Made by a program: the position numbers and the translations under genes. DNA of 64,000 bases from Bacillus sp. F19 (lineage in GTDB: Bacteria > Bacillota > Bacilli > Bacillales > Bacillaceae), in the NCBI GenBank assembly GCA_023823795.1, contig CP085710.1:2196001-2260000 (forward strand). The letters run 5' to 3'. This document shows positions 1 through 64,000 of the stretch, piece by piece (position 1 is the stretch's first letter; the number at the start of each line of letters is the position of its first letter). Below the pieces are notes generated by a model. It did no database searches and was not told the DNA's origin. It worked only from the letters and a program-made list of their open reading frames with translations.

Positions 1-863
1 TAGCTGTGGCTTTCGGCAGTAATGCGGTTCATTATGCAAATGTTTTAGGGAAATATGGAGCAAATAAAGTATATACGGTGGAAAACCAAGAACTCGATGT
101 GTATACAACGGACGCATATTCTAAAAGCTTGAGACAGGTAATTGATGAAGTGGAACCAGATGCTATTTTAATGCCACATACGGCAATTGGGAAAGATCTT
201 GCACCACGCATTGCAGCGCGTTTGGGGCTGGGACTTGTATCTGACGTCATTGATGTTCAGGTAGAAGATTGTGACGTTATCTTTACACGTCCTATTTTTT
301 CTGGAAAAGCGTTTGAGAAAAAGAAAGTAATATCTGGCATCCCATTCGCAACTGTTCGTCCGAATAACATCCCGGCTGCAGAAATCAGCGGAACAATTGA
401 GATTATCCATTTTTATGCTGAAATCAAAGAATTACGGACGGTTGTAAAAGAAGTAGTACGAAAAACAACTAGCGGTGTAGATTTATCAGAAGCTAAAGTT
501 GTCATCTCTGGAGGACGAGGGGTTAAATCCCCTGAAGGTTTCAAGCCGCTTCAGCAATTGGCGGATGTCCTGGGGGGAGCGGTCGGTGCTTCCCGTGGTG
601 CATGTGATGCTGATTACTGTGATTATTCACTGCAAATCGGACAGACGGGAAAGGTCGTAACTCCTGATTTGTATATTGCCTGTGGAATTTCAGGTGCCAT
701 TCAACATTTAGCCGGGATGTCTAACTCAAAAGTTATCGTGGCGATTAACAAAGATCCGGAAGCCCCAATCTTTCAAATAGCCGACTACGGTATTGTGGGT
801 GATTTGTTTGAGGTGGTTCCTCTACTAGCGGAAGAATTCAATAAAGTACTAGTAAACTCTTAA
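1..863 (+). CDS. etfA: Electron transfer flavoprotein alpha subunit, 5' end outside window
   Basis: EtfA pairs with EtfB to move electrons from acyl-CoA dehydrogenases to the quinone pool. The frame is open to the window edge, so the first ~40 residues of the usual ~320 are missing; the GTG at 6 is internal. The C-terminal half carries the FAD-binding signature of the family (GGRGVKSPEGF near residue 166, then GASRGACD and the QIGQTGKVV / GISGAIQH run). The acyl-CoA carboxylase genes follow on the same strand, which suggests one operon for acyl-CoA oxidation and carboxylation. Assignment is firm; the incomplete 5' end is only a window effect. Confidence 0.95.
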   Translation, partial: AVAFGSNAVHYANVLGKYGANKVYTVENQELDVYTTDAYSKSLRQVIDEVEPDAILMPHTAIGKDLAPRIAARLGLGLVSDVIDVQVEDCDVIFTRPIFSGKAFEKKKVISGIPFATVRPNNIPAAEISGTIEIIHFYAEIKELRTVVKEVVRKTTSGVDLSEAKVVISGGRGVKSPEGFKPLQQLADVLGGAVGASRGACDADYCDYSLQIGQTGKVVTPDLYIACGISGAIQHLAGMSNSKVIVAINKDPEAPIFQIADYGIVGDLFEVVPLLAEEFNKVLVNS

Positions 864-1028
864 AATCATTTTGATAAGTAAACAGGGCATTACTCTTGTA
901 AAGGAAATTTTTTCTGATTAACAATCTGTATGAATGTATCAATTGATGAAATTCTTGAGGGAGCAGACTCATTATCGAATATGGGCAATCCTTCTATAAA
1001 AAAATTACTATTTGAAAGGAACTTGTAC

Positions 1029-2381
1029 ATGTTTAAAAAGGTTCTTATTGCTAATCGAGGAGAAATTGCTGTTCGTGTAATTAGGGCGTGCAAGGAAATG
1101 GGGATATCCACGGTTGCCGTTTATTCTGAAGCAGACCGAGAAGCCCTGCATGTGCAAATGGCGGACGAAGCATATTGTATTGGACCCCCGGCATCGCCAC
1201 AAAGCTATTTAAATATTGAGAATATAATTAGCGTTGCTCAAATTACGAATGCGGAATCGATCCACCCTGGTTATGGTTTTCTGGCAGAAAACGGTACTTT
1301 TGCTGAAATTTGCTCGGATTATGACATTTCATTTATTGGGCCAGAAGCAGAAGCCATTAATAAAATGGGGGATAAAGCGGTCGCGAGAGATACCATGAAA
1401 AGTGTAGGAGTACCTACCGTTCCTGGAACAGATGGTCTAATTGAAGATCTTGAAGAAGCTGTTACGATAGCGAAGGAAATTGGATTCCCCGTCATTGTTA
1501 AGGCAACAGCTGGAGGCGGCGGTAAGGGAATGAGAGTAGCAGAGGATGAAGAGGAATTACGCAAAGCCATCCGTCAAGCCCAAAAAGAAGCAGAAACCGC
1601 ATTTGGAAACGCCGGTGTTTATCTCGAGAAATACATTGAGGAACCACGCCATGTGGAAATTCAAATTATTGGGGATATGCTCGGTAATGTCATTTATTTA
1701 GGGGAAAGAGACTGTTCCATTCAAAGACGCCATCAAAAGCTGGTAGAAGAAGCACCGTCACCAGCCCTTGAGGAAGATATTCGTAAACAGATGGGTGCAG
1801 CAGCAATCGCCGCTGCAAAGGCTGTTAACTATCATGGAGCGGGGACTGTTGAGTTTTTATTAGATAAAAACGGTCATTTCTATTTCATGGAAATGAATAC
1901 CCGAATTCAGGTAGAACACCCTGTTACAGAAATGATTACTGGCATTGACTTAATCAAGGAGCAAATTTCGGTGGCAGCAGGCTACCCTCTCTCTTATAGA
2001 CAGGAAGATATTAAAATAAATGGCTGGGCAATTGAATGCCGTATCAATGCAGAAAACGCGGCAAAGAATTTTATGCCTTCTCCAGGGAGAGTTGAAATGT
2101 ATCTTCCTCCTGGGGGCTACGGTGTACGAGTAGATAGCGCTCTCTATCCTGGATGCGAGATTTCTCCTTATTATGATTCGATGGCAGCAAAAGTGATCGT
2201 TTGGGGAAAAAATCGTGAAGAGGCGATCGTGCGCATGAAGAGGGCACTTGATGAATTTGTTATTAGTGGAATCAAAACAACTATTCCATTCCATCAAAAA
2301 CTTTTCGAACAAGAGAGTTTTTTAAAAGGACAGTTTAACACAAAATTTATTGAAACGAATCCATTACTGTTAGAAGTGTAA
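1029..2381 (+). CDS. accC: Biotin carboxylase subunit of acyl-CoA carboxylase
   Basis: Carboxylates the biotin of the carrier protein using ATP and bicarbonate. The start is taken at ATG 1029 because GAAAGGA lies 9 bases upstream and the product then begins [14 protein letters not shown], as in AccC proteins (450 residues, usual length). The reading frame is open 99 bases further upstream, but that part resembles nothing in the family. The ATP-grasp glycine loop GGGGKGM lies near residue 162 and the catalytic [14 protein letters not shown] near 288. The carrier and carboxyltransferase genes follow directly. The order etfA-accC-accB-carboxyltransferase suggests a catabolic complex (propionyl- or branched-chain acyl-CoA) rather than the fatty-acid-synthesis AccABCD set. 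Confidence 0.95.
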
Positions 2382-2416
2382 TTCATCAAGTTAACAATGA
2401 TTAAGGAGAGATAGAG

Positions 2417-2959
2417 ATGTTTAAAATTCAGGAAATAAGAGAAATCATTAAACTAATTGATGGATCGACTTTAGACTGCTTTGAACTTGAAATGGGAGAT
2501 ACTCGAATTTCCGTTAGAAGAAGTTCAATGATAAATCCTTCTGTTATACAAGAAAATAAATCTATTAATCCAGCTATTCCTGCTGTTTTGGATGCACCTG
2601 TTCTTGTAGCAGCAACCAAGTCGAATGAAATTTCAGAAGCGTCTATTCAAACGGCAGCGACGAAGGAAAATACTGAGAAACAAGAAATAACACCAAAATA
2701 TCTGAGAACTGAAAACCTATTAAAAATTGTTTCCCCTATGGTTGGGACGTTTTACAAGGCACCGGCAGTCGATGAGGCTCCATATGTAAAAATTGGTGAT
2801 AAGGTTGAAAAGTCAACAGTTGTCTGTATCGTTGAAGCCATGAAATTATTTAATGAAATTGAAGCGGAAATGGATGGAGAAATTGTAGAAGTTTTGGTTG
2901 AAAATGGTCAACTGGTTGAATACGGACAACCTCTCTTTTTAGTAAAACCGACTGCCTAA
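2417..2959 (+). CDS. accB: Biotin carboxyl carrier protein of acyl-CoA carboxylase
   Basis: 180 residues, AccB-like. It carries the biotin that shuttles CO2 between the neighbouring biotin carboxylase and carboxyltransferase. The N-terminal ~30 residues form the AccB-type helix, residues ~45-95 are an Ala/Pro/Glu-rich linker, and the biotinyl domain follows. The biotinylation motif is EAMKLF with Lys143 as modified residue; the common form is EAMKLM, so position +2 is Phe here. AAGGAG precedes the ATG at 2417. Confidence 0.93.
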
Positions 2960-3044
2960 CACTTCGTAGGAGCGAAACACCATCAAAAATATCAGATATG
3001 TTAGCCAGCTTCAAATACAAACAAAAAGGAAGTTGAGATAACCA

Positions 3045-4595
3045 ATGAACACAGTTTATGAGAAGATTTATGATTTATGGGATCGGAAAGTAAAGATCGA
3101 GCTTGGGGGTGGTAATGACCGAATTGATAAACAGCATAAACGCGGGAAACTGACTGCAAGGGAACGGCTTGAATTATTGCTGGATGAAGATTCCTTTGTG
3201 GAATTAAACCCATTCATAAAGCATCGTGCAACCAATTTTGGTATGGAAAAATTAGAAAGCCCGGGAGAAGGTGTAGTAACCGGATATGGAAAAATCAAGG
3301 GGCGCCTGATCTACGTATTTGCTCAGGACTTTACCGTTTTTGGAGGCGCTTTAGGAGAAATGCATGCATTAAAAATTTGCAAAATTATGGACTTGGCAGC
3401 CAAAAATGGGGCGCCGATTATTGGGTTAAATGATTCTGGCGGTGCTAGGATTCAAGAAGGAGTCGTTTCCTTAGACGGATACGGTCAGATCTTTTACCGG
3501 AATGCCATTTATTCAGGGGTAATCCCACAAATTTCTGTCATTATGGGTCCTTGTGCAGGTGGGGCAGTGTATTCTCCAGCCATCACTGATTTTGTATTTA
3601 TGGTAGAAAAATCCAGTCAAATGTTTATAACAGGACCAAAGGTCATTGAAACGGTAACTGGCGAGAAAATATCTGCAGAGAATCTTGGAGGTGCAAAGGT
3701 TCATTCCTCTATCAGTGGTTGTGCGCATTTTATTGGTAATTCCGAAGCAGAGGTCTTAGAGGAAGTAAGAAATTTAATTTCCTTTCTGCCTCAAAACAAT
3801 ACGGAAAATCCTCAGTCTTTGGAATGCATGAAAGAGGATGATTGGCGGGAAGATTTGCTGGACCTAGTACCTCTCAATGCAACGAAGGTATATGATATTC
3901 GCAAGGTATTAGAACAAGTATTAGATCAAGGGGATTTTATGGAAGTTCAAAAGGACTATGCGAAAAATATCGTGGTTGGTTTTGGAAGAATTGATGGGAA
4001 TAGTGTAGGAGTTATTGCCAATCAGCCAAAAGTAATGGCAGGAGGACTTGATATTAATGCTTCGGATAAAACTTCAAGATTCATTCGATTCTGTGATTCG
4101 TTCAATATACCCATCATTACGTTTGAAGATGTTACTGGGTTTTTCCCTGGCGTCAATCAGGAGCACGGAGGAATCATTCGACACGGAGCAAAAATTCTGT
4201 ATGCCTATTCAGAAGCTACTGTTCCAAAAATAACGGTTATTCTGCGAAAAGCATTTGGCGGAGCCTATGTGGCAATGAATTCAAAAGCCATCGGTGCAGA
4301 CATAGTTTATTCATGGCCAAATGCAGAAATTGCCGTAATGGGTCCGGAAGGAGCAGCCAATATTATTTTCGCGAACGAAATTATGAAAAGCAGTGATCCA
4401 GCAGCCACTCGCTCTGAAAAAATTGAAGAATATCGAAATATGTTTGCGAATCCATATGTTGCGGCTTCTCATGGAATGGTAGATGACGTGATCGACCCAA
4501 GAGATACAAGAAAAGTTCTGAAACAGTCTTTAGAGATGCTTAGAACAAAAAAAGAAGTAAGACCGAAAAAAAAACATGGGAATATTCCATTGTAG
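3045..4595 (+). CDS. Acyl-CoA carboxylase carboxyltransferase (propionyl-CoA type beta subunit)
   Basis: 516 residues, full length for the family. It transfers CO2 from carboxybiotin to an acyl-CoA. Two crotonase-like halves are visible: an N-terminal half with the GGAR oxyanion region (NDSGGARIQEG, ~residue 128) and GPCAGGAVYSPA, and a C-terminal half with GFFPG, RKAFGGAYVAMNSK and GPEGAANI. These are typical of propionyl-CoA carboxylase beta / methylmalonyl-CoA decarboxylase alpha (PccB, MmdA, B. subtilis YqjD). The absence of decarboxylase membrane subunits and the linked accB/accC favour a carboxylase. The acyl substrate cannot be read from sequence. A ribosome binding site (GGAAG) lies just upstream. 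Confidence 0.92.
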   Translation: MNTVYEKIYDLWDRKVKIELGGGNDRIDKQHKRGKLTARERLELLLDEDSFVELNPFIKHRATNFGMEKLESPGEGVVTGYGKIKGRLIYVFAQDFTVFGGALGEMHALKICKIMDLAAKNGAPIIGLNDSGGARIQEGVVSLDGYGQIFYRNAIYSGVIPQISVIMGPCAGGAVYSPAITDFVFMVEKSSQMFITGPKVIETVTGEKISAENLGGAKVHSSISGCAHFIGNSEAEVLEEVRNLISFLPQNNTENPQSLECMKEDDWREDLLDLVPLNATKVYDIRKVLEQVLDQGDFMEVQKDYAKNIVVGFGRIDGNSVGVIANQPKVMAGGLDINASDKTSRFIRFCDSFNIPIITFEDVTGFFPGVNQEHGGIIRHGAKILYAYSEATVPKITVILRKAFGGAYVAMNSKAIGADIVYSWPNAEIAVMGPEGAANIIFANEIMKSSDPAATRSEKIEEYRNMFANPYVAASHGMVDDVIDPRDTRKVLKQSLEMLRTKKEVRPKKKHGNIPL

Positions 4596-4625
4596 GATGT
4601 GTTCCAAAAAATAGGAAGAAAAAAG

Positions 4626-4979
4626 ATGGTAAAAAACTTTTATGATATGTGGAAAAATTATTATTCTTAGTATAGTAATCTGTTGAATGATCAAGTAACG
4701 AAGGAATTTCCAACTCAAGCGATCAGCCAAGGGGATCTCGTTATTCGCGGACGTCAGGTCAAACTTGAGGCAATCACTGTTAATGTACTCAACTTATCGG
4801 GTGTAATGGACAACATTGCTCCACCCCATCAAGTAGAAGCATTAATGAATCGCATATCCAGTAAAGACAAACAGTATTTAAAATTACCAGATAGTCACAC
4901 GTCCATTGCTTTTGGAAGTAAAGCTTCAAAAATAACGTATCCAACGATTGGTAATTGGTTGGAAGAACGATCAAGTTAA
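4626..4979 (+). pseudogene. phaC: Broken C-terminal remnant of class III/IV PHA synthase
   Basis: The translation after 4683 matches the C-terminal third of PhaC (LVIRGRQVKLEAITVNVLN, then GxxDxIxPP and the final HTSIAFGSKA part with the catalytic His). A complete PhaC has about 360 residues; only ~118 remain. The in-frame stretch 4626-4667 (MVKNFYDMWKNYYS) also looks like PhaC but is cut by a TAG at 4668-4670, so the fragment is truncated and carries a nonsense codon. The lipase-box Cys region is absent. It was probably once a working PHA gene behind the acyl-CoA carboxylase operon; now non-functional. Confidence 0.8.
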
Positions 4980-5012
4980 TAGTTTAAAAAGATGGGATGA
5001 AGGGGTGAAATT

Positions 5013-5213
5013 ATGTGGGTATGTAACACACATATGAAACAAGCACTGTCATTTTTAGATGCTCCCCATGTTAGCAAAGCATGGTATCAAATTAAGTGTT
5101 CTTATTGTGAAAATTTTGCGATTGCAAAAGTTTATTATCCGTACCCAACTTACCATTTTTCAAAACAATTCATGTATTCTTTGTCAAAAACCTCCCAGGA
5201 AAAATCAGGTTAA
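5013..5213 (+). CDS. Small CxxH/CxxC-type protein
   Basis: 66 residues. The N-terminus MWVCNTHMKQAL and the later KCSYCENFAIAKVYYPYP give a Cys-x-x-His plus Cys-x-x-Cys pair, the pattern of the short CxxH/CxxC proteins common in Bacillus, probably binding one metal. The C-terminal ~20 residues have no obvious match. GGGGTGAAATT sits before the ATG. Function unknown. Confidence 0.6.
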   Translation: MWVCNTHMKQALSFLDAPHVSKAWYQIKCSYCENFAIAKVYYPYPTYHFSKQFMYSLSKTSQEKSG

Positions 5214-5297
5214 AAATACAAATTAGAATTATTACTTAATTATAGACTTGAAGGGAGTGACTTGAAACGGTGACCAATAATAGTAAAATTACAGAAT

Positions 5298-5525
5298 CTA
5301 AAATATTGGAGACAGGTAGTTTAATTTTGCCTGAAGTCGTATTTTATTGTAATGATAGATGAAATTATTTACTTCTTCTACTACAAAAGGATTTGTAAGA
5401 TGCTCTTTTTGTTGAAAGTAAAATGCTTCCGACTTTATGGTGGAGTGGAAGGATTCAATTATGGCGTTATCAAAGCAGTTACCTTTCCGAGACATGCTTG
5501 TGATAATGCCGTTTTCTTTTACCAA
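5298..5525 (-). pseudogene. C-terminal fragment of IS3-family OrfB transposase
   Basis: The 75-residue reading frame contains [18 protein letters not shown] and ends with YNKIRLQAKLNYLSP, the last part of the DDE catalytic domain of IS3/IS150-type transposases (the Glu of DDE is in IIESFH). The N-terminal two thirds, orfA and the inverted repeats are missing. It is a dead insertion-sequence scar and is not closely similar to the other IS3 elements of the window. Confidence 0.8.
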
Positions 5526-5662
5526 GGCCTAAAAATGCATAGGAAGTATACTGAGAACCTTGATCGCTGTCAATACTTGTAAGGAAAGAAAAATAAAGAA
5601 ATGGAACAGTGGGCATACGCCTCCCGTAATCAGGGGACTTTAATTTGTGTAAATAATAACCA

Positions 5663-5691
5663 AATCCCCATCTGGTTTACAGGTGGGGATT
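5663..5691. terminator. Hairpin, likely bidirectional terminator
   Basis: Twelve-base arms AATCCCCATCTG (5663-5674) and CAGGTGGGGATT (5680-5691) pair with one G-T pair around a 5-base loop. No long T run follows, so its terminator role is likely but not certain. Confidence 0.45.
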
Positions 5692-5730
5692 ACGACGCCT
5701 ACGTATATTTGGTTCAATTCTTAAGTTATA

Positions 5731-5758
5731 CCGCAATCGCGCCGGATTGCTGAAGATC
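5731..5758 (-). repeat. Member of the GGGCGC-core dispersed repeat
   Basis: On the minus strand this reads CTTCAGCAATCCGGCGCGAT, close to the copy at 43157 (CTTCAACAACCGGGCGCGAT). See the dispersed-repeat entry at 52275. Confidence 0.5.
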
Positions 5759-5762
5759 GTTA

Positions 5763-5902
5763 TTATAGGAAAGCACCCGTTAGCCATCCATGCAGCAGAA
5801 ATATCGTCGCTGCACCACAGAGAATGAAAATATGTAACTGTCCATACTGGTTCTTGATCCAGTCAACCAATCCATAGATCAATGAATTGCGGCTCTCTTC
5901 AT
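5763..5902 (-). pseudogene. C-terminal remnant of a membrane protein
   Basis: The minus strand encodes ~45 residues ending at TAA 5763-5765 with one clear transmembrane segment (HIFILCGAATIFLLHGW). Just upstream another frame continues with hydrophilic codons (PKNDNTKEDPSHALIK), which suggests a frameshift in a formerly longer gene. No start codon with a ribosome binding site remains. Family not recognised. The rest of 5526-5996 holds the hairpin at 5663, a repeat copy and nothing else visible. Confidence 0.35.
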
Positions 5903-5996
5903 TTTATTAACGCATGAGATGGGTCTTCTTTGGTATTGTCGTTTTTCGGAGTTACAGAAGTTTAATTTCACGGTAGTTGAATAAATTTGTTGTATA

Positions 5997-6218
5997 TTAT
6001 CCTTGAGTGTCTTCGTCACTTTGATATTCTAAAATATCTCCAGGCTGACATTCTAAAGCCTTACAAATCGCCTCTAATGTTGATAATCGAATCGCTTTTG
6101 CCTTTCCATTTTTCAATATAGAAAGGTTAGCCATTGTTATTCCAACCCTCTCCGAAAGTTCTGTTACGCTCATTTTCCTTTTAGCCAACATCACATCAAT
6201 ATTGATTATAATTGCCAT
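5997..6218 (-). CDS. XRE-family regulator, YozG-like
   Basis: 73 residues. The start is placed at MAIIINIDV because GAGGTG lies 7 bases ahead; the GTG three codons earlier is inside that ribosome binding site. A single helix-turn-helix (VTELSERVGITMANLSILKNG) spans about residues 15-35, followed by the ICKALECQPGDILEY region typical of the family. It lies ten bases downstream of a DUF2975 membrane protein gene on the same strand, a pairing often seen in Bacillus. Likely a regulator of its own two-gene operon. Confidence 0.85.
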   Translation of the reverse strand: MAIIINIDVMLAKRKMSVTELSERVGITMANLSILKNGKAKAIRLSTLEAICKALECQPGDILEYQSDEDTQG

Positions 6219-6228
6219 GTTATTCACC

Positions 6229-6711
6229 TCAGACTATTAAGTCATTTTCTGATTTAATATCGATGGCTTCTTGTAAAAGCCTTTGAAGAACAGCAGCAAA
6301 GACTGCAATCACCATCGAAGCAAAAATAACGACCAATCCGATTAATATGATACCTGGGGCGTCATCTATCTCCGCCATAAGATAAAAGAGTGGCATGCCT
6401 ATTACAAACAAGATACTGATTGTGATTGCACAGTATTTTATATTTTTTAATGCTCTTACAGATAATTCCGAGAAAGCGTTGTTCTTGTCAATATAGCTTA
6501 AAAGTTTAAAAGCTTGATATAGAGCAAAGTAAAAAGGTATCGCCGTTACATACAAATAGATTAAAACGAGATATTTCATATAAGCAATATTTGGAAACAA
6601 TTCTGCTGCATACTTCGCTATCTCAGGCACCAAAAAGATGCACAAAGCAAGAATCGGCATTCCAATAAGAATAACAGCTATCTTTAAAAAGAGCGTTGAC
6701 ACTTGTTTCAT
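6229..6711 (-). CDS. DUF2975 four-helix membrane protein
   Basis: 160 residues from ATG 6711 (GAGGTG 8 bases upstream; a GTG inside that site gives an apparent earlier start). Four transmembrane segments are visible (~8-30, 45-68, 92-113, 121-147). The layout and the downstream XRE gene match the DUF2975/YozG pairs. Function unknown; co-occurrence suggests a membrane partner that is regulated by, or signals to, the XRE protein. Confidence 0.8.
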   Translation of the reverse strand: MKQVSTLFLKIAVILIGMPILALCIFLVPEIAKYAAELFPNIAYMKYLVLIYLYVTAIPFYFALYQAFKLLSYIDKNNAFSELSVRALKNIKYCAITISILFVIGMPLFYLMAEIDDAPGIILIGLVVIFASMVIAVFAAVLQRLLQEAIDIKSENDLIV

Positions 6712-6826
6712 AAAAAGCACCTCACTTAATTTAATATGATTTTGATTTTAATACATAATTTATTGTTTTACAATAAATTATTATCGGTTTTAAATATTTT
6801 CTTATTGATATATATTAGGAAATGAT

Positions 6827-6860
6827 AAAAAGAATTCCTTTGTAATCAGGAATTCTTTTT
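6827..6860. terminator. Rho-independent terminator
   Basis: Perfect 13-base arms AAAAAGAATTCCT (6827-6839) and AGGAATTCTTTTT (6848-6860) with an 8-base loop and a T run. It lies upstream of the 6711 gene start, with no gene ending nearby on either strand, so the gene it served may have been lost. Confidence 0.6.
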
Positions 6861-7024
6861 AACTTTAAACTATTCAATTTATAACTTCTTCAACTCCCTC
6901 GGTAAGCTGAGGATTTCTAACGAATGCTAAAGCCCCCTTTAAATAATGAAATATAACGTTTGTGTATGCTTATCTGTATTTTTCATGAAGCCGTTACTTA
7001 ATTTTGGTTTACAATATTTATTTA

Positions 7025-7083
7025 TTGACATTTTTTTAAAAGAACATTAATATGAAGTTAACTTCATGTGAAGTAAACTTCAC
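7025..7083 (+). promoter_or_regulatory. Sigma-A promoter with two palindromic operators
   Basis: TTGACA (7025-7030) and TAATAT (7048-7053) are 17 bases apart. Directly after the -10 come a 12-base perfect palindrome GAAGTTAACTTC (7054-7065) and GTGAAGT-AA-ACTTCAC (7068-7083), two related dyads about 16 bases apart. They are well placed for a repressor blocking this promoter. The XRE regulator encoded at 7528 in the same operon is the obvious candidate. Confidence 0.65.
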
Positions 7084-7116
7084 TTTAGAAAAGGAAGTTG
7101 GTTAGGAGAGGTATAT

Positions 7117-7515
7117 TTGAAAAATAGATTCACACAGCGCTTTTTATTCTCAAGTTTGTTAATTATATTGGGGATCATCAAGATAATTCTCGATAAATCA
7201 GCAGGATTTAATTTTGGCTATACCCTGTTATTTTTAGGTGGAATAATTTTGTTATATTCAATAATCTCTTACATAAAATCTCGAAATAACACATTATTAG
7301 AAAAGGAATTATCAAAGGAATATGACGAAAGAGACATTATAATTGATGGAAAAGTTGCCCATTTTTCCTTGAATATTCTGGTATTTGAAATCTTAATTAT
7401 AATGTTTCTATCCAATTTTGTGGTCATTTCAACAAATGCTGCATTATTTGTTGTTTTAGTATCATTAATAATTAGTGAAATGGTATCTAGAAAATATTAT
7501 AATCATGTCCTTTAA
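7117..7515 (+). CDS. Membrane protein in an XRE-regulated operon
   Basis: 132 residues from TTG 7117 (GGAGAGG upstream). Segments ~10-28 and 35-53 are hydrophobic, then a charged stretch with KEYDERDIIIDGK, then two more membrane segments (~86-125). The YDERD motif between helix pairs is typical of DUF2178/DUF6442-like membrane proteins that stand next to small XRE regulators. The downstream XRE gene begins 12 bases after the stop. Function unknown. Confidence 0.65.
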   Translation: MKNRFTQRFLFSSLLIILGIIKIILDKSAGFNFGYTLLFLGGIILLYSIISYIKSRNNTLLEKELSKEYDERDIIIDGKVAHFSLNILVFEILIIMFLSNFVVISTNAALFVVLVSLIISEMVSRKYYNHVL

Positions 7516-7527
7516 TTAGGAGGATAT

Positions 7528-7731
7528 ATGAAAAATAGAGTGAAAGAATTGCGAATGAAACATGATATAACACAACAAGAATTAGCTGATAAAGTAAGTG
7601 TATCTTCAAGAACAATCATCTCATTAGAAAAACAAAAATATAATCCATCTGTTCTACTTGCATATAAAATAGCTTCAGTTTTCAAGTTATCAATTGAAGA
7701 AACTTTTATTTTTGATGAGGATGACAAATAA
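7528..7731 (+). CDS. Small XRE-family regulator
   Basis: 67 residues made almost wholly of one helix-turn-helix domain (VKELRMKHDITQQELADKVS, then TIISLEKQKYNPS). This is the YgzD/YvaO type of short repressor. AGGAGG lies 7 bases before the ATG. It is the second gene of the operon with the 7117 membrane gene and probably binds the palindromes at 7054-7083. Confidence 0.88.
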   Translation: MKNRVKELRMKHDITQQELADKVSVSSRTIISLEKQKYNPSVLLAYKIASVFKLSIEETFIFDEDDK

Positions 7732-7779
7732 TACATTACATTAAGATGCACATATTAAATAAACAACGGAGGATAGAAA

Positions 7780-7977
7780 ATGATTTTTATATTATTTATT
7801 TTTGGTGGAATTCTAACTTGCTGGGGCATTTATCGTATGCGAACAGACTTTAGTGAAAATAAGAAGAAAAATAACATCGTTAGTTTGCTATTACAGGGTG
7901 AAGCTTCAGGAATAGGGCAGCTTTTAGGAGGGATTATCTGCATTATCTTGGGCATTATCGCATTTATTATTAAATAG
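7780..7977 (+). CDS. Small two-helix membrane protein
   Basis: 65 residues with N-terminal (1-19) and C-terminal (45-64) transmembrane segments and a basic middle. CGGAGG precedes the ATG. It lies 48 bases after the XRE gene and before a terminator, so it probably ends that operon. Unrecognised. Confidence 0.6.
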   Translation: MIFILFIFGGILTCWGIYRMRTDFSENKKKNNIVSLLLQGEASGIGQLLGGIICIILGIIAFIIK

Positions 7978-8083
7978 TAACAAATAAGAATTTTCGGTTC
8001 TATAAATATCAATTACTTTTTCACTGAATACTTGTCAATGAAATTACTTTTTATGAAGAAGCTAGTCGATTACATTAAATAAG

Positions 8084-8118
8084 AGCATGTTTTGATCAAT
8101 CTTTTTTCAAAACATGCT
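8084..8118 (+). terminator. Rho-independent terminator
   Basis: Perfect 12-base arms AGCATGTTTTGA (8084-8095) and TCAAAACATGCT (8107-8118) followed by TTT. The same hairpin, loop included, occurs in reverse orientation at 28906-28943 behind the TetR gene. Confidence 0.75.
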
Positions 8119-8392
8119 TTTCATATTTGTAGGATAAAAACGTTAATTTAATCAAATTTTATTTCAAAGCTGCATTCAAGAAGCAATTTTATGAAAAGCT
8201 CTAATCCTTTTCTGATTTCCCATCAGTTATATTATCAAAGGAGTAAAGTTATTACTTGGTAGTTTTTTCTTTCTTTCTTAACGCTTTAAATAACGAATAC
8301 CCAACTGCAACCAATACAATTGCAGATATCTGCACCAAAGCGATCCTTCCATACAAATAGAGGTTGGTTGCTAGAACTAACCTGATAATATA

Positions 8393-8872
8393 TTAATAAT
8401 TGTAATCTCCACTCTGCTGTTCACTTTCAGCAGGAACCGAAACTCCCATAGTTTGCAAAGATTCTTTTGCTTGATTTAAATAGGATTCTGCTTGTTCTTG
8501 CCACTTGATAATCACTTTAATAAAGGTTTTAAACTCAGGACTTGCATTTTCCTCCATCGTTATTAATCCTTCACGTACATTTTTATCTTGATTTTCAGCA
8601 TTTTTTATACAAGCCACCAGTGTTTCTACAATGGATTGCTGTTGCTCACCATTTACTAGTCTCTGTGATGAACCTACTGCTGTAACGCGATGATAGGAAG
8701 CAGGCACTAGATGATTATGCATCTCGCGATTCCCTTTTAAATTTTTGGTTTTTGGTATATGGAAAAGTTCAGAGCTCATAGCACATACCATTTCTTCGGC
8801 ATATAAACTTTGGTGTAACAAATTTAAAATATGTCCCCAGTTGTTAACTCGATAAAAATAGTAAGGCTGCAA
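8393..8872 (-). CDS. Hypothetical protein, helical C-terminal half
   Basis: 159 residues starting MQPYYFYRVNNW, with GGAG-type sequence before the ATG. The N-terminus is rich in aromatic residues; residues ~75-150 look helical and charged (coiled-coil like), ending in GDYNY. No signal peptide or membrane segment. Not recognised; aromatic-rich ends of this type occur in small spore-associated proteins, but nothing in the sequence proves that. A short open frame follows downstream (8254-8390, one membrane segment, no good start). Confidence 0.55.
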   Translation of the reverse strand: MQPYYFYRVNNWGHILNLLHQSLYAEEMVCAMSSELFHIPKTKNLKGNREMHNHLVPASYHRVTAVGSSQRLVNGEQQQSIVETLVACIKNAENQDKNVREGLITMEENASPEFKTFIKVIIKWQEQAESYLNQAKESLQTMGVSVPAESEQQSGDYNY

Positions 8873-9157
8873 AAAAACATCTCCTTTTTATAGAAAATTG
8901 GAACCTCCATCTCCATATTATGATTAAGTATCGAAATTAATGTAAATGTATTACCTGGCAAGACTTTCTTCTTAAGCAAACGGGTGAGTGAGCCGAAAAT
9001 CATTCGAGTTGCTATGGCAGCTCTTTATTATTTAACTTACGAAGCAGTTTACTTGAATAAACAATATAATTTACTGTGATAAAATGCTTAAAATGGTATA
9101 AAAAATTTTTTTCGGTTGTAACACCCTTTGTATTATTTAGGAAAGGAATGATGAAGA

Positions 9158-9772
9158 ATGATGACTTATATTTTAGTAGTTCTAATGTTATTTTTAATCC
9201 CAGGTCCTGCTGTTATTGTAACAATCTCTCATACTATTAAAGGTGGGAAGAAAAATGGAATTGTAACAGGTTTAGGTATTGCTTTTGGTGATTTAATCCA
9301 TACTTTTGCGGCGGTTCTTGGGCTTTCTGCTATTTTAATGACTTCTGCCTTTGCTTTTGAAGTAGTTAAATATATAGGTGCAGCATACTTAGTTTATTTA
9401 GGAATTAGTGCTTTGATTAATAAAACCAAAAAGGCTGCGAAACCTACTGTAGATAAAGTGAATCCTAACTTTCCTTTTCGTCAGGCTCTGTTGATTGAAT
9501 TACTAAACCCAAAGACTGCACTTTTTTTCTTAGCTTTCTTACCACAGTTTGTCCGTAGCGATGGCTATCCAGTAACAATTCAGCTTTTAATGCTTGGGTT
9601 AACATTTGTACTGATGAGCATAATTTATACCACTTTCATAGCATTCCTAACGAGTATAATAGGTGGAAAGTTTTTAGCTAAAACGAACCAGAGTTCAAAT
9701 TGGATGGGGAAAGTCGTAGGTTTAGTCTATATTGGTTTAGGTTTAAAGTTAGCTTTTCAAACTCAAGAATAA
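9158..9772 (+). CDS. LysE/RhtB-family exporter
   Basis: 204 residues with six predicted membrane segments. LIPGPAVIVTISHTIKGGKKNGI near the N-terminus is the family signature (PGP plus G..G), and LLIELLNPKTALFFLAFLPQF is the second conserved block. The protein should export amino acids or homoserine-like compounds across the cell membrane. It stands alone, so its substrate is not indicated by neighbours. Confidence 0.92.
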   Translation: MMTYILVVLMLFLIPGPAVIVTISHTIKGGKKNGIVTGLGIAFGDLIHTFAAVLGLSAILMTSAFAFEVVKYIGAAYLVYLGISALINKTKKAAKPTVDKVNPNFPFRQALLIELLNPKTALFFLAFLPQFVRSDGYPVTIQLLMLGLTFVLMSIIYTTFIAFLTSIIGGKFLAKTNQSSNWMGKVVGLVYIGLGLKLAFQTQE

Positions 9773-9970
9773 ATAACTCAATGGTTATCATAAATAGTTA
9801 TTCCAAAGGGTGCAAGAGTTGAAGATCCAGGCTGTCGTGAAGGCAGCTTTTTTTTATTGAGCTAACGAGAAAGTTAGTTGAAGAAGGCAATGAAAGTATC
9901 ATTTTACTTGTGGTAAAATATGTATAATGGTACAAGCTTGTTTAGTTAAAAATTATTAGGAGGTTTATTT

Positions 9971-10306
9971 GTGAAAAGAAAATTAGTTTTAACTCTTGGT
10001 TTTACAGGAGTTTTAGCATTATCGATTGGTGTTGCGAAAGGCTTGCAAAGTACAGAGGTATTTGCACGAAATGAACAACCAAATATAGAAGAGGAACAAA
10101 CAGACACTAATAGCGGAGATCAAGACAGAGTTGTAAAAAGAGAGGAACAAGAAATTAGAGAAAATATGTTAACTAAAGAAGGGGACCTTAGCACAGTTAT
10201 TACAAGAGAGGAACAAGAAATGGTAGAAAATATGTCAGCTGAAGAAGGGTTTGTACCACAAGAAGATGGGACAGGGTTCTTTTTTGAAAAAGAGAATAAA
10301 AAGTAA
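9971..10306 (+). CDS. Secreted acidic protein with an internal repeat
   Basis: 111 residues from GTG 9971 (AGGAGG 9 bases upstream). A signal peptide (KRKLVLTLGFTGVLALSIGVA) is followed by a Glu-rich tail. Two ~30-residue units share the pattern REEQE-x2-ENM-x2-EG (around residues 57-72 and 77-92), so the mature protein is a short tandem duplication. Function unknown. Confidence 0.65.
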   Translation: MKRKLVLTLGFTGVLALSIGVAKGLQSTEVFARNEQPNIEEEQTDTNSGDQDRVVKREEQEIRENMLTKEGDLSTVITREEQEMVENMSAEEGFVPQEDGTGFFFEKENKK

Positions 10307-10384
10307 GTTTAGTTGTTAAGCTAACGGGTAAGTTAAAATAATTCGACGTATGAAATGGAAAAGGGTTTAAGCGTATCATGTAAT

Positions 10385-10413
10385 AAAGGAAAGCCGGCTG
10401 CTTTCCTTTTTAT
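10385..10413. terminator. Bidirectional terminator
   Basis: AAAGGAAAGC (10385-10394) and GCTTTCCTTT (10400-10409) form a perfect 10-base stem. It sits between the convergent genes at 9971 and 10420. Confidence 0.75.
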
Positions 10414-10419
10414 CTATTT

Positions 10420-10899
10420 CTAATCAAGCTGACTGCAGCTTTTGCCATATCTAATCACATCATATATAGATCGCCCGTCAGATGAGTGAGTTTCTGAATA
10501 TTTAAAAGGAAGCAAAGAAAAGAAAACAAAGTAAACGGAAAAATAAACAAACTGATAGAAAAAAATATGAGGTTCAAGAATACCGATGTGGATCATTGTA
10601 TTAACGATCAAAATCGCTGAAAGATTAAACAGAGAGCCGCCGGCATATACAAATGCGTGTGTGTAGCGATTATCCCACTTCAAATTTTCATATTGGCAAA
10701 ATGAATCTAAGAAGTAGTATTGCTTTACTTCAAGTTTTCCTATTCTGAACAACAGTTTTCCTCTGCCCAAAATAAATACAGCTTTGCCTCCAAACATCCA
10801 CACGAAAACAAAGTGCCCCAGCTGATGAATAAATGCTACGATCGGCAGCACGAAAAAGAAAGCCAAAAAAAATGTAATCATATCTTCTAACTGAAACAT
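10420..10899 (-). CDS. M50-like membrane protein lacking the catalytic Glu
   Basis: 159 residues from ATG 10899, chosen because AGGAGGG lies 9 bases upstream; an apparent earlier start overlaps that site. Several membrane segments surround HQLGH (residues ~25-29), at the position where site-2 metalloproteases have HExxH. Later the protein has AGGSLFNL and SDGRSIYDVIRYG, corresponding to the family's G-x-(L/F)-x-N and the DG metal-ligand region. The catalytic Glu is Gln here, so it is probably a non-proteolytic member or needs another residue. Stands alone upstream of the conserved ymaF-miaA block. Confidence 0.65.
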   Translation of the reverse strand: MFQLEDMITFFLAFFFVLPIVAFIHQLGHFVFVWMFGGKAVFILGRGKLLFRIGKLEVKQYYFLDSFCQYENLKWDNRYTHAFVYAGGSLFNLSAILIVNTMIHIGILEPHIFFYQFVYFSVYFVFFSLLPFKYSETHSSDGRSIYDVIRYGKSCSQLD

Positions 10900-11073
10900 G
10901 AAAAAGGCCCTCCTAAAAATCATTTACTTATTGAATTCCCCCACACAGCTGAATAAAACTGAAAAAAAAAGAACCTTTCTGTCCTAGACAGATGAAATCT
11001 TTTCCTGATTCATGCGCCTAATTCCTTATCTTTTCATAGGCTGAAGGAGAATGAGAAAAGGAGTGTTTTCTAA

Positions 11074-11451
11074 ATGGACTGTTACCGGGAGCAGCTTCAA
11101 GTTCCGCATGCTCATTTTTTTCAGGGAGTCACTGAAGAGAAGGAAAATCACTATCATTATTTACTCGGGTTTTCTAAACCTCTGAACGGGAATTCATATG
11201 ATGGTCATTTTCATTATGTTGAAGGGTTAACAACGTTTAAAAATCAGCATTATCACAGGTTTTACGTTCAAACAGGACCTGCTATACCAATGCTTGATGG
11301 GTCTCACTATCACTTATTCTTCGGGAAATCTTACCGTAACTATACAGAAGCAGAGCCTCCGGAGTTTGGAGGAGTGGTTTATTCTCCACAGCAAAAGCAT
11401 GTTCATCACCATTTATTTAGCGGCCGAACGGGCGGACCTATCGGTTATTGA
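11074..11451 (+). CDS. ymaF: YmaF-family His-rich protein
   Basis: 125 residues with a ladder of His/aromatic pairs (PHAHFF, HYHYLLG, HFHYVEG, HYHRFYVQTGPA, HYHLFFG, HVHHHLFSGRTG) spaced ~25-30 residues apart. This matches YmaF, which lies next to miaA in Bacillus. The His pairs suggest metal binding or a coat-like role, but function is unknown. AAAAGGAG precedes the ATG. Confidence 0.8.
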   Translation: MDCYREQLQVPHAHFFQGVTEEKENHYHYLLGFSKPLNGNSYDGHFHYVEGLTTFKNQHYHRFYVQTGPAIPMLDGSHYHLFFGKSYRNYTEAEPPEFGGVVYSPQQKHVHHHLFSGRTGGPIGY

Positions 11452-11563
11452 TACACAGCCGTTTGTCTGAACCGAAAACTGGAAATAATAAACTGGTATT
11501 CACTGATTTAAAGTGATAAGATGTTGAATAGCGGACTATTAGGAATGAAAGAGTGGTTGCAAG

Positions 11564-12514
11564 TTGAAGAAAGAGAAGCTGGTCGTAATTATAGGACCGA
11601 CAGCTGTTGGCAAAACGAATTTGAGCATTCAGCTCGCAAAGAAGCTAAACGGAGAAATTATCAGCGGAGACAGTATGCAGGTTTACCGCGGGATGGATAT
11701 AGGCACTGCAAAAGTAAAGCCTGATGAAATGGATGGAATTGTCCACCATCTCATTGATATAAAAAATCCTGAAGAAGAATTTTCTTCAGCTGAATTTCAG
11801 GAGATTGCACGACCATTAATTACGGAAATTCATGCAAAGAAAAAACTCCCTATCATCGTTGGCGGCACGGGATTATATATACAATCTGTTATTTATGATT
11901 ATCAATTCACCGATGCTGCTTCTGATCCGGATTTTAGGAAACAGCTTGAATCTGAGGCCTGTTCAGCGGGAAATGAAACGATTCATAGAAAGCTTGCTTT
12001 GATCGATCCTGTTTCTGCTGAGAGAATTCACCCTAATAATGTCAGGCGTGTCATCAGAGCACTTGAAATTTTTCATTGTACGGGAAAAACAATGACCGAT
12101 TTTCTCGCAGAGCAAGAAAAGGTTCTGCTGTATGATGTTGTCATTATAGGACTTACAATGGAGAGAGAACAGCTCTATGAGAGAATTAATTTAAGAGTAG
12201 ACCTGATGATGGATCAGGGCCTGATTCAAGAAGTGAAAGGGCTTTATCACATGGGGCTGAGAGATTGTCAATCCATACAGGCAATAGGCTATAAAGAATT
12301 ATACGCATATTTTGACGGCGCTGTTTCCCTTGAAGACGCAAAAGAGCAGCTTAAACAAAATTCCCGGAGATATGCTAAGCGTCAGCTTACTTGGTTCCGC
12401 AACAAAATGGATGTGCAATGGTATGATATGAGCAAGCCATTTGATATGGATTTGAGATTCAATGAAATTTTTACATATATAGCAGGAAAGCTTAACTTAA
12501 GCGCGAATACATAA
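11564..12514 (+). CDS. miaA: tRNA dimethylallyltransferase
   Basis: 316 residues (B. subtilis MiaA has about the same length). It adds a dimethylallyl group to A37 of tRNAs reading UNN codons. The P-loop GPTAVGKT is at residues 11-18, followed by EIISGDSMQVYRGMDIGTAK (substrate and tRNA contacts) and GGTGLYIQ. TTG 11564 is chosen since the family starts just before the P-loop; the ribosome binding site (GAGTGG) is weak. hfq follows 27 bases after the stop, the usual Bacillus order. Confidence 0.96.
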   Translation: MKKEKLVVIIGPTAVGKTNLSIQLAKKLNGEIISGDSMQVYRGMDIGTAKVKPDEMDGIVHHLIDIKNPEEEFSSAEFQEIARPLITEIHAKKKLPIIVGGTGLYIQSVIYDYQFTDAASDPDFRKQLESEACSAGNETIHRKLALIDPVSAERIHPNNVRRVIRALEIFHCTGKTMTDFLAEQEKVLLYDVVIIGLTMEREQLYERINLRVDLMMDQGLIQEVKGLYHMGLRDCQSIQAIGYKELYAYFDGAVSLEDAKEQLKQNSRRYAKRQLTWFRNKMDVQWYDMSKPFDMDLRFNEIFTYIAGKLNLSANT

Positions 12515-12541
12515 CACATAGAGAAAAGAGGAGGACGAAAC

Positions 12542-12766
12542 ATGAGAACAACAGTAAATATTCAAGACCAAGTTTTAAATTCCATCCGTAGAGACAGTAC
12601 CTTTGTAACAGTATTCTTACTAAATGGCTTTCAATTAAGAGGGCTTGTCAAAGGATTTGATAACTTTACGGTTCTTTTAGAAACAGAAGGAAAGCAGCAG
12701 CTTATCTATAAGCATGCGATCTCAACTTTTGCACCGCAGAAAAATGTAACACTTGAATTAGAATAG
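12542..12766 (+). CDS. hfq: RNA chaperone Hfq
   Basis: 74 residues with the Sm1 region ([30 protein letters not shown]) and the Sm2 motif YKHAISTF. A hexameric RNA-binding protein linked to small-RNA function. GAGGAGG precedes the ATG. A terminator follows, so miaA-hfq is a closed unit. Confidence 0.97.
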
Positions 12767-12773
12767 AAATATG

Positions 12774-12808
12774 AAAGCAGCCTTCAGCAAAATGGAGGCT
12801 GCTTTTAT
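12774..12808 (+). terminator. Terminator behind hfq
   Basis: AAAGCAGCCT (12774-12783) pairs with AGGCTGCTTT (12796-12805), followed by T residues. Confidence 0.85.
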
Positions 12809-12954
12809 TTTGATTTTGATAGTTATTCCCCCTTGTTTCATAAGGAAATAAGAGAAAATATTTCTCGGGAAAGCGCATAGTACTACAAAACATCGCATTT
12901 ATCAACAGTTTTTTTAACAGTTAAAATAATTTTCATATTTTTATATAGGCATTT

Positions 12955-12985
12955 GTCACGATTTTGCCCGCTGCAACGTATAGTA
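12955..12985 (+). promoter_or_regulatory. Possible sporulation (sigma-E-like) promoter of spoVK
   Basis: GTCACGA (12955-12961) and CGTATAGT (12977-12984) resemble sigma-E -35/-10 elements with a spacing of ~15. spoVK of B. subtilis is known to be sporulation-controlled. The match is imperfect. Confidence 0.3.
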
Positions 12986-13010
12986 GTAAAAGAATGTGAG
13001 GTGAACATCT

Positions 13011-13961
13011 TTGGATCAAGCAGTCACATTTAAAAACAATGGTCAAATTAATGTGATTTTAAATGGACAAAAAAAGACGTATCATGAGAAAATCAGCGAA
13101 TCAACATCCTATGAAATAAAAATTCCGAAAACACAGCCTCAGCATGTCATTCTTAATGAAATGGAAGCTGAATTAAACACTCTTGTAGGCATGGAAGAAA
13201 TGAAACGGATGCTAAAAGAAATTTATGCATGGATTTATATCAATAAAAAGCGTGAGGAACAAGGTCTTAAAGCTGGAAAGCAATCTCTTCATATGATGTT
13301 CAAAGGAAATCCAGGAACAGGAAAAACGACAGTTGCCAGACTGATCGGCAAATTGTTTTTTCAAATGAATGTGCTCTCAAAAGGACACTTGATTGAAGCT
13401 GAAAGGGCAGATTTAGTCGGAGAATACATTGGACATACAGCACAAAAAACAAGAGATCTGATTAAAAAATCACTTGGCGGGATTCTTTTTATAGATGAAG
13501 CATATTCACTTGCACGCGGTGGAGAAAAGGATTTCGGCAAGGAAGCGATTGATACGCTTGTTAAGCATATGGAGGATAAGCAGCATGAATTTGTTTTAAT
13601 CTTAGCGGGCTATTCAAAAGAAATGGATCATTTCCTCACCCTAAACCCTGGTCTTCATTCAAGATTTCCGCTGGTCGTGGATTTTCCTGACTATTCCGTA
13701 GAACAGCTGATGGAGATATCGAAAAGAATGATGATTGAACGGGAATACACATTCAGCAAAGAAGCCGAGTGGAAGCTTCGTGATCATTTAAATATGATTA
13801 AAACAAATATGGCTCCTGCAAAATTTTCAAATGGAAGATATGTTCGAAATGTCATTGAAAAATCGATCAGATCTCAAGCTATGAGACTTCTTACATCAGA
13901 TCAATATCAGCGTGATGACCTGATGACAATTAAAAGCCAGGATCTCATCATAAAAGAATAA
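13011..13961 (+). CDS. spoVK: Stage V sporulation protein K, AAA+ ATPase
   Basis: 316 residues from TTG 13011 (GAGGTG ahead). The AAA+ domain of the CbbX/SpoVK group has Walker A GNPGTGKT near residue 100, Walker B ILFIDEAYSLARGG near 157, and a sensor region LNPGLHSRFP. It acts in spore maturation in the mother cell. Placement between hfq and hflX matches B. subtilis apart from intervening genes absent here (for instance nrd and cwlC). Confidence 0.93.
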   Translation: MDQAVTFKNNGQINVILNGQKKTYHEKISESTSYEIKIPKTQPQHVILNEMEAELNTLVGMEEMKRMLKEIYAWIYINKKREEQGLKAGKQSLHMMFKGNPGTGKTTVARLIGKLFFQMNVLSKGHLIEAERADLVGEYIGHTAQKTRDLIKKSLGGILFIDEAYSLARGGEKDFGKEAIDTLVKHMEDKQHEFVLILAGYSKEMDHFLTLNPGLHSRFPLVVDFPDYSVEQLMEISKRMMIEREYTFSKEAEWKLRDHLNMIKTNMAPAKFSNGRYVRNVIEKSIRSQAMRLLTSDQYQRDDLMTIKSQDLIIKE

Positions 13962-13983
13962 AGCCGCTGTGTGCGGCTTTATT
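13957..13983. terminator. Bidirectional terminator between convergent genes
   Basis: AATAAAGCCGC (13957-13967) and GCGGCTTTATT (13973-13983) form a perfect 11-base stem. The arms include the stop codons of both spoVK (+) and the TRIC gene (-). Confidence 0.85.
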
Positions 13984-14584
13984 AATGATGAATAGATTTG
14001 TTCGGCAGTCGCCATTTATTCGTATATGAGAGCACCCTGCATGCTACCAGCAATACAAAGAGTGTATATAGTTGAATGGCAGACTCGGCAAGGTTAAAAC
14101 CTATGACGAGACCCGCAAGGACAGCCCATACTGCATAAATTTCAGATTTTAAGACAAGCGGTTTGCGTCCTGCTAAAAGATCACGGATGATTCCCCCGCC
14201 GCTTCCAGTTAAGACTGCTGCTACGACAACTGCACTTATAGGATGATTCATTTCTGTGGCATATAAGGCCCCTTGTATGGCAAATGCGGATAACCCGATT
14301 GCATCCGTCAGGTTTCCCCATTTTTGCCAGTGTTTAAGCAAGTTATTCGGAAATAAGAAAACGGTCGTCATTGCAATCAAAGCTATTTGAAAGAGCATAC
14401 CCTGTTCCCAGAGGGCGGATACTGGCACGCCGATCAGCAGATTTCTGATCGCACCGCCCCCAAAAGCGGTAACGATCCCTAATATATATACGCCTAAAAT
14501 ATCATATTCTTCTTCCATCGCAACAATTGCACCGCTGACAGCAAACGCAATTGTTCCAATGATGCTTAAAACTTCCCAAGTCAT
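13982..14584 (-). CDS. TRIC-type cation channel family protein (UPF0126)
   Basis: 200 residues with about seven membrane segments in two homologous halves. The GGGAIRNLLIG motif in the first half and GGGIIRDLLAG in the second are the duplicated signature of bacterial TRIC (trimeric intracellular cation) channels, such as YvgT of Bacillus. It is on the opposite strand to the surrounding conserved block and is probably a later arrival there. Confidence 0.9.
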   Translation of the reverse strand: MTWEVLSIIGTIAFAVSGAIVAMEEEYDILGVYILGIVTAFGGGAIRNLLIGVPVSALWEQGMLFQIALIAMTTVFLFPNNLLKHWQKWGNLTDAIGLSAFAIQGALYATEMNHPISAVVVAAVLTGSGGGIIRDLLAGRKPLVLKSEIYAVWAVLAGLVIGFNLAESAIQLYTLFVLLVACRVLSYTNKWRLPNKSIHH

Positions 14585-14765
14585 ACTTGTATCCCCTTTG
14601 CTTATGCGCTTTCTAGTTGTAACCGTTTTTGATTTTATATGGCGTCATGGAGAAATGCAACCATTTTCTTTCATATAACGCTGTATATAGGAAACAATTA
14701 GTGAATTCCTGTTTTTTTTGTTATGATGATAGTGCAAAATTATTGCTGAAAAGGATGATACACGT

Positions 14766-16049
14766 TTGAAAGAGAACATATATTCTGGAATCGAAAAAGT
14801 CATTCTGGTTGGCTGTCAGCTGCCTAAATTAGATGACGAGGCCTTTCAATATACAATGAGTGAGCTCGCTTCATTAACGAAAACGGCAAACGGTGAAGTT
14901 CTGATCCAGCTGTCTCAAAAAAGAGAAAGAATTCATCCAGCTACATACATAGGAAAAGGCAAAGTGGAGGAGCTGATTGCTCTTTCAGAAGAACTTGAAC
15001 CGGACTTAATAATATTTAACGATGAGCTTTCCCCAAGCCAGCAGCGTAATCTGACGGCTGCACTTGATATAAAGATAATAGACCGGACGCAATTAATACT
15101 TGATATTTTTGCGACTCGTGCAAAGTCAAGAGAAGGTAAACTTCAAGTTGAGCTTGCGCAGCTTCAATACTTATTGCCGAGACTTAGCGGACAAGGCATA
15201 AACCTTTCCCGTCAAGGAGGCGGTATTGGAACAAGAGGGCCGGGTGAAACTCAGCTAGAAACCGACAGAAGGCACATTCGAAGCAGAATACATGAAATTA
15301 AACTTCAGCTTTCTGCCATTGTCAGCCACCGTAATCGGTACCGCGAGAGACGGAAGAAAAATCAGGCATTCCAAATTGCCCTCGTTGGCTATACCAATGC
15401 AGGCAAATCCACTCTTTTTAACAGAATTACAGATGCAGGCACATTTGAAGAGGATTTGCTTTTTGCTACATTAGATCCTATGACCAGAAAAATGACACTG
15501 ACTTCGGGGTATCAAGCCCTGCTTACAGATACGGTTGGATTTATTCAGGATTTGCCGACTACATTAGTTGCAGCATTCCGATCTACATTAGAAGAAGTAA
15601 AAGAAGCAGACCTCATTCTTCATGTTGTTGACAGTTCAAATGATGACTATCAAAATCATGAAAAAACAGTATACAAGCTTCTTGATGAATTGAAGGTTAC
15701 TGCCATCCCGGTCCTGACTGTATACAACAAAAAAGATAAGCAGTCAATTGAGTTCGTTCCATCGCCAAAAGCTGAGCATGTTTTGATCAGTGCATTCAGC
15801 GAGAGTGACATCGGTCTACTTAAACAGAAGATCCAATCTGTTTCAGTCGAGCAAATGGAGCCATTCAGCATTGAAGTCCCTTCGAGTGAAGGCAGACTCC
15901 TATCCCTTATTAAGACTGAAACGATGGTCGGACATTTTGGATTTAATGAAGAAACAAATGAATACGAAATACAAGGACACTATTTGCCCGCACACTCAAT
16001 TGCCGGGCATATACAGATGTACAACAGAAAGGGCAGCAGCAATGTTTAA
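14766..16049 (+). CDS. hflX: Ribosome-associated GTPase HflX
   Basis: 427 residues from TTG 14766 (AAAGGATG ahead). The N-terminal nucleotide-binding domain ends in the glycine-rich [11 protein letters not shown] linker, a long helix pair follows, and the G domain has GYTNAGKST (~residue 207), DTVGF and NKKD. It rescues stalled or heat-damaged 70S ribosomes. Its stop overlaps the ynbB start by 8 bases, so the two are translationally coupled, as in B. subtilis (ynbA-ynbB). Confidence 0.95.
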
Positions 16050-17310
16050 ACAACTAAAATTTGGTGAGAAAATATCACAGCTATCTAATCAGGTAGAAGA
16101 AAAAATAGGACAGATTCATAAAAAGATCGACGAAAGAATGGAACTAAATCAGTACCGTGTGCTGAAAAGCTACAGAGATCACAAAGTAAGCGATTCGCAT
16201 TTTATTCCTTCAACAGGTTACGGGTATGATGACCATGGGCGGGATACGCTGGAGAAAATTTACGCAGATGTCTTTGGAGGCGAGGCGGGGCTTGTGCGTC
16301 CTCAGATCATTTCAGGCACGCATGCAATCTCCATTGCTTTGTTTGGAGTCCTCCGCCCTTTTGACGAGCTCCTTTACATAACCGGAAAGCCATACGATAC
16401 GCTTGAAGAGATTGTCGGAATTCGGGGGAGCGGAGTCGGTTCGCTCAGTGAATTTAAAATCGGTTATAAGGCAGTGGATTTAAAAGAAGATGGAAGCGTT
16501 GATTTTGAAGCTGTCAGAGCGGCAATCACGGATAAGACAAAAATGATCGGCATTCAGCGTTCTAAAGGTTATGCAACAAGGCCATCCTACACAATTGCTG
16601 AAATAAAAGAAATGATCGATTTTGTAAAATCAATTAAGAATGATCTGATCGTTTTTGTTGATAATTGCTACGGGGAATTTGTTGAGGAGCTGGAACCCTG
16701 CCATGCAGGTGCGGACTTAATGGCGGGTTCTCTCATTAAAAATCCCGGAGGAGGACTTGCCAAGACAGGCGGTTATTTAGTGGGAAGAACGGATTTAATT
16801 GAGGCATGCTCATACAGAATGACATCACCGGGCATCGGAGCAGAAGCAGGTGCTTCCTTATATAGTCTTCAGGAAATGTACCAGGGCTTTTTCCTTGCTC
16901 CGCATGTAGTCGCACAAGCTCTTAAAGGAGCAGTATTTACTGCTGCGATACTTGAAATGGCAGGACTCAATACAAATCCTTCGTGGGATGCTGTCCGGAC
17001 TGATCTTATACAATCAGTTCAATTTAATCAGGCGGATTTAATGATTGCTTTTTGTCAGGCTATTCAATACGCATCCCCAATTAACTCTCACGTGACACCA
17101 TATCCAAGTTATATGCCGGGGTATGAAAATGATGTCATAATGGCTGCAGGTACTTTCATACAGGGTGCAAGTATTGAACTGTCAGCTGACGGACCGCTGC
17201 GTGCGCCATTTACAGCCTATGTGCAAGGCGGATTAACCTATTCTCACGTGAAAATTGCCATATGCTCAGCTATAGATCATCTTCTTCAAAAAGGACTCAT
17301 TCATTTATAA
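16042..17310 (+). CDS. ynbB: PLP-dependent methionine gamma-lyase family protein YnbB
   Basis: 422 residues, the PF06838-type aluminium-resistance / cystathionine beta-lyase family. The PLP lysine is Lys233 in [28 protein letters not shown] and VDNCYGEF contact the cofactor. The reading frame is open further upstream inside hflX, but the ATG at 16042, overlapping the hflX stop, is the family start. Lies between hflX and glnR as in B. subtilis. The physiological substrate is not established. Confidence 0.92.
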
Positions 17311-17316
17311 TGTTAA

Positions 17317-17367
17317 TGTCATTTTTCCTAACATGTTGTTGACACATTATATGACATGGGATATAAT
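17317..17367 (+). promoter_or_regulatory. glnRA promoter with two GlnR/TnrA boxes
   Basis: TTGACA (17339-17344) and TATAAT (17362-17367), spacer 17, form a consensus sigma-A promoter. TGTCATTTTTCCTAACA (17317-17333) is a perfect TGTNA-N7-TNACA site. TGACACATTATATGACA (17340-17356) has one deviation and covers the -35 edge. This is the layout of the two operators known at B. subtilis glnRA. Confidence 0.88.
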
Positions 17368-17397
17368 AAGACTAAGTTAAGAAAAGGAGGGAATACA

Positions 17398-17802
17398 ATG
17401 GGTGATACAATTCGACGCACGATGCCCTTATTCCCGATCGGAATTGTCATGCAGTTGACAGAACTTTCTGCCAGACAAATTCGATATTATGAAGAAAATG
17501 GCCTGATTTTCCCTGCTAGAACAGAAGGAAACAGACGATTATTTTCATTTAATGATGTAGACACACTGCTTGAAATCAGAAGCCTTATTGAACAAGGCGT
17601 CAATATGGCAGGCATTAAGCAAATCTTTTCAAAGAAAGAAGAACGAATTGATTTGCCTAATGATGAACAGCCTAAAAAAGTGGAAAAACCGGATCTATCT
17701 GATGCTGAATTGCGAAAATTGCTGAAAGCTGAACTTATGCAGGCAGGGCGTTTTCAAAGGTCATCACTCAGACAGGGGGATATGTCTAGATTTTTTCACT
17801 AA
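17398..17802 (+). CDS. glnR: Nitrogen regulator GlnR (MerR family)
   Basis: 134 residues from ATG 17398, chosen for the AAAGGAGGG 8 bases upstream; an in-frame codon 42 bases earlier lacks a site. The N-terminal MerR-type winged helix ([19 protein letters not shown], then [12 protein letters not shown]) is followed by a C-terminal tail that, in GlnR, is controlled by feedback-inhibited glutamine synthetase. It represses its own operon with glnA through the boxes at 17317-17356. Confidence 0.96.
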
Positions 17803-17868
17803 TGAACTAAGCTTCACTTAAATTAATCATAAATATATCTTTGTATTGTTAGGAGAGGATTTTTCAAA

Positions 17869-19203
17869 ATGGCTAAGTATACGAAAGAAGATATTGTACG
17901 ATTGGTACAAGAAGAAAACGTAAAATATATCCGTCTGCAGTTTACGGATATCCTGGGAACAATTAAAAACGTTGAGATTCCAGTAAGTCAGCTTGAAAAA
18001 GCTTTAGACAACAAATGTATGTTTGATGGATCTTCAATTGAAGGCTTCGTCCGCATTGAGGAGTCTGACATGTATCTTTTCCCTGATATCGATACATTCG
18101 TTATCTTCCCATGGACTTCTGAAAAAGGAAAAGTAGCACGTTTTATCTGTGATATTTACAGCCCGGATGGAACTCCATTTGACGGTGACCCTCGTAACAA
18201 TTTAAGACGTATGCTGAAAGAAATGGAAGACTTAGGATTCACAGATTTCAATCTTGGACCTGAGCCGGAATTTTTCTTATTCAAACTTGATGAAAAAGGC
18301 GAACCTACTCTTGAACTAAACGACCATGGCGGCTACTTTGATTTAGCACCAACGGATCTTGGCGAAAACTGCCGCCGCGACATCGTGCTTGAGCTTGAAG
18401 AAATGGGCTTTGAAATTGAAGCTTCCCACCATGAGGTAGCACCTGGACAGCATGAAATTGACTTCAAATATGCTGGTGCAGTAAAAGCTTGTGACGATAT
18501 CCAAACGTTTAAACTTGTTGTTAAAACAATTGCCCGCAAACATGGTCTGCATGCTACATTCATGCCAAAACCATTATTTGGTGTAAACGGATCTGGAATG
18601 CACATGAACTTATCACTATTCACAAACGGCGAAAATGCGTTTTATGACAAAAACAGCGACCTTGAATTAAGCGAAACAGCTAAACATTTCATCGCTGGCA
18701 TCATTAAGCATGCACCAAACTTTACGGCTGTTACAAACCCGACAGTTAACTCATACAAACGTTTAGTTCCTGGCTACGAAGCACCTTGCTATGTTGCTTG
18801 GTCAGCACAAAACAGAAGCCCGTTAATTCGTATTCCAGCTTCACGCGGTCTAAGCACTCGCGTAGAGGTACGCAGCGTTGACCCTTCAGCTAACCCATAC
18901 TTAGCAATGTCTGTATTGCTTGCAGCAGGACTTGACGGAATCAAAAACAAACTTGCAGCTCCAAAACCGATTGACCGCAACATCTATGTAATGACAAAAG
19001 AAGAGCGTGTAGAGAACGGAATCGTTGATCTTCCTGCTACACTTGCTCAAGCATTAGATCTATTAAAAACGGATGAAGTTATCATCAATGCCCTTGGCGA
19101 GCATTTGTTCGAGCACTTCATGGAAGCGAAAGAAATTGAATGGGATATGTTCAGAACTCAAGTTCACCCTTGGGAAAGAGAACAGTATATGTCTCAATAT
19201 TAA
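17869..19203 (+). CDS. glnA: Glutamine synthetase, type I-alpha
   Basis: 444 residues. Makes glutamine from glutamate, ammonia and ATP. Visible motifs: [10 protein letters not shown] (substrate loop), [11 protein letters not shown] (metal-binding Glu), [11 protein letters not shown], and [22 protein letters not shown] (ATP and substrate). No adenylylation-site insert, in line with the Gram-positive alpha type. AGGAGAGG lies ahead of the ATG. The final ~60 bases and the terminator are duplicated 21.8 kb downstream, so the gene end doubles as the border of an integrated element. Confidence 0.98.
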
Positions 19204-19243
19204 TACCTTCAAACCCCTGATGCCATTGGCGTCAGGGGTTTTT
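19145..19243 (+). repeat. Left copy of glnA-3'-end direct repeat (candidate attL)
   Basis: Covers the last 59 bases of glnA and its terminator. The copy at 40983-41081 has the same length with four differences: one synonymous third-codon change and three in the non-coding tail. By the usual logic of 3'-end integration, this copy would have been supplied by the element and the displaced original lies at the right. Confidence 0.8.
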
Positions 19244-19244
19244 T
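19211..19244 (+). terminator. Terminator of glnRA
   Basis: AAACCCCTGA-TGCC (19211-19224) pairs with GGC-GTCAGGGGTTT (19228-19241), followed by T residues. Copied at 41049-41081. Confidence 0.9.
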
Positions 19245-19245
19245 G

Positions 19246-19309
19246 TTTTTTGGTCAAATTGGTTAATTTCATTTCCAATTGATGTGCGACCAAAATTTGA
19301 CCAAAAAAT
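19246..19309. repeat. 15-base inverted repeat with GACCAAAA motifs inside the left border
   Basis: TTTTTTGGTCAAATT (19246-19260) and AATTTGACCAAAAAA (19294-19308) are perfect inverted copies; a further GACCAAAA lies at 19288-19295. Related direct GACCAAAA motifs occur inside the right border at 40854-40885. Such iterated short sites next to an attachment core resemble arm-type sites of a tyrosine recombinase; no integrase gene is left in the window to support this. Confidence 0.45.
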
Positions 19310-19315
19310 AATTAC

Positions 19316-19825
19316 TTTAAGACATTTTTCAACAAGCAAATGGAAAAGGCGCAAAAAACTCAGCTGTAGCATTGGCCACAGGAACAGACATCACTCGATC
19401 AGCTTCACGAGATGCAGGAGCAGCTATTGTGAACCTAGAAGATTACAAAAGTGGAAATGGTGAAGGGACTGACAATGGTAAAGTAACTAGTCAGGCTGCT
19501 CGAAATACTCATTCGAACGGTACTGTTTCGGAAGCGCGGAACTGGTTCAACTAAACAATCAGAAGGTAGAAAAAACGAAGAGGTCAAACCTTCTACTCAA
19601 CGAACATCAGGATCAAGTACTCATCAACCTTCCCAGCATCGCAAGCCGTCAGGAAGAATGGAAAGTCACCAAGAGGTAGCAGCTTCAAGAGAATCAGATA
19701 AACACATTACTCGATGGGAAGCTGAGCAGCAGATCAAAAAAAGAAATGCAAACCCTTCTACTGAAACGGTCAAGAGATCAGAAAGCAGGCAACCAAGAGC
19801 AAAGGAATCCAAACGACGAAAATGA
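19316..19825 (+). pseudogene. Truncated, frameshifted C-terminus of a ConG-like conjugation membrane protein
   Basis: The frame starting near 19322 reads FQQANGKGAKNSAVALATGT... and ends early at 19554. From about 19535 the next frame continues with a Ser/Gln/Lys-rich hydrophilic tail to TGA 19823-19825, so one frameshift separates two halves of a single C-terminus. Low-complexity tails of this sort end the large ConG/YddG (VirB6-like) membrane proteins of ICEBs1-type elements, and the next gene is a CwlT homologue, as in ICEBs1. The membrane part has been deleted up to the island border. Confidence 0.55.
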
Positions 19826-19916
19826 TGTTGGAGAAAAGCATTCTGACGCAATTACATTTGATTGGATGAGCAATCCCTAGTTGTTGCGTCAGAATGGCTT
19901 TCAGAAATGAGATCAT

Positions 19917-20954
19917 ATGCAAGGCGTGTTGAAGAAAGGTGCAAAAGTTGCTGGAACCGTTGCCGTTCTTAAAAACCCTCTTACGTGGATCATTGCAGGT
20001 ATCCTTCTTCTTCTTACATCTATTTTCGGAATCGCTTTATTCGTTTCTATCAGTTTGGGTGGTGAGAATCAATTTGAATCTGGAATGTCAGGCGAAGGTG
20101 CAGGAGGAACAGTGCAAGTGTCGGCTGAAGTCCTTCGATATGAACCCCTCATACGGAAATATGCAGAGGAATACGGGATTGGCGAGTATGTGGGGCTAAT
20201 TATGGCTCTTATTCAACAAGAATCAGGTGGAAGGCATTTAGACGTTATGCAATCGTCTGAATCGATCGGACTTCCACCCGGGGCTATCACGGACCCTGAA
20301 TACTCGATTCAAATTGGTGTGAAATACTTTGCAGACGTGATGAAACAAGCTAAAGGTGATGTTCATTTAGCTTTTCAGTCATACAACTTCGGTAACGGGT
20401 TTATTGGATTTGCATTAGAACGTGGGGGCTATTCGAAAGAAGTAGCAACCCAATTTAGTTCTATGATGGCTGCTAAAATGGGCTGGTACAGATATGGTGA
20501 CGTGGATTATGTTGAACATGTTCTTCGCTATTATGATACTGGAAATGGCAGTGTAATGGTTGTAGGCGACGGTACCCAATCGTTTGATGTAGAGGAAGTT
20601 CATACGATTATGAAAGAGTTTCTTGGCCGGCCTTATGTATGGGGTGGCAGAACACCAGCCGCAGGAGGTTTTGATTGTTCGGGATTGCTCGAGTACGCCT
20701 TTGCACAAGTTGGGGTCGACATGTACGGAACAGCTCAATCCCAATATGACAAAACCGTCCCGGTTCCTGAAGATCAAATTAAACCAGGGGATCTAGTCTT
20801 TTTTTCTACCTATAAGCCAGGTGCCTCTCACGTTGGTATGTATGTGGGAGATGATCAATTTATTAATGCAAATGGCAGCAATGGTACGTCTTATTCATCC
20901 GTTCAAGAATGGAAAGGCCTATATCCATTCTTAGGTTTTAGAAGGATTCAGTAA
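19917..20954 (+). CDS. cwlT: CwlT-like bifunctional conjugation wall hydrolase
   Basis: 345 residues (ICEBs1 CwlT has 329). An N-terminal membrane anchor (residues ~20-45) is followed by a lysozyme-like domain (~70-190: LIMALIQQESGGR with the catalytic Glu, then SYNFG) and an NlpC/P60 domain (~215-343: FDCSGLLEYAF with the catalytic Cys, later SHVGMYVG with the His). In ICEBs1-type elements this enzyme opens the wall for mating-pair formation. It is intact here although the rest of the transfer machinery is gone. Its ribosome binding site is weak. Confidence 0.9.
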   Translation: MQGVLKKGAKVAGTVAVLKNPLTWIIAGILLLLTSIFGIALFVSISLGGENQFESGMSGEGAGGTVQVSAEVLRYEPLIRKYAEEYGIGEYVGLIMALIQQESGGRHLDVMQSSESIGLPPGAITDPEYSIQIGVKYFADVMKQAKGDVHLAFQSYNFGNGFIGFALERGGYSKEVATQFSSMMAAKMGWYRYGDVDYVEHVLRYYDTGNGSVMVVGDGTQSFDVEEVHTIMKEFLGRPYVWGGRTPAAGGFDCSGLLEYAFAQVGVDMYGTAQSQYDKTVPVPEDQIKPGDLVFFSTYKPGASHVGMYVGDDQFINANGSNGTSYSSVQEWKGLYPFLGFRRIQ

Positions 20955-20967
20955 TGGGGGTGAAATC

Positions 20968-21504
20968 ATGGAACCAAACCAAAAGAAAAATTACATCTTG
21001 TTGATGTGCGGATTTGTAGCAGCTGCCATCATCGTCGTGTATGTCTTCAGCTTGCGCTCTCAGCTGCAGGAAATCAGAGCCAATCAGAGAAATTATGAAG
21101 AACAGATTAATTCGTTATCATCTGTTCAACAAAGCGAGGCTGTAAATACAAACCGTGAGTTCCTTGAATCGTTTTTCACCTATGAAACCACAGCTGAACG
21201 ATATAAAAAAATAGAACCTTTCATGACCGATCAAGGATTTAAAGCAACCCATCCTTCAGGGACAGAACTTCCGGATTCAGAAGAATCGGTAAAATCGTCC
21301 ATGGTAGGGCTGAAACCCTTTGAGTATCAGTCATCGAAAACGGAAGCAGAGTTTTTTAATGAGTTTAAACTCTCGACAGAGTTTAATAATGTGGCCAGCA
21401 CAGAAACGGTGATTGTCAAAACGTCCTTGATCTATGTGAAAGAGAAAGGTTGGAGAATTGATGATGTCGAGTATGTTGGCGAGTTAACAGGACGATCTAT
21501 GTAA
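20968..21504 (+). CDS. YddI-like conjugation-element protein
   Basis: 178 residues, 13 bases behind cwlT with GGGGTGA before the ATG. One N-terminal membrane segment (~9-28), a short coiled coil (~30-50), then a compact domain (~60-170) with alternating strands and a NVASTETVIVKTSLIYV region, like the periplasmic-facing domains of VirB8/YddI type proteins. In ICEBs1 yddI follows cwlT directly, so position supports the name. Role in transfer not established. Confidence 0.7.
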   Translation: MEPNQKKNYILLMCGFVAAAIIVVYVFSLRSQLQEIRANQRNYEEQINSLSSVQQSEAVNTNREFLESFFTYETTAERYKKIEPFMTDQGFKATHPSGTELPDSEESVKSSMVGLKPFEYQSSKTEAEFFNEFKLSTEFNNVASTETVIVKTSLIYVKEKGWRIDDVEYVGELTGRSM

Positions 21505-21560
21505 CGCTATTGAGTGCAGATGAAATATTCTTTTAAAAATTATTAAAATGAGGTGTAACT

Positions 21561-22235
21561 GTGGAACGTCCTTTTATTCCTTCAAGTAATCCCCGAATAT
21601 TTAATCTGACTGAAGAAGATATCGAGTGGTTTGATGACTTTTTTCAATCAAAAGAGTTTGCAGAAGCTTTAGCAATCGTTTGGGGATTTGGCTCTCATTT
21701 TGTTGATTCATTTGCAGTTCGTAATGCGAATCATACGGTGGTAGAACGGTTTTCTCAGCTAGTGAGAAAAACACGACCTTTACATTCTTATGAATGTAAG
21801 GATAAAGCAAAACCATATATACAGTGGGTATGCGCTATGCATTATTTACATCCTTTTGTTTTGAGAATTAAAAATATGGGGTGGGTAGGAAGTAACCATG
21901 AAAATAAACCATATCCTAAAGGGAATTTTGATGAAGAAGTGTTCGTTAAAATGTACATTAAATTGCATCATTCATTAGATACTTCCTACAGTAAGTCTAT
22001 TAAATATACCCGTCCTCGTCTTAGGATCCACGGAACAGCAGATGTACTAAGTCATATAAGTCATTTTCATTTTAATCAATTGAACGTAGGAGAAAAGAAA
22101 ATTCAAAATCATAAACAAACTACCCGAACGAAAACGCTTCAATATACGTAAAAACTAGAAATTCCCCAGATCTTAAATTATGTAAAAGCTGAAGAATCAA
22201 TTAAGAAATTTGATTCCTTGAAACTAGGATATTAA
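21561..22235 (+). pseudogene. Frameshifted LAGLIDADG-like protein
   Basis: The main frame runs from 21561 to 22151 (196 residues). Its end RLRIHGTADVLSHISHF ... TRTKTLQYT matches the second half of LAGLIDADG-type homing-endonuclease-like proteins, in which a KTLYY motif is followed by a final EIP-x-IL-x-Y...KF-x-SFKLGY segment. That segment exists here in the next frame (KLEIPQILNYVKAEES, ending KLGY and TAA at 22235), so a frameshift near 22147 breaks the gene. Alternative: an unrelated phage-type protein; the final motif makes the family likely but not certain. Confidence 0.5.
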
Positions 22236-22993
22236 TTTTCAGCTGATAGTGAACACGTAAATACGTTTTATAACCTCTGCATGTGGCGGTACCCCTTGAA
22301 GACGAAATCAGCCATCGCGGGCAAATACGCATAATCAAAAATTGCTACAAAAGCAGACCGAATAAAGAGAAAATTGACAGCATATGAGCTGTCAATTTTT
22401 CAATCTATACCGATTTATACTGGCTACAATGTAAGCTTGCAGTGGATTTAAAATTAAGTTCGAAAATTCATAAAAAAATTTGATGAAAAATTCTGTTTTG
22501 ATAATGCTAGATTCTCTTTCGAATTGTCGAAGTAAAATCCAAGGAATGACTATTAAAATCACGAACGAAATTTCTTGGAAATGATTCCTGAATTGCCGAA
22601 AAGACGAACGATTTTTAACCAGTTACAGCTGCAAATCGATGTTGTACCCGAACAATCCCCCTAAACCTTGGGCTTTCCCCAAACCCACTGGGAAACATTT
22701 CTCCAGACCCCCTTTATCGAACTCCCCAACCCCTCAGTCCTTGAGGGGCTCCCTCGCCGGGAGGCAGGAACAAACGTGGTTTGTTCAATGCCAAGAGGGT
22801 TTGGGTGTAGTAAACCTGTCAACTCCTTAAATTCCTTCCACTCCGTTTCAGTCAGACACTTACCGTTGACAAGGGCGTTTAATAAGTGTTTTGATTACCA
22901 GTCTATAAGGAAAAATACCAAAATTAGTAAGAAAGGTCTATTGTCGTTGGAAATTATATCCTTTATACTCACCTTGTCAAGGAGGAGAGTTTG
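22236..22993. other. Gene-poor stretch inside the island
   Basis: Contains a TGGCGGTACCCC match (22284-22295) to the first 12 bases of Tn3-type ends without the rest of the repeat, an AT-rich part, and a C-rich patch (22655-22800). On the minus strand 22661-22885 encodes an open frame (LTETEWKEFKELTGLLHPNP...VSQWVWGKPKV) without a start or ribosome binding site, perhaps the end of a decayed gene. Nothing intact seen. Confidence 0.4.
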
Positions 22994-23584
22994 ATGAAAA
23001 AAAAATGGTTAGTAGCAATATCCGCGATTGCACTTGTGGCCTCGCCACTTCCCTTTCAAACCGCAGACGCATCCTCAGAAAATGAATCGGTTCAAATGTC
23101 AGAGTTACCACCTGAGCTTGAACCCATTTTGAATGTAGCACCTGAACACCAGCCTACCTTGCAGCAAGGAAGTGCAGGTATAGAGGTTGAATTCGTTCAA
23201 GTAACGTTAAACCATTCTGGTTTTGAAACCGAAGTGGATGGACTGTTCGGAGCGCAAACAGATGAACAAGTGCGCCAGTTCCAGTCCGAGCATGGATTAG
23301 CTGTTGATGGAATTGTTGGTGTGGAGACATGGACTGCTATGTTCAATGAACACCAAGAAGTCATATTTCCAGTAGAAAAAGCGATTACTTATGCAGAGGA
23401 AGCCCTAGATAATGATGATCTAGTGTTTAGTAGCGATGGTGTGCTTCATAAGGACTCAGATGGAAAAGTATTTTATTCTTTGAAAGCACAAAGTCAAGAT
23501 TTAATTGATGGCGGAGGTACTGGAACGGTCGGATTCTATGATGTGTATCAAAATGGAGATGTTGTGGAATCAAAACCAAGATAG
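22994..23584 (+). CDS. Secreted protein with peptidoglycan-binding domain
   Basis: 196 residues from ATG 22994 (AAGGAGGAG upstream). Signal peptide (1-27, cleavage near ADA-SSE), then a PG_binding_1 domain (~residues 50-115: GSAGIEVEFVQVTLNHSGF, DGLFGAQTDEQVRQFQ, DGIVGVETWTAMF), then a C-terminal domain (~125-196) with YDVYQNGDVVESK, a small beta-rich unit. No catalytic domain. A similar peptidoglycan-binding unit ends the 1030-residue protein at 37251. Likely wall-attached; purpose unknown. Confidence 0.8.
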   Translation: MKKKWLVAISAIALVASPLPFQTADASSENESVQMSELPPELEPILNVAPEHQPTLQQGSAGIEVEFVQVTLNHSGFETEVDGLFGAQTDEQVRQFQSEHGLAVDGIVGVETWTAMFNEHQEVIFPVEKAITYAEEALDNDDLVFSSDGVLHKDSDGKVFYSLKAQSQDLIDGGGTGTVGFYDVYQNGDVVESKPR

Positions 23585-23711
23585 AAACTTGATTTATATG
23601 AATCACTGAAAGGCTTTCTCCCGTTTTATCAACCCTTGAACAAGATCCCAAAATATCAGATGAATACTCTATACAAAACTAGTTAACATAATCAGATATT
23701 ATAGGCATATA

Positions 23712-23750
23712 AAAAGGATCTTCGAGTTGTTGTGGAAGATCCTTTTCTTG
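23712..23750. terminator. Terminator
   Basis: AAAAGGATCTTC (23712-23723) and GAAGATCCTTTT (23735-23746) pair perfectly, followed by T-rich sequence. It serves the convergent genes at 22994 and 23756. A closely related hairpin was split by the insertion sequence at 30445. Confidence 0.8.
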
Positions 23751-23755
23751 TTTAA

Positions 23756-23986
23756 TTAAGCAACTGTTAGTTGAATAAGTCCCGATAAAGCTGCAATTAA
23801 ACCTATCAAAATACCTGATATTAATATCGTCCATAGAATAATATTCAATGGATTATTCAATCCCATTACTTCTTGCCATTTTGCCTTATAAGTATTGTCA
23901 TTTACATGATATCTCTTTAATTGAAAATAAAGATACATATTGAGCATGATAGAAATTATTAAACTAATAATTAAAGCTACAATCAT
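23756..23986 (-). CDS. Small two-helix membrane protein
   Basis: 76 residues with membrane segments at ~2-22 and ~48-72 joined by a basic loop. No clear ribosome binding site and no recognised family. Confidence 0.45.
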   Translation of the reverse strand: MIVALIISLIISIMLNMYLYFQLKRYHVNDNTYKAKWQEVMGLNNPLNIILWTILISGILIGLIAALSGLIQLTVA

Positions 23987-24138
23987 TGTATTAATTCCCC
24001 ATTTTTATTAGTGATTACGATTTAATACGTTTCTTGTGTAGGAAAAGTTCCAACTATTGTAAATTTCTATTGAGTATCGGACCTGTTGATTTAGTCAACA
24101 TAAGCGATTTTATCGGTAATTAAAAAACTACCCTTTAA

Positions 24139-24432
24139 GGGGTCCAGCCAACTTTTTAACCCTTTTATACGTTAAGACATTTTCTACCATATAATGATAC
24201 ATAATCACCTAAATATATTCATTATGTATCATTTAATAATTAATAAATTCCACTAAAATTAATAGGAAGCAAGAAAACCCTTATGTATCAAGGGATAGCG
24301 ATTTTTAACCAATGATACATAAATACAATGAGTATCATTGACACGAAAGGAAGCTTAGCGTAATAAAAACTGACTTCCAACTTCCATAAATTGTCTTAGC
24401 GTATATTTCCGTTAAAATGTTGGCGGTACCCC
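24139..24432. mobile_element. Miniature Tn3-type element (TIME-like) with internal recombination-site motifs
   Basis: Bounded by two 38-base inverted repeats (24139-24176 and 24395-24432) that agree at about 29 of 38 positions, start GGGGTCC/GGGGTACC and end ACGTTAAG/ACGCTAAG, as Tn3/Tn4430-type ends do. The 294-base interior has no gene but holds TGATACATAA motifs: an inverted pair at 24193-24205 / 24221-24233 and further copies at 24281-24290 and 24313-24322. That is the arrangement of a resolution site (two inverted core sites plus accessory sites). A diverged inverted copy lies at 33769. No 5-base target duplication is visible. Confidence 0.7.
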
Positions 24433-24560
24433 CCCTATAGGTATTCCTTTGAGATTGGCTCATATTACTGACAAAATTTCATATCAACAAGGGATTCCCT
24501 TTCAGTTCTTGAATAATCATTGAAGAAAAACATAAGTTTTTTAAAAGGAGGATAAGGTAA

Positions 24561-24800
24561 ATGATTGACTACGTAGTGAGTAATAAGGAATGGATATTCT
24601 CAGGTGTAGGTGTTGTGTTTCTAGGTTTTCTATTTAAAAACATTCTTAAAAAACTTTTTATCAAAAAGGATAAACTGCAGCAGGCTAATAATCATAAGAT
24701 TATAAAGAACAATTTTACTCAAAAAGCAGGAGATAATTCTCAAAATATTATGGGGAATAATGTGAAAATTACTAATAAGAAAGAAAATGAGGATATATAA
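24561..24800 (+). CDS. Small membrane-anchored protein, first gene of a coupled pair
   Basis: 79 residues. One N-terminal membrane segment (~11-30), a basic stretch, then a polar motif QKAGDNSQNIMGNNVKI near residue 55. AAAGGAGG precedes the ATG. The stop codon TAA touches the ATG of the next gene, so the pair is translationally coupled. The polar motif recurs in similar form at the start of the second protein (QTGGNHSNNYQAENMQI). The family is not recognised; short Gln/Gly/Asn motifs of this kind occur in bacterial conflict and signalling proteins. Likely a membrane partner of the downstream protein. Confidence 0.7.
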   Translation: MIDYVVSNKEWIFSGVGVVFLGFLFKNILKKLFIKKDKLQQANNHKIIKNNFTQKAGDNSQNIMGNNVKITNKKENEDI

Positions 24801-26036
24801 ATGTTTTCTGATAATTATAAACAAACCGGAGGTAATCATTCGAATAATTATCAGGCGGAAAACATGCAGATACATCAATATAATGGAATATCTTACTCTG
24901 ATGTAAAACAACTTACACTTGATATTTTTGAGGCTAATTTCTATAGATTGTCTAAAGAGGCAAGCGAAACTGCTCTTCAACGTGTAGAAGAGTTGATGGA
25001 CAAATTTTTAGGAAAGTTGAGGAATCAAAGTCCACAATTATTAGATAACATGAATGATCCTGATGTGCAATATAACTTATATAATGTGCAAATGGCATAT
25101 GCTAGATCAGGAGACGAAAAGCTAGGAGAACGACTATTATTAATGCTTTTAGAGCGTATAAAAGAAAAAAACAGAAATTTGAAGCAATTAATTTTAAACG
25201 AAGCTATAGCAGTCCTACCAAGACTTACCGAGACACAATTAGACATACTAACACTTATATTTGTATATACAAAGGTAAAATTCAAAAATATAGTTTCCTA
25301 TGAAACTTTAGCAAGAAAGTTAGAGGAAAATATAAATCCTTTTTTGACAAATGATTCTAGTGCTAATGACTATGACTTTAGTGACTATTTATATTTAGAG
25401 TCTCTAGGTTGTATTAGGAGTAAATATGTTCCAAAATCTTTCACTAGAAATACATCTTATAAAATAACAAAGGATCTTACAGGTTTGTATATGGATCGTT
25501 ATCCGCTGTTATTTTCTAGTGGAGTGGATGTACTGACATTAGAAGGCATGCTTAATGGGTTTCGTTTAAATAAAAAAGAAAAAGCAAAGGTTGAAACATT
25601 ACTAATGTTTTGTATAACAACAAGCCTAAATCAGTATAATGGAAGGGTAAAGACACCAATATTGGACAATAAAGCAGTAGTAAATGAACTAATGGAATTA
25701 GGAGAAACAAAAGAACTATTTTATAATTATTCTTTACAATTAGATACTTCAATATTTGATGAAAAAATGGCAAAGCAGAAAGCAAAGGAATTAGAATTAC
25801 CAGAGGAGATAATAAATAAACTTTACAAGCTTTCTTGTGATTCTATAAAGGTTAATAATGCAAAAGAAATCTTAATGTCAATATACTCTAATTATGGTTT
25901 GTTCTATGAAAGATGGGAAAAATCTAATGTATGGGGTCTAACACAATTAGGAGAAGTACTTTCACACGCACACTACATTAGTAAAATCAAATCTGAGCCT
26001 AATTTAAGTAACTGGATGGATGGCAGGTATGGCTGA
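24801..26036 (+). CDS. Helical cytoplasmic protein of a two-gene unit (LPO_1073/Vpar_1526-like?)
   Basis: 411 residues with no signal or membrane segment. The first ~30 residues carry a Gly/Asn/Gln motif similar to that of the upstream protein; residues ~35-150 are helical with acidic-basic patterns, and residues ~150-330 look like a winged-helix or four-helix region without catalytic motifs. The overall look recalls a hypothetical family I know as LPO_1073/Vpar_1526, with low certainty. It is followed by an inverted-repeat element, preceded by a miniature Tn3 element and sits in an island, which suggests a mobile cargo role, for instance defence. Function not shown. Confidence 0.7.
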   Translation: MFSDNYKQTGGNHSNNYQAENMQIHQYNGISYSDVKQLTLDIFEANFYRLSKEASETALQRVEELMDKFLGKLRNQSPQLLDNMNDPDVQYNLYNVQMAYARSGDEKLGERLLLMLLERIKEKNRNLKQLILNEAIAVLPRLTETQLDILTLIFVYTKVKFKNIVSYETLARKLEENINPFLTNDSSANDYDFSDYLYLESLGCIRSKYVPKSFTRNTSYKITKDLTGLYMDRYPLLFSSGVDVLTLEGMLNGFRLNKKEKAKVETLLMFCITTSLNQYNGRVKTPILDNKAVVNELMELGETKELFYNYSLQLDTSIFDEKMAKQKAKELELPEEIINKLYKLSCDSIKVNNAKEILMSIYSNYGLFYERWEKSNVWGLTQLGEVLSHAHYISKIKSEPNLSNWMDGRYG

Positions 26037-26063
26037 TAAATGTAAATAAAATTGTTTACTCTC

Positions 26064-26534
26064 AAAAGCGTAAAACCGCATTCTGTAGATTTGAAACAAA
26101 GTTGAACTGTTTATAAAAAGTCGCACCGTTTTACCCCTTTAGATAACCATTGTAAATGTCAAAATAAGATTGTACAAATTAGATTGAATAGTGATGTACA
26201 TATTTGATTTTATGGATGAATATTCCATTTTAATCATAGACCGTGATAACTTGACACGGAGCCTCTACGGGCATGAATTTCGAGACAAGAAGCCAGCAAT
26301 ATCAATAGCTGGCTCCACCTGACAAGGCTATCATGCCCGTCTCTCCATGTAAAGTTTCACTCAGGCAATCAGCCAAATTGTACATTCTTAAACAATCATT
26401 ATTGCACATAGTTAAATTAGCATTTGTAAACCATTTTCAAAGGGGTAAAACGGTACATCTTTTTTATAACATCGTGACTTTTTTTCAAATCTACATTAAG
26501 TTGTGTTTTCACTTTCGCCGTGGTTTACGCTCAT
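26064..26534. repeat. Long imperfect inverted-repeat element with central hairpins (MITE-like)
   Basis: Nested matching arms run from both ends inward: AGCGTAAAACC (26067-26077) with GGTTTACGCT (26522-26531), TGTAGATTTGAAA (26084-26096) with TTTCAAATCTACA (26483-26495), and a perfect 16-base pair at 26125-26140 / 26439-26454. In the centre are ACGGGCATGA (26267-26276) with TCATGCCCGT (26331-26340), and inside that AGCCAGC (26291-26297) with GCTGGCT (26308-26314). No gene is present. The whole ~470 bases could fold into one branched hairpin. Confidence 0.6.
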
Positions 26535-26571
26535 CTTGAAAGCTATGTTTTTTCCTATGTTTTCAATCAAT

Positions 26572-26605
26572 AAAAGAGCGCTGAAGATGCCCTTCAGCGC
26601 TTTTA
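26572..26605 (-). terminator. Terminator of the DNA ligase gene
   Basis: GCGCTGAAG (26578-26586) pairs with CTTCAGCGC (26592-26600), flanked by AAAAGA and TTTTA. It overlaps the ligase stop codon. Confidence 0.75.
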
Positions 26606-27436
26606 TTGTGCCGTCCATTTCTCGAATGATGGGATACGTAGATAGCCCTTTTTGGCTAGGTTGCGATATTTCACAACCCCTTTTAATTTTGGGTCCAAAT
26701 AAATAAAATCATCCGTTTCTGTCTGGATATGTTTTTTATATTCCGCATATAATTTTTTTCGGTCTGCTGGTTTCATAAATTCCATTAAGCCAGCAGGTGA
26801 TCCATCTTCAAAAGAGAGCAGCACACCAAATTCTTTTTTGCGCAAGCCAGTGATCAATATGTTTTCATACTGATAGTTGATTACTTTCAGCCATTGATCA
26901 GAGCGAGTACCAGGACGATACTTTGAATCAGCTTTCTTTAAAACGATCCCTTCAAGACCTTGTTCCTTGATCAAATCAAAGTATTGACTGCCGTGGCCTT
27001 CTATATGCTGCACATAAGCAATTCTATTGTCTGTAGGAAGAATGCTTTCCAGTAGCATTTTTCGTTCAATTAAAGGCTTATTCATCATGTTTTCGTTCTT
27101 ATAATATAAAATATCAAACACGCAATATTGAATGGCATGCAATGATTTTGAAGACTGAAATCGTTCCATCATTAGTTCCCAATTGGGTTTGCCTTTGTGA
27201 TCCGTTACAATAATTTCACCATCGAGAATAGTTCCGGAAGGAATATCGATCGTATGCAGCTCTTTGAATTTCGAGCTTACATCGTTTTTGAGCCGTGTAT
27301 ATAATTTCACCTTTCCATCGAATTTAGAAAGGGTTATTCTGATGCCATCAAGCTTCAATTCCGTTAAAAACTTTAAATCAGAAAAAGCTTCATTCGATTT
27401 ATGAAGCAACATAGGAGAAATATACAAATAAACCAC
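26603..27436 (-). CDS. ligB: ATP-dependent DNA ligase, LigB/YoqV type
   Basis: 277 residues, the size of the short ATP ligases of Bacillus prophages (YoqV of SPbeta). Nucleotidyltransferase motifs: I KLDGIR (adenylated Lys at ~residue 28), III CVFDILYY, IV EGIVLKK, V WLKV. A short OB-like C-terminus ends ADRKKLYAEYKKH...LRIPSFEKW. GTG 27436 is used as start; a TTG three codons later is possible. It probably seals nicks in the element or host DNA. A broken relative of its C-terminus lies outside the island at 46024-46190. Confidence 0.88.
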   Translation of the reverse strand: MVYLYISPMLLHKSNEAFSDLKFLTELKLDGIRITLSKFDGKVKLYTRLKNDVSSKFKELHTIDIPSGTILDGEIIVTDHKGKPNWELMMERFQSSKSLHAIQYCVFDILYYKNENMMNKPLIERKMLLESILPTDNRIAYVQHIEGHGSQYFDLIKEQGLEGIVLKKADSKYRPGTRSDQWLKVINYQYENILITGLRKKEFGVLLSFEDGSPAGLMEFMKPADRKKLYAEYKKHIQTETDDFIYLDPKLKGVVKYRNLAKKGYLRIPSFEKWTAQ

Positions 27437-27622
27437 CCCATCTAATTATAATGGTTTAATAGAACATATTAATTAGTGGAGTATTGGAATTGCAGGGGAA
27501 AGTTGATAAAAATATAGCTCTATCTAACCAACAATTATGACCTTCAGGTCAAAAAGGAAAGTCTTTAGGCTTCGATCTTCGATCGAATTAAAAGCTGTCG
27601 GTGGTCCTGTTTGTTTGTCTGC

Positions 27623-27781
27623 CTTTCGTCGTCTAATCGTAGCATGGCAACGGGGCGAGTCAAGGCACGTAAAAAATTTTTATCACAATTTTCCGCAAGC
27701 TCCAAATTGTGATAAAAATTTTTTCCTTTTCGCCTTGACTAGCCCCTTTCTGCCATGCCGTTATTCGTCTCTGACGAAAGG
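27623..27781. repeat. Large imperfect palindrome ahead of a 37-residue gene
   Basis: Successive arms pair in order: CCTTTCGTC (27623-27631) with GACGAAAGG (27773-27781); GCATGGCA (27643-27650) with TGCCATGC (27751-27758); GGGGC with GCCCC; AGTCAAGGC (27659-27667) with GCCTTGACT (27732-27740); and a perfect 20-base A/T-rich pair 27673-27692 / 27705-27724 around a 12-base loop. The outermost right arm runs into the ribosome binding site of the next gene, so the RNA fold could mask translation start. Confidence 0.75.
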
Positions 27782-27788
27782 AGGTGAC

Positions 27789-27902
27789 ATGGAGATCATC
27801 TTCCAAGCAATCGCAACGATTGCTAGCTGCATCAGCGCGGTTTACGCGGTTCGGAACTTCCACTGGACGCACAAGAAGCCGAAGGGCAAGCACCGGAAGT
27901 AA
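27789..27902 (+). CDS. 37-residue membrane peptide with basic tail
   Basis: ATG 27789 follows a perfect AAAGGAGGTG. The product has a hydrophobic segment (IIFQAIATIASCISAVYAV) and a Trp/His/Lys-rich tail ending KPKGKHRK. Its codons are much richer in G and C than the neighbourhood. A terminator follows, and the 160-base palindrome precedes it. The layout (structured leader, tiny membrane peptide, terminator) resembles type I toxin genes, but no antisense RNA promoter could be proven by eye. Confidence 0.6.
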   Translation: MEIIFQAIATIASCISAVYAVRNFHWTHKKPKGKHRK

Positions 27903-27906
27903 TCCG

Positions 27907-27943
27907 GAGAGCCGGGGTGAGGGAAACCTTGCCTCGGCTTTCT
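27907..27943 (+). terminator. Terminator behind the 37-residue gene
   Basis: GAGAGCCGGGGTGAGG (27907-27922) pairs with CCTTGCCTCGGCTTTC (27928-27943) using a few G-T pairs. Confidence 0.65.
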
Positions 27944-28089
27944 TGCGTGTCTTGAAGGCAGTTTGTTCAAACTTTATTTCAAGGCTACATGTGTAGCAAT
28001 GAAGAAAAATATTCAGAATAATATTTATTTTCATAATTTACCATGTTAGGATATTTATGTATTTCAAACCATTTTAGGGGGATGAGGAA

Positions 28090-28488
28090 ATGAAAACTCT
28101 TAAGAAATGGGCAACGATGATTGGTGCTGTAACAATGTTAGTTTCTATATTTTCTTTTGCAGCACCAATGCCCAAAGTGGAAGCCGCAGTTGCTAATGGA
28201 TCAGACCCGATTGCTACAGGATGTGCTAGAGATGCAATAACAGTACCTGATTGGAATAACACCAGTTGGTTTAGTAGTGCCGAAGTTGAACTTCGCTATA
28301 GCCCTAGTTGTAGAAGTGCTTGGGCTAAATTAACTCTTGGTGGTGACCCGGCAATAACATCTGGAAATGCACGAATTACACGAAATGATGGCGTATCTTA
28401 TTCATGTTCTGCCCAAAAATCACTAGGAAAAAATTCTTGTTATACGAGACAGGTTAATGATGCAGGGTATACCCTATCGGCCAGTTGA
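28090..28488 (+). CDS. Secreted DUF2690-type protein, 3' end probably replaced
   Basis: 132 residues. Signal peptide (~1-32, cleavage near VEA-AVA), then a DUF2690 domain: GCARDAITV, VELRYSPSCRSAWAKL, and SCYTRQVNDAGYTLSAS. The four Cys could form two disulfides. GGGGGATGAGG lies before the ATG. The domain stops abruptly compared with the second copy at 29790, and its last codons abut a truncated gene on the other strand, so a deletion or recombination junction near 28480 is likely. Confidence 0.75.
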   Translation: MKTLKKWATMIGAVTMLVSIFSFAAPMPKVEAAVANGSDPIATGCARDAITVPDWNNTSWFSSAEVELRYSPSCRSAWAKLTLGGDPAITSGNARITRNDGVSYSCSAQKSLGKNSCYTRQVNDAGYTLSAS

Positions 28489-28715
28489 GAACGAATAAAT
28501 TCTAAGATATTTTTTGCTTTTGGATCTTCATCTCGTTCATTTAATTCTTTAAGTTTATAAAACAAATTTGCTATTAATACTGAATACAACATAACTATAG
28601 CCGATCTATAATTCCCAATAGAATAAGAACTTAATACCTCTTCAAAATATTCTCTTGTTTTAGGATTGTATATTTTTTCTGTAGCTCGATCTATTGAATA
28701 TTCAATCATATTCAT
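28488..28715 (-). pseudogene. N-terminal fragment of an unidentified helical protein
   Basis: The minus strand encodes MNMIEYSIDRATEKIYNPKT... with helical, HEPN-like character (SIGNYRSAIVMLYSVLIANLFYKLKEL). The frame runs on to 28440 but the last ~15 codons are the antisense of the DUF2690 gene, so the real gene is cut near 28488. Family not recognised with confidence. Confidence 0.45.
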
Positions 28716-28905
28716 CCCCCATAAGATAATTACTTTAAACCCGAAGACCCACTTCCAATTATGATAACTAACTACTTCTAAGAAGACAATCTATAGTTTT
28801 TCAACACCGTTTCTACTAAAATCTTAACCTATCTTTTTTATAAATGATCAAACTTTATTCAAAATACACAGATACTAATAACCTTGATAAACGAGCAAAA
28901 AGAAA

Positions 28906-28943
28906 GAGCATGTTTTGAAAAAAAGATTGATCAAAACATACTC
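28906..28943 (-). terminator. Terminator behind the TetR gene
   Basis: GAGCATGTTTTGA (28906-28918) pairs with TCAAAACATACTC (28931-28943). Read on the minus strand it is almost identical, loop included, to the terminator at 8084-8118. Confidence 0.7.
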
Positions 28944-28957
28944 TCAATATATTCCGT

Positions 28958-29434
28958 TTAGAATTGAACTAAAGAATTAATACCAACGAGTATATAAATA
29001 TTCCCAATAACTAGCATAACCACCATCACGTACAATGAGAACATAAGCAGTAGCACGTGCAGCCTTTCTTTAATTTGAGGTATTTCATTCGAAACCGTAC
29101 ATCCTTGAAGAAGCATAGGAGAAGCCCCTTTTTTATAAGACTCATTTACCAAACGCATAGAGTGTTCTTTAAATTTATTTAGCAAATCTCCATCTTTTTG
29201 ATTCAGTGCTTCCTTTAAATCTTCAAAATAAAAATCTATACCTTCTTTTATCAACTTTAGCATAAATTCCTCTTTAGTCGAAAAGTGAGCATAGAAAGCA
29301 CCTTTAGAGTAGCCAGCGTGTTTTACAATTTGATTAACGCTTGTACTAGAATAGCCTTGTTTAGAAAACAATTCAATTCCTGCTTGAATTAATTTGTTAA
29401 TGGTGTCTTCTGATTGCTTTTGAAAATAATTCAA
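28958..29434 (-). CDS. TetR/AcrR-family repressor, altered C-terminus
   Basis: 158 residues from TTG 29434 (AAAGGGG 8 bases ahead). The N-terminal DNA-binding domain is typical (AGIELFSKQGYSSTSVNQIV, then GYSKGAFYAHFSTKEEF). The ligand domain is short: after QIKERL (~residue 125) the sequence becomes purely hydrophobic, unlike TetR proteins of ~190 residues, so the end may be frameshifted or replaced. A 32-base palindrome at 29516 is the probable operator. The divergent gene it should control is only a remnant. Confidence 0.8.
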   Translation of the reverse strand: MNYFQKQSEDTINKLIQAGIELFSKQGYSSTSVNQIVKHAGYSKGAFYAHFSTKEEFMLKLIKEGIDFYFEDLKEALNQKDGDLLNKFKEHSMRLVNESYKKGASPMLLQGCTVSNEIPQIKERLHVLLLMFSLYVMVVMLVIGNIYILVGINSLVQF

Positions 29435-29515
29435 CGTAAAGCCCCTTTTTAGAAAATTCCGTATAATTTTGTATAAATTTCACATTTTATATTCCAAAAT
29501 ATGGTGTTTTAAAGT

Positions 29516-29547
29516 ATAATAAATACAAACCGGTTGGTATTTATTAT
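29516..29547. promoter_or_regulatory. Palindromic operator for the TetR-family repressor
   Basis: A 32-base palindrome with a single mismatch, centred on ACCGGT (half sites AAATACAAACC / GGTTGGTATTT). It lies 82 bases upstream of the repressor start and 37 bases upstream of the divergent ATG at 29584. Confidence 0.7.
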
Positions 29548-29583
29548 AACTGTAATGTTGGTAAATTAAAAGGAGGAGAAAAA

Positions 29584-29790
29584 ATGAATTTATCCCTCAA
29601 GGAACTATAAGAAATAGCTGTTACTGTTTATTTTATGCTTTTCAATGTTTTTTGCATTTTCGCCACAGTCTAAGGACCAAAAAGCATCATCCCCTGACAC
29701 GTTTCGTATAAACGGCTGGGGAGAGAAACAGGATTCAGCCATTGGTTTACAAGCCGAGATCGGCTGTAGAAAAAAGGAGAGGTGTTATTA
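29584..29790 (+). pseudogene. Remnant of the gene divergent to tetR
   Basis: AAAAGGAGG and ATG 29584 start a frame that stops after eight codons (MNLSLKEL). From ~29610 another frame reads like a signal peptide plus mature start (LLLFILCFSMFFAFSPQS...). The pieces do not join into one reading frame, so this is a broken gene or a fusion of two ends. The start of the second DUF2690 gene overlaps the 3' boundary. Confidence 0.35.
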
Positions 29791-30266
29791 TGAAAAAACT
29801 ATTAAATATTGGGATGATATTTACTCTTGTCGTTGGTCTGTTTTTTGCAATTACACCAATAAATAAAGCATCTGCACTTAGTTATGATTATACAAATCCT
29901 GTCTCAACAGGTTGTGCGTATAAAAGTCCAATCACCTATGAAACAAAATATATATATAGAAACGACGTGAAAATTGGATATGTACAGCTAAAAGGAAGTG
30001 CCTATTGTCATACGGCTTGGGGTTACGTAAAGCTTTATTCTGCTGCTCCGTACGATAATTATGCCAATGTATACGTAGATAGTTACACCAATGGCACTAC
30101 TTGGAGAACATTTTCAGATTGTTACGAAGGAAACGGGAGGGTAAATGAAGGTCAAACCTCTTGTTATACCGCTCAATTATGGGATAAAGACCCGTATAAA
30201 GCTTCGGCCCAAGCGGTGGTTAGTGGTGGTTCAACTCTCATCAGGGTGACAACCGGCCGTCATTAG
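29790..30266 (+). CDS. Secreted DUF2690-type protein
   Basis: 158 residues from ATG 29790 (AAAGGAGAGG upstream; the open frame extends further up but without a site). Signal peptide (~1-27, KASA-LS), then a domain related to the one at 28090: PVSTGCAYKSPITYE, GYVQLKGSAYCHTAWGYVKL, NEGQTSCYTAQLWD and KASAQAVVSGG. Conserved Cys positions correspond to those of the 28090 protein. Secreted, disulfide-stabilised; role unknown. Two members in 2.2 kb suggest duplication within the island. Confidence 0.7.
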   Translation: MKKLLNIGMIFTLVVGLFFAITPINKASALSYDYTNPVSTGCAYKSPITYETKYIYRNDVKIGYVQLKGSAYCHTAWGYVKLYSAAPYDNYANVYVDSYTNGTTWRTFSDCYEGNGRVNEGQTSCYTAQLWDKDPYKASAQAVVSGGSTLIRVTTGRH

Positions 30267-30363
30267 TAAAAGTCCCTTTTAATCCTAGGCTGGCTCAAGC
30301 TAGATCAAACAGGTCGTCACTAAATATCTGAGTTTAGACTAACGGGGAAGTTTAGTTCAACAA

Positions 30364-30401
30364 GGGGTAGCGCCAACCAGTATCACATTTCCCACGCTAA
30401 G
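30364..30401 (+). mobile_element. Solitary 38-base Tn3-type terminal repeat
   Basis: Begins GGGGTAGCGCCAACCAG and ends CCCACGCTAAG, exactly 38 bases, the length and end pattern of Tn4430-like repeats. No matching partner repeat, transposase or recombinase was found nearby. Confidence 0.55.
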
Positions 30402-30677
30402 GATAAAACCCTTGATAAATAAGCAGTTAAAAGGATCTTCGATTTGATATTATCCCCTTATAGTAGACAGTAAAAAGAAAGGATTGTACTGTCTTCTATG
30501 GGGGGATTTTTTCATGGGGAAAATTAGAACAACCTATACAAAAGAAATTAAGCTAAAAGCGATTAATTTATACCAAAAGAAAGATATGGGTATTAGATCT
30601 GAATCGCTACACTAAGTTAGACAATTATTTTAAGGTCAAGTAGACTAACGGAAACAATGAAAAAAGGAGATTCTACT

Positions 30678-30962
30678 ATGACTAAACGAGAGCGCCGAAC
30701 ATTCACACAAGAATTTAAAGAACAAATCGTACAACTATACCTAACTGGAAAGCCACGTAAAGAAATTATAAGAGAGTACGATTTGACGCCTTCCTCGCTG
30801 GATAAATGGATCAGTCAACAACGCAACTCAGGTTCGTTTAAAGAAAAAGATAATTTAACGCCTGATCAAGTGAAATTAGCTGAGGTAATGAAGAGAAATA
30901 AACAGCTAGAAATGGAGAATGATATTTTAAAGCAAGCCGCGCTGATCATGGGACGAAAGTAA
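30678..30962 (+). CDS. IS3 element B orfA (copy 1)
   Basis: 94 residues from ATG 30678 (AAAGGAG ahead). Helix-turn-helix of IS3 OrfA type (KRERRTFTQEFKEQIVQLY, EYDLTPSSLDKWISQ) followed by a leucine zipper (RNKQLEMENDILKQAALIM). orfB follows in the -1 frame, so a fused OrfAB made by frameshifting is expected. Confidence 0.9.
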   Translation: MTKRERRTFTQEFKEQIVQLYLTGKPRKEIIREYDLTPSSLDKWISQQRNSGSFKEKDNLTPDQVKLAEVMKRNKQLEMENDILKQAALIMGRK

Positions 30963-30964
30963 AT

Positions 30965-31798
30965 GTGATTCGAAACAACACCCACAAATACTCGGTATCA
31001 GCAATGTGTAACGTCCTCGAGATTCCAAGAAGCACGTATTATTACGAAGAAAAAATTCACCCTCAAACAGATGAGGTAACCCTCAAGGTGATTGAAATCT
31101 TTCATGCCAGCCGCCAAAACTATGGGACGCGGAAAATTAAAGTGGAACTCCAGAAATGTGGATACCAGGTTTCAAGAAGACGGATTGGCAGAGTGATGAA
31201 AGAGCAAGGTCTAGTGTCCACTTATACCATTGCCCAGTTCAAGCCCCATGCATCAACGTGTAACGAATCGAAACAAAAGAATGAGCTTAACCGTGAGTTC
31301 AGACAAAAAGCAGCTTACAACGTGGTTGTCAGTGATTTAACGTATGTGAGAGTCGAGAAAAAATGGCATTACATATGTGTATTTGTTGATCTTTACAATC
31401 GGGAAATTATCGGGTACAGTGCTGGTCCGCAGAAGGACGTACAGCTTGTGTACCGAGCCATTTCTTCAATTGAAATTGATCTAAGCAAGATCAAGCTATT
31501 TCACACGGATCGAGGAAGTGAATTCAAGAATAAATTGATTGACGAAGCCCTAGCAACATTTAAAATCAAGCGTTCTTTGAGTATGAAAGGCTGTCCATAT
31601 GATAATGCGGTGGCGGAGGCAACATTTAAAATTATCAAGACAGAGTTTGTGAAAAAACGCCACTTCGAATCATTATCCGACTTAAATAGAAAACTATTTG
31701 ATTATGTGAACTGGTTTAATGGAACAAGAATACATGGTACATTGGGTTATTTAAGTCCAAGAGAATACAAAAATTTACACCTTAAAAAAACTGTCTAG
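30965..31798 (+). CDS. IS3 element B orfB transposase (copy 1)
   Basis: 277 residues from an in-frame GTG; the natural product is probably the OrfAB fusion. HTH_21 region (NTHKYSVSAMCNVLEIPRS), then the rve core: VVSDLTYV (Asp), LFHTDRGSEF (Asp), NAVAEATFKIIKTEF (Glu). All DDE residues are present, so the enzyme may be active. Confidence 0.92.
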   Translation: MIRNNTHKYSVSAMCNVLEIPRSTYYYEEKIHPQTDEVTLKVIEIFHASRQNYGTRKIKVELQKCGYQVSRRRIGRVMKEQGLVSTYTIAQFKPHASTCNESKQKNELNREFRQKAAYNVVVSDLTYVRVEKKWHYICVFVDLYNREIIGYSAGPQKDVQLVYRAISSIEIDLSKIKLFHTDRGSEFKNKLIDEALATFKIKRSLSMKGCPYDNAVAEATFKIIKTEFVKKRHFESLSDLNRKLFDYVNWFNGTRIHGTLGYLSPREYKNLHLKKTV

Positions 31799-32039
31799 TT
31801 TAGTGTTGACATACCAATCAATTTCCAAAGAGTTAGGGATTGGATATACAACTATACAAAGATGGATAGCTCACTATAAAAGAGAAGGAATTCAGGGGTT
31901 AGAGGAAAAGAGAGGAACATCTTGTAGCCCACTTAAAGGTAGACCTAAAAAAGACTATGAAAGCGATACAGAAAAAATAAGTCGATTAGAAGCAGAGAAT
32001 GCCTATTTAAAAAAGCTCTTAGATGCGAAAAGGAGGAGG

Positions 32040-32911
32040 ATGCAGGAAAAGAAAAATCAATAGAATACAAAATCATTCATGAGCTTAAAAATCAATTTAC
32101 TATCAGTATTTTATGTATAATTGCAGGCGTATCAAAGAGTGGCTATTACAAATGGCTAAAACGTCAGAGTAACCCTACTAAAAGGGATTTAGATGATCAA
32201 TCGATTGTATCTAGAATTATTGAATGCCAACAAGACCCTGATATTAATTGGAGCTACGGTTATCCAAGAGTTCGAACTTGGCTAAAAAAAGAGTATGGAC
32301 TGAAAGTCAACCATAAGAAAATTTATCGTTTAATGAAAACGAATGGTATTCAAGCAAAGATACGAAAAAAAAAGTGGAAGCACTTTGGGCGTAAAGAAAA
32401 ATATGTCCTTTCCGATAATTACTTAAATAGAGAATTTTCAGCTAAACGCCCGAATGAAAAATGGGTAACAGATATAACCTACTTACTTTTTAATGGGAAA
32501 AAAATCTATTTATCTTCGATATTAGACCTTTATAGCAATGAGATTGTCTCATATAAAAGACCTAAGGCTAGTAGCTGATACTGTAAAAGAGGCCATAAAA
32601 AAAAGAGACGTAAAAGGACTCCTATTACATAGCGATCAAGGATTCCAGTACACCTCAATAAGATATAACCAACTATTAAAAAGATACAATATTAAGCAAA
32701 GTATGTCTAGAAAAGGAAATTGTTTAGATAACGCATGTATGGAGAGTTTTTTTAGTCACTTTAAAACTGAATGTTTTTACCGATACCAATTTGAGACCTC
32801 GAAGAGGTTAAGACAGCAGTAAAAAATTATATTAAGTTTTATAACAATAAACGTTTTCAAAAAAAATTAAATAACCTTAGCCCTACTGAATATAGGGCTA
32901 AGGCTGCCTAA
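32040..32911 (+). pseudogene. orfB transposase of IS3 element A, frameshifted
   Basis: DDE transposase (KWVTDITYL with the first Asp, LLLHSDQGFQYTS with the second, CMESFFSHFK with the Glu). The frame breaks near 32555 (after SYKR) and again near 32812 (after the FETSKRLR part), the last piece ending LSPTEYRAKAA with TAA at 32909. Degenerate, so this element cannot move on its own. Confidence 0.8.
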
Positions 32912-33120
32912 TAAGTGCACCTTTTAATTAAATGTCTACTTGACGGGGGTAAGACCAATTTGAAGCTCCTTTTTTTGTTTTTTGCAAGCAGAAAATACAG
33001 AGAATTGCAGCGAAAAATGCAGAGACCTGCAAGCTCTCTTTTAATCTAATTTTCGTTGTGTAACTTAACAGAAGAAAGGGCATTTTTCAGCCTATAACTT
33101 TCCCCAGTAAATGCTATTAC

Positions 33121-33642
33121 GTGAGCAAGAAGGGCATTGTCATGAAAGAACGAAGTAAGCGTTTTAGCGCGATGAACGTTTATATTTCTAATCTTCCTGC
33201 GGAAGTAGTCCCGACGGGACATATTCACGATCTTTACTCCCTACGTTGGCAGATTGAATTACTGTTTAAAACATGGAAATCCTTCTTTAAAATTGACCAT
33301 TGTAAAGAAATCAAACGAGAGCGATTAGAATGCCATCTCTATGGCCAACTGATTGGCATCCTTCTCTGTTCTTCCACTATGTTTCAAATGAAGCAATTAC
33401 TTCTTGATAAGAAAAAAAGGGAACTAAGTGAGTATAAAGCCATTTATATCATCAAGGATTACTTTCCTCTTTTATTTAGGGCTATACAAAAAAGCACTCA
33501 AGAGTTATTAAAGATTCTGCTTCGCCTGTTCAACCTCCTACAGAAAAACGGACGAAAATCTCATCGGTATGAGAAGAAAACAGTCTTTGATATCTTGGGT
33601 GTTGTTTATCAGTATACCATGTGCAAAAAGAAAGCAGCATAG
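33121..33642 (+). pseudogene. C-terminal fragment of IS4-family transposase
   Basis: 173 residues. The [20 protein letters not shown] segment with the catalytic Glu and the Y-(2)-R-(3)-E-(6)-K pattern is typical of IS4/IS231 transposases; the N-terminal Asp residues are missing. The frame has GTG at 33121 without a ribosome binding site. Stretch 32958-33120 shows nothing else of note. Confidence 0.75.
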
Positions 33643-33768
33643 CGCTAAAAAAACGACCTGTTTTTTGGCATATTTGGTATTTGGCATGCCTTTCTTTAGT
33701 CAAACATAGAGGGTTTCTTGTGGAAACGGCTCTACTCTAAGCATTCTTTGGGTTAGCTTGATGGACAT

Positions 33769-34012
33769 GGGGTACCGCAAACATTTTGACGAAAATATAC
33801 GTTAATACAATTTATGGAAGTTAAAAGCCGGTTTTTATTACGCTAAAAGTTGCTATCCCTTGGTACGCTAAGTTTTTTTGATAGTCTAGTATATTCATTG
33901 GAACTTCATAATTTTAGAATGATACTTAATGTATAGATTAGATCTACCATGTATCAGATAATGGAAAAAAATGTATTGACGTATAAAAAGGTTAAAATGT
34001 TGTCTGGACCCC
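33769..34012. mobile_element. Second miniature Tn3-type element, inverted relative to the first
   Basis: 38-base ends at 33769-33806 (GGGGTACCGC...) and 33975-34012 (inverted, GGGGTCCAG...) correspond to the two ends of the element at 24139-24432 in reverse order. The 244-base interior keeps degenerate copies of the TGATAC motif (near 33920 and 33949). No gene. Together the two elements bracket 24139-34012. Confidence 0.65.
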
Positions 34013-34032
34013 TTATGGAAGACAAGAATATA

Positions 34033-34655
34033 AAAGACGGATTGGTCGAGTGATGAAAGAGCAAGGCCTAGTGTCCACTTATACCATTGCCCAGTTCAAG
34101 CCCCATGTCTCAACGTGTAATGAATCGAAGCAAAAGAATGAGCTAAACCGTGAGTTCAGACAAGAAGCAGCTTACGACGTGGTTGTCAGTGATTTAACGT
34201 ATGTGAGAGTCGAGAAAAAATGGCATTACATATGTGTATTTGTTGATCTTTATAATCGGAAAATTATCGGATACAGTGCTGGTCCACAGAAGGACGCACA
34301 GCTTGTGTATCAAGCGATTTCTTCGATAAAAATTGATCTAAACAAGATCAAGTTATTTCACACGGATCGTGGAAGTGAATTCAAGAATAAATTGATTGAC
34401 GAAGCCTTAGAAACGTTTGAAATCAAGCGATCTATGAGTATGAAAGGCTGCCCATATGATAATGCGGTTGCGGAGGCAACATTTAAAATTATCAAGACAG
34501 AGTTTGTGAAAAAACGCCACTTCGAATCACTATCCGACTTAAAGAGGGAACTATTTGATTATGTGAACTGGTTTAATGGAACAAGAATTCATGGAACATT
34601 GGGTTATTTAAGCCCACGAGAATACAAAAATTTACACCTTAAGAAAACTGTCTAG
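34033..34655 (+). pseudogene. orfB fragment of IS3 element B, copy 3
   Basis: About 200 residues of the catalytic domain from MKEQGLVSTYTIAQFKPH to the end; the three DDE residues are still present, but the N-terminal DNA-binding part is gone. Confidence 0.8.
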
Positions 34656-34673
34656 TTTAGTGTTGACATACCA
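34033..34673 (+). mobile_element. IS3 element B, copy 3, truncated at 5' end
   Basis: Matches the last ~640 bases of element B, including the right end GTTGACATACCA, but with about 20 substitutions, so it is an older relative. It starts 20 bases after the miniature Tn3 element. No left end or orfA. Confidence 0.85.
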
Positions 34674-34742
34674 TAATCTGTAAAAAACATTTTTGGTCTC
34701 TTTTTTATTTTTTCCTAAATTAAGCCTAAAGCAACCATCCAT

Positions 34743-34841
34743 CTACTTCGCCCCGTCGCTATGCCTGAGATGTCGAAGAATCATGAGCAGTATGAGCAGT
34801 GACAAAACCAAGGCCTCCGAAGATGTCACAGCTTTGATCAC
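34743..34841 (-). CDS. Possible 32-residue membrane peptide downstream of the GC-rich gene
   Basis: GTG 34841 to TAG 34743 on the minus strand gives a peptide with one membrane segment (EALVLSLLILLMILRHL). It shares the GC-rich composition of the upstream 574-residue gene. No ribosome binding site, so it may be only part of the imported DNA. Confidence 0.25.
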   Translation of the reverse strand: MIKAVTSSEALVLSLLILLMILRHLRHSDGAK

Positions 34842-34876
34842 AGCATAATCGCAGCTCGGGGCATGCCGTACGCTAC

Positions 34877-36601
34877 TTACGTGAGTCGCAGTTTCGCGGC
34901 GTGACCGAAGCCGATCGAAGAGGAGAAAGGGTGGACCGCGTCCTTCGAGAACTTTTCCGTAAGCAGAGGCATTTTCGGCTGGATATCAGGCGGTCGGGTG
35001 TTGGCCTGGAGGTAGGCCGTGCTGAAGAAAGCCAGTGACCAGCGTCCAGAGGGGTCGCGCCATTCCTCGGCCCAGGCATTGCCGACGGCGGGTGGGGCGA
35101 TCACGGTCTTAGGCAGCGCCGCGAGCGCAGGAAAAAGTATGGCGGGTCGAACGTTGTCAGTCGTATACCCCGAATGATACATACGCAGCCGACGGTTGCT
35201 TATGCCGGCATTCAACCACGCGATCAGCGACTTTTCGAGGGTATTCCGTTTGATGCCGGTTCCTTTTTCGTTAAGTTCGAAGTCGAGGTCCCATATCTCC
35301 CGCCAGACGTCGGCGAACTGCTTGGTAGGCAAAGCGCCGGGGACGCCAAAAAGCGCCGGAGGGTATTTAACCTTGTCCACAAGTTCGGGTTTGCCGATTA
35401 AGGAAAACACCCCTTTAATGGAGTTGCTGAAACCGGCTACCGTGACATTCCGGATCTTCGGCCGCGGCTGATTGACTGCGCTGGAGGCGGGTGGTCTGGT
35501 CACAACGGGTAATTGGTTCTCGGGTGCAGAGGCACCCTGCCATCGGCTGAAGTCAGAGCCCGTCGCGTAGCCGAAGCCGTGCAGGAACTGCGTGATTTCA
35601 AGCAGTAACCTGTGGATTCCCTCCTGGGAGTTGAACGGCTGCCACATCTGCCTGGATTCTATGTCGGGTACGGCGGGGAAAATCGGCATGACGATGATCG
35701 CGGGCTTTTTGGATGCGATCGATGCCTGCGCCAGCACTGCGTTCTCGAACAGGTGGCGGTAGGCGAGATTGACGTAGGGCTGCCTCATGGTGTTCTCCGG
35801 GAAAACGGTATAGGGGTAGTTGACCCGGAAGGGAAAGGGCGATCGGGGATATTCCCCATTCGCCGTGCTGGGGCTGAAGTAGACGATGTAGTCCAGCCCA
35901 TCGAACGGTATCGCGCCGGTTAGGGCGGGGGCCAAGACCGCTATCAGAAAGCGGGGCTCCTTTAGACGCTTGCCGGTGACACTACCGTACTCAAGCCAGA
36001 GGAAGCCGCCGTTGGCGTCCAGCCTGACCGGAAGGTCTGTGGTGTTAAAGCGGTCCCATCCATTGGCCGCCGCGGTCTTGAGCATGGAGAAATTCCCGAT
36101 ACGCCGCCTTCTCGGCAGGCCCCCGCTTATCGGGGCATCTTCCAGCGTGCGCACCGTGGTGGTTTGATTCAACAACGGGCCGAGGATGGCGTAGTACTTG
36201 GAACCGCTTACGCCGCCCCGGTAGAACACTCCGGGCTTGTCGCCCTTGGTCTTGTCGTTATATGGCGGAGCGGTGATCGGCGCCTGCTGGACCCGACCCA
36301 TGATGACCTTCAGGTCGGCGGAGGTTGGAGTCATGATCAGCTCACAGCCGCGATTGTCCCAGTAATAGGGGACGGTGCCGAGTGTCACCGTCACGCGCTG
36401 GGTAACGTAGTCAGGATGCTCCACCGTTATAGTCAGCCTTTTCGTATCCGGGGGTGGCGCGGGCATGACGTATGTCTGTGAGGTATGGATGGTATGGGAG
36501 TGAACCCCGGAGGAGTCCTCCCGTTCTATTGTCAACGCCGCGTCGCTTGCCAGTGGCCCGTTCAGAACGTCGACCATCTCAATTTTAAACTGTATTCCCA
36601 T
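34877..36601 (-). CDS. GC-rich foreign gene, 574-residue protein of unknown function
   Basis: Codon composition is strongly GC-rich, in sharp contrast to the AT-rich surroundings, and the change is abrupt at the start codon; the leader is a Bacillus-style AAAGGAGG 8 bases before the ATG. Residues 1-95 look like a beta-sandwich (alternating strands, PAPPPDTKRLTITVEHPDY). The middle has YYAILGPLLNQTTT and a DGLDYIVYFSP strand; VAGFSNSIKGVF (~residue 390) resembles a nucleophile elbow with Ser but lacks the usual second Gly. No signal peptide. Unrecognised; possibly a lipase-like or structural protein from a high-GC donor. Confidence 0.75.
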   Translation of the reverse strand: MGIQFKIEMVDVLNGPLASDAALTIEREDSSGVHSHTIHTSQTYVMPAPPPDTKRLTITVEHPDYVTQRVTVTLGTVPYYWDNRGCELIMTPTSADLKVIMGRVQQAPITAPPYNDKTKGDKPGVFYRGGVSGSKYYAILGPLLNQTTTVRTLEDAPISGGLPRRRRIGNFSMLKTAAANGWDRFNTTDLPVRLDANGGFLWLEYGSVTGKRLKEPRFLIAVLAPALTGAIPFDGLDYIVYFSPSTANGEYPRSPFPFRVNYPYTVFPENTMRQPYVNLAYRHLFENAVLAQASIASKKPAIIVMPIFPAVPDIESRQMWQPFNSQEGIHRLLLEITQFLHGFGYATGSDFSRWQGASAPENQLPVVTRPPASSAVNQPRPKIRNVTVAGFSNSIKGVFSLIGKPELVDKVKYPPALFGVPGALPTKQFADVWREIWDLDFELNEKGTGIKRNTLEKSLIAWLNAGISNRRLRMYHSGYTTDNVRPAILFPALAALPKTVIAPPAVGNAWAEEWRDPSGRWSLAFFSTAYLQANTRPPDIQPKMPLLTEKFSKDAVHPFSSSIGFGHAAKLRLT

Positions 36602-37250
36602 AGTTTTTATCCTCCTTTATTATTGAATTACTTTATCTGTTGGTTGGGCAGAACTATAAACCACTAATATGTCTTTGCACTTTTCTGTATTATACTTATA
36701 GATATTTCCAATTGTATTTTTTACATAAAAAATCGTGACAATGGCGACTTGCGGAACTTTGTTATACAGGATTGTTTGCTTGTTTGAGGATTTATTGTGC
36801 TGATTCGATTCCTTATTAGACCATCCGTCTAGTCAATGTATATCTTTTGCTTAAAGGTCAGACTCTATTCACTAGTTCAATAAGAAAAAGAAGTTGCCGT
36901 GCAACCCCCAAGCTCTTAACTGAGAGGACCAACACTCAATCAATGAACCCGGTGCTTGTCCAAGCGTCGACCGACTGTTAATAAAATCCTTTTAATATAC
37001 CCAAATTACTAATTACAATGAAGGCTTAAAATGCATTTTTGCTCTCACCCCTCCTGCCTTTTATTGACTTCCACCTATTTTTGGTATGCAGCGGTAAAGA
37101 TGTCCCGCTGCCGCAATTGCTAAAGAAACCGCTTCAAACCACACACACTTTTTATTGGTTTAATAATACATATATACTCTGATAATTGGGAATACCTATG
37201 TCATAAGACGGCTAGGGTATTAGTCATCTAAGACGAAAGGGGTACATAAC
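36602..37250. other. Intergenic region between divergent genes
   Basis: 649 bases without a credible gene; it should hold promoters for both the 574- and the 1030-residue genes. AT content returns to that of the host here. No riboswitch or clear operator recognised. Confidence 0.5.
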
Positions 37251-40200
37251 TTGTCAAACATTAAGAGAATAACTAATTTATCCGACTATCAATCCGTACT
37301 ACCTTACGCTAGTGAGCTCTTTGGCGTATATCATTCCTTGATCGGTTGGAATTCTAAAAGGCAGCTCGACCGAATCAAAAACAATATTAAATATGAAAAT
37401 AACGCTCTATTATCTCGATTGAGTCCTTATTTGGAAGACAAGGCAAATATCAAGTTCGATAAAAAATGTTCAATTTCGGCTCCCGACTTGGAGCCTGCGG
37501 GATTTGCTGCTCCTAAGTTAATTCCCCAGGATTCCATTGTACTTCAGCAAATCAGCGAAAAAATTTATTATTTTGGAAAGGTTCCAAAGAAGGAAGATGA
37601 GTGGCGGCACCTTGTGAACAATGACTTTCTTACGGAAATCCTTAGAACCAAAGTCATCGACCATTACAATGAAGTTTTAGCCAGCTGCTGCGAACAAAAC
37701 GACACGGAGGAAAAAAAGGAAAAATGTAAAGAAGAGGTGAGGAGTGGTATCGCCAATGAAACAGTGATTGCAGGGGTCATTAAAGAGCTAGTTGTAAATG
37801 GTCGCGTCACTGAATTAAACAATATCTTTTTTAAAAAATTGGACATGGACTCAAGGTACTCTTTTCTTCAAGCGTTAAACAAGAAAGACATGGATTTTAC
37901 GGACCCTTACCTGACCTTTGATCCAAAAAAAGACGTAAAAAATGCTGCATTGTCCCCGCTTGGTATTGTCCATTTATTCCGACAGTATTTCTTTGAGTTG
38001 GACACGTTTCTTGGGACGCCAACCGGCCACGTATGGCTAAGTCCTGGATCAACAGTAGAACTGGTAGAGGTTAGTACTCGGAGGACTACTACCGAAAAGA
38101 CCGTTGAAACATTTATTGAAACCACGAAAAAAAAGGAGACCAGTATAACGGACCAAGATGACATAAGTGATGCGGTTAAGGAAGAAAACAAAGAAGATCT
38201 TAAACTTGGTTTCTCAACCACCGTGAATCAATCGTGGGGTACTGGAGACGCTTCCGCCACAGCAAGCCTTAACATGGACAAAACCCAACAGTCCGCCAGG
38301 GAAAAAACTCATAAAAGGATGAGAACACAGAGCGAAAAGCTATCAAGCGAAATACGTGAAAATTATAAATCGACTTTTAAAACTGTTACAGAGGTAACAG
38401 ACACGTCAAGTAAACGGTATGTTATAGCCAACAACACAAAAAAGCTAATTAACTATGAATTACGTAGAAAGATGAGACAGGTTGGTGTACAAATCCAAGA
38501 TATTGGTACTTATCTATGTTGGGAGACCTTTGTTGAAGATCCCGGTGAAGATCTTGGACTTGCGGAATTGATTCATTACGCCCAACCGACCGATCTCGTG
38601 CCGGTGCCGGACCCGACAAAAATAGCCATTCCTGACGATCAAGTGATCCCTTTTACAGCAAATGCGAAATGGGATTTCGACGACCAACGACAACACGGAT
38701 TTGTAACACTTACGACGATCGATCCCCCGAAGGCACCAGACGGTTTTGAAGTTGTCGTTGTTGAAGGAATCATTCCGGCCGCACAGATCTCAGGTACTGG
38801 TGATGATTTCCACGGAGTTTGGGGTTTCGGGGCTCGGTTTACGCCAACTAAACAGCTTGAAATTGGTGTCATCACGGGTCCTGGTGGCCTTGAATGGGAC
38901 AAACGCGTAGACTTTGTAGTCGGTGGAACATTGAGATATACAGCGAGCACAGCCAAAAGAGAAGAAATCGCAGCCGCCAACAAAAAGAAGATAGAAGAGG
39001 GTATTGCAGCAACCAACGAAAATAACCGTAAAACCAAAGAAGCTTTTTACAAGGCTGTTAAGGAGCGTGTCGAATTTGCCAGCGGGATCAACAAGCGCAA
39101 ATTTGAAGAGTTGCGAGAAGAAGAACGCATCATTATTTACCGTAGGCTCATACGTTCCTTGATGACTGATGCTCAGTACGACAATGTGGTAAAAGGTAGC
39201 GAGCACGGCCGTCACGTTCTCTCGGAATTGATAAACTCAATCTTTGATATTGATAAGATGCTGTACTTTGTAGCTCCAGAGTGGTGGAAGCCCCGTAAGC
39301 AAAGGCAGAAATTTAAGACTTTGTCCGACATCCAGACACAGCTTGACGGTAACCTCGTTCCCTGGCCAGATAGTCCTCCGCGGAAAGACAATTACCTGAT
39401 TACTGAAAAATCGCAACCAGCACCTTTGGGCAGTTCGCTCGGATGGCTTTTGCAATTAGACGGGGACAATTTGCGAAATACCTTCCTTAACGCACCCTGG
39501 GTTAAAGCAGTTATCCCCGTACGGCCCGGAAAGGAGAAGGCTGCTATAAATTGGCTACAAAACGCTAATATAGAGGGGGTTGATGGCCTGAAATGTGATT
39601 ACGATGCTTCAGAAGATGAACTAAACCAAATCAAAACGAGGTTGGGACTAGAACCTGAAGCGACAGTCACCATACAAAACGCAATCGACTATCTTTGCTC
39701 TCAAGTTGCAGAGAAACATGAGGAGTCCAATAAAGTCAACACTTATCCGGAAACTGAGCTAAACGTTGATAACAAGGTTACTTCAACTCCAGTTGAAAAG
39801 GTCTTTGAGCATGGTTTTTATCCACTACAAAATGGCTTCCGTGTAGACCCGAACGATCCAAATCGGGATCCTAACAATAAAGATAAGAACTTCCAAGTTT
39901 TCGACCAATGGATTGAAGTACTACCGACTGATCAAATGGTCCCTGTCGAGGTAACCTACAACCCGCTTACAGGGAGACAAATTCCCATAGAATGTGAACG
40001 AAAGTCTGGAATATCTGAAGTAATGGAAATAATCGTCGATAGTACCATTAAAGATACATCTATTGCACCTTATCCCGGGCATTTTGTGAATATAGGTGAT
40101 AAGGGAATGGTCGTGAAAAAGATTCAGGCTCGCCTCAATGAAGCGAATATTGAAGTTAAAATTGATGGTATTTTTGGCCCGAACACTCAGATGAAGGTAA

Positions 40201-40343
40201 AAGAATTTCAAAAAAGATTCGGGCTTCAGGTTGACGGAATAGTTGGTTCTGAAACTTGGCGCACTCTCTTTAACTCTGATTTAAAAGCAAGTCCTCATTT
40301 ACGAAGTCTTCGGTCAGATGCGTTGGATAATCCGGAGAGTTAA
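37251..40343 (+). CDS. 1030-residue protein with C-terminal peptidoglycan-binding domain
   Basis: TTG 37251 follows AAAGGGG. No signal peptide. Residues ~1-270 are mixed helical. Residues ~275-380 form a low-complexity Thr/Lys/Glu helix (TRRTTTEKTVETFIETTKKK). About 385-450 matches a motif found in large bacterial proteins of unknown function (KKLINYELRRKMRQVGVQIQ, then CWETFVEDPGEDLGLAEL). A beta-rich section follows, then a long helix (~580-650). Residues ~960-1015 are a PG_binding_1 domain (IGDKGMVVKKIQARL, DGIFGPNTQMKVKEFQ, DGIVGSETWRTLF). It could be a surface-targeted effector or a particle component; the name stays open. Confidence 0.8.
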   Translation: MSNIKRITNLSDYQSVLPYASELFGVYHSLIGWNSKRQLDRIKNNIKYENNALLSRLSPYLEDKANIKFDKKCSISAPDLEPAGFAAPKLIPQDSIVLQQISEKIYYFGKVPKKEDEWRHLVNNDFLTEILRTKVIDHYNEVLASCCEQNDTEEKKEKCKEEVRSGIANETVIAGVIKELVVNGRVTELNNIFFKKLDMDSRYSFLQALNKKDMDFTDPYLTFDPKKDVKNAALSPLGIVHLFRQYFFELDTFLGTPTGHVWLSPGSTVELVEVSTRRTTTEKTVETFIETTKKKETSITDQDDISDAVKEENKEDLKLGFSTTVNQSWGTGDASATASLNMDKTQQSAREKTHKRMRTQSEKLSSEIRENYKSTFKTVTEVTDTSSKRYVIANNTKKLINYELRRKMRQVGVQIQDIGTYLCWETFVEDPGEDLGLAELIHYAQPTDLVPVPDPTKIAIPDDQVIPFTANAKWDFDDQRQHGFVTLTTIDPPKAPDGFEVVVVEGIIPAAQISGTGDDFHGVWGFGARFTPTKQLEIGVITGPGGLEWDKRVDFVVGGTLRYTASTAKREEIAAANKKKIEEGIAATNENNRKTKEAFYKAVKERVEFASGINKRKFEELREEERIIIYRRLIRSLMTDAQYDNVVKGSEHGRHVLSELINSIFDIDKMLYFVAPEWWKPRKQRQKFKTLSDIQTQLDGNLVPWPDSPPRKDNYLITEKSQPAPLGSSLGWLLQLDGDNLRNTFLNAPWVKAVIPVRPGKEKAAINWLQNANIEGVDGLKCDYDASEDELNQIKTRLGLEPEATVTIQNAIDYLCSQVAEKHEESNKVNTYPETELNVDNKVTSTPVEKVFEHGFYPLQNGFRVDPNDPNRDPNNKDKNFQVFDQWIEVLPTDQMVPVEVTYNPLTGRQIPIECERKSGISEVMEIIVDSTIKDTSIAPYPGHFVNIGDKGMVVKKIQARLNEANIEVKIDGIFGPNTQMKVKEFQKRFGLQVDGIVGSETWRTLFNSDLKASPHLRSLRSDALDNPES

Positions 40344-40473
40344 TCAAAAGTTCCACTAAATCCCTGTTGTACAATAGGATTGATTCAGTAATCTACCCTA
40401 CCGATTGACAACTAAGCCATACGTACGGCAGGTCCTAGTATATACTTATCTTATTGAACAGTCCGTGAGTTAA

Positions 40474-40659
40474 GGAAGTGACGAAAATCCAGACGGCATG
40501 TTCTGTCTTGAAGGGGCCTCAGGATCGGTTGTCCTTGATATAGATTCTCCCACTCCTGTCGGATTACTGTGGGGAAAAATGTTCGGCGGAAGATGGGGGT
40601 TAATATCGCATATTCGTAATGTCGAATCACAACTTAAAATCAACATGGTATGGCAGTGA
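40474..40659 (+). pseudogene. C-terminal remnant of a trypsin-like serine protease
   Basis: Open frame after a TAA at 40471; reads DGMFCLEGASGSVVLDIDSP, then PVGLLWGK and a final strand. The G-x-SGS element followed by PVGLL is the end of chymotrypsin-fold proteases (usual GDSGS; the Asp is Ala here). The N-terminal half with His and Asp is absent. Stretch 40660-40852 shows no gene. Confidence 0.5.
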
Positions 40660-40852
40660 CGGAGTTGTCATTAACCGGGAAGAGCTCGAATTCAAGCGTT
40701 GTCGATAAAAAGTCAATCACGTAAATATACTACATGATCCTAGTTTGACACGAGCGACCTCCTCGATAACACAGAAATAATTTCATGAAGCATAAGTAGG
40801 GTTATTCTCAATTTGTTACCCTTACCGGAACCAATAAGTAAGGTAGAATGAA

Positions 40853-40886
40853 TGACCAAAATCTCGACCAAAAAATGACCAAAATT
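40853..40886. repeat. GACCAAAA direct repeats inside the right border
   Basis: TGACCAAAAT (40853), CGACCAAAAAAT (40866) and TGACCAAAATT (40876). Similar motifs lie inside the left border at 19287-19309. Confidence 0.5.
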
Positions 40887-40982
40887 ATTTAAAAAGATAG
40901 GATATATTTTGAAAACCTAAAAAAGTAATCTGCTGATATTACAGCATTTAATCCATATTTTAAAAAGAAATAAAAGGGTGAA

Positions 40983-41081
40983 ATATGTTCAGAACACAAG
41001 TTCACCCTTGGGAAAGAGAACAGTATATGTCTCAATATTAATACCTGCAAACCCCTGATGCCGTTGGTGTCAGGGGTTTTT
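40983..41081 (+). repeat. Right copy of glnA-3'-end direct repeat (candidate attR)
   Basis: Repeats the end of the glnA coding sequence, its TAA and its terminator, starting ATATGTTCAGAAC, with 95 of 99 bases equal to 19145-19243. There is no glnA reading frame in front of it. The terminator would still work and insulates the next gene. Confidence 0.85.
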
Positions 41082-41131
41082 CAGTCAGATTTGATAAACT
41101 TAAGAAAACACGGGAAAAGGAGGAATTTTTG

Positions 41132-41689
41132 TTGGCAAAAGTTGTTTTAGGAATGACCATGTCACTAGACGGGTATATCAACGACAGGAAAGGTAGTGTA
41201 GGCCGTCTGTATCAGGATCTAGAAGAGCTGCGAAAAAGCGAAGTTCTGCAGGAATCAATACGAAATACAGGAGCGATTGTCATGGGAAGGAACGCCTATG
41301 CCATGTTAGATGACCCGGATTTGTACGCAGGAAATTATGAATATCAAGTGCCTATCTTTGTACTTTGCGAAAACGAACCAAAAAAACATCCGAAAGAAAC
41401 AGATGAGTTAACATTTACCTTCGTAACTCAAGGTATCGAAAGTGCTATTGCTCAAGCCAAAACAGCCGCAGGAGATAAAGACGTCACGGTCATAGGTGGC
41501 GCAAGCACAGTCCAACAGTGCATAAAAGCAGAGCTTGTAGATGAGTTGCAGATCGATATCATGCCAGTTCTTCTGTGTGGTGGTCTTAAGCTGTTTGAGC
41601 ACATATGCGAAGCTCCGATTGATTTGGAAACGGTCAGGGTAAGGGAGATCGGAGAAAGAACAAGTATTCAGTTCCGCGTTGTGAAATAG
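41132..41689 (+). CDS. Dihydrofolate reductase-family (RibD C-terminal-like) protein
   Basis: 185 residues. Of two adjacent TTG codons the one at 41132 lies 8 bases after AGGAGG and gives the usual MAKVVLGMTMSLDGYI start. GAIVMGRNAY and DVTVIGGAS are the NADPH-binding signatures of the RibD_C/DHFR fold; MPVLLCGGLKLF is the third conserved block. Probably a reductase of unknown substrate. First host gene to the right of the island. Confidence 0.88.
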   Translation: MAKVVLGMTMSLDGYINDRKGSVGRLYQDLEELRKSEVLQESIRNTGAIVMGRNAYAMLDDPDLYAGNYEYQVPIFVLCENEPKKHPKETDELTFTFVTQGIESAIAQAKTAAGDKDVTVIGGASTVQQCIKAELVDELQIDIMPVLLCGGLKLFEHICEAPIDLETVRVREIGERTSIQFRVVK

Positions 41690-41889
41690 GCCTAAGAAGG
41701 AAACATAAAAACTAAGAAATAAGACTGGACTACCGAGAAAGCACTGAGGGCACCACCCGACTACTCGGTTTTGTTTCTGAGGAACAAACTGGTCTGATTT
41801 CTATGGGTATGGTGTCAAAAAAGTAAACACATAGAAGCGAGAATAGGATACTCCAGAAATGGGCGCAATCCCAAAGTTTTGGAATACGC

Positions 41890-41925
41890 TCGTTATTCCG
41901 TTAAAGGGCCATGATTGTGGAGGAT
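41890..41925 (+). repeat. Member of the GGGCGC-core dispersed repeat
   Basis: TTCCGTTAAAGGGCCATG. Between 41690 and 42076 there is otherwise only a terminator and no gene. Confidence 0.4.
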
Positions 41926-41974
41926 AATTGCTGGTGTTGATAAAAAGTACAGTGCTATCCGTGTTTAAATATCA

Positions 41975-42011
41975 AAAATCTCGCCAATTCACAATCGATT
42001 GACGAGATTTT
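41975..42011. terminator. Terminator downstream of the GDPD gene
   Basis: AAAATCTCG (41975-41983) and CGAGATTTT (42003-42011) with a 19-base loop that itself contains partial dyads. Confidence 0.55.
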
Positions 42012-42076
42012 ATATTTTTCTTAAAGTCCCATTACGTAGGACACTTTTGTCATATTCATTTATTCCAGCAATGATA

Positions 42077-42889
42077 TTAAGGTATAATCACATCTGTTTC
42101 AATCAATCGTGGATGAATACTTTTCGCTTTTTCATATGTTTCAGCAGAGTTAACTGAGTATACATGCAGTTTTAGGCCTGCTTTTTTAATTTCTTTGGCA
42201 GTTTCTTCATCTACATTGTTAATTGATGTTGAGTAAATGGCGTTATCATATTGTTTTAATTCTTCAATATCAGCATCTACATTCTTCAATGCATTTCCAA
42301 GGAATGTCACAGTTGCTTCTGGGTACCATTCGTTAAATTGATTTCGAATATCATCATTACTTAGTACAAAGAATGAATGATTTAATACTTTGGCTTCCTC
42401 AGCTTCTTCCATAATACTGTCTACGAATTCCTTATCATCCCAGTCGCCTTTTGAACCATCAAAATTGATACCAATATTGTATTTATGAGCTTCCTCTAAC
42501 ACTTCCTCAAGTGTTGGTACTTTATAATCTGTTACATTTCCTTCTTTATCTTCAATATCAAAACTTTGAATTTCTTCTAATGTTAAATCTTTTACCTCTC
42601 CAGAGCCTGTCGTAGTGCGGTCAACCGTTTTATCATGCATCAATATGTATTGGCCGTCCTTGGTTTTTTGGACATCAATTTCAACAAAGCCATATCCTAA
42701 TAGTCCAGCCTGAGTTATCGCCTCTAATGTGTTTTCAGGAGCCGCCACTTGTGCACCACGATGAGCACTTAACTCCGTTTTGCTGCTTTGTAACCAGTTA
42801 TCATTCGGGGCTGCACTTGCAGCACCTCCAAACAAAGATGTTGCCAACATAAACGGCACAGTCAACGACAAGATTCTTTTCTTTTTCAC
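42077..42889 (-). CDS. glpQ: Secreted glycerophosphodiester phosphodiesterase
   Basis: 270 residues from GTG 42889 (AGGAAGTGGAG upstream); the frame continues upstream without a start site. Signal peptide (KKKRILSLTVPFMLATSLF, cleavage near ASA-APN). GDPD motifs: SAHRGAQVAAPENTLEAI (catalytic His, Arg, Glu), EIDVQKTKDGQYILMHDKTV (metal ligands and second His). It cleaves glycerophosphodiesters outside the cell, yielding glycerol-3-phosphate. The symbol is by similarity. Confidence 0.88.
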   Translation of the reverse strand: MKKKRILSLTVPFMLATSLFGGAASAAPNDNWLQSSKTELSAHRGAQVAAPENTLEAITQAGLLGYGFVEIDVQKTKDGQYILMHDKTVDRTTTGSGEVKDLTLEEIQSFDIEDKEGNVTDYKVPTLEEVLEEAHKYNIGINFDGSKGDWDDKEFVDSIMEEAEEAKVLNHSFFVLSNDDIRNQFNEWYPEATVTFLGNALKNVDADIEELKQYDNAIYSTSINNVDEETAKEIKKAGLKLHVYSVNSAETYEKAKSIHPRLIETDVIIP

Positions 42890-43156
42890 TGTTCTCCACT
42901 TCCTATTCTTTAATATTTGGTGCGATTTAACAATACATAAACAGTGTAAATAGCACATTAATTTTTTATTACTTTTAAGATAATTTTGTTGTTTTTTGTC
43001 GTTCACTGAAAAAACACTGTAAGTAAATTATTGACTATGTGTTTCAATCTGCCATTGACCTGTACGGTGAAAAGACTCTCTATTCACGAATACATGATCG
43101 ATTTATTGGGTTATTGTTAAACGGAACTTTCTCTTAGAAAAAATGAAATATAGCAT

Positions 43157-43185
43157 CTTCAACAACCGGGCGCGATTGCGCAATT
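43157..43185 (+). repeat. Member of the GGGCGC-core dispersed repeat
   Basis: CTTCAACAACCGGGCGCGAT. The stretch 42890-43455 holds this copy and a terminator at 43269 but no gene. Confidence 0.45.
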
Positions 43186-43268
43186 ATACGCAGTTTTAAA
43201 CCACTTTATTGTTATTTATTTTTGGAAAAGTAAGTATTAGGGTGAAGAAAATTAAATAACTATTTTTT

Positions 43269-43297
43269 GAAAACCGTTCCATTTATGAACGGTTTTC
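43269..43297. terminator. Hairpin terminator
   Basis: GAAAACCGTTC (43269-43279) and GAACGGTTTTC (43287-43297) form a perfect 11-base stem. No gene ends nearby, so it may belong to a lost gene. Confidence 0.55.
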
Positions 43298-43455
43298 TAC
43301 ATATTTAAAGTATTATATTAAACAACTTTATTGTAAATGATCGGCCACTCAAAAAGTGACCGTTTTGTAACGAAGATCTTCTATAAAAAAATTTCTCTTG
43401 TTTATGAGTGGCCCCAAAAAGAACGAATTCTTGCCGTACCCCTCGTTCCTTTCTA

Positions 43456-43487
43456 TTGACATTGACACTAGTGTTAAGCTTTATAAT
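43456..43487 (+). promoter_or_regulatory. MerR-type promoter with dyad in a long spacer
   Basis: TTGACA (43456-43461) and TATAAT (43482-43487) are 20 bases apart. The spacer holds TTGACACTAGTGTTAA (43462-43477), a palindrome with one mismatch. Long spacers with a central dyad are typical of MerR-activated promoters. Confidence 0.75.
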
Positions 43488-43521
43488 AAACTATACCTAA
43501 TTTGAAAGGGGGATGCGATTC

Positions 43522-43917
43522 TTGAAGATCGGTAAAATTACGGATATCACTGGTGTCAGTGCTCGGTCCATAAGACATTATGAAAAGAAAGGATTACTGA
43601 ACGTTCCTCGTCTTGACAATAATTATCGCGAGTTCGATGATTCGATTATCGAAGCTATTAATACGATCCAACTATATCTTAATTTAGGTCTAACAACCGA
43701 CCAGATTAAAGATATTCTGCACTGCCCTGAAGATCAAGGGTACGACAAAAAAGACGAGTATTGTGAAGCATTGCTGCAAATGTATGAAACCAAGCTGAAT
43801 GAAGTGATCCGGCAAAAAAAGGCATTGGATGAGGCGCAAGTCCGTTTGGAAAAGCAAATCAACCTAATGAAAGAAAACAGGGATAAGTGGGTACCCGTAG
43901 AGGAGGATGAACAATGA
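43522..43917 (+). CDS. MerR-family regulator
   Basis: 131 residues from TTG 43522, which lies 9 bases after AAAGGGGG; an ATG at 43513 is too close to that site. The N-terminal winged helix (KIGKITDITGVSARSIRHYEKKG) is followed by a coiled-coil effector region with DILHCPED and later Cys. It should act on the dyad at 43462. Its stop overlaps the next gene (ATGA). Confidence 0.9.
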   Translation: MKIGKITDITGVSARSIRHYEKKGLLNVPRLDNNYREFDDSIIEAINTIQLYLNLGLTTDQIKDILHCPEDQGYDKKDEYCEALLQMYETKLNEVIRQKKALDEAQVRLEKQINLMKENRDKWVPVEEDEQ

Positions 43918-44732
43918 CAATTTTAGTAACGGGAGCAACAGGAAATGTCGGTCGTCATATAGTCAACCAGCTTGTCAAGGCTGGCCATCATGTGCGTGCA
44001 CTCACGCGCAACCCGTCAAGTGCTAAGCTACCTGAAGGGGTGGAGGTAGTGTATGGTGACCTTACTGAGCCAAAGACTTTTGCGCCTGCGCTGAACGGCG
44101 TTACTGGTATACACTTGATCACCTTTAATAGTGACGGTTACACCCCACTGCAAACCGGACCCGAGATTGTTGAACTGGCTGAAAAGGCAGGGGTGCGGCG
44201 AGTCACCGTTTTATGGAATGGCGAGAAGGGACCTGTGGAGAGGGGCGTAGAAGCCAGTGACCTCGAGTGGACCTTTCTCCAGCCTGTTGAGTTTATGTCA
44301 AATGCGCTTCAATGGGCAGAGTCTATTCGCTTAGAAGGTATTGTCCGGGAGCCATTTGGTGACTCACCCAGCGCTATGATCCACGTTGCCGACATCGCTA
44401 GCGTAGCGGTAGCCGCATTAATCGGTAATGGTCACGCCGGAAAAACCTACACGCTGACTGGTCCAGAGGTACTGACAGTGTTGGATAAGGTTCGGATTCT
44501 CGGAGCAGCGATCGACAGGGATATCCAGTTTTTCGAGCTCACCGAAGATCAGGCACGCGAACGTATGCGGGAGCAGGGATCGCCAGAGGACGCCATCGAT
44601 TTCGTCTTAGGATGGTATGCCAACCCTCCAAAATCTGCGTACACAGTGGTTCCGACCGTCGAGCAGGTCACTGGTCTGCCCGCACGGACTTTTACCCAGT
44701 GGGCCGCCGAGCACGTACATCATTTCATTTAA
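43914..44732 (+). CDS. NmrA-like NAD(P)-binding protein
   Basis: 272 residues starting MTILVTGATGNVGRHIV, the GxxGxxG dinucleotide motif of atypical short-chain dehydrogenases. The mid region (EWTFLQPVEFMSN, IHVADIASVAVAAL, TYTLTGPEVLT) is that of NmrA/azoreductase-like or NAD(P)H-sensing proteins. GC content is higher than around, which hints at transfer together with the MerR gene. The ATGA overlap means co-translation; the MerR protein probably responds to a compound this enzyme reduces. Confidence 0.85.
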   Translation: MTILVTGATGNVGRHIVNQLVKAGHHVRALTRNPSSAKLPEGVEVVYGDLTEPKTFAPALNGVTGIHLITFNSDGYTPLQTGPEIVELAEKAGVRRVTVLWNGEKGPVERGVEASDLEWTFLQPVEFMSNALQWAESIRLEGIVREPFGDSPSAMIHVADIASVAVAALIGNGHAGKTYTLTGPEVLTVLDKVRILGAAIDRDIQFFELTEDQARERMREQGSPEDAIDFVLGWYANPPKSAYTVVPTVEQVTGLPARTFTQWAAEHVHHFI

Positions 44733-44777
44733 CGAACATATGTTAATTATTTATGATATATATGCATCTCAAGCTAT

Positions 44778-44833
44778 GCAATTAAAGGGCCCTATTCTGT
44801 AGCAAGAATTGTGCTCTTTCTTTATGTATTGGG
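44778..44833 (+). repeat. Member of the dispersed repeat, long form
   Basis: GCAATTAAAGGGCCCTATTC, followed by AGCAAGAATTGTGCTC and TTTATGTATTGGG. The same extended form is seen at 52275. Confidence 0.55.
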
Positions 44834-44976
44834 ACAATTTGTTGAAGAAGGAAAGGAATAAAAAGTAGGAAATAAAATTTAAATAAAAGTAGTGTAGTAT
44901 AATCAAAACACTGAAGGCATACCCTCTGCGATAGGAGAATTAATTAAAAAAGAACTATATATTGGAGGAATAATTA

Positions 44977-45753
44977 ATGAGTGAACTGAATGCTTTATTT
45001 CGTAAAAGAATCGGTATTCCAGAAAACGAGAATATTACATTTGAAACGTTGGATAACGTTCTTGAAAAAACAGCAAAAAACATCCCTTTTGAAAATTTAT
45101 GCATTATTGAAAATAAAACAAGTGATATCACTAAAGAAAACTTAATCAACAAAATACTAGTAAAAAAAGAAGGTGGTCTTTGTTATGAATTAAATTCGAT
45201 TTTCTATTTCTTCTTAATCGAAAATGGTTTTAACGCAGTCCTAGCACGCGGGGGTGTTTACGAAAATGCTACTCAAGAGTATCTAACACTTGGAAGAACT
45301 CATGTAACTATTCTTATAACTCACGAGGAACAAACATATTTAATAGATACGGGCTTTGGAGGGAATTTGCCATTAAAACCTGTTCCTTTAACTGGGGAGA
45401 CCATAACCTCTAATAATGGAGAATTTCGGATCAAAAAAGTGAATAGTGAACATGGAGACTATGTTCTTGAAATGAAGTTGAAACATAAGGATACAGCTTG
45501 GAAAATAGGATATGCCTTCGATTCCAAGAAGCCTATAAACGATGTATCGGAATTTAATGAGATCCAAACGATCATCGCTGAACATCACGAATCTCCATTT
45601 AACAAAAACCCTTTAATTACACGACTTACAACTGGAGGAAATTTAACATTAACAAATACTTCATTTACACAGTGGATTGATGGAATAGTTACAAAAGAGG
45701 AAATTGACAACGTGAGATTCAAAGAGCTATTGAAACAGCATTTTGAGATATAA
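44977..45753 (+). CDS. nat: Arylamine N-acetyltransferase
   Basis: 258 residues, family length. Catalytic triad visible: Cys69 in GGLCYELN, His109 in RTHVTI, Asp124 in IDTGFGG. Transfers acetyl from acetyl-CoA to arylamines. TGGAGG precedes the ATG. A single-gene unit between two dispersed repeat copies. Confidence 0.92.
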   Translation: MSELNALFRKRIGIPENENITFETLDNVLEKTAKNIPFENLCIIENKTSDITKENLINKILVKKEGGLCYELNSIFYFFLIENGFNAVLARGGVYENATQEYLTLGRTHVTILITHEEQTYLIDTGFGGNLPLKPVPLTGETITSNNGEFRIKKVNSEHGDYVLEMKLKHKDTAWKIGYAFDSKKPINDVSEFNEIQTIIAEHHESPFNKNPLITRLTTGGNLTLTNTSFTQWIDGIVTKEEIDNVRFKELLKQHFEI

Positions 45754-45899
45754 AACACTCAATCAAAAGAAAATGATCACAAAAATCCGTAGCTGGAACC
45801 AAATTTATAGTAAATTACTCGTGTGGTTGTGAAAAATGACGTACAACCTTATCCAATTATAGATGAAAACTCGGCTAAACATGGTTTAAAATTTTGACA

Positions 45900-45975
45900 A
45901 CTTAATAGGGCGCTATCCTGTGCAGCTTGGATATTCAAGAACGATCTTCCATTAAAGGGCGCCTTAATCGAATAA
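45900..45975 (+). repeat. Two adjacent members of the dispersed repeat
   Basis: TTAATAGGGCGCTATCCTGT (45903) and CTTCCATTAAAGGGCGCC (45946). Confidence 0.45.
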
Positions 45976-45992
45976 GTTTCACAAAAAGTAGA

Positions 45993-46020
45993 AAAAGCCT
46001 TCCGTTAGGAGGGCTTTTAT
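45993..46020. terminator. Terminator
   Basis: AAAAGCCTTCC and GGAGGGCTTTT pair with G-T help around a short loop, followed by a T. Confidence 0.55.
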
Positions 46021-46023
46021 GCT

Positions 46024-46190
46024 GTCCAATACTCAAAAGAAGGTATCCGTAAGAATCCCTTTCTTGTAAGGTTGCGGATATTTTACTACTTCAGCTTCGG
46101 TTTTAGATATATATAATCGCTGCTTTCATCAACAACGAACCGATAATAATCGGAATAAAGCTTCTTACGGTCTGATGAACGCCCCCCCCA
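46024..46190 (-). pseudogene. C-terminal remnant of a LigB-type DNA ligase
   Basis: The minus strand reads SSDRKKLYSDYYRFVVDESS, DYIYLKPKLK, two stops, then NIRNLTRKGFLRIPSFEYW. This aligns with the end of the ligase at 26603 (ADRKKLYAEYKKH, DFIYLDPKLK, YRNLAKKGYLRIPSFEKW). Only ~55 codons remain and they contain tandem stops, so it is a dead paralogue outside the island. Confidence 0.7.
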
Positions 46191-46227
46191 ATGGTTAGGT
46201 GTTTTAACGTTGGTAAAGGTTTTCTAC

Positions 46228-46428
46228 CTATTTGTAAAGGGATAGAATGTTACCTTGTTGATTTTTAGATTTTTTTAAGATAAAAAGACAAAGCAATCCA
46301 ATAGTAAGAAAGAGAAGACCGATAAAAAATGCCTTTGTTTCAATAAAAGACAATAAAAACAAGTAAAAGCTGAAAGCCAATAGAAGCCACCCAGCAACTA
46401 ATAAGATGTTCATATAGATTCCACGCAT
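46228..46428 (-). CDS. Small two-helix membrane protein
   Basis: 66 residues with membrane segments at ~6-26 and ~32-52 and a basic tail (KKSKNQQ). Either the first ATG (AAAGGTAG ahead) or the ATG five codons later may start it. Unrecognised. Confidence 0.5.
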   Translation of the reverse strand: MRGIYMNILLVAGWLLLAFSFYLFLLSFIETKAFFIGLLFLTIGLLCLFILKKSKNQQGNILSLYK

Positions 46429-46544
46429 TAGATTCTACCTTTCAAGAAGTCGTTTTTAGATTGAAAAAACCCCATGGTGGAGGGTGGCTCTGAACTGCAC
46501 CCCAATTGTTAGACACAACTAACAACTGGAGGTGTAGTTTTTTC

Positions 46545-47054
46545 ATGGGAAAGTTTTCATTTGAAGATAAAATGAAGGCAGTTCAAGACTATATTGAAGG
46601 GACTGAATCCTATAGAGACATAGGAAAGCGAATTGGTATTGATCATAAATCCATTGTAAAATGGGTAGCCCTTTATAATGAACATGGTCCAGATGGTTTA
46701 AAATTACGGTATACAAATTACTCTGCCCAATTTAAAATAGACGTACTTAATTATATGAACGACACAGGGACGTCTCTTTTAGAAACAGCTGCAATCTTTA
46801 ATATTTCAGCTCCAACAACCATTTTACGGTGGAAAAAAGTTTTAGAAGAACAAGGTATAGACGTCCTTTATTCAAAGAAACGAGGGCGTCCATCCATGAA
46901 AAAAGACATTAAGAAAAAACAACCAGTAGAAGGCTCACAAGAAGCGCTATTAGCTGAAATTGAACGTCTAAAAATGGAGAATGCCTATTTAAAAAAGTTG
47001 AATGCCTTAGTTCAAGAGGAGAGAAAATTGAAGAACGTCAAAAAGCGCAAGTAA
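46545..47054 (+). CDS. IS3 element C orfA
   Basis: 169 residues from ATG 46545 (CTGGAGGTG ahead). Two helix-turn-helix units in tandem (YRDIGKRIGIDHKSIVKWV and LLETAAIFNISAPTTILRW), then a basic linker and a leucine zipper (IERLKMENAYLKKLNAL), as in IS150-type OrfA. Confidence 0.88.
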   Translation: MGKFSFEDKMKAVQDYIEGTESYRDIGKRIGIDHKSIVKWVALYNEHGPDGLKLRYTNYSAQFKIDVLNYMNDTGTSLLETAAIFNISAPTTILRWKKVLEEQGIDVLYSKKRGRPSMKKDIKKKQPVEGSQEALLAEIERLKMENAYLKKLNALVQEERKLKNVKKRK

Positions 47055-47891
47055 TTTTTGAACTAAGGCATGAATTTAAAGTGATTCACTTAATTAAAGT
47101 AGCTAATATCGCAAGAAGCACGTATTATTACTGGGTAAAACAGCTCAATCGCCCAGACAAATATAGTGAAGTAAAGGAAGTCATTAAACAAATTTTTGAT
47201 GAGCATCAAGGCAGATATGGTTATCGTCGTATCACACTAGAATTACATAATCGAGGCTTTTTAATCAATCATAAAACAGTCTGCCGTCTAATGAATCAGT
47301 TAGGCTTAAAATGTCTAGTACGCATAAAAATATCGTTCTTATCGCGGAAAAGTTGGGAAAGTCGCACCTAATATTCTTGAACGTGATTTCAAGGCCAATA
47401 AACCGAATGAAAAGTGGGTTACGGACGTTACGGAATTCGATTTATTTGGTGAGAATCTGTATTTATCCCCTATTCTTGACCTCTTTAATGGAGAAATTAT
47501 CGCTTATAATATCGAGAAACGACCTGTATTTTCACTTGTGACAAAGATGCTAGATAAAGCCTTCCTTTGTTTAAATGAAGGAGAGACACCTATTCTCCAT
47601 TCCGATCAAGGATGGCACTATCAAATGACAAAGTATCAACACTTACTGAAAGAACATCACATTACGCAAAGTATGTCGCGTAAAGGGAATTGTTTGGATA
47701 ACGCAGTCATGGAGAATTTCTTTGGCTTATTAAAGTCTGAATTATTGTATCTCCAAGAATTTGAGAGTATGGAGCATTTTAAGAGAGAACTAGAAAAATA
47801 TATTTACTATTACAATCACAAACGAATAAAAGCAAAACTAAAAGGATTGAGCCCTGTGCAATACAGAGTTCAATCCCCGGTAGCTGCTTAA
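47027..47891 (+). pseudogene. IS3 element C orfB transposase, frameshifted
   Basis: Begins in the -1 frame overlapping orfA (EERQKAQVIFELRHEFKVIH). HTH_21 part ARSTYYYWVKQ, YGYRRITLEL. The frame breaks within an A run near 47325 (after CLVRIK), then continues with [15 protein letters not shown] (Asp), [11 protein letters not shown] (Asp), [14 protein letters not shown] (Glu) and ends [14 protein letters not shown]. One frameshift is enough to inactivate it; a sequencing error in the run cannot be excluded. Confidence 0.82.
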
Positions 47892-47943
47892 TAATATTTG
47901 TCTAACTTTTTGGGTTCACTTCACTCCACCATGGGGTTTTATT

Positions 47944-48564
47944 TTATTCCCATTCAGAACTATCTTCCATGTCATAATCGTCTGCTTTGACGGCACCGTT
48001 TGAATCGAATATATATTCTTCATCTAAAGTGGAGTCAAACTCATAATTCTCACCGATCTCGCTTAATTCATCTAATGATTCTTGTGTCTCAGCATCAAGT
48101 TCCGCAGCTTCTTGCTCATACTGATCCTGGTATTCTTCATCTAAATTATAGATAGTATCATCATTATTGCTTTCGTAGAATTGTTGACGTGCAGCTTCAT
48201 ATGTCTGTTCCAAGTCATATTTTATATTGTCAGTTTCTAATATCGGTTCATAATAATAAAATTCATGTAGCAAACTCCAGTACCAAGATCCCGATAAAAA
48301 GCTGCTGGCCAGACTATAATCCGGTGAGTGCACATAATTGCTGGAGTATTCATATGTTTTTGTTCCCATTTCCCCGGTATGAGGATTTATATTCCCTGTG
48401 GTGCTCCAGTTATTAGAGAAATTGCCGTCAGGTTTACTCCTATAATGTCCCTTCACAACCGTTCCATCTTTCTTGATGTATGGCTTAACCCATACATCAG
48501 CAGCCGCAGGGCTTACTGCAAAAAGCACAGATAACGCCATGACAAAAGCAATAAGCTTTTTCAT
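47944..48564 (-). CDS. Secreted protein with GHYRSKPDGN-type domain
   Basis: 206 residues. Signal peptide (MKKLIAFVMALSVLFAVSPA, cleavage near AAA-DVW). The first mature part (WVKPYIKKDGTVVKGHYRSK, NWSTTGNINPHTGEMGTK) is a short extracellular domain common in Bacillus proteins. The rest is strongly acidic (Glu/Asp/Tyr-rich, ~residues 110-206). Likely wall- or surface-associated. AGGAGGGG precedes the ATG. Confidence 0.75.
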   Translation of the reverse strand: MKKLIAFVMALSVLFAVSPAAADVWVKPYIKKDGTVVKGHYRSKPDGNFSNNWSTTGNINPHTGEMGTKTYEYSSNYVHSPDYSLASSFLSGSWYWSLLHEFYYYEPILETDNIKYDLEQTYEAARQQFYESNNDDTIYNLDEEYQDQYEQEAAELDAETQESLDELSEIGENYEFDSTLDEEYIFDSNGAVKADDYDMEDSSEWE

Positions 48565-48627
48565 CCGACCCCTCCTTTCAGCATATTTCTAACAAATATA
48601 TATACACCATGCTTTTCCTTAATTCCT

Positions 48628-48858
48628 TTATCGGAATTTAATTATTGTTTTTTCCAATTCATAACATCCTATAGTCACAAGTTCTCTTTCACGTTCAGGC
48701 AGTTCCTCTAATAACTTTTCCTGATACTCTACACTCATTCCCCAGCACTCTGGATGAAGATTATTATCTATTGGCTTTCCGTAAAGATCATTACCTGCAC
48801 AGATTCCCTTAAAGTTATTTTCGCAAGTTTCACAAGTATTTGGTGTAAGAGATAGCAT
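48628..48858 (-). CDS. Small Cys-containing hypothetical protein
   Basis: 76 residues with NTCETCENNFKGICAGN and HPECWGMSVEY: four Cys in a C-x2-C ... C ... C arrangement that may bind a metal. Found alone; GGGGGAAAC before the ATG. Function unknown. Confidence 0.6.
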   Translation of the reverse strand: MLSLTPNTCETCENNFKGICAGNDLYGKPIDNNLHPECWGMSVEYQEKLLEELPERERELVTIGCYELEKTIIKFR

Positions 48859-49079
48859 CCTAGTTTCCCCCTTTTTTATGTTCTGAAAATTAAAAACAGG
48901 ACTCTGTGATACAGATAAGTGGGGAAACTACCCGACTAAATAAAGTTAATTGCAACACAAATCCATTTGTGGAATAACTGGAAATATTTACTCGTTCTTC
49001 AATAAAGGTGGGCTTATCTTCTTCCTGATCTATGCAGAAGAAATGGTGCGGCAACATTCATAACCAGAATCAAAACTTC

Positions 49080-50081
49080 TTATAATGTACCGCTTGGTGT
49101 CCTTTTTCTTTTTCCAGAATAATAAACCCTTTTCTTAGTCGAAGCCTTATTTCCAGCAGAATTCCCAGTCAGCAAAAACATTTCTTTCAAAGCATCGTTA
49201 ATGAATGAAACACTAATGGCTGTCAGGACGAAAAAGGAGATGGGCACAATTGCGATCCATTGCTGTACGAATAAATAGCTTAAACTATCCCCGATCAGAC
49301 CTGACCATTCGTAGGAAAGAGTCCGGGGAGGATCTGACATTAATCCGAATGAGACAGATGTTCCTCCGAAAAACAATTTAAACACTCCCAGGTGGGCCAG
49401 CAGCATTAATACCTGTAAAAATTGCTGTCCAAATAGGAGGATCCATCTTTCATAAAGCTGAGGAACGATATGTTTCACGAAAACATGCATTTTCCTTCCT
49501 CCCAATACTTTTGATGCTTCGACAAAGGGCTCACTGTGGACCGCCCTGATTTCATTTGAAAGCTGCATGGATAATGTGGGAATCGCAAGGACAGAAAGAA
49601 TAATAACCTCAAACGCCGCTCGTTCAAAAAAAGAATGAGCAAACCCATTGACCTGCATCCACAGCACGCTAAACAAAATAAAAAAGGCAAGTAAGGTTTG
49701 TGGAACAATCGAGAAGGGCTCAACTAGAGACTGAAAGGTTTTATAAAGAAAAGGCTTTAGTGAATACGCAAAATAACTAACCACCAGAGAAAGAAGCATT
49801 CTAAGCAGAGTAATAAGCAAGGTAAGTCCGATGGTATACTTGGCCCCTTCAACCATCATATGCAAGAGGTCAAAGCCGAATCGGTCTGAGCCGAGCAGAA
49901 AGACGGTAAAGGGCGGATAAGGAGGGGCAAGTATAATCCCCCCGTCTGCATCTTTTATGTATCTGATCTGCTGTATGTTTCCTTCATTAAAGATTGAATT
50001 TCCTGCACTGAAAGTCAGTAAAGTGAATAGGAAAAGGAAACTGAACAGAAATCTTTTCTTTTTTATTAAAAATAAGAACAT
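49080..50081 (-). CDS. ABC transporter permease, DppC/OppC-like
   Basis: 333 residues with six or more membrane segments. The cytoplasmic loop EASKVLGGRKMHVFVKHIVPQ is the EAA motif that docks the ATPase. The N-terminal extracellular part (PPYPPFTVFLLGSDRFGFDLLHM) matches the conserved GTD-x-x-GRD site of peptide permeases, with Ser in place of Thr. It starts directly behind the stop of the other permease (TAAATG). No ATPase or binding-protein gene is nearby. Confidence 0.82.
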   Translation of the reverse strand: MFLFLIKKKRFLFSFLFLFTLLTFSAGNSIFNEGNIQQIRYIKDADGGIILAPPYPPFTVFLLGSDRFGFDLLHMMVEGAKYTIGLTLLITLLRMLLSLVVSYFAYSLKPFLYKTFQSLVEPFSIVPQTLLAFFILFSVLWMQVNGFAHSFFERAAFEVIILSVLAIPTLSMQLSNEIRAVHSEPFVEASKVLGGRKMHVFVKHIVPQLYERWILLFGQQFLQVLMLLAHLGVFKLFFGGTSVSFGLMSDPPRTLSYEWSGLIGDSLSYLFVQQWIAIVPISFFVLTAISVSFINDALKEMFLLTGNSAGNKASTKKRVYYSGKRKRTPSGTL

Positions 50082-50954
50082 TTACATTTTTTCCTTTCTG
50101 ATGAAGCTGCTGATCCCATCGTACGTGCGGTATAAAATGAAAAACGGAACAAACAGGACAATGCAACTGACCGAAAACACTTCGGAATTGCTGGTTGAAA
50201 AAACAAGACTTAGTAATCCGTTCAAATTGAATAAATATTCGACAACCATCAAAGTAGACAGCATTGAATAGAAAATGGTCTTGGACACTCCAAACAGGGC
50301 ATCTGTGATATTCCGAATCACATGCACGTTAAGGATATAAAAAAAAGAAAATCCCATCGATCTCGCGAGTAGGATGTACCTTTTGTCGAGTTCCTCAAGA
50401 ACGTACTGAATCAGCACTTTTGTGAGAAAAAATGAAACCGGAATGCTGATGCATAAAATGGGAAGTAGAATGGTTTGATCCTGTGAGCCGACCGTCACAA
50501 CCTGTGCAAGCTTGATTCCAGTCGATTTGTACACCGCGATCACACCAATTTGCAAAAGGACGATGATCATGACATCCGGAATGGCCTCAAACACATCAAG
50601 CGCTTTTATGACTTGTCTCAGTCTCCTTCTAAAAACCAGCAGAGCAATGTATGCATTTAACGAGGATAAGACGAAAGCGGTCGCAATTCCTGCACCCAAA
50701 ATTTTCATCGTATCCGCATATCTCGCCATGACAATCGGAAACAGCGGGACTCCTTCAAAGGTAAGCTCTTGTAACGTGTAAATTTTCATAGAAACGTCAA
50801 CGACAACTTCTAAATAGTCCAGCACATTAAAGCTCAACTTATCAAAAAGGACCGGACTCGTACCAATTAAAATGAGAACTTGAATGGCCGCCATGCATTG
50901 TAGCACGATGATAATAACTCCCTTACAAGCTGATACTATGTGTTTTTTATTCAT
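50082..50954 (-). CDS. ABC transporter permease, DppB/OppB-like
   Basis: 290 residues from ATG 50954 (CGGAGAG upstream); the frame continues 38 codons upstream without a site. Six membrane segments; the docking loop is YILLARSMGFSFFYILNVHVIRN. Shorter and more diverged than typical DppB. The two permeases form an orphan pair and need an ATPase encoded elsewhere. Confidence 0.78.
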   Translation of the reverse strand: MNKKHIVSACKGVIIIVLQCMAAIQVLILIGTSPVLFDKLSFNVLDYLEVVVDVSMKIYTLQELTFEGVPLFPIVMARYADTMKILGAGIATAFVLSSLNAYIALLVFRRRLRQVIKALDVFEAIPDVMIIVLLQIGVIAVYKSTGIKLAQVVTVGSQDQTILLPILCISIPVSFFLTKVLIQYVLEELDKRYILLARSMGFSFFYILNVHVIRNITDALFGVSKTIFYSMLSTLMVVEYLFNLNGLLSLVFSTSNSEVFSVSCIVLFVPFFILYRTYDGISSFIRKEKM

Positions 50955-51077
50955 GTAATCTCTCCGTCTTGTTATGTATTTAAATGGTTTTGAGGGCTTG
51001 GCGAATGTGGCCATTCCACGAAAAAACCCGTTGGTGTTATACCCTTCAGCTCCAACATTGAAATACATCTGATCTGA

Positions 51078-51740
51078 AAATAGGGATCAATTTCTGATCC
51101 ATCTAAGAATCCTTCCGAAGGTTCAGAGACTATCAATTATATATTCTGTATTAGTAAAAAATTCCCTTTAATTATTTCCACCTATTAACCTCCAGTATTA
51201 ATATCACATTTATCTTTTTCAGGTCATGAAGCAGTATCTTTAACAAGCAGAGAAAGATTGATTGATATTTATTTGCTTCTTAAAGGTTGCAATAGAATAC
51301 CAATACGAGATGCTACCTTATGTTAGTAGCTTTCAATAAAATCCATAAAGTACTCCATTTTATTCTCTTGTTAGGTAGGATGTATACAATAGGATTTGGC
51401 AAAAAGAATTGAAATTAGCTTGTTTTGAGATATTTGCAGGCAATATGGAATGGTTTAGAAGAGATGTTCGGAAGGTAGATATTAAGCATTAAAATTGGGG
51501 GAATTTCATTTATCATTTCAAAGTGTCGTTATTCAACAATCGGGCCATTTAATGGAATAAGGCTCCCAAATAAAACTGGATGTTTATGTTAATATTGGTG
51601 TGAGATTGTGAAAAAATGTACTTAAACTAAAGGTGCAGGTTAGTTCAAGAAGAAAATGGTAAGATACTAATCAGTGATGTTGAATCAATTGGACTTCCTC
51701 TTTACGTTATAAGAGAATAGAATAGAATATAAATAAAAAG
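51078..51740. other. Intergenic region with gene debris
   Basis: About 660 bases without an intact gene. 51537 holds a dispersed repeat copy (ATTCAACAATCGGGCC). 51640-51720 has an open frame ending LISDVESIGLPLYVIRE, which may be the end of a lost gene. Confidence 0.4.
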
Positions 51741-52148
51741 GTGATTACAATTAAAAAATTAAAAAGTATCCTATTTTTGCTTCTTGGATTCATATCTCTT
51801 GTGATTGGTGTTACAGGGACTGTGTTACCTGTTCTGCCGGGCGGTCCGTTTTACTTATTCGCTGCTTTTTGCTTTGCGAAAAGTTCCAAGTCGATTGAAA
51901 ACTGGTTCAAAAGCACCTCATTATATGAAAAATACGTTGAAGCATTCCTACAAAAAAAAGGTATGACTCGAAAAGAGAAAATCAGAATCAATTTAGTTGC
52001 CGATTTCTTTATCGTAATTTCTGTATTTTATGTGGACATCCTTTTAGTGAAAATCCTGTTAGTAGTGCTCGCCCTCTACAAACATTATTATTTCGTTAAA
52101 AAAATTAAGACAATTGACCGAAACAGTACGAAACAAAGAGCTACTTGA
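51741..52148 (+). CDS. DUF454 (YbaN-like) membrane protein
   Basis: 135 residues with the family pattern LLGFISLVIGVTGTVLPVLPGGPFYLFAAFCFAKSS near the N-terminus and two further C-terminal membrane segments. The GTG at 51741 overlaps the only ribosome binding site (AAAAAGGTGATT). A start at the ATT of 51750 would fit that site better, an unusual start codon. Function unknown. Confidence 0.82.
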   Translation: MITIKKLKSILFLLLGFISLVIGVTGTVLPVLPGGPFYLFAAFCFAKSSKSIENWFKSTSLYEKYVEAFLQKKGMTRKEKIRINLVADFFIVISVFYVDILLVKILLVVLALYKHYYFVKKIKTIDRNSTKQRAT

Positions 52149-52274
52149 AAAATTTTCTTCAAATAACGGATGCGTTTCTTCAATAATGTCTTTGAAATGT
52201 TTCTTCCACAAAACATGGGGCAATAGAGAAAGAACGTTATTAAATGTCTTTTAAGATTATCTTGAAATCGAGTC

Positions 52275-52326
52275 TTCTGTTAAAGGGCGCAATTCTGTAG
52301 TAAGAATTGTACTCGAACTTTATGTA
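52275..52326 (+). repeat. Dispersed repeat, long form (GGGCGC core)
   Basis: TTCTGTTAAAGGGCGCAATT, then CTGTAGTAAGAATTGTACTC and TTTATGTATTGGGCCA. Related copies: 5731 (minus), 41890, 43157, 44778, 45903, 45946, 51537, 52850, 53822, 56390 and 58770. All lie between genes. Those with ACAATCGGGCGCAATTGTT can fold as a hairpin. Confidence 0.65.
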
Positions 52327-52433
52327 TTGGGCCACTATGAAAAACTGTAAAAACAATACATTTGTTAAGGAACATAGTACATAAAACTAATAGCTTCCGA
52401 ACATACTAATAAAATGTTTTGGAGGTGGGTTTT

Positions 52434-52748
52434 ATGGATAAAAAAGACTTTCAAAAAATTTATAATGAATACTTACAACAAGGGGAAGACCAAGCTCAAT
52501 TGGAAGTAGTTGAGGAAGTCGATTCAGGAGTAGAACAAATTGTTGCAGTTCGTAAAAATGATGAGGATGATATTATTGCTTTTAAAACAAGTAGTGGAAG
52601 AGAATTAGATTATATTACTGCTCTTGATGAAGCAAAATCAGGGAAGTTAGCTCATGTGGACGTATTTCATAAGTATGGCAGGGATATTATACGTAGTGAA
52701 CCCGATGGTATTAAAGAAAATAACTTAGATAACTTACCTTTTTTTTAA
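52434..52748 (+). CDS. DUF3892 domain protein
   Basis: 104 residues from ATG 52434 (TTGGAGGTGG ahead; an upstream in-frame codon lies inside that site). The domain core is IVAVRKNDEDDIIAFKTSSG, YITALDEAKSGKLAHVDVF, and the ending IIRSEPDGIKENNLDNLPFF, typical of DUF3892. Small soluble protein of unknown role. Confidence 0.8.
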   Translation: MDKKDFQKIYNEYLQQGEDQAQLEVVEEVDSGVEQIVAVRKNDEDDIIAFKTSSGRELDYITALDEAKSGKLAHVDVFHKYGRDIIRSEPDGIKENNLDNLPFF

Positions 52749-52849
52749 ACGGGTAAACCTCAAGAAGAGAATGTTAATTTGGATATTCTCTTCTTTACTT
52801 TACTAATTTACTGTGAACTTCGTAAACTTGCTGTAAGAAAACCATCAGT

Positions 52850-52900
52850 TATTCAATTATAGGGCGCTTATCTGTAGTAATAAGGTAAGTGTTCTTTTTA
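52850..52900 (+). repeat. Member of the dispersed repeat
   Basis: ATTCAATTATAGGGCGCTTA followed by TCTGTAGTAATAAGG. Confidence 0.4.
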
Positions 52901-53000
52901 ATGGAATAAAAGATTGAGTTAATCACCTAATTTTGAAATAATTGGTATTAAGCAATCTAGACCGGATTGTTGAATAAGTAATACTTCAAGGAGGTATTTG

Positions 53001-53669
53001 ATGAAGAAAGTTAGGGATATGGAACGAACCTGGAAGATTAAGTATCCAAAACGTAACATTTACATCATGCGAGATCATAACTGGGCGTTCTCTGCTTGGG
53101 AAATTAGTAGACTGAACAATGAAATAAAACCTGGTGCCAGACTGTTGCACGTTGATTTCCATGATGATTATTGTGATTCTCATGAAAAAGTAATGGAAGT
53201 TAAATCAAAACAAGATGCTCTTAAAACCGGTGAAAAATTACATATTTTTGAATTCATTATAGCAGCTGAAGAAACCGGAACCATAGAAGACGTATATATG
53301 ATAGGTGACTATGACAGGCCAGCCGGTAACGTTATTCATTCTTATACTTATAATCAGTTTGAAACCGAGCATCGAATGAAGTTTTTTCGACCGGAGTGTC
53401 AGAGCTTTATTTTAGACTTGGACTTGGATTTTTTTAACTTACATGCCTATCAAAACATAGAGAATAACTTTGATAGTAATCCTTATCTTTATAGCGATGA
53501 ATATATATAAAAACATTTAGAACGTTTCAAACAATATGAAGAAGATTGGAGTCTAATTACGGTATGTATTTCTCCTGAATATTGTGGAGGAAGTGAATCT
53601 GCTCAACGCCTTCTCGACTTATTCATTGAATACTTTGAACTAAAAGATGAGGAGTATGTTCATTGGTAA
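53001..53669 (+). pseudogene. UPF0489 family protein, nonsense mutation
   Basis: ATG 53001 follows AAGGAGGT. The frame reads IYIMRDHNWAFSAWEI, LLHVDFHDDYCD and FILDLDLDFFNLH, the UPF0489 pattern, and meets TAA at 53508-53510. In the same frame the gene continues KHLERFKQYEEDWSLITVCISPEYCGG to TAA 53667-53669, so a single change (probably AAA to TAA) cut a ~222-residue protein at 169. The Asp/His clusters suggest a metallo-hydrolase-like fold. Confidence 0.75.
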
Positions 53670-53821
53670 AAAGGTGTAAGAAAAGCTGATTCAAGAAGCT
53701 TAATACTAGCACTCGATTAAACTTGGATAGTAGATATAAATGAGTAGATTAGAAATCATTCGACATATTCCAGAAAAGGGGTGTTTACGAAATAACCCCT
53801 CAGCAATGTAGTTGAAGATCC

Positions 53822-53850
53822 TTCTTCAACAATCGGGCGCAATTGTTGAA
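53822..53850 (+). repeat. Member of the dispersed repeat, hairpin form
   Basis: TTCTTCAACAATCGGGCGCA, then ATTGTTGAATAA. The arms TTCAACAAT and ATTGTTGAA pair around CGGGCGCA. Confidence 0.55.
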
Positions 53851-53989
53851 TAATATGGTATGGAAACTGGATTTTCATACCATCTTTTGTTGATTGATTT
53901 TAAACTTCCTTGGTTATGGAGGGGGTTTACCGATGTACATCTTGATTCAATGGAAGTTGTTATCTATAAGAAAAAAGTTTTTCTTATGG

Positions 53990-54466
53990 TTAATTCAAAT
54001 CTTTTATATACCACGCATTCATAGCAGAATGGTCAGAACCTAATAGTGGTTCATGTAAAAGTGTAAATTCAAATTTTTCATATAATATACATGCAGTTTT
54101 TAATTCATGCTGTGTTTCTAAGTAGCACTTTGTATAATGTTTAGAGGCAAATGACAAAGCTGTTTCCATTAGCTTCTTTGCAAACCCTAAACCTTGTGTT
54201 TTTGAACTTAAGTATAGCTTTTGCAATTCGCAAACTTTGTCTTGTTCGTTAAACGGCGCTATACCAATTCCGCCAACAACTTCTCCCTCCATTTCTACTA
54301 CCCAATAGTTCGCATGTTTTAAATTAGTATAATATTGGTGAAGGTCGTTAAGTTGAGGATCAAAATAAGCTGTTCCAGGAATCGCTAAGCCAAGTGATTT
54401 TAGTGAATCTTGTATTATTTCTTTTACTTTTGCATTGTCTTCTTTTTTAATTTCTCGAATAATCAT
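53990..54466 (-). CDS. GNAT N-acetyltransferase
   Basis: 158 residues. Motifs: EVVGGIGIAPF (beta4), ELQKLYLSSKTQGLGFAKKLMETAL (acetyl-CoA loop, Q-x-x-G-x-A like), then CYLETQHELKTACILYEKFEF. AAGGAG precedes the ATG. It is divergent to a MarR gene with a shared operator region, which suggests co-regulation. Substrate unknown. Confidence 0.85.
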   Translation of the reverse strand: MIIREIKKEDNAKVKEIIQDSLKSLGLAIPGTAYFDPQLNDLHQYYTNLKHANYWVVEMEGEVVGGIGIAPFNEQDKVCELQKLYLSSKTQGLGFAKKLMETALSFASKHYTKCYLETQHELKTACILYEKFEFTLLHEPLLGSDHSAMNAWYIKDLN

Positions 54467-54535
54467 ATATTATCTCCTTCAATTAGGTCTTAATAAAGAT
54501 AGCTAAAGTTTTTTGAAAATGGCACACCTAAAATG

Positions 54536-54595
54536 TTGACTAAGTCCACATTTTAGGGATATAGTTATATTAATATTAAATGTGGACAAAGTCAA
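54536..54595. promoter_or_regulatory. MarR operator pair and promoter between gnat and marR
   Basis: Two inverted 18-base sites, TTGACTAAGTCCACATTT (54536-54553) and AAATGTGGACAAAGTCAA (54578-54595), differ at 2 positions and are 24 bases apart. The left one contains TTGACT and TATAGT follows at 54560-54565 (spacer 18), a promoter for marR. Regulator binding would cover promoter and start region. Confidence 0.7.
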
Positions 54596-54609
54596 CTAAA
54601 GGAGAATGT

Positions 54610-55044
54610 ATGAATAAAGAAATCATTTATGATATCAGACAATTCAATCGATTTTATACAAAGGTACTTGGTTTATTTAATAACCAAATTCTAGATACAG
54701 ATTATTCATTAACCGAAGCACGAATACTATTTGAAATTAGCGAGAGAACTGAGTGTATTGCGAATAATCTAGTTCAAGAACTTAATATTGATAGAAGCTA
54801 TATGAGCAGAATTTTACGTAAATTAGAGAGGGAAGAATTAATAGAGAAAAAAAGCTCAACAATAGACAATAGAAAAAACTTTCTCTTTTTGACAAAAAAA
54901 GGAGAGGAACTGCTGGATAAAATTAATATTCAGTCAGATGAACAAATAAATCAGTTGTTTAATGGACTAACTGATAGTGAAATTAATGAAATTCGTATTT
55001 CGATGATGGTGATAAAAGGAAAATTGGAGAAAAATAAATTTTGA
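54610..55044 (+). CDS. MarR-family regulator
   Basis: 144 residues from ATG 54610 (AAAGGAG upstream; in-frame codons before it lie in the operator). Winged helix: LTEARILFEIS, NNLVQELNIDRSYMSRILRKLEREELIEKK with the wing IDNRKNFLFLTKKGEEL. It probably binds the 54536-54595 sites and controls itself and the divergent acetyltransferase. Confidence 0.92.
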   Translation: MNKEIIYDIRQFNRFYTKVLGLFNNQILDTDYSLTEARILFEISERTECIANNLVQELNIDRSYMSRILRKLEREELIEKKSSTIDNRKNFLFLTKKGEELLDKINIQSDEQINQLFNGLTDSEINEIRISMMVIKGKLEKNKF

Positions 55045-55069
55045 AAGTTTTAGGAAAAAAAATGAATAC

Positions 55070-55586
55070 ACAAAAACAAGTTAAAGGCTGGGCTTAAGTG
55101 GTTCTAATCCTGTACTATATGAATTAGTAGTAGACGGGGGTGTATTCCACACAGGGACCAAATCGGGCTTGCTTTATTCAAAAGGTGAAGCAAATGAGCA
55201 AGAATTCGCGACAATGATGCAGGGTTTCCAAGCACATGATTACAAAGGAAAACGATTAAAACTTTCCTGTTTCTTAAAAACAGAGCAGGTGAGAAAAATG
55301 CGGTGCATGGCTTCGTATTGATAATGCTTCCGGGGATACGCTTCAATTTGATAATATGGATAATCGTTCTATTCAAGGTACAACAGATTGGAATCACTAT
55401 TCCATCGTTTTAGATGTGCCAGAAGAAAGTGCCTCCATTTACTTTGGTGTTTTACTTATTAGTAAAGGAAAAGTATGGGCAGATGGTTTCAGTTTTGAAG
55501 AAGTGAACGAGAAAGTAGCTACAACAAATATGCTTTCACAGGAGCATTTGCCAAAACAACCGATCAATTTGAATTTTAGTGAGTAA
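55070..55586 (+). pseudogene. Frameshifted remnant of a ligand-binding domain (regulator C-terminus)
   Basis: Two frames read as one domain: LGLSGSNPVLYELVVD ... FQAHDYKGKRLKLSCFLKT, then after a shift near 55285 CGAWLRIDNASGDTLQFDNM, IQGTTDWNHYSIVLDVPEES, IYFGVLLISKGKVWADGF to the stop at 55586. The last part is a jelly-roll-like domain found at the end of certain transcriptional regulators. No start or DNA-binding part remains. Stretch 55587-55795 has no gene. Confidence 0.55.
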
Positions 55587-55809
55587 CCCAAGTTAGAAGT
55601 AATAAAAGGAAAGTTAAATGAAAAATCGAAAACCTTTATATAATCATTCAATACATCTTCACCTAAAGGATACTATGATCGAAGTTCCTTATTGAATATT
55701 AGGTGATCATATACTAATAACGCTCGGAAAGATCGAAATCTTTTATTTCTATGTAAACGTATCAGAGTTTCGTTATTATTAAAATTAAGTGAATAAGGAG
55801 ATGTTACGG

Positions 55810-56364
55810 TTGGGAAATAAAGTATTAGTTGTCATTGATGTGCAAACAGAAGTCGTGGAACATGGGTATAAACGTGATGAGACCATTGATAACATTAACC
55901 GATTAATTCATTGTGCAAGAGAGCAACAGATACCGATAATCTATATTCAACACGAAGAACAAGAAGGTCCCATGATTAAGGGCGAACCTGGATGGCAGTT
56001 TCACGCACGACTTGAGAAACCCCTCCATCAAGAGGTGACCATCCATAAAACTGTACCGAATTCATTTACAAACACATCTTTAAGACAAACACTCGACAAG
56101 CTGGACGCAACACATCTCTATATTTGTGGTGCACAGACAGAATTCTGTGTTGATTCCACATGTCGAGGAGCCTTTGATTTAGGTTATAATGTTACCCTTA
56201 TCACAGATGCTCACACCACGAATGATGCAGATCATCTATCAGCTTCCAGCATTATCGAACATGTTCATGGAACGTTAAAGTATTTTTGGAGTCCAAATGG
56301 AGCGATAACTTTGAAAAAATCATCAGATTTAGACTGGATGAAAAATGAAGTAAACCTCAAATAA
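55810..56364 (+). CDS. Isochorismatase-family cysteine hydrolase
   Basis: 184 residues from TTG 55810, 8 bases behind AAGGAGATG; the in-frame ATG at 55801 lies next to that site and is less likely. Catalytic Asp in VLVVIDVQTEVV, Lys in IHKTVPNSF, Cys in GAQTEFCVDSTCRGA. The family includes nicotinamidases and related amidohydrolases; the exact substrate cannot be told. Confidence 0.88.
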   Translation: MGNKVLVVIDVQTEVVEHGYKRDETIDNINRLIHCAREQQIPIIYIQHEEQEGPMIKGEPGWQFHARLEKPLHQEVTIHKTVPNSFTNTSLRQTLDKLDATHLYICGAQTEFCVDSTCRGAFDLGYNVTLITDAHTTNDADHLSASSIIEHVHGTLKYFWSPNGAITLKKSSDLDWMKNEVNLK

Positions 56365-56389
56365 GGAATATCTCAGTAACCTTTCTTGG

Positions 56390-56420
56390 TTCTTCAGCAA
56401 TCGGGCGCAATAATTGAAGA
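56390..56420 (+). repeat. Member of the dispersed repeat, hairpin form
   Basis: TTCTTCAGCAATCGGGCGCA then ATAATTGAAGAA, directly behind the isochorismatase gene and before its terminator. Confidence 0.55.
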
Positions 56421-56424
56421 ACAA

Positions 56425-56458
56425 AAAGGAACTCCAAAGTAATCGGAGTTCCTCTTTT
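56425..56458 (+). terminator. Terminator
   Basis: AGGAACTCC (56427-56435) and GGAGTTCCT (56445-56453) plus a T run. Between it and 56700 no gene is seen. Confidence 0.8.
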
Positions 56459-56700
56459 TGGTTTATCTCATTTAAATCAGAGTTAATATCAGCAATACAG
56501 TTAGCAAGTGTCTGCTGGTCAACAGATACTTGCTAATTCCAATGCTATTCAAGTGCTAAAATAGGCTTTAATTTAATAACAAACCCTATCAAATTAATAA
56601 AAAAGCATACCAAACAATATGCTAATTGTGCTGTTAATTAATATGTTTGCACCCTTCAACCGAACCCGTTACATTTTAGCTGTTTTTTTATTGGCTTTGG

Positions 56701-57012
56701 TTATTCCTCTTTAGTTTCCCCGGACCCATACCCTTCAACTTCAAAGTCATTTAAATAATTTACCATAACCGAATATTCTTCTTTCTTGTCATTCTTCTCA
56801 TACCCATTTACAAAAGCTACTCCAACATCGTCGTTCGTGATCTGTACATCAGTTACTACTAAATCAATATCCTCTTCGACCAGCATATATTCTATGGCCA
56901 CATTAGTTGCCATTTCTTCAATCTCTTTCTTCTCCATTCCACCCTCCCGACCGCATCCACTGATGATAAATATTGCTAATAAAGAACTAATTAGTACATG
57001 CTTTTTCATCAT
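56701..57012 (-). CDS. Lipoprotein, possible immunity partner of the lipase module
   Basis: 103 residues. Signal sequence with lipobox (SSLLAIFIISGC, Cys ~20), then an acidic domain (~35-95) with alternating strands: IDLVVTDVQITNDDVGVAFVNG, YSVMVNYLNDFEVEG. Divergent to the lipase gene at 57090. In S. aureus the lipase TslA is neutralised by an adjacent lipoprotein (TilA); position and type fit such a role here. Homology to TilA was not tested. Confidence 0.7.
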   Translation of the reverse strand: MMKKHVLISSLLAIFIISGCGREGGMEKKEIEEMATNVAIEYMLVEEDIDLVVTDVQITNDDVGVAFVNGYEKNDKKEEYSVMVNYLNDFEVEGYGSGETKEE

Positions 57013-57089
57013 TCATGCCCCAACCTATTGGTAAATTTTATATAATAGAATTATAACATATCCTAATAAATAGGGGTGAGGTGACCGGA

Positions 57090-58221
57090 ATGTCTGATAT
57101 TAATTCAGTTCGCGATAAACTGTACCATCGGTTAAGTCGCTATGCCTATAACGATAAATCTCTTCCAAATTTCAATATAAAGTTTCAGGACAGTAAGCAG
57201 ACCTGGACACAAACAGGTGAGGAAGATTTTCTTCTGGATGACGAAGATACCGGTTTTAATGCAGTCATATATAAAAACAAAGATTATATCGTAATTTCTT
57301 TTCGTGGGACAGAAGGAGACCAATTATTTGGAGATGGTTTTAAAGATATAGTTGCAGATGTCCAGTATGTAGTCGGAAAGGACAAAGTAGATAAATTTGG
57401 CCTTAACATCCATACAGCCGGTGATAAGATTAATATAGACTTTCATAAAAAAAAATCAATTTAGACTGGCTGAGAATCTAGTTAAAGGTGTAAAGGAAAA
57501 ATACCCCGATGCGAATATCTCTTTAACCGGCCATTCATTAGGAGGAGCCCTCGCTTCTTACGTAGCTGCAATGTGTAACGTACAAGCAGTCACCTTTAAT
57601 TCGCCAAGCGTTGTTGGTTTACTTCCTAAGGATATGCAGCAAGAAGTAAAAGAGGGTAAATATGATAATCAAATAGTGAATTACGTCAATCCTAGAGATT
57701 CCATTAGTGCGGGTGCATTCAAAGAATATGAAAGACACATTGGATCCACATATTATATAGGAACTTTATTTGAATATGAAAATGCAGAGATTAATCCATT
57801 CTCCAGGTTTTTAAAATCCATTTCCGAGGAGAATTATCATGCACTGGATCATTACACATTTGACGAGTACGGAAACATAAATAATGCTGTTATTACAAAT
57901 GTAGTAACCGGTAAGATGAGTTGGCAATCTCCGAGATTTTTCTCTAATTCTGTTGCAAGCATAGAAGTAACTCCAAGAGAACTTGAGGATACTGCAGAAC
58001 GATTGGATGCTTATATAAACCGGATTGAAGATTTGTGCAATGATATAAAAAGAACTGCAAATAGGCTGGATAATGTTAAAAAATCAGAATATGTTGTTGA
58101 TGAAGTCATTCAATCAGCTCAACAATTTAATGTTTGGTTCTCACAAAAAACTTTAGAGATTAAACATAATCTTAAATCTTCTGCACTTGCATATATAGAG
58201 GCGGATAAATTACATGATTAA
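57090..58221 (+). pseudogene. Lipase with C-terminal helical (LXG-like) domain, frameshifted in an A run
   Basis: ATG 57090 follows GGGGTGAGGTGA. Residues ~1-125 (VIYKNKDYIVISFRGTE) lead to a run of nine A (57447-57455); with eight A the frame would go on as NQFRLAENLVKGVKEKYP, then TGHSLGGALASYV (nucleophile Ser), VNPRDSIS (Asp) and YHALDHYTF (His). The last ~90 residues are a helical hairpin (LEDTAERLDAYINRIEDL). This lipase-first, helix-last order is that of the reverse-domain type VII substrate TslA. Frameshift could be real, phase-variable or a sequencing error. Confidence 0.75.
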
Positions 58222-58522
58222 TAATGAAATTGAAATATTACTTAAAGAGCACAGTGACCTTGTAGAATTAAAATCTTCCTTTGATTTTTTTGTTGAACGA
58301 ATTAGAGCTGAACAGGCAATCATCAAAAATATAATGGAGAATGTGTACACTTGGAAATCAGGGCAGGGAAATGAAGCATTTCTATCTGAATTAGAATATT
58401 ATAATTATCAATATACAATGAAGATACTGCAGCTGGAATCTACATATCGTGAAATCGGACGAGCTGAGAAGAATATACGTAACAGGATAAATGTTGAATT
58501 ATCTAAAGGCCCCAAATTTTAG
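58214..58522 (+). CDS. Small helical WXG100-like partner protein
   Basis: 102 residues, overlapping the lipase stop by 8 bases. Two long helices joined by VYTWKSGQGNEAF, a W-x-S/G turn as in WXG100 and related T7SS helper proteins. In S. aureus, small helical proteins TlaA/TlaB bind the C-terminal domain of TslA; this protein is the likely counterpart. No secretion-machinery genes occur in the window. Confidence 0.72.
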   Translation: MINNEIEILLKEHSDLVELKSSFDFFVERIRAEQAIIKNIMENVYTWKSGQGNEAFLSELEYYNYQYTMKILQLESTYREIGRAEKNIRNRINVELSKGPKF

Positions 58523-58692
58523 TTTAGAGAAGAACTCAACTTGAAGAAAATATTTTTATCAATTCTCAACATGAGCTGAACTATAAAAGAACTTTATTGA
58601 AATGGCCAAAAGCTAAAAAGAACAGAGAATATCAAACAGCATGTTACATTCTTTCAATGCTGCTTCAGGCGCATATACCATGACAAAACTCA

Positions 58693-58715
58693 AGACGGTT
58701 TAACCGTCTGTCTTT
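58693..58715 (+). terminator. Weak terminator
   Basis: AGACGGTT (58693-58700) and AACCGTCT (58702-58709) followed by GTCTTT. Confidence 0.4.
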
Positions 58716-58769
58716 GCATTATTTGCCCAAGTCTCATTGGGATTTTTAAATATAATTAAAAAAATGGTT

Positions 58770-58800
58770 CTTCCGTTAAAGGGCAGCATTCCTGTAATGA
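58770..58800 (+). repeat. Member of the dispersed repeat
   Basis: TTCCGTTAAAGGGCAGCATT then CCTGTAATGAAG. Confidence 0.45.
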
Positions 58801-58904
58801 AGAAAAATGAGGTTTGAACAAAAAAATAACCTCTTGGTATGATATGAGTGTCCTGAAGCTAGGCAGAGAAAAGGACAAAACATATATACCAGGAGGCCTT
58901 CAAT

Positions 58905-60196
58905 ATGAATTATAACAAAAATGAAAAGATTGCTCAAATTACTTCTGAAACACTGATTATAGGTGTAGATATTGCGAAGTACAAGCATGTAGCTCGTGCT
59001 CAAGACTTTAGAGGCCTAGAGTTTGGTGCACCTTGTCACTTTGAAAATACCAAATCACATTTTGATCTTTTTTTAGGCTGGATAAAACATTTGATGGAAC
59101 AACAAGGCATGGATAAGGTGATTATTGGAATGGAGCCGACAGGTCATTATTGGCTCAACCTCGCTCATTTTCTGAAAGAAGAGGAGATTAAGTTTGTCGT
59201 GGTAAATCCTATGCATGTGAAGAAGTCTAAAGAATTAGATGATAATTCTCCAACCAAAAATGATGTGAAGGACGCAAAAGTCATTGCACAGCTAGTCAAA
59301 GATGGAAGATATGCCGAACCTAATATTCCACAAGGAGTTTATGCAGAACTTCGTGTGGCAAGGAAAATACGCGATCTTTTATTTGTTGACTTACAAGCTG
59401 TGCAGGGGCAAATTCATAACTGGTTAGATCGATATTTCCCTGAATTCTTAACAGTGTTTAAAGATTGGGAAGGAAAAGCAGCACTACAATTATTAAAGTT
59501 AAATGTATTACCACATGAGTTAGAGATAGTCTCGGAACAAGAGATCCTCATTCATCTCAGAAAAGCTGTAAAACGTGCGGTTGGACTCAGTAAAATTCAA
59601 GAACTTAAACGAGTAGCCAAAGACTCTATTGGTATTCGTGAAGGTTCAAGGATGGCTAAATTAGAGCTTCGCACTTTACTAGACAAGTATGAATTAATAA
59701 ATGAAAAGTTCGAAGAACTAGAATCTGATATTGATGGACTCCTTGAACGGATACCAGGTGTTCAACAAATGTTGGCCATCACAGGAATCGGCAAGGACAC
59801 TGTAGCTGGCTTCTTTTCAGAAGTAGGGAATTTAAGTTACTATTCTCACCCTCGACAAATCATCAAGTTAGCTGGGTTAAGCCTAAAGGAGAATACCTCT
59901 GGAAAGCACAAAGGGCAAACGAAGCGAAGATTACAAAGAGAGGTAGGAAGACACTAAGGGCTCTCCTCTTCCGAGTAGCGATGCCTTTGGTAGCTAAGAA
60001 CACTGCTTTTAAAGCTTTACATGAGTATTTTACAACACGTAAAAATAATCCTCTAAAGAAAATGCAATCGCTGATAGCGATATGTAATAAACTGATACGA
60101 ATTCTATTTACGATTGGTACAAAACAATGTGAATTTAGTGAAGATAGAATGTTGAAGGATATTCCTCATATGGCACCATTACAGGACGTAGCTTAG
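58905..60196 (+). pseudogene. IS110-family transposase, frameshifted
   Basis: Begins IIGVDIAKYKHVARA (first Asp of the DEDD set), GMEPTGHYW (Glu), NSPTKNDVKDAKVIAQL (Asp pair): an IS110-type RuvC-like N-terminus. The C-terminal part has IPGVQQMLAITGIGKDTV and KLAGLSLKENTSGKHKGQ. The frame shifts near 59920: the true continuation is ITKRGRKTLRALLFRVAMPL, ending PLQDVA at 60196. One indel therefore splits the gene. IS110 elements lack clear inverted repeats, so the outer borders are not given. Confidence 0.85.
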
Positions 60197-60508
60197 GATT
60201 CATTTGATTTTGTTTTTACTTAAGTTTTATTAGATATATTATTTAGACATTTGAAGCACGGATTAGTCAGTAAAACCATTAAAGTACGGACTCTGATCCT
60301 GTCGGGCAGCATCACTGACATCCACCTCATGGAAAGGTTGGACGAAGGAATTTTGGAGCGAAGACTCTGTGAGACATGGGAGGGTTGACCTCCATGAGAC
60401 ATGTGGACATCCACCAGTGCGACCATACTTGAATCGGCTACACTAAGTTAGACAATTATTTTAAGGTCAAGTAGACTAACGGAAACAATGAAAAAAGGAG
60501 ATTCTACT

Positions 60509-60793
60509 ATGACTAAACGAGAGCGCCGAACATTCACACAAGAATTTAAAGAACAAATCGTACAACTATACCTAACTGGAAAGCCACGTAAAGAAATTAT
60601 AAGAGAGTACGATTTGACGCCTTCCTCGCTGGATAAATGGATCAGTCAACAACGCAACTCAGGTTCGTTTAAAGAAAAAGATAATTTAACGCCTGATCAA
60701 GTGAAATTAGCTGAGGTAATGAAGAGAAATAAACAGCTAGAAATGGAGAATGATATTTTAAAGCAAGCCGCGCTGATCATGGGACGAAAGTAA
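60509..60793 (+). CDS. IS3 element B orfA (copy 2)
   Basis: Identical in sequence to the orfA of copy 1: helix-turn-helix plus leucine zipper, ATG preceded by AAAGGAG. Confidence 0.92.
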   Translation: MTKRERRTFTQEFKEQIVQLYLTGKPRKEIIREYDLTPSSLDKWISQQRNSGSFKEKDNLTPDQVKLAEVMKRNKQLEMENDILKQAALIMGRK

Positions 60794-60795
60794 AT

Positions 60796-61629
60796 GTGAT
60801 TCGAAACAACACCCACAAATACTCGGTATCAGCAATGTGTAACGTCCTCGAGATTCCAAGAAGCACGTATTATTACGAAGAAAAAATTCACCCTCAAACA
60901 GATGAGGTAACCCTCAAGGTGATTGAAATCTTTCATGCCAGCCGCCAAAACTATGGGACGCGGAAAATTAAAGTGGAACTCCAGAAATGTGGATACCAGG
61001 TTTCAAGAAGACGGATTGGCAGAGTGATGAAAGAGCAAGGTCTAGTGTCCACTTATACCATTGCCCAGTTCAAGCCCCATGCATCAACGTGTAACGAATC
61101 GAAACAAAAGAATGAGCTTAACCGTGAGTTCAGACAAAAAGCAGCTTACAACGTGGTTGTCAGTGATTTAACGTATGTGAGAGTCGAGAAAAAATGGCAT
61201 TACATATGTGTATTTGTTGATCTTTACAATCGGGAAATTATCGGGTACAGTGCTGGTCCGCAGAAGGACGCACAGCTTGTGTACCGAGCCATTTCTTCAA
61301 TTGAAATTGATCTAAGCAAGATCAAGCTATTTCACACGGATCGAGGAAGTGAATTCAAGAATAAATTGATTGACGAAGCCCTAGCAACATTTAAAATCAA
61401 GCGTTCTTTGAGTATGAAAGGCTGTCCATATGATAATGCGGTGGCGGAGGCAACATTTAAAATTATCAAGACAGAGTTTGTGAAAAAACGCCACTTCGAA
61501 TCATTATCCGACTTAAATAGAAAACTATTTGATTATGTGAACTGGTTTAATGGAACAAGAATACATGGTACATTGGGTTATTTAAGTCCAAGAGAATACA
61601 AAAATTTACACCTTAAAAAAACTGTCTAG
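60796..61629 (+). CDS. IS3 element B orfB transposase (copy 2)
   Basis: 277 residues, one residue different from copy 1 (PQKDAQLV instead of PQKDVQLV; the truncated copy 3 also has Ala, so Val is the new change). DDE residues intact; the element may be active. Confidence 0.93.
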   Translation: MIRNNTHKYSVSAMCNVLEIPRSTYYYEEKIHPQTDEVTLKVIEIFHASRQNYGTRKIKVELQKCGYQVSRRRIGRVMKEQGLVSTYTIAQFKPHASTCNESKQKNELNREFRQKAAYNVVVSDLTYVRVEKKWHYICVFVDLYNREIIGYSAGPQKDAQLVYRAISSIEIDLSKIKLFHTDRGSEFKNKLIDEALATFKIKRSLSMKGCPYDNAVAEATFKIIKTEFVKKRHFESLSDLNRKLFDYVNWFNGTRIHGTLGYLSPREYKNLHLKKTV

Positions 61630-61877
61630 TTTAGTGTTGACATACCAACTTTTACTAGGTAACCACTTTTTGGATAGGAGTGGTTAGGCAGTTAAGGACT
61701 TTTTTTTTTTGACACTCCAAAAATATCCTTATTTTCAACTTACATCCATAACTTTGATATCTAATTAAAATAAATCATGTTGAAATCTTAAGAAAAAGCT
61801 AGAAATCCAGAGCTATTCCTTTCTTTATAGAGGGAGGATTGTTGAATAAGGGTTTATATTAAATTGGAGTGAGAATA

Positions 61878-62345
61878 GTGAAGTTTCGAGGAAAAAAACG
61901 TTACTTTCGTGAATTGGAAATTAGAGCATCTGGAGATCAATATAACTTAGATTTTAGTAACGATGGGTGGTTTGACTTGTGGCATACTCACCTTGATTTT
62001 TTTGGAGTAGGAAATATTAGACCAAAGTACAGAAGAGAGCACATAAATGCACATCTAGCTTTATATAATGATTTATTAAAAAAGCTAGATTCTTTTGAAA
62101 AACCTTACCAATCTTGGATTGAGTTAAACGAAAAAGATGCTGCTGTAGATGCCGTCTATATTCATACTCCAAATCCCAATGAAAATAACTTTCCATTGGA
62201 AATTACAGACTTAATTTTAAACTCCTCTATTCCTGATTATTTAAATGGCTTAATAAACCAGGAAGAATTTAATGTGGGGTATTATAAGTGGGGCTCTGAC
62301 GGCAACTACATAGTGCAGTATAAAGATAAAGGTATTACTTTTTAA
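61878..62345 (+). CDS. Hypothetical protein, possible immunity-type
   Basis: 155 residues from GTG 61878 (TTGGAGTGAG ahead). Features: WFDLWHTHLDFFGVGN, an aromatic/His cluster, and AVDAVYIHTPNPNENNFPLEI. Soluble, no signal. I recall similar small proteins from Bacillus polymorphic-toxin regions but cannot name a family. It lies just after the IS copy and 60 bases before another small gene. Confidence 0.55.
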   Translation: MKFRGKKRYFRELEIRASGDQYNLDFSNDGWFDLWHTHLDFFGVGNIRPKYRREHINAHLALYNDLLKKLDSFEKPYQSWIELNEKDAAVDAVYIHTPNPNENNFPLEITDLILNSSIPDYLNGLINQEEFNVGYYKWGSDGNYIVQYKDKGITF

Positions 62346-62404
62346 AAGTTCTTTAATTAAAGGGGGCTTTTGTGGCACAATTTGAATTTTAAAGAGGTGA
62401 CGCG

Positions 62405-62698
62405 GTGAACACTTTACAATATGTTGAAATTGGTAGGGTGAAAATATATTTTCCTGATGAATCAATTTCTTACTTTTACATTGATCAGGATTTTGTCTCA
62501 ACACTAAGTGTAGAATCAAATACAGAAGCCTTAAAATTAATAAAAGTAACTCTAAGGAAAGAGTTAAATGCAAAAGCATATAGAAAAATTGATTTCGATT
62601 CAGAAAGTGATGCTACCATTATATCCACTAGAAGTGCGGAACTAATTAAACATAGCTGGTTTTGTGGAACAAGAAAAAATCCTACATTACCACAATAG
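62405..62698 (+). CDS. Hypothetical protein
   Basis: 97 residues from GTG 62405 (AAAGAGGTGA ahead). Contains KIYFPDESISYFYIDQDFVS and ATIISTRSAELIKHSW. Soluble, short, no recognised family; same-strand neighbour of the 61878 gene. Confidence 0.5.
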   Translation: MNTLQYVEIGRVKIYFPDESISYFYIDQDFVSTLSVESNTEALKLIKVTLRKELNAKAYRKIDFDSESDATIISTRSAELIKHSWFCGTRKNPTLPQ

Positions 62699-62769
62699 GA
62701 CTTTTCAATTAAAATTTCATTGCACTGAACTTCCCCCCTATAGACAGCACCCATACTTGGCGCACGTCG

Positions 62770-62800
62770 AAAACAGACGACCAATTTGGCCGTCTGTTTT
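62770..62800. terminator. Bidirectional terminator
   Basis: AAAACAGACG (62770-62779) and CGTCTGTTTT (62791-62800) form a perfect 10-base stem between convergent genes. Confidence 0.8.
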
Positions 62801-62810
62801 AATCATTACA

Positions 62811-63536
62811 TTATTCGTATAGAGCACCATCGTCTTTTTGTTTAGCTTTAACAGAAAAATCAGCAGAGTATTTCACACCTTGATAATCATTTGACGCTGA
62901 TTCATCGAGCTTTACACCGAATAAAAGATCAATGTATTCATCTGTTTTTAAATTCCAGAATTTATTGCCTTTTCCTGATTCCGCACCATCACCCAATAAA
63001 AATTCATTTTCACCAACAACTGCTGCAGAACGTGCCTCAGGAGCATTTAGGAAACCTGTAATCATTTCTACGCCTTCTGCAATTTTAACAGGTTCGTCCG
63101 AATCTAGAGAACGACTTACTACATTCGTAGTTCCTTCGTATAATTCTTCAAGTTTAATTAGAGATTCTTTGAATACATCTTCAGTTGGCTTCACTTTATA
63201 TTTAAGTGCAATATAACCCACTTTGTAAGTATCTAAGGAAAGGTCTTTGTCTAATGTTTGATTTAATTTTGCTTGTAAGAATGTGTTGACAGTACCTGTG
63301 TTATCGATTGTCAACCAATCTCCAAACACAAGTTGTGAAGGAGCAAAATTTTCCTGTGCCACAATTTTCTCTTGAATGTTTTGTCCATTATTAATTTGGA
63401 CGACTGCGTTTGTAATTTCACCTTGCGCAGTTGTTTCAGAAGTAAACCAAGAATAAGTTCCATAGCTTGTTGCAACAGCAATTACTCCTGCAATTGTAGT
63501 ACCTAATAATGCTTTTTTTACTTTGACTAATTTCAT
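62811..63536 (-). CDS. tasA: TasA/camelysin-family fibre protein
   Basis: 241 residues. N-terminal signal (KKALLGTTIAGVIAVATSYG) then YSWFTSETTAQGEITNA, the region cleaved by SipW in TasA/CalY. The core has FGDWLTIDNTGTVNTFLQAKL, typical of TasA. It should assemble into extracellular fibres of the biofilm matrix or act as a cell-surface metalloprotease-like CalY; the two cannot be told apart by eye. It lies 3' of sipW on the same strand, as in tapA-sipW-tasA. Confidence 0.85.
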   Translation of the reverse strand: MKLVKVKKALLGTTIAGVIAVATSYGTYSWFTSETTAQGEITNAVVQINNGQNIQEKIVAQENFAPSQLVFGDWLTIDNTGTVNTFLQAKLNQTLDKDLSLDTYKVGYIALKYKVKPTEDVFKESLIKLEELYEGTTNVVSRSLDSDEPVKIAEGVEMITGFLNAPEARSAAVVGENEFLLGDGAESGKGNKFWNLKTDEYIDLLFGVKLDESASNDYQGVKYSADFSVKAKQKDDGALYE

Positions 63537-63566
63537 AAAATAATTCCCCCAATTATAAAAAAAAAT

Positions 63567-64000
63567 TTATTTAGATACAATCTCTTCATTCTTATGCTGC
63601 TTTTCTTGGCGGGAGAGACGTTCAAAAACCGTTAGACAGATGTAGCCTGTAAGCGGAATAGTAATAAATAATAGAAATCCTATTGGTCCGCTTGCAAAGT
63701 CAGAAACATACCCAAGTTTCGGGATTGATGCAACTTGTTTTCCAACTAGATGATCTTTCATGACGATCATCGAGTCCTCAACATTGTTGTTGTCACCTTT
63801 TGTTACAAAACCTGCTTGTCCATTTTGTTCTTTTTCATCAATTACTCTATGTGTAATAAATTTTGTATCCGATTCTTTAAAGGTAATAACATCATTCACT
63901 TCTATATCTTTAAATTCTACTCTTTTAATCAATACGAGATCTCCTGATTGAAGATGGGGCTGCATACTATTAGAGAGAACGGTTAACGGTGTATATCCAA
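63567..64000 (-). CDS. sipW: Signal peptidase I SipW, 5' end outside window
   Basis: ER-type signal peptidase that processes TasA. The frame runs off the window; the ATG at 63965 is internal, since upstream codons read GYTPLTVLSNS, giving SNSMQPHLQSGD with the catalytic Ser. FITHRVID has the His that replaces Lys in this class, and GDNNNVEDS is box E. Two C-terminal membrane segments (GPIGFLLFITIPLTGYICLT) follow. The downstream tasA gene starts 30 bases after the stop. Confidence 0.9.
   Translation of the reverse strand, partial: GYTPLTVLSNSMQPHLQSGDLVLIKRVEFKDIEVNDVITFKESDTKFITHRVIDEKEQNGQAGFVTKGDNNNVEDSMIVMKDHLVGKQVASIPKLGYVSDFASGPIGFLLFITIPLTGYICLTVFERLSRQEKQHKNEEIVSK

Follow-up and report, generated by a model that had tools for sequence, protein, structure and literature searches.

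A probable decayed tyrosine-integrase element at the 3' end of glnA in Bacillus sp. F19, first link of a longer glnA-lexA accretion

The window that was analysed, 64,000 nucleotides of Bacillus sp. F19, contains a complete glutamine synthetase gene, glnA (17869..19203, plus strand), whose ORF of 444 aa comprises both Pfam domains, Gln-synt_C and Gln-synt_N. The last 59 nt of this gene and the glnA terminator form the first of two direct repeats, the left att copy (19145..19243, plus strand). The intrinsic terminator therein (19211..19241, plus strand) can fold on either strand (-24.7 and -21.2 kcal/mol) and belongs to the type of the occupied sites, differing from the terminator of the genome G002, in which the site is empty. 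It is followed by a left arm (19244..19311) with GACCAAAA at 19288 and 19299 and its complement at 19248, which are candidate integrase arm sites, and by the last codons and the stop of an integrase gene on the minus strand (19312..19331; frame read by eye), which are all that is left of an integrase gene beside this copy. Positions 19244-19320 are identical to the genome G006 of the same genus at 77 of 77 positions, and similarity to G006 stops at 19331.

The second att copy (40983..41081, plus strand) likewise carries the element-type terminator and is preceded by a right arm (40761..40982, plus strand) with GACCAAAA at 40854, 40866 and 40877; arm and copy together (40761-41081) are 90% identical to G006. 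The two 99-nt repeats share 96% identity at a spacing of 21,838 nt, so the preliminary description, which had counted 95 matches, was right about the pair, and also about the absence of a glnA gene before the second copy, as the ORF list shows none there. The motifs that it had placed inside both borders are those of the arms: GACCAAAA occurs six times on the plus strand of the window, with 29675 as the one position inside the interval and away from the borders, and its complement is found, besides 19248, at 34691. The GGGCGC repeat, counted as a plain hexamer only, is indeed missing from the interval (0 occurrences), but this weighs little as a border sign, because the flanks hold only 2 (preceding 19.1 kb) and 8 (following 22.9 kb). 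When the own genome was searched with a 111-base query, both repeat copies were found (E 1.9e-52 and 2.1e-40), as was a third core copy of 74% on the second contig (C2:145265-145368), flanked by right-arm likeness on one side and left-arm likeness on the other, with no glnA-type integrase in the surrounding 40 kb. A search with the DNA of the second copy gave two records among plasmids and one among phages. A tRNA or tmRNA target was rejected, as the window is devoid of tRNA genes.

Could the second copy be an ordinary duplication of the glnA end that arose without site-specific recombination? In the genome G024, a second copy lies 2.2 kb away and its similarity extends further up into glnA, so such duplications may occur. 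At the present locus, however, similarity stops within glnA at the core, arms that are shared with G006 are found at both ends, an integrase remnant is retained, and this core is found next to integrases in many genera. A local duplication, which had been named beforehand as an argument against an att pair, is therefore extremely improbable.

Directly after the integrase remnant begins the tail of a conjugation operon of the Tcp type, with its genes in order. What remains of a conjugation membrane protein gene, presumably ConG-like, is its 3' end, broken into two pieces (19378..19822, plus strand); it is followed by the gene of a CwlT-like cell-wall hydrolase with lysozyme-like and NlpC/P60 domains (19917..20954, plus strand) and by a small protein gene (20968..21504, plus strand). 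The two pieces are 42% and 49% identical to a plasmid protein that bears the annotation hypothetical, the hydrolase is 82.6% identical to a plasmid protein within a Tcp-type conjugation operon, and the small protein is 71% identical to an equally placed plasmid protein. The earlier impression that conjugation genes abound was thus overstated, as the interval holds the tail of one operon only. Further downstream are an ATP-dependent DNA ligase gene (26603..27436, minus strand), lying in a stretch (26498-27940) that is 94% identical to G006 some 6 kb before the second att of that genome, and an insertion-sequence block (30657..34655, plus strand) with an IS3 transposase (30965-31798), an IS4-type fragment below the curated cut-off (33121-33642) and a partial second IS3 copy, recognized by a 93% repeat (34050-34655). 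Fourteen proteins, chosen from the 59 ORFs in 19100-42000, were scanned with Pfam or NCBIfam, and among them neither the ICE functions (relaxase, coupling protein, VirB4-type ATPase) nor those of a prophage (terminase, portal, tail) were matched. A PHROGs scan of four interval proteins revealed one endolysin-like binding domain and assigned the product of 24801-26036 to a phage family of unknown function, and PADLOC matched none of ten proteins at 24.8-58.2 kb of the window to defence genes. The interval has att copies at both ends, no integrase and no working transfer module, although the conjugation tail remains, which is the constitution of a CIME (cis-mobilizable remnant).

The position of the operon tail right behind the integrase remnant would also be compatible with an ICE as the first element, in which the integrase and its own conjugation operon formed one unit at glnA. 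Yet the closest operons are plasmid-borne (the plasmid collection being the one searched for these genes), G006 has the same arms and other genes behind its integrase, and the three typed islands that carry the integrase are all prophages. Together with the missing transfer families and the phage-family product of 24801-26036, this renders an ICE rather unlikely. Beside the G006 integrase, nothing closely matches the conjugation tail, which may therefore be a later capture.

In four of the eight genus genomes, a second copy is found on the same strand downstream of glnA, at about 10.5, 21.8, 39.5 and 196 kb. In G006, the left arm leads into a near-complete but frameshifted tyrosine integrase gene that reads towards glnA, whose open part (row 5 of the integrase alignment) contains the Phage_integrase, SAM-like and arm-binding domains, and the right arm is 92% identical to the one described here over 141 nt. 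Beyond G006, there are relatives in which the integrase is unbroken. The terminators are exchanged in G005, where the G002-type is located at the far copy and the element-type directly behind glnA. The host neighbour of glnA is a conserved 485-aa gene beside lexA, present in all eight genomes. It directly follows glnA in G002, G003 and G007, and its distance from glnA is 3.7 kb in G004, 10.6 kb in G001, 39.5 kb in G005, 235 kb in the present genome (G000) and 403 kb in G006. What these relatives show empty is therefore the hotspot as a whole rather than the site of the 22 kb alone.

These distances bear on the initial idea of one discrete 22-kb island between the two copies, behind which the host would resume with the gene at 41132. 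The genome does hold only two copies of >90%, in direct order and with arms inside both, but that gene (41129/41132) has no match at E 1e-10 in the other seven genomes of the genus, strains with an empty site have the 485-aa gene behind glnA in its place, and the second copy has the terminator of an element. The gene was therefore rejected as host border, and a discrete island, which would demand that the 213 kb behind it result from a separate later rearrangement that moved the host gene, is very unlikely. On account of its terminator and the distance of the host gene, we read the second copy not as the host border but as an internal junction at which another, truncated element adjoins, and the rest of the window would then lie inside a tandem accretion. 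No left arm or integrase follows at 41082; further along, the 235-kb gap contains two scraps of integrase sequence and one of an arm, and the true border with the host showed no copy of the core. Hence, the original notion of an att pair around an element that used the glnA 3' end stands, but not that of a self-contained island ending at 41081.

In our interpretation, 19145-41081 is very probably the decayed remnant of a tyrosine-integrase element at glnA and the first link of the 235-kb glnA-lexA accretion, as suggested by the att pair, the arms, the integrase remnant, the empty and occupied relatives, and the integrase clade with its target. We infer the recombination events and their order as follows. 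The attP would have comprised some 60 bases from the end of glnA, a terminator of its own and an integrase gene reading towards this terminator. Since attP brought a copy of the glnA end, insertion would have rebuilt a complete glnA, and the original 3' end would have come to lie beyond the element. Later, the integrase gene would have been lost except for its last codons, so that the sequence now jumps from the remnant into the conjugation operon tail; IS elements would have moved into the interval, and other elements would stand behind the second att copy. Present mobility is doubtful, because of the glnA-type integrase only scraps were found in this genome, and its other integrases (181, 129 and 101 bits) have no glnA end nearby.

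How common is such a target? The preliminary description had supposed that glnA would be uncommon, a supposition that did not hold. Among the matches listed, integrases of at least 50% identity have the glnA 3' end 102-144 nt behind them at 35 of 37 judgeable loci, a share that is not a census, because each scan drew its candidates with a pair of short peptide patterns for which glnA-type integrases had served as seeds, and the 80 viral loci were taken among the matches listed. Below 50% identity, the glnA end was found at none of nine judgeable loci among the matches listed. Of the viral loci with at least 50% identity, 57 of 72 among the matches listed extend less than 150 nt beyond the integrase and could not be judged. 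One miss, L138, has 65% identity and no glnA end; in the other, L144, the contig ends inside the site, with RTQVHQWERDQYMTLY legible. Four of the 35 are partial matches with a score of 60 (L137, L182, L183 and L214), three of them with an internal stop, and near-duplicate loci include L182/L183 and L230/L231. Within the genus, 12 further tyrosine integrase places were found, scoring up to 321 bits, and in none of them does a glnA end lie within 1.5 kb. The database search proposed earlier, for elements with glnA 3' repeats and an adjoining integrase, thus turned up the core next to integrases in many genera. Judged from these neighbourhoods, a whole integrase clade uses the 3' end of glnA as its attachment site in Bacillales, where this target is not rare. 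We found no description of glnA in this role in open-access papers.

It is an evenly balanced question whether this can be generalized to the glnA 3' end as the Bacillales counterpart of tRNA targets. One integrase lineage, common to siphoviruses, an SPbeta-like phage and islands, would then be dedicated to this 3' end across 14 genera or more and would exchange the last codons and the terminator of glnA for its own with each insertion. This would build up a glnA-lexA zone as long as 400 kb, and stacked segments, in part lacking an integrase, could exit together as composite circles. Independently of this generalization, the glnA target provides a simple rule for the borders of islands and prophages in Bacillus-like genomes, namely to search behind glnA, where tRNA-based searches would miss them. 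Accretion at glnA also explains the long variable glnA-lexA stretch, and integrases with such a conserved, gene-sparing target are candidate chromosomal insertion tools for laboratory Bacillus.

A catalogued plasmid may itself be an excised island of this kind. NZ_MF996511, a circular "plasmid" of 33.1 kb from Bacillus glycinifermentans, joins the sequence before the outermost core of strain GO-13 to the GO-13 sequence behind glnA, and in a comparison that covers 27.7 of the 33.1 kb it looks like an excised tandem pair. At the two sites of the circle, the core and the first terminator bases differ from what simple excision from the GO-13 arrangement would give, so the strain of the circle and GO-13 are not identical there. 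Variants between the two strains, which also differ otherwise, hint that the crossover lies in the core on the 5' side of CAAGT. In Cytobacillus spongiae, a 690-kb "plasmid" carries mutL, miaA and hfq beside glnA; it was therefore read as a chromosome piece and rejected as an integrative plasmid.

Among phages, SPbetaL5 (OQ921345.1) of Bacillus unites arm, core, terminator, arm and integrase in one genome. Its tyrosine integrase is 59.8% identical to the query and adjoins an attP that includes the 3' end of glnA, but it is a phage isolate of 127 kb, and its arm motif is TTGACCACC instead of GACCAAAA. A Bacillus anthracis prophage may adjoin glnA as well; passages of PMC1475869 name no target gene. 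Sections of a review of SPbeta relatives list spsM, kamA and intergenic sites, and glnA does not occur in them (PMC8270828). The elements at glnA in Bacillus halotolerans (L135), Metabacillus halosaccharovorans (L136) and Cytobacillus spongiae (L258) resemble the remnant in having glnA at ~110-120 nt and an integrase gene reading towards it, and the first two also have a second core at the far end. In contrast to the remnant, their integrases are open, and phage structural genes (L135, L136) or phage-like early genes (L258) are present. The order of membrane protein, cell-wall hydrolase and small protein is shared with NZ_CP156675 of Pseudalkalibacillus hwajinpoensis and pNIB353_2 of Bacillus subtilis, typed in PLSDB as non-mobilizable and mobilizable, respectively; the plasmids have a longer conjugation operon, whereas only its 3' tail is present here.

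The concept of CIMEs and tandem accretion stems from streptococcal ICE remnants, with which the present interval shares an att-flanked stretch that lacks an integrase and stands beside other elements on the same site. For the mobilization of a CIME by an intact element on the same site, the composite circle of B. glycinifermentans is an analogue only. Temperate phages and islands are known to insert at the 3' ends of conserved protein-coding genes such as icd, guaA, prfC and rpsI, thereby restoring the gene. As in those systems, the closing part of the target gene is included in attP, direct repeats flank the element, and the integrase gene lies by the left copy. The glnA elements differ in their target, and in that they bring their own terminator, which can fold on both strands, before a converging integrase gene.

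The preliminary description had bounded the interval 19145-41081 by a repeated glnA 3' end, and this repeat is confirmed as two direct copies of 99 nt that are 96% identical and spaced by 21,838 bases; the first comprises the last 59 nt of glnA and its terminator, and the second has no gene ahead of it in the ORF list. The GACCAAAA motifs noticed inside both borders were likewise recovered, at 19288 and 19299 on the left and at 40854, 40866 and 40877 on the right, with one further plus-strand occurrence in the window at 29675. On either strand, the terminator can fold into a hairpin (-24.7 and -21.2 kcal/mol; 0/200 shuffles as good in each case), as suits a pair of converging genes. A third, weaker copy (about 73-74%) lies on the 507-kb second contig of the same genome (G000:C2:145203-145460; L033:15203-15460), flanked by right-arm-like sequence and, opposite to it, by GACCACC sites. 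This is how an attP or a tandem junction would be laid out, and no glnA-type integrase was found in the 40 kb fetched around it.

Over 5.8 kb ending at base 19331, the related genome G006 shares 97.95% identity with the window; this stretch takes in glnA, its terminator, the left arm and the final codons of an opposite-strand gene. In G006, this gene encodes a tyrosine integrase with a frameshift near its end, whereas the window beyond 19331 has the 3' end of a conjugation operon, and a deletion or join therefore removed the integrase in the window. The conjugation tail starts with the terminal part of a gene for a large, ConG-like membrane protein. Next come a CwlT-like hydrolase, which is 82.6% identical to a protein encoded on a Pseudalkalibacillus plasmid and has the solved relatives 4hpe and 4fdy, and a small protein with 71% identity to its plasmid counterpart; the order of the three is that of the plasmid. 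Downstream follows an ATP-dependent DNA ligase common to G006, and the interval also holds two DUF2690 proteins and IS3 and IS4-type sequences. Inverted repeats at 24136-24432 and 33769-34015 (78 nt at 88%, 67 nt at 84%, 9.3-9.7 kb apart) are perhaps the ends of related IS copies. A 574-aa ORF (34877-36601) lies in DNA that reaches 59% GC, against 39% for the interval, looks foreign and has no Pfam, PADLOC or PHROGs match; a 1030-aa ORF (37251-40343, TTG start) has a peptidoglycan-binding C-terminus and outside it no family match. Among 14 proteins scanned of the 59 ORFs of at least 60 aa, none matched relaxase, coupling protein, VirB4 or phage structural families.

The glnA end is present in all eight genomes of the genus searched, including the window's own (G000), and a second same-strand copy follows glnA at about 21.8 kb in G000, 10.5 kb in G001, 39.5 kb in G005 and 196 kb in G006. 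The second match in G004 is the terminator hairpin only, on the opposite strand. The G004 site itself (C1:2457964-2461674; L035) is occupied, with a TTGACCAC arm behind glnA and the second core absent; its 3.7 kb resemble, as read by eye, lactate dehydrogenase and permease genes. Ten proteins scanned from the G005 island include transporters, oxidoreductases and other metabolic genes, and an integrase was looked for there and not found. Beyond its far copy, G006 has a left arm of another kind, with TTGACCAC repeats, together with a fragment of a second integrase; this is a tandem junction. The TTGACCAC-type arm is also repeated inside the G001 island.

In the empty-site genome G002, the glnA terminator CCCCTCAGC..GCTGAGGGG is followed at once by an opposite-strand gene for a conserved 485-aa protein without a Pfam family. 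G005 has this terminator type at its far copy and CCCTGATACC..GGTGTCAGGG behind glnA itself; G000, G001, G004 and G006, which with G005 make up the occupied genomes, also end glnA with the latter type. Both window copies carry the element-type terminator, and the far copy is therefore not the original host end. The 485-aa gene, which adjoins lexA in G001, is present in 8/8 genomes: directly behind glnA in G002, G003 and G007, just past the second copy in G001 and G005, and 3.7 kb (G004), 235 kb (G000) and 403 kb (G006) from glnA. The expectation that host sequence resumes at 41132 did not hold, as the gene at 41129 occurs in G000 alone of the eight (E 1e-10) and the 485-aa gene lies 235 kb off; everything in the window past 19.2 kb is therefore inside one accretion zone. 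Counted from the window start, the G000 gap contains scraps of glnA-type integrases at 177.3-177.6 kb and at 228.9-229.1 kb, as well as a piece of an arm at 231.4 kb.

An exact glnA-end pattern matched 58 of 81 genomes of the family, at least twice in 13. These 13 are G000, G001 and G006, nine members of a second genus and a single genome from a third; one of the three G000 matches sits on C2, and the second G005 copy, one base off, was missed. Two copies in G024 lie 2.2 kb apart (C34:261298 and 263550; L109), with likeness reaching further up into glnA than elsewhere, and are perhaps an ordinary duplication. Integrases (at least 380 residues aligned) stand beside the glnA end in seven fetched regions outside the genus (g9, g14C2, g16, g21, g40, g44, g56), and arm motifs vary in the family (GACCAAAA, TTGACCACC, CCCACAAAA).

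A five-row integrase alignment (A1) was used to scan one genome per species (84,980 species; 26 loci) and viral contigs (at least 80 loci), each locus being scored by its best likeness to the 17-residue glnA-end peptide within 350 nt behind the integrase match; 920 shuffles scored at most 29. With integrases of at least 50% identity, 20/22 genome loci and, among the viral matches listed, 15/15 judgeable loci scored above 40; below 50% identity, 0/4 genome loci and 0/5 of the viral loci among the matches listed did so. A tRNA gene lies at most 200 nt behind the integrase in 4 (L157, L235, L239, L240) of 13 loci scanned, namely the distant ones and L138, which at 65% identity has no glnA end. 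As a control, 14 integrase places were located in the genus: two belong to the broken G006 gene adjoining glnA and each has a glnA end nearby, and the other 12 (at most 321 bits, one being a G000 gap scrap) have none nearby (best score 30), a tmRNA or tRNA-Val gene lying near 2 of 11 of these scanned. By record titles, the listed loci with a glnA end behind the integrase come from Bacillus, Metabacillus, Domibacillus, Lederbergia, Thalassobacillus, Ectobacillus, Heyndrickxia, Tenuibacillus, Jeotgalibacillus, Terribacillus, Mesobacillus, Piscibacillus and Alkalibacillus; Cytobacillus was added from a separate record and Paenibacillus by eye. The core tracks the glnA-end variants HPWERE and HQWERD. 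In Domibacillus mangrovi NZ_MRWQ01000005.1, about 69 kb separate two integrase loci on the same strand (L153, L154), each with a glnA end behind, the second match being without the first 37 query residues.

Among the 14 proteins scanned, Metabacillus halosaccharovorans (G056), G044 and B. halotolerans (G016) have terminase or portal and tail genes in their islands, which are, judged by gene content, prophages. B. glycinifermentans GO-13 has one contig with glnA, the left copy and the integrase, and a second contig with two further cores at a spacing of 17.2 kb. The circular record NZ_MF996511.1 (33,117 bp, strain KBN06P03352) is 99.57% and 99.97% identical to the fetched parts of these two contigs (27.7 kb compared). 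At its site 18932 (reverse complement), the sequence ahead of the outermost GO-13 core is joined to the terminator, arm and integrase found behind GO-13 glnA, and its other site is the internal one of GO-13. Save for differences in the core and first terminator bases, it thus looks as expected if a single integrase had excised a tandem pair; it may be a stably kept plasmid, a short-lived circle or a product of assembly. Catalogued as a plasmid (L134), it has among its genes two TPR/MFS pairs and one annotated as T7SS LXG effector.

Mechanistically, the integrase would bind the arm sites and the core within the glnA end, and exchange inside the core would keep glnA complete, with the last codons and terminator supplied by the element and the integrase gene then converging on glnA. 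These insertion steps follow the established logic of phage integrases. Later elements could enter the same rebuilt site and stack up, and loss of an integrase would strand its segment, which might then exit only with a neighbour; the window interval is read as such a stranded, IS-ridden segment. We hold the attachment-site reading and accretion, taken jointly, to be very probable, while confidence in the identity of the first element is low. Titles and abstract openings of the open-access papers listed do not describe glnA as an attachment site, which is weak evidence, as most subscription journals lie outside this scope. Among known systems, Cytobacillus spongiae has 108 nt from glnA to the integrase, with phage-like regulators behind, and in the phage isolate SPbetaL5 the consecutive order is arms, glnA end, terminator, arms, integrase.
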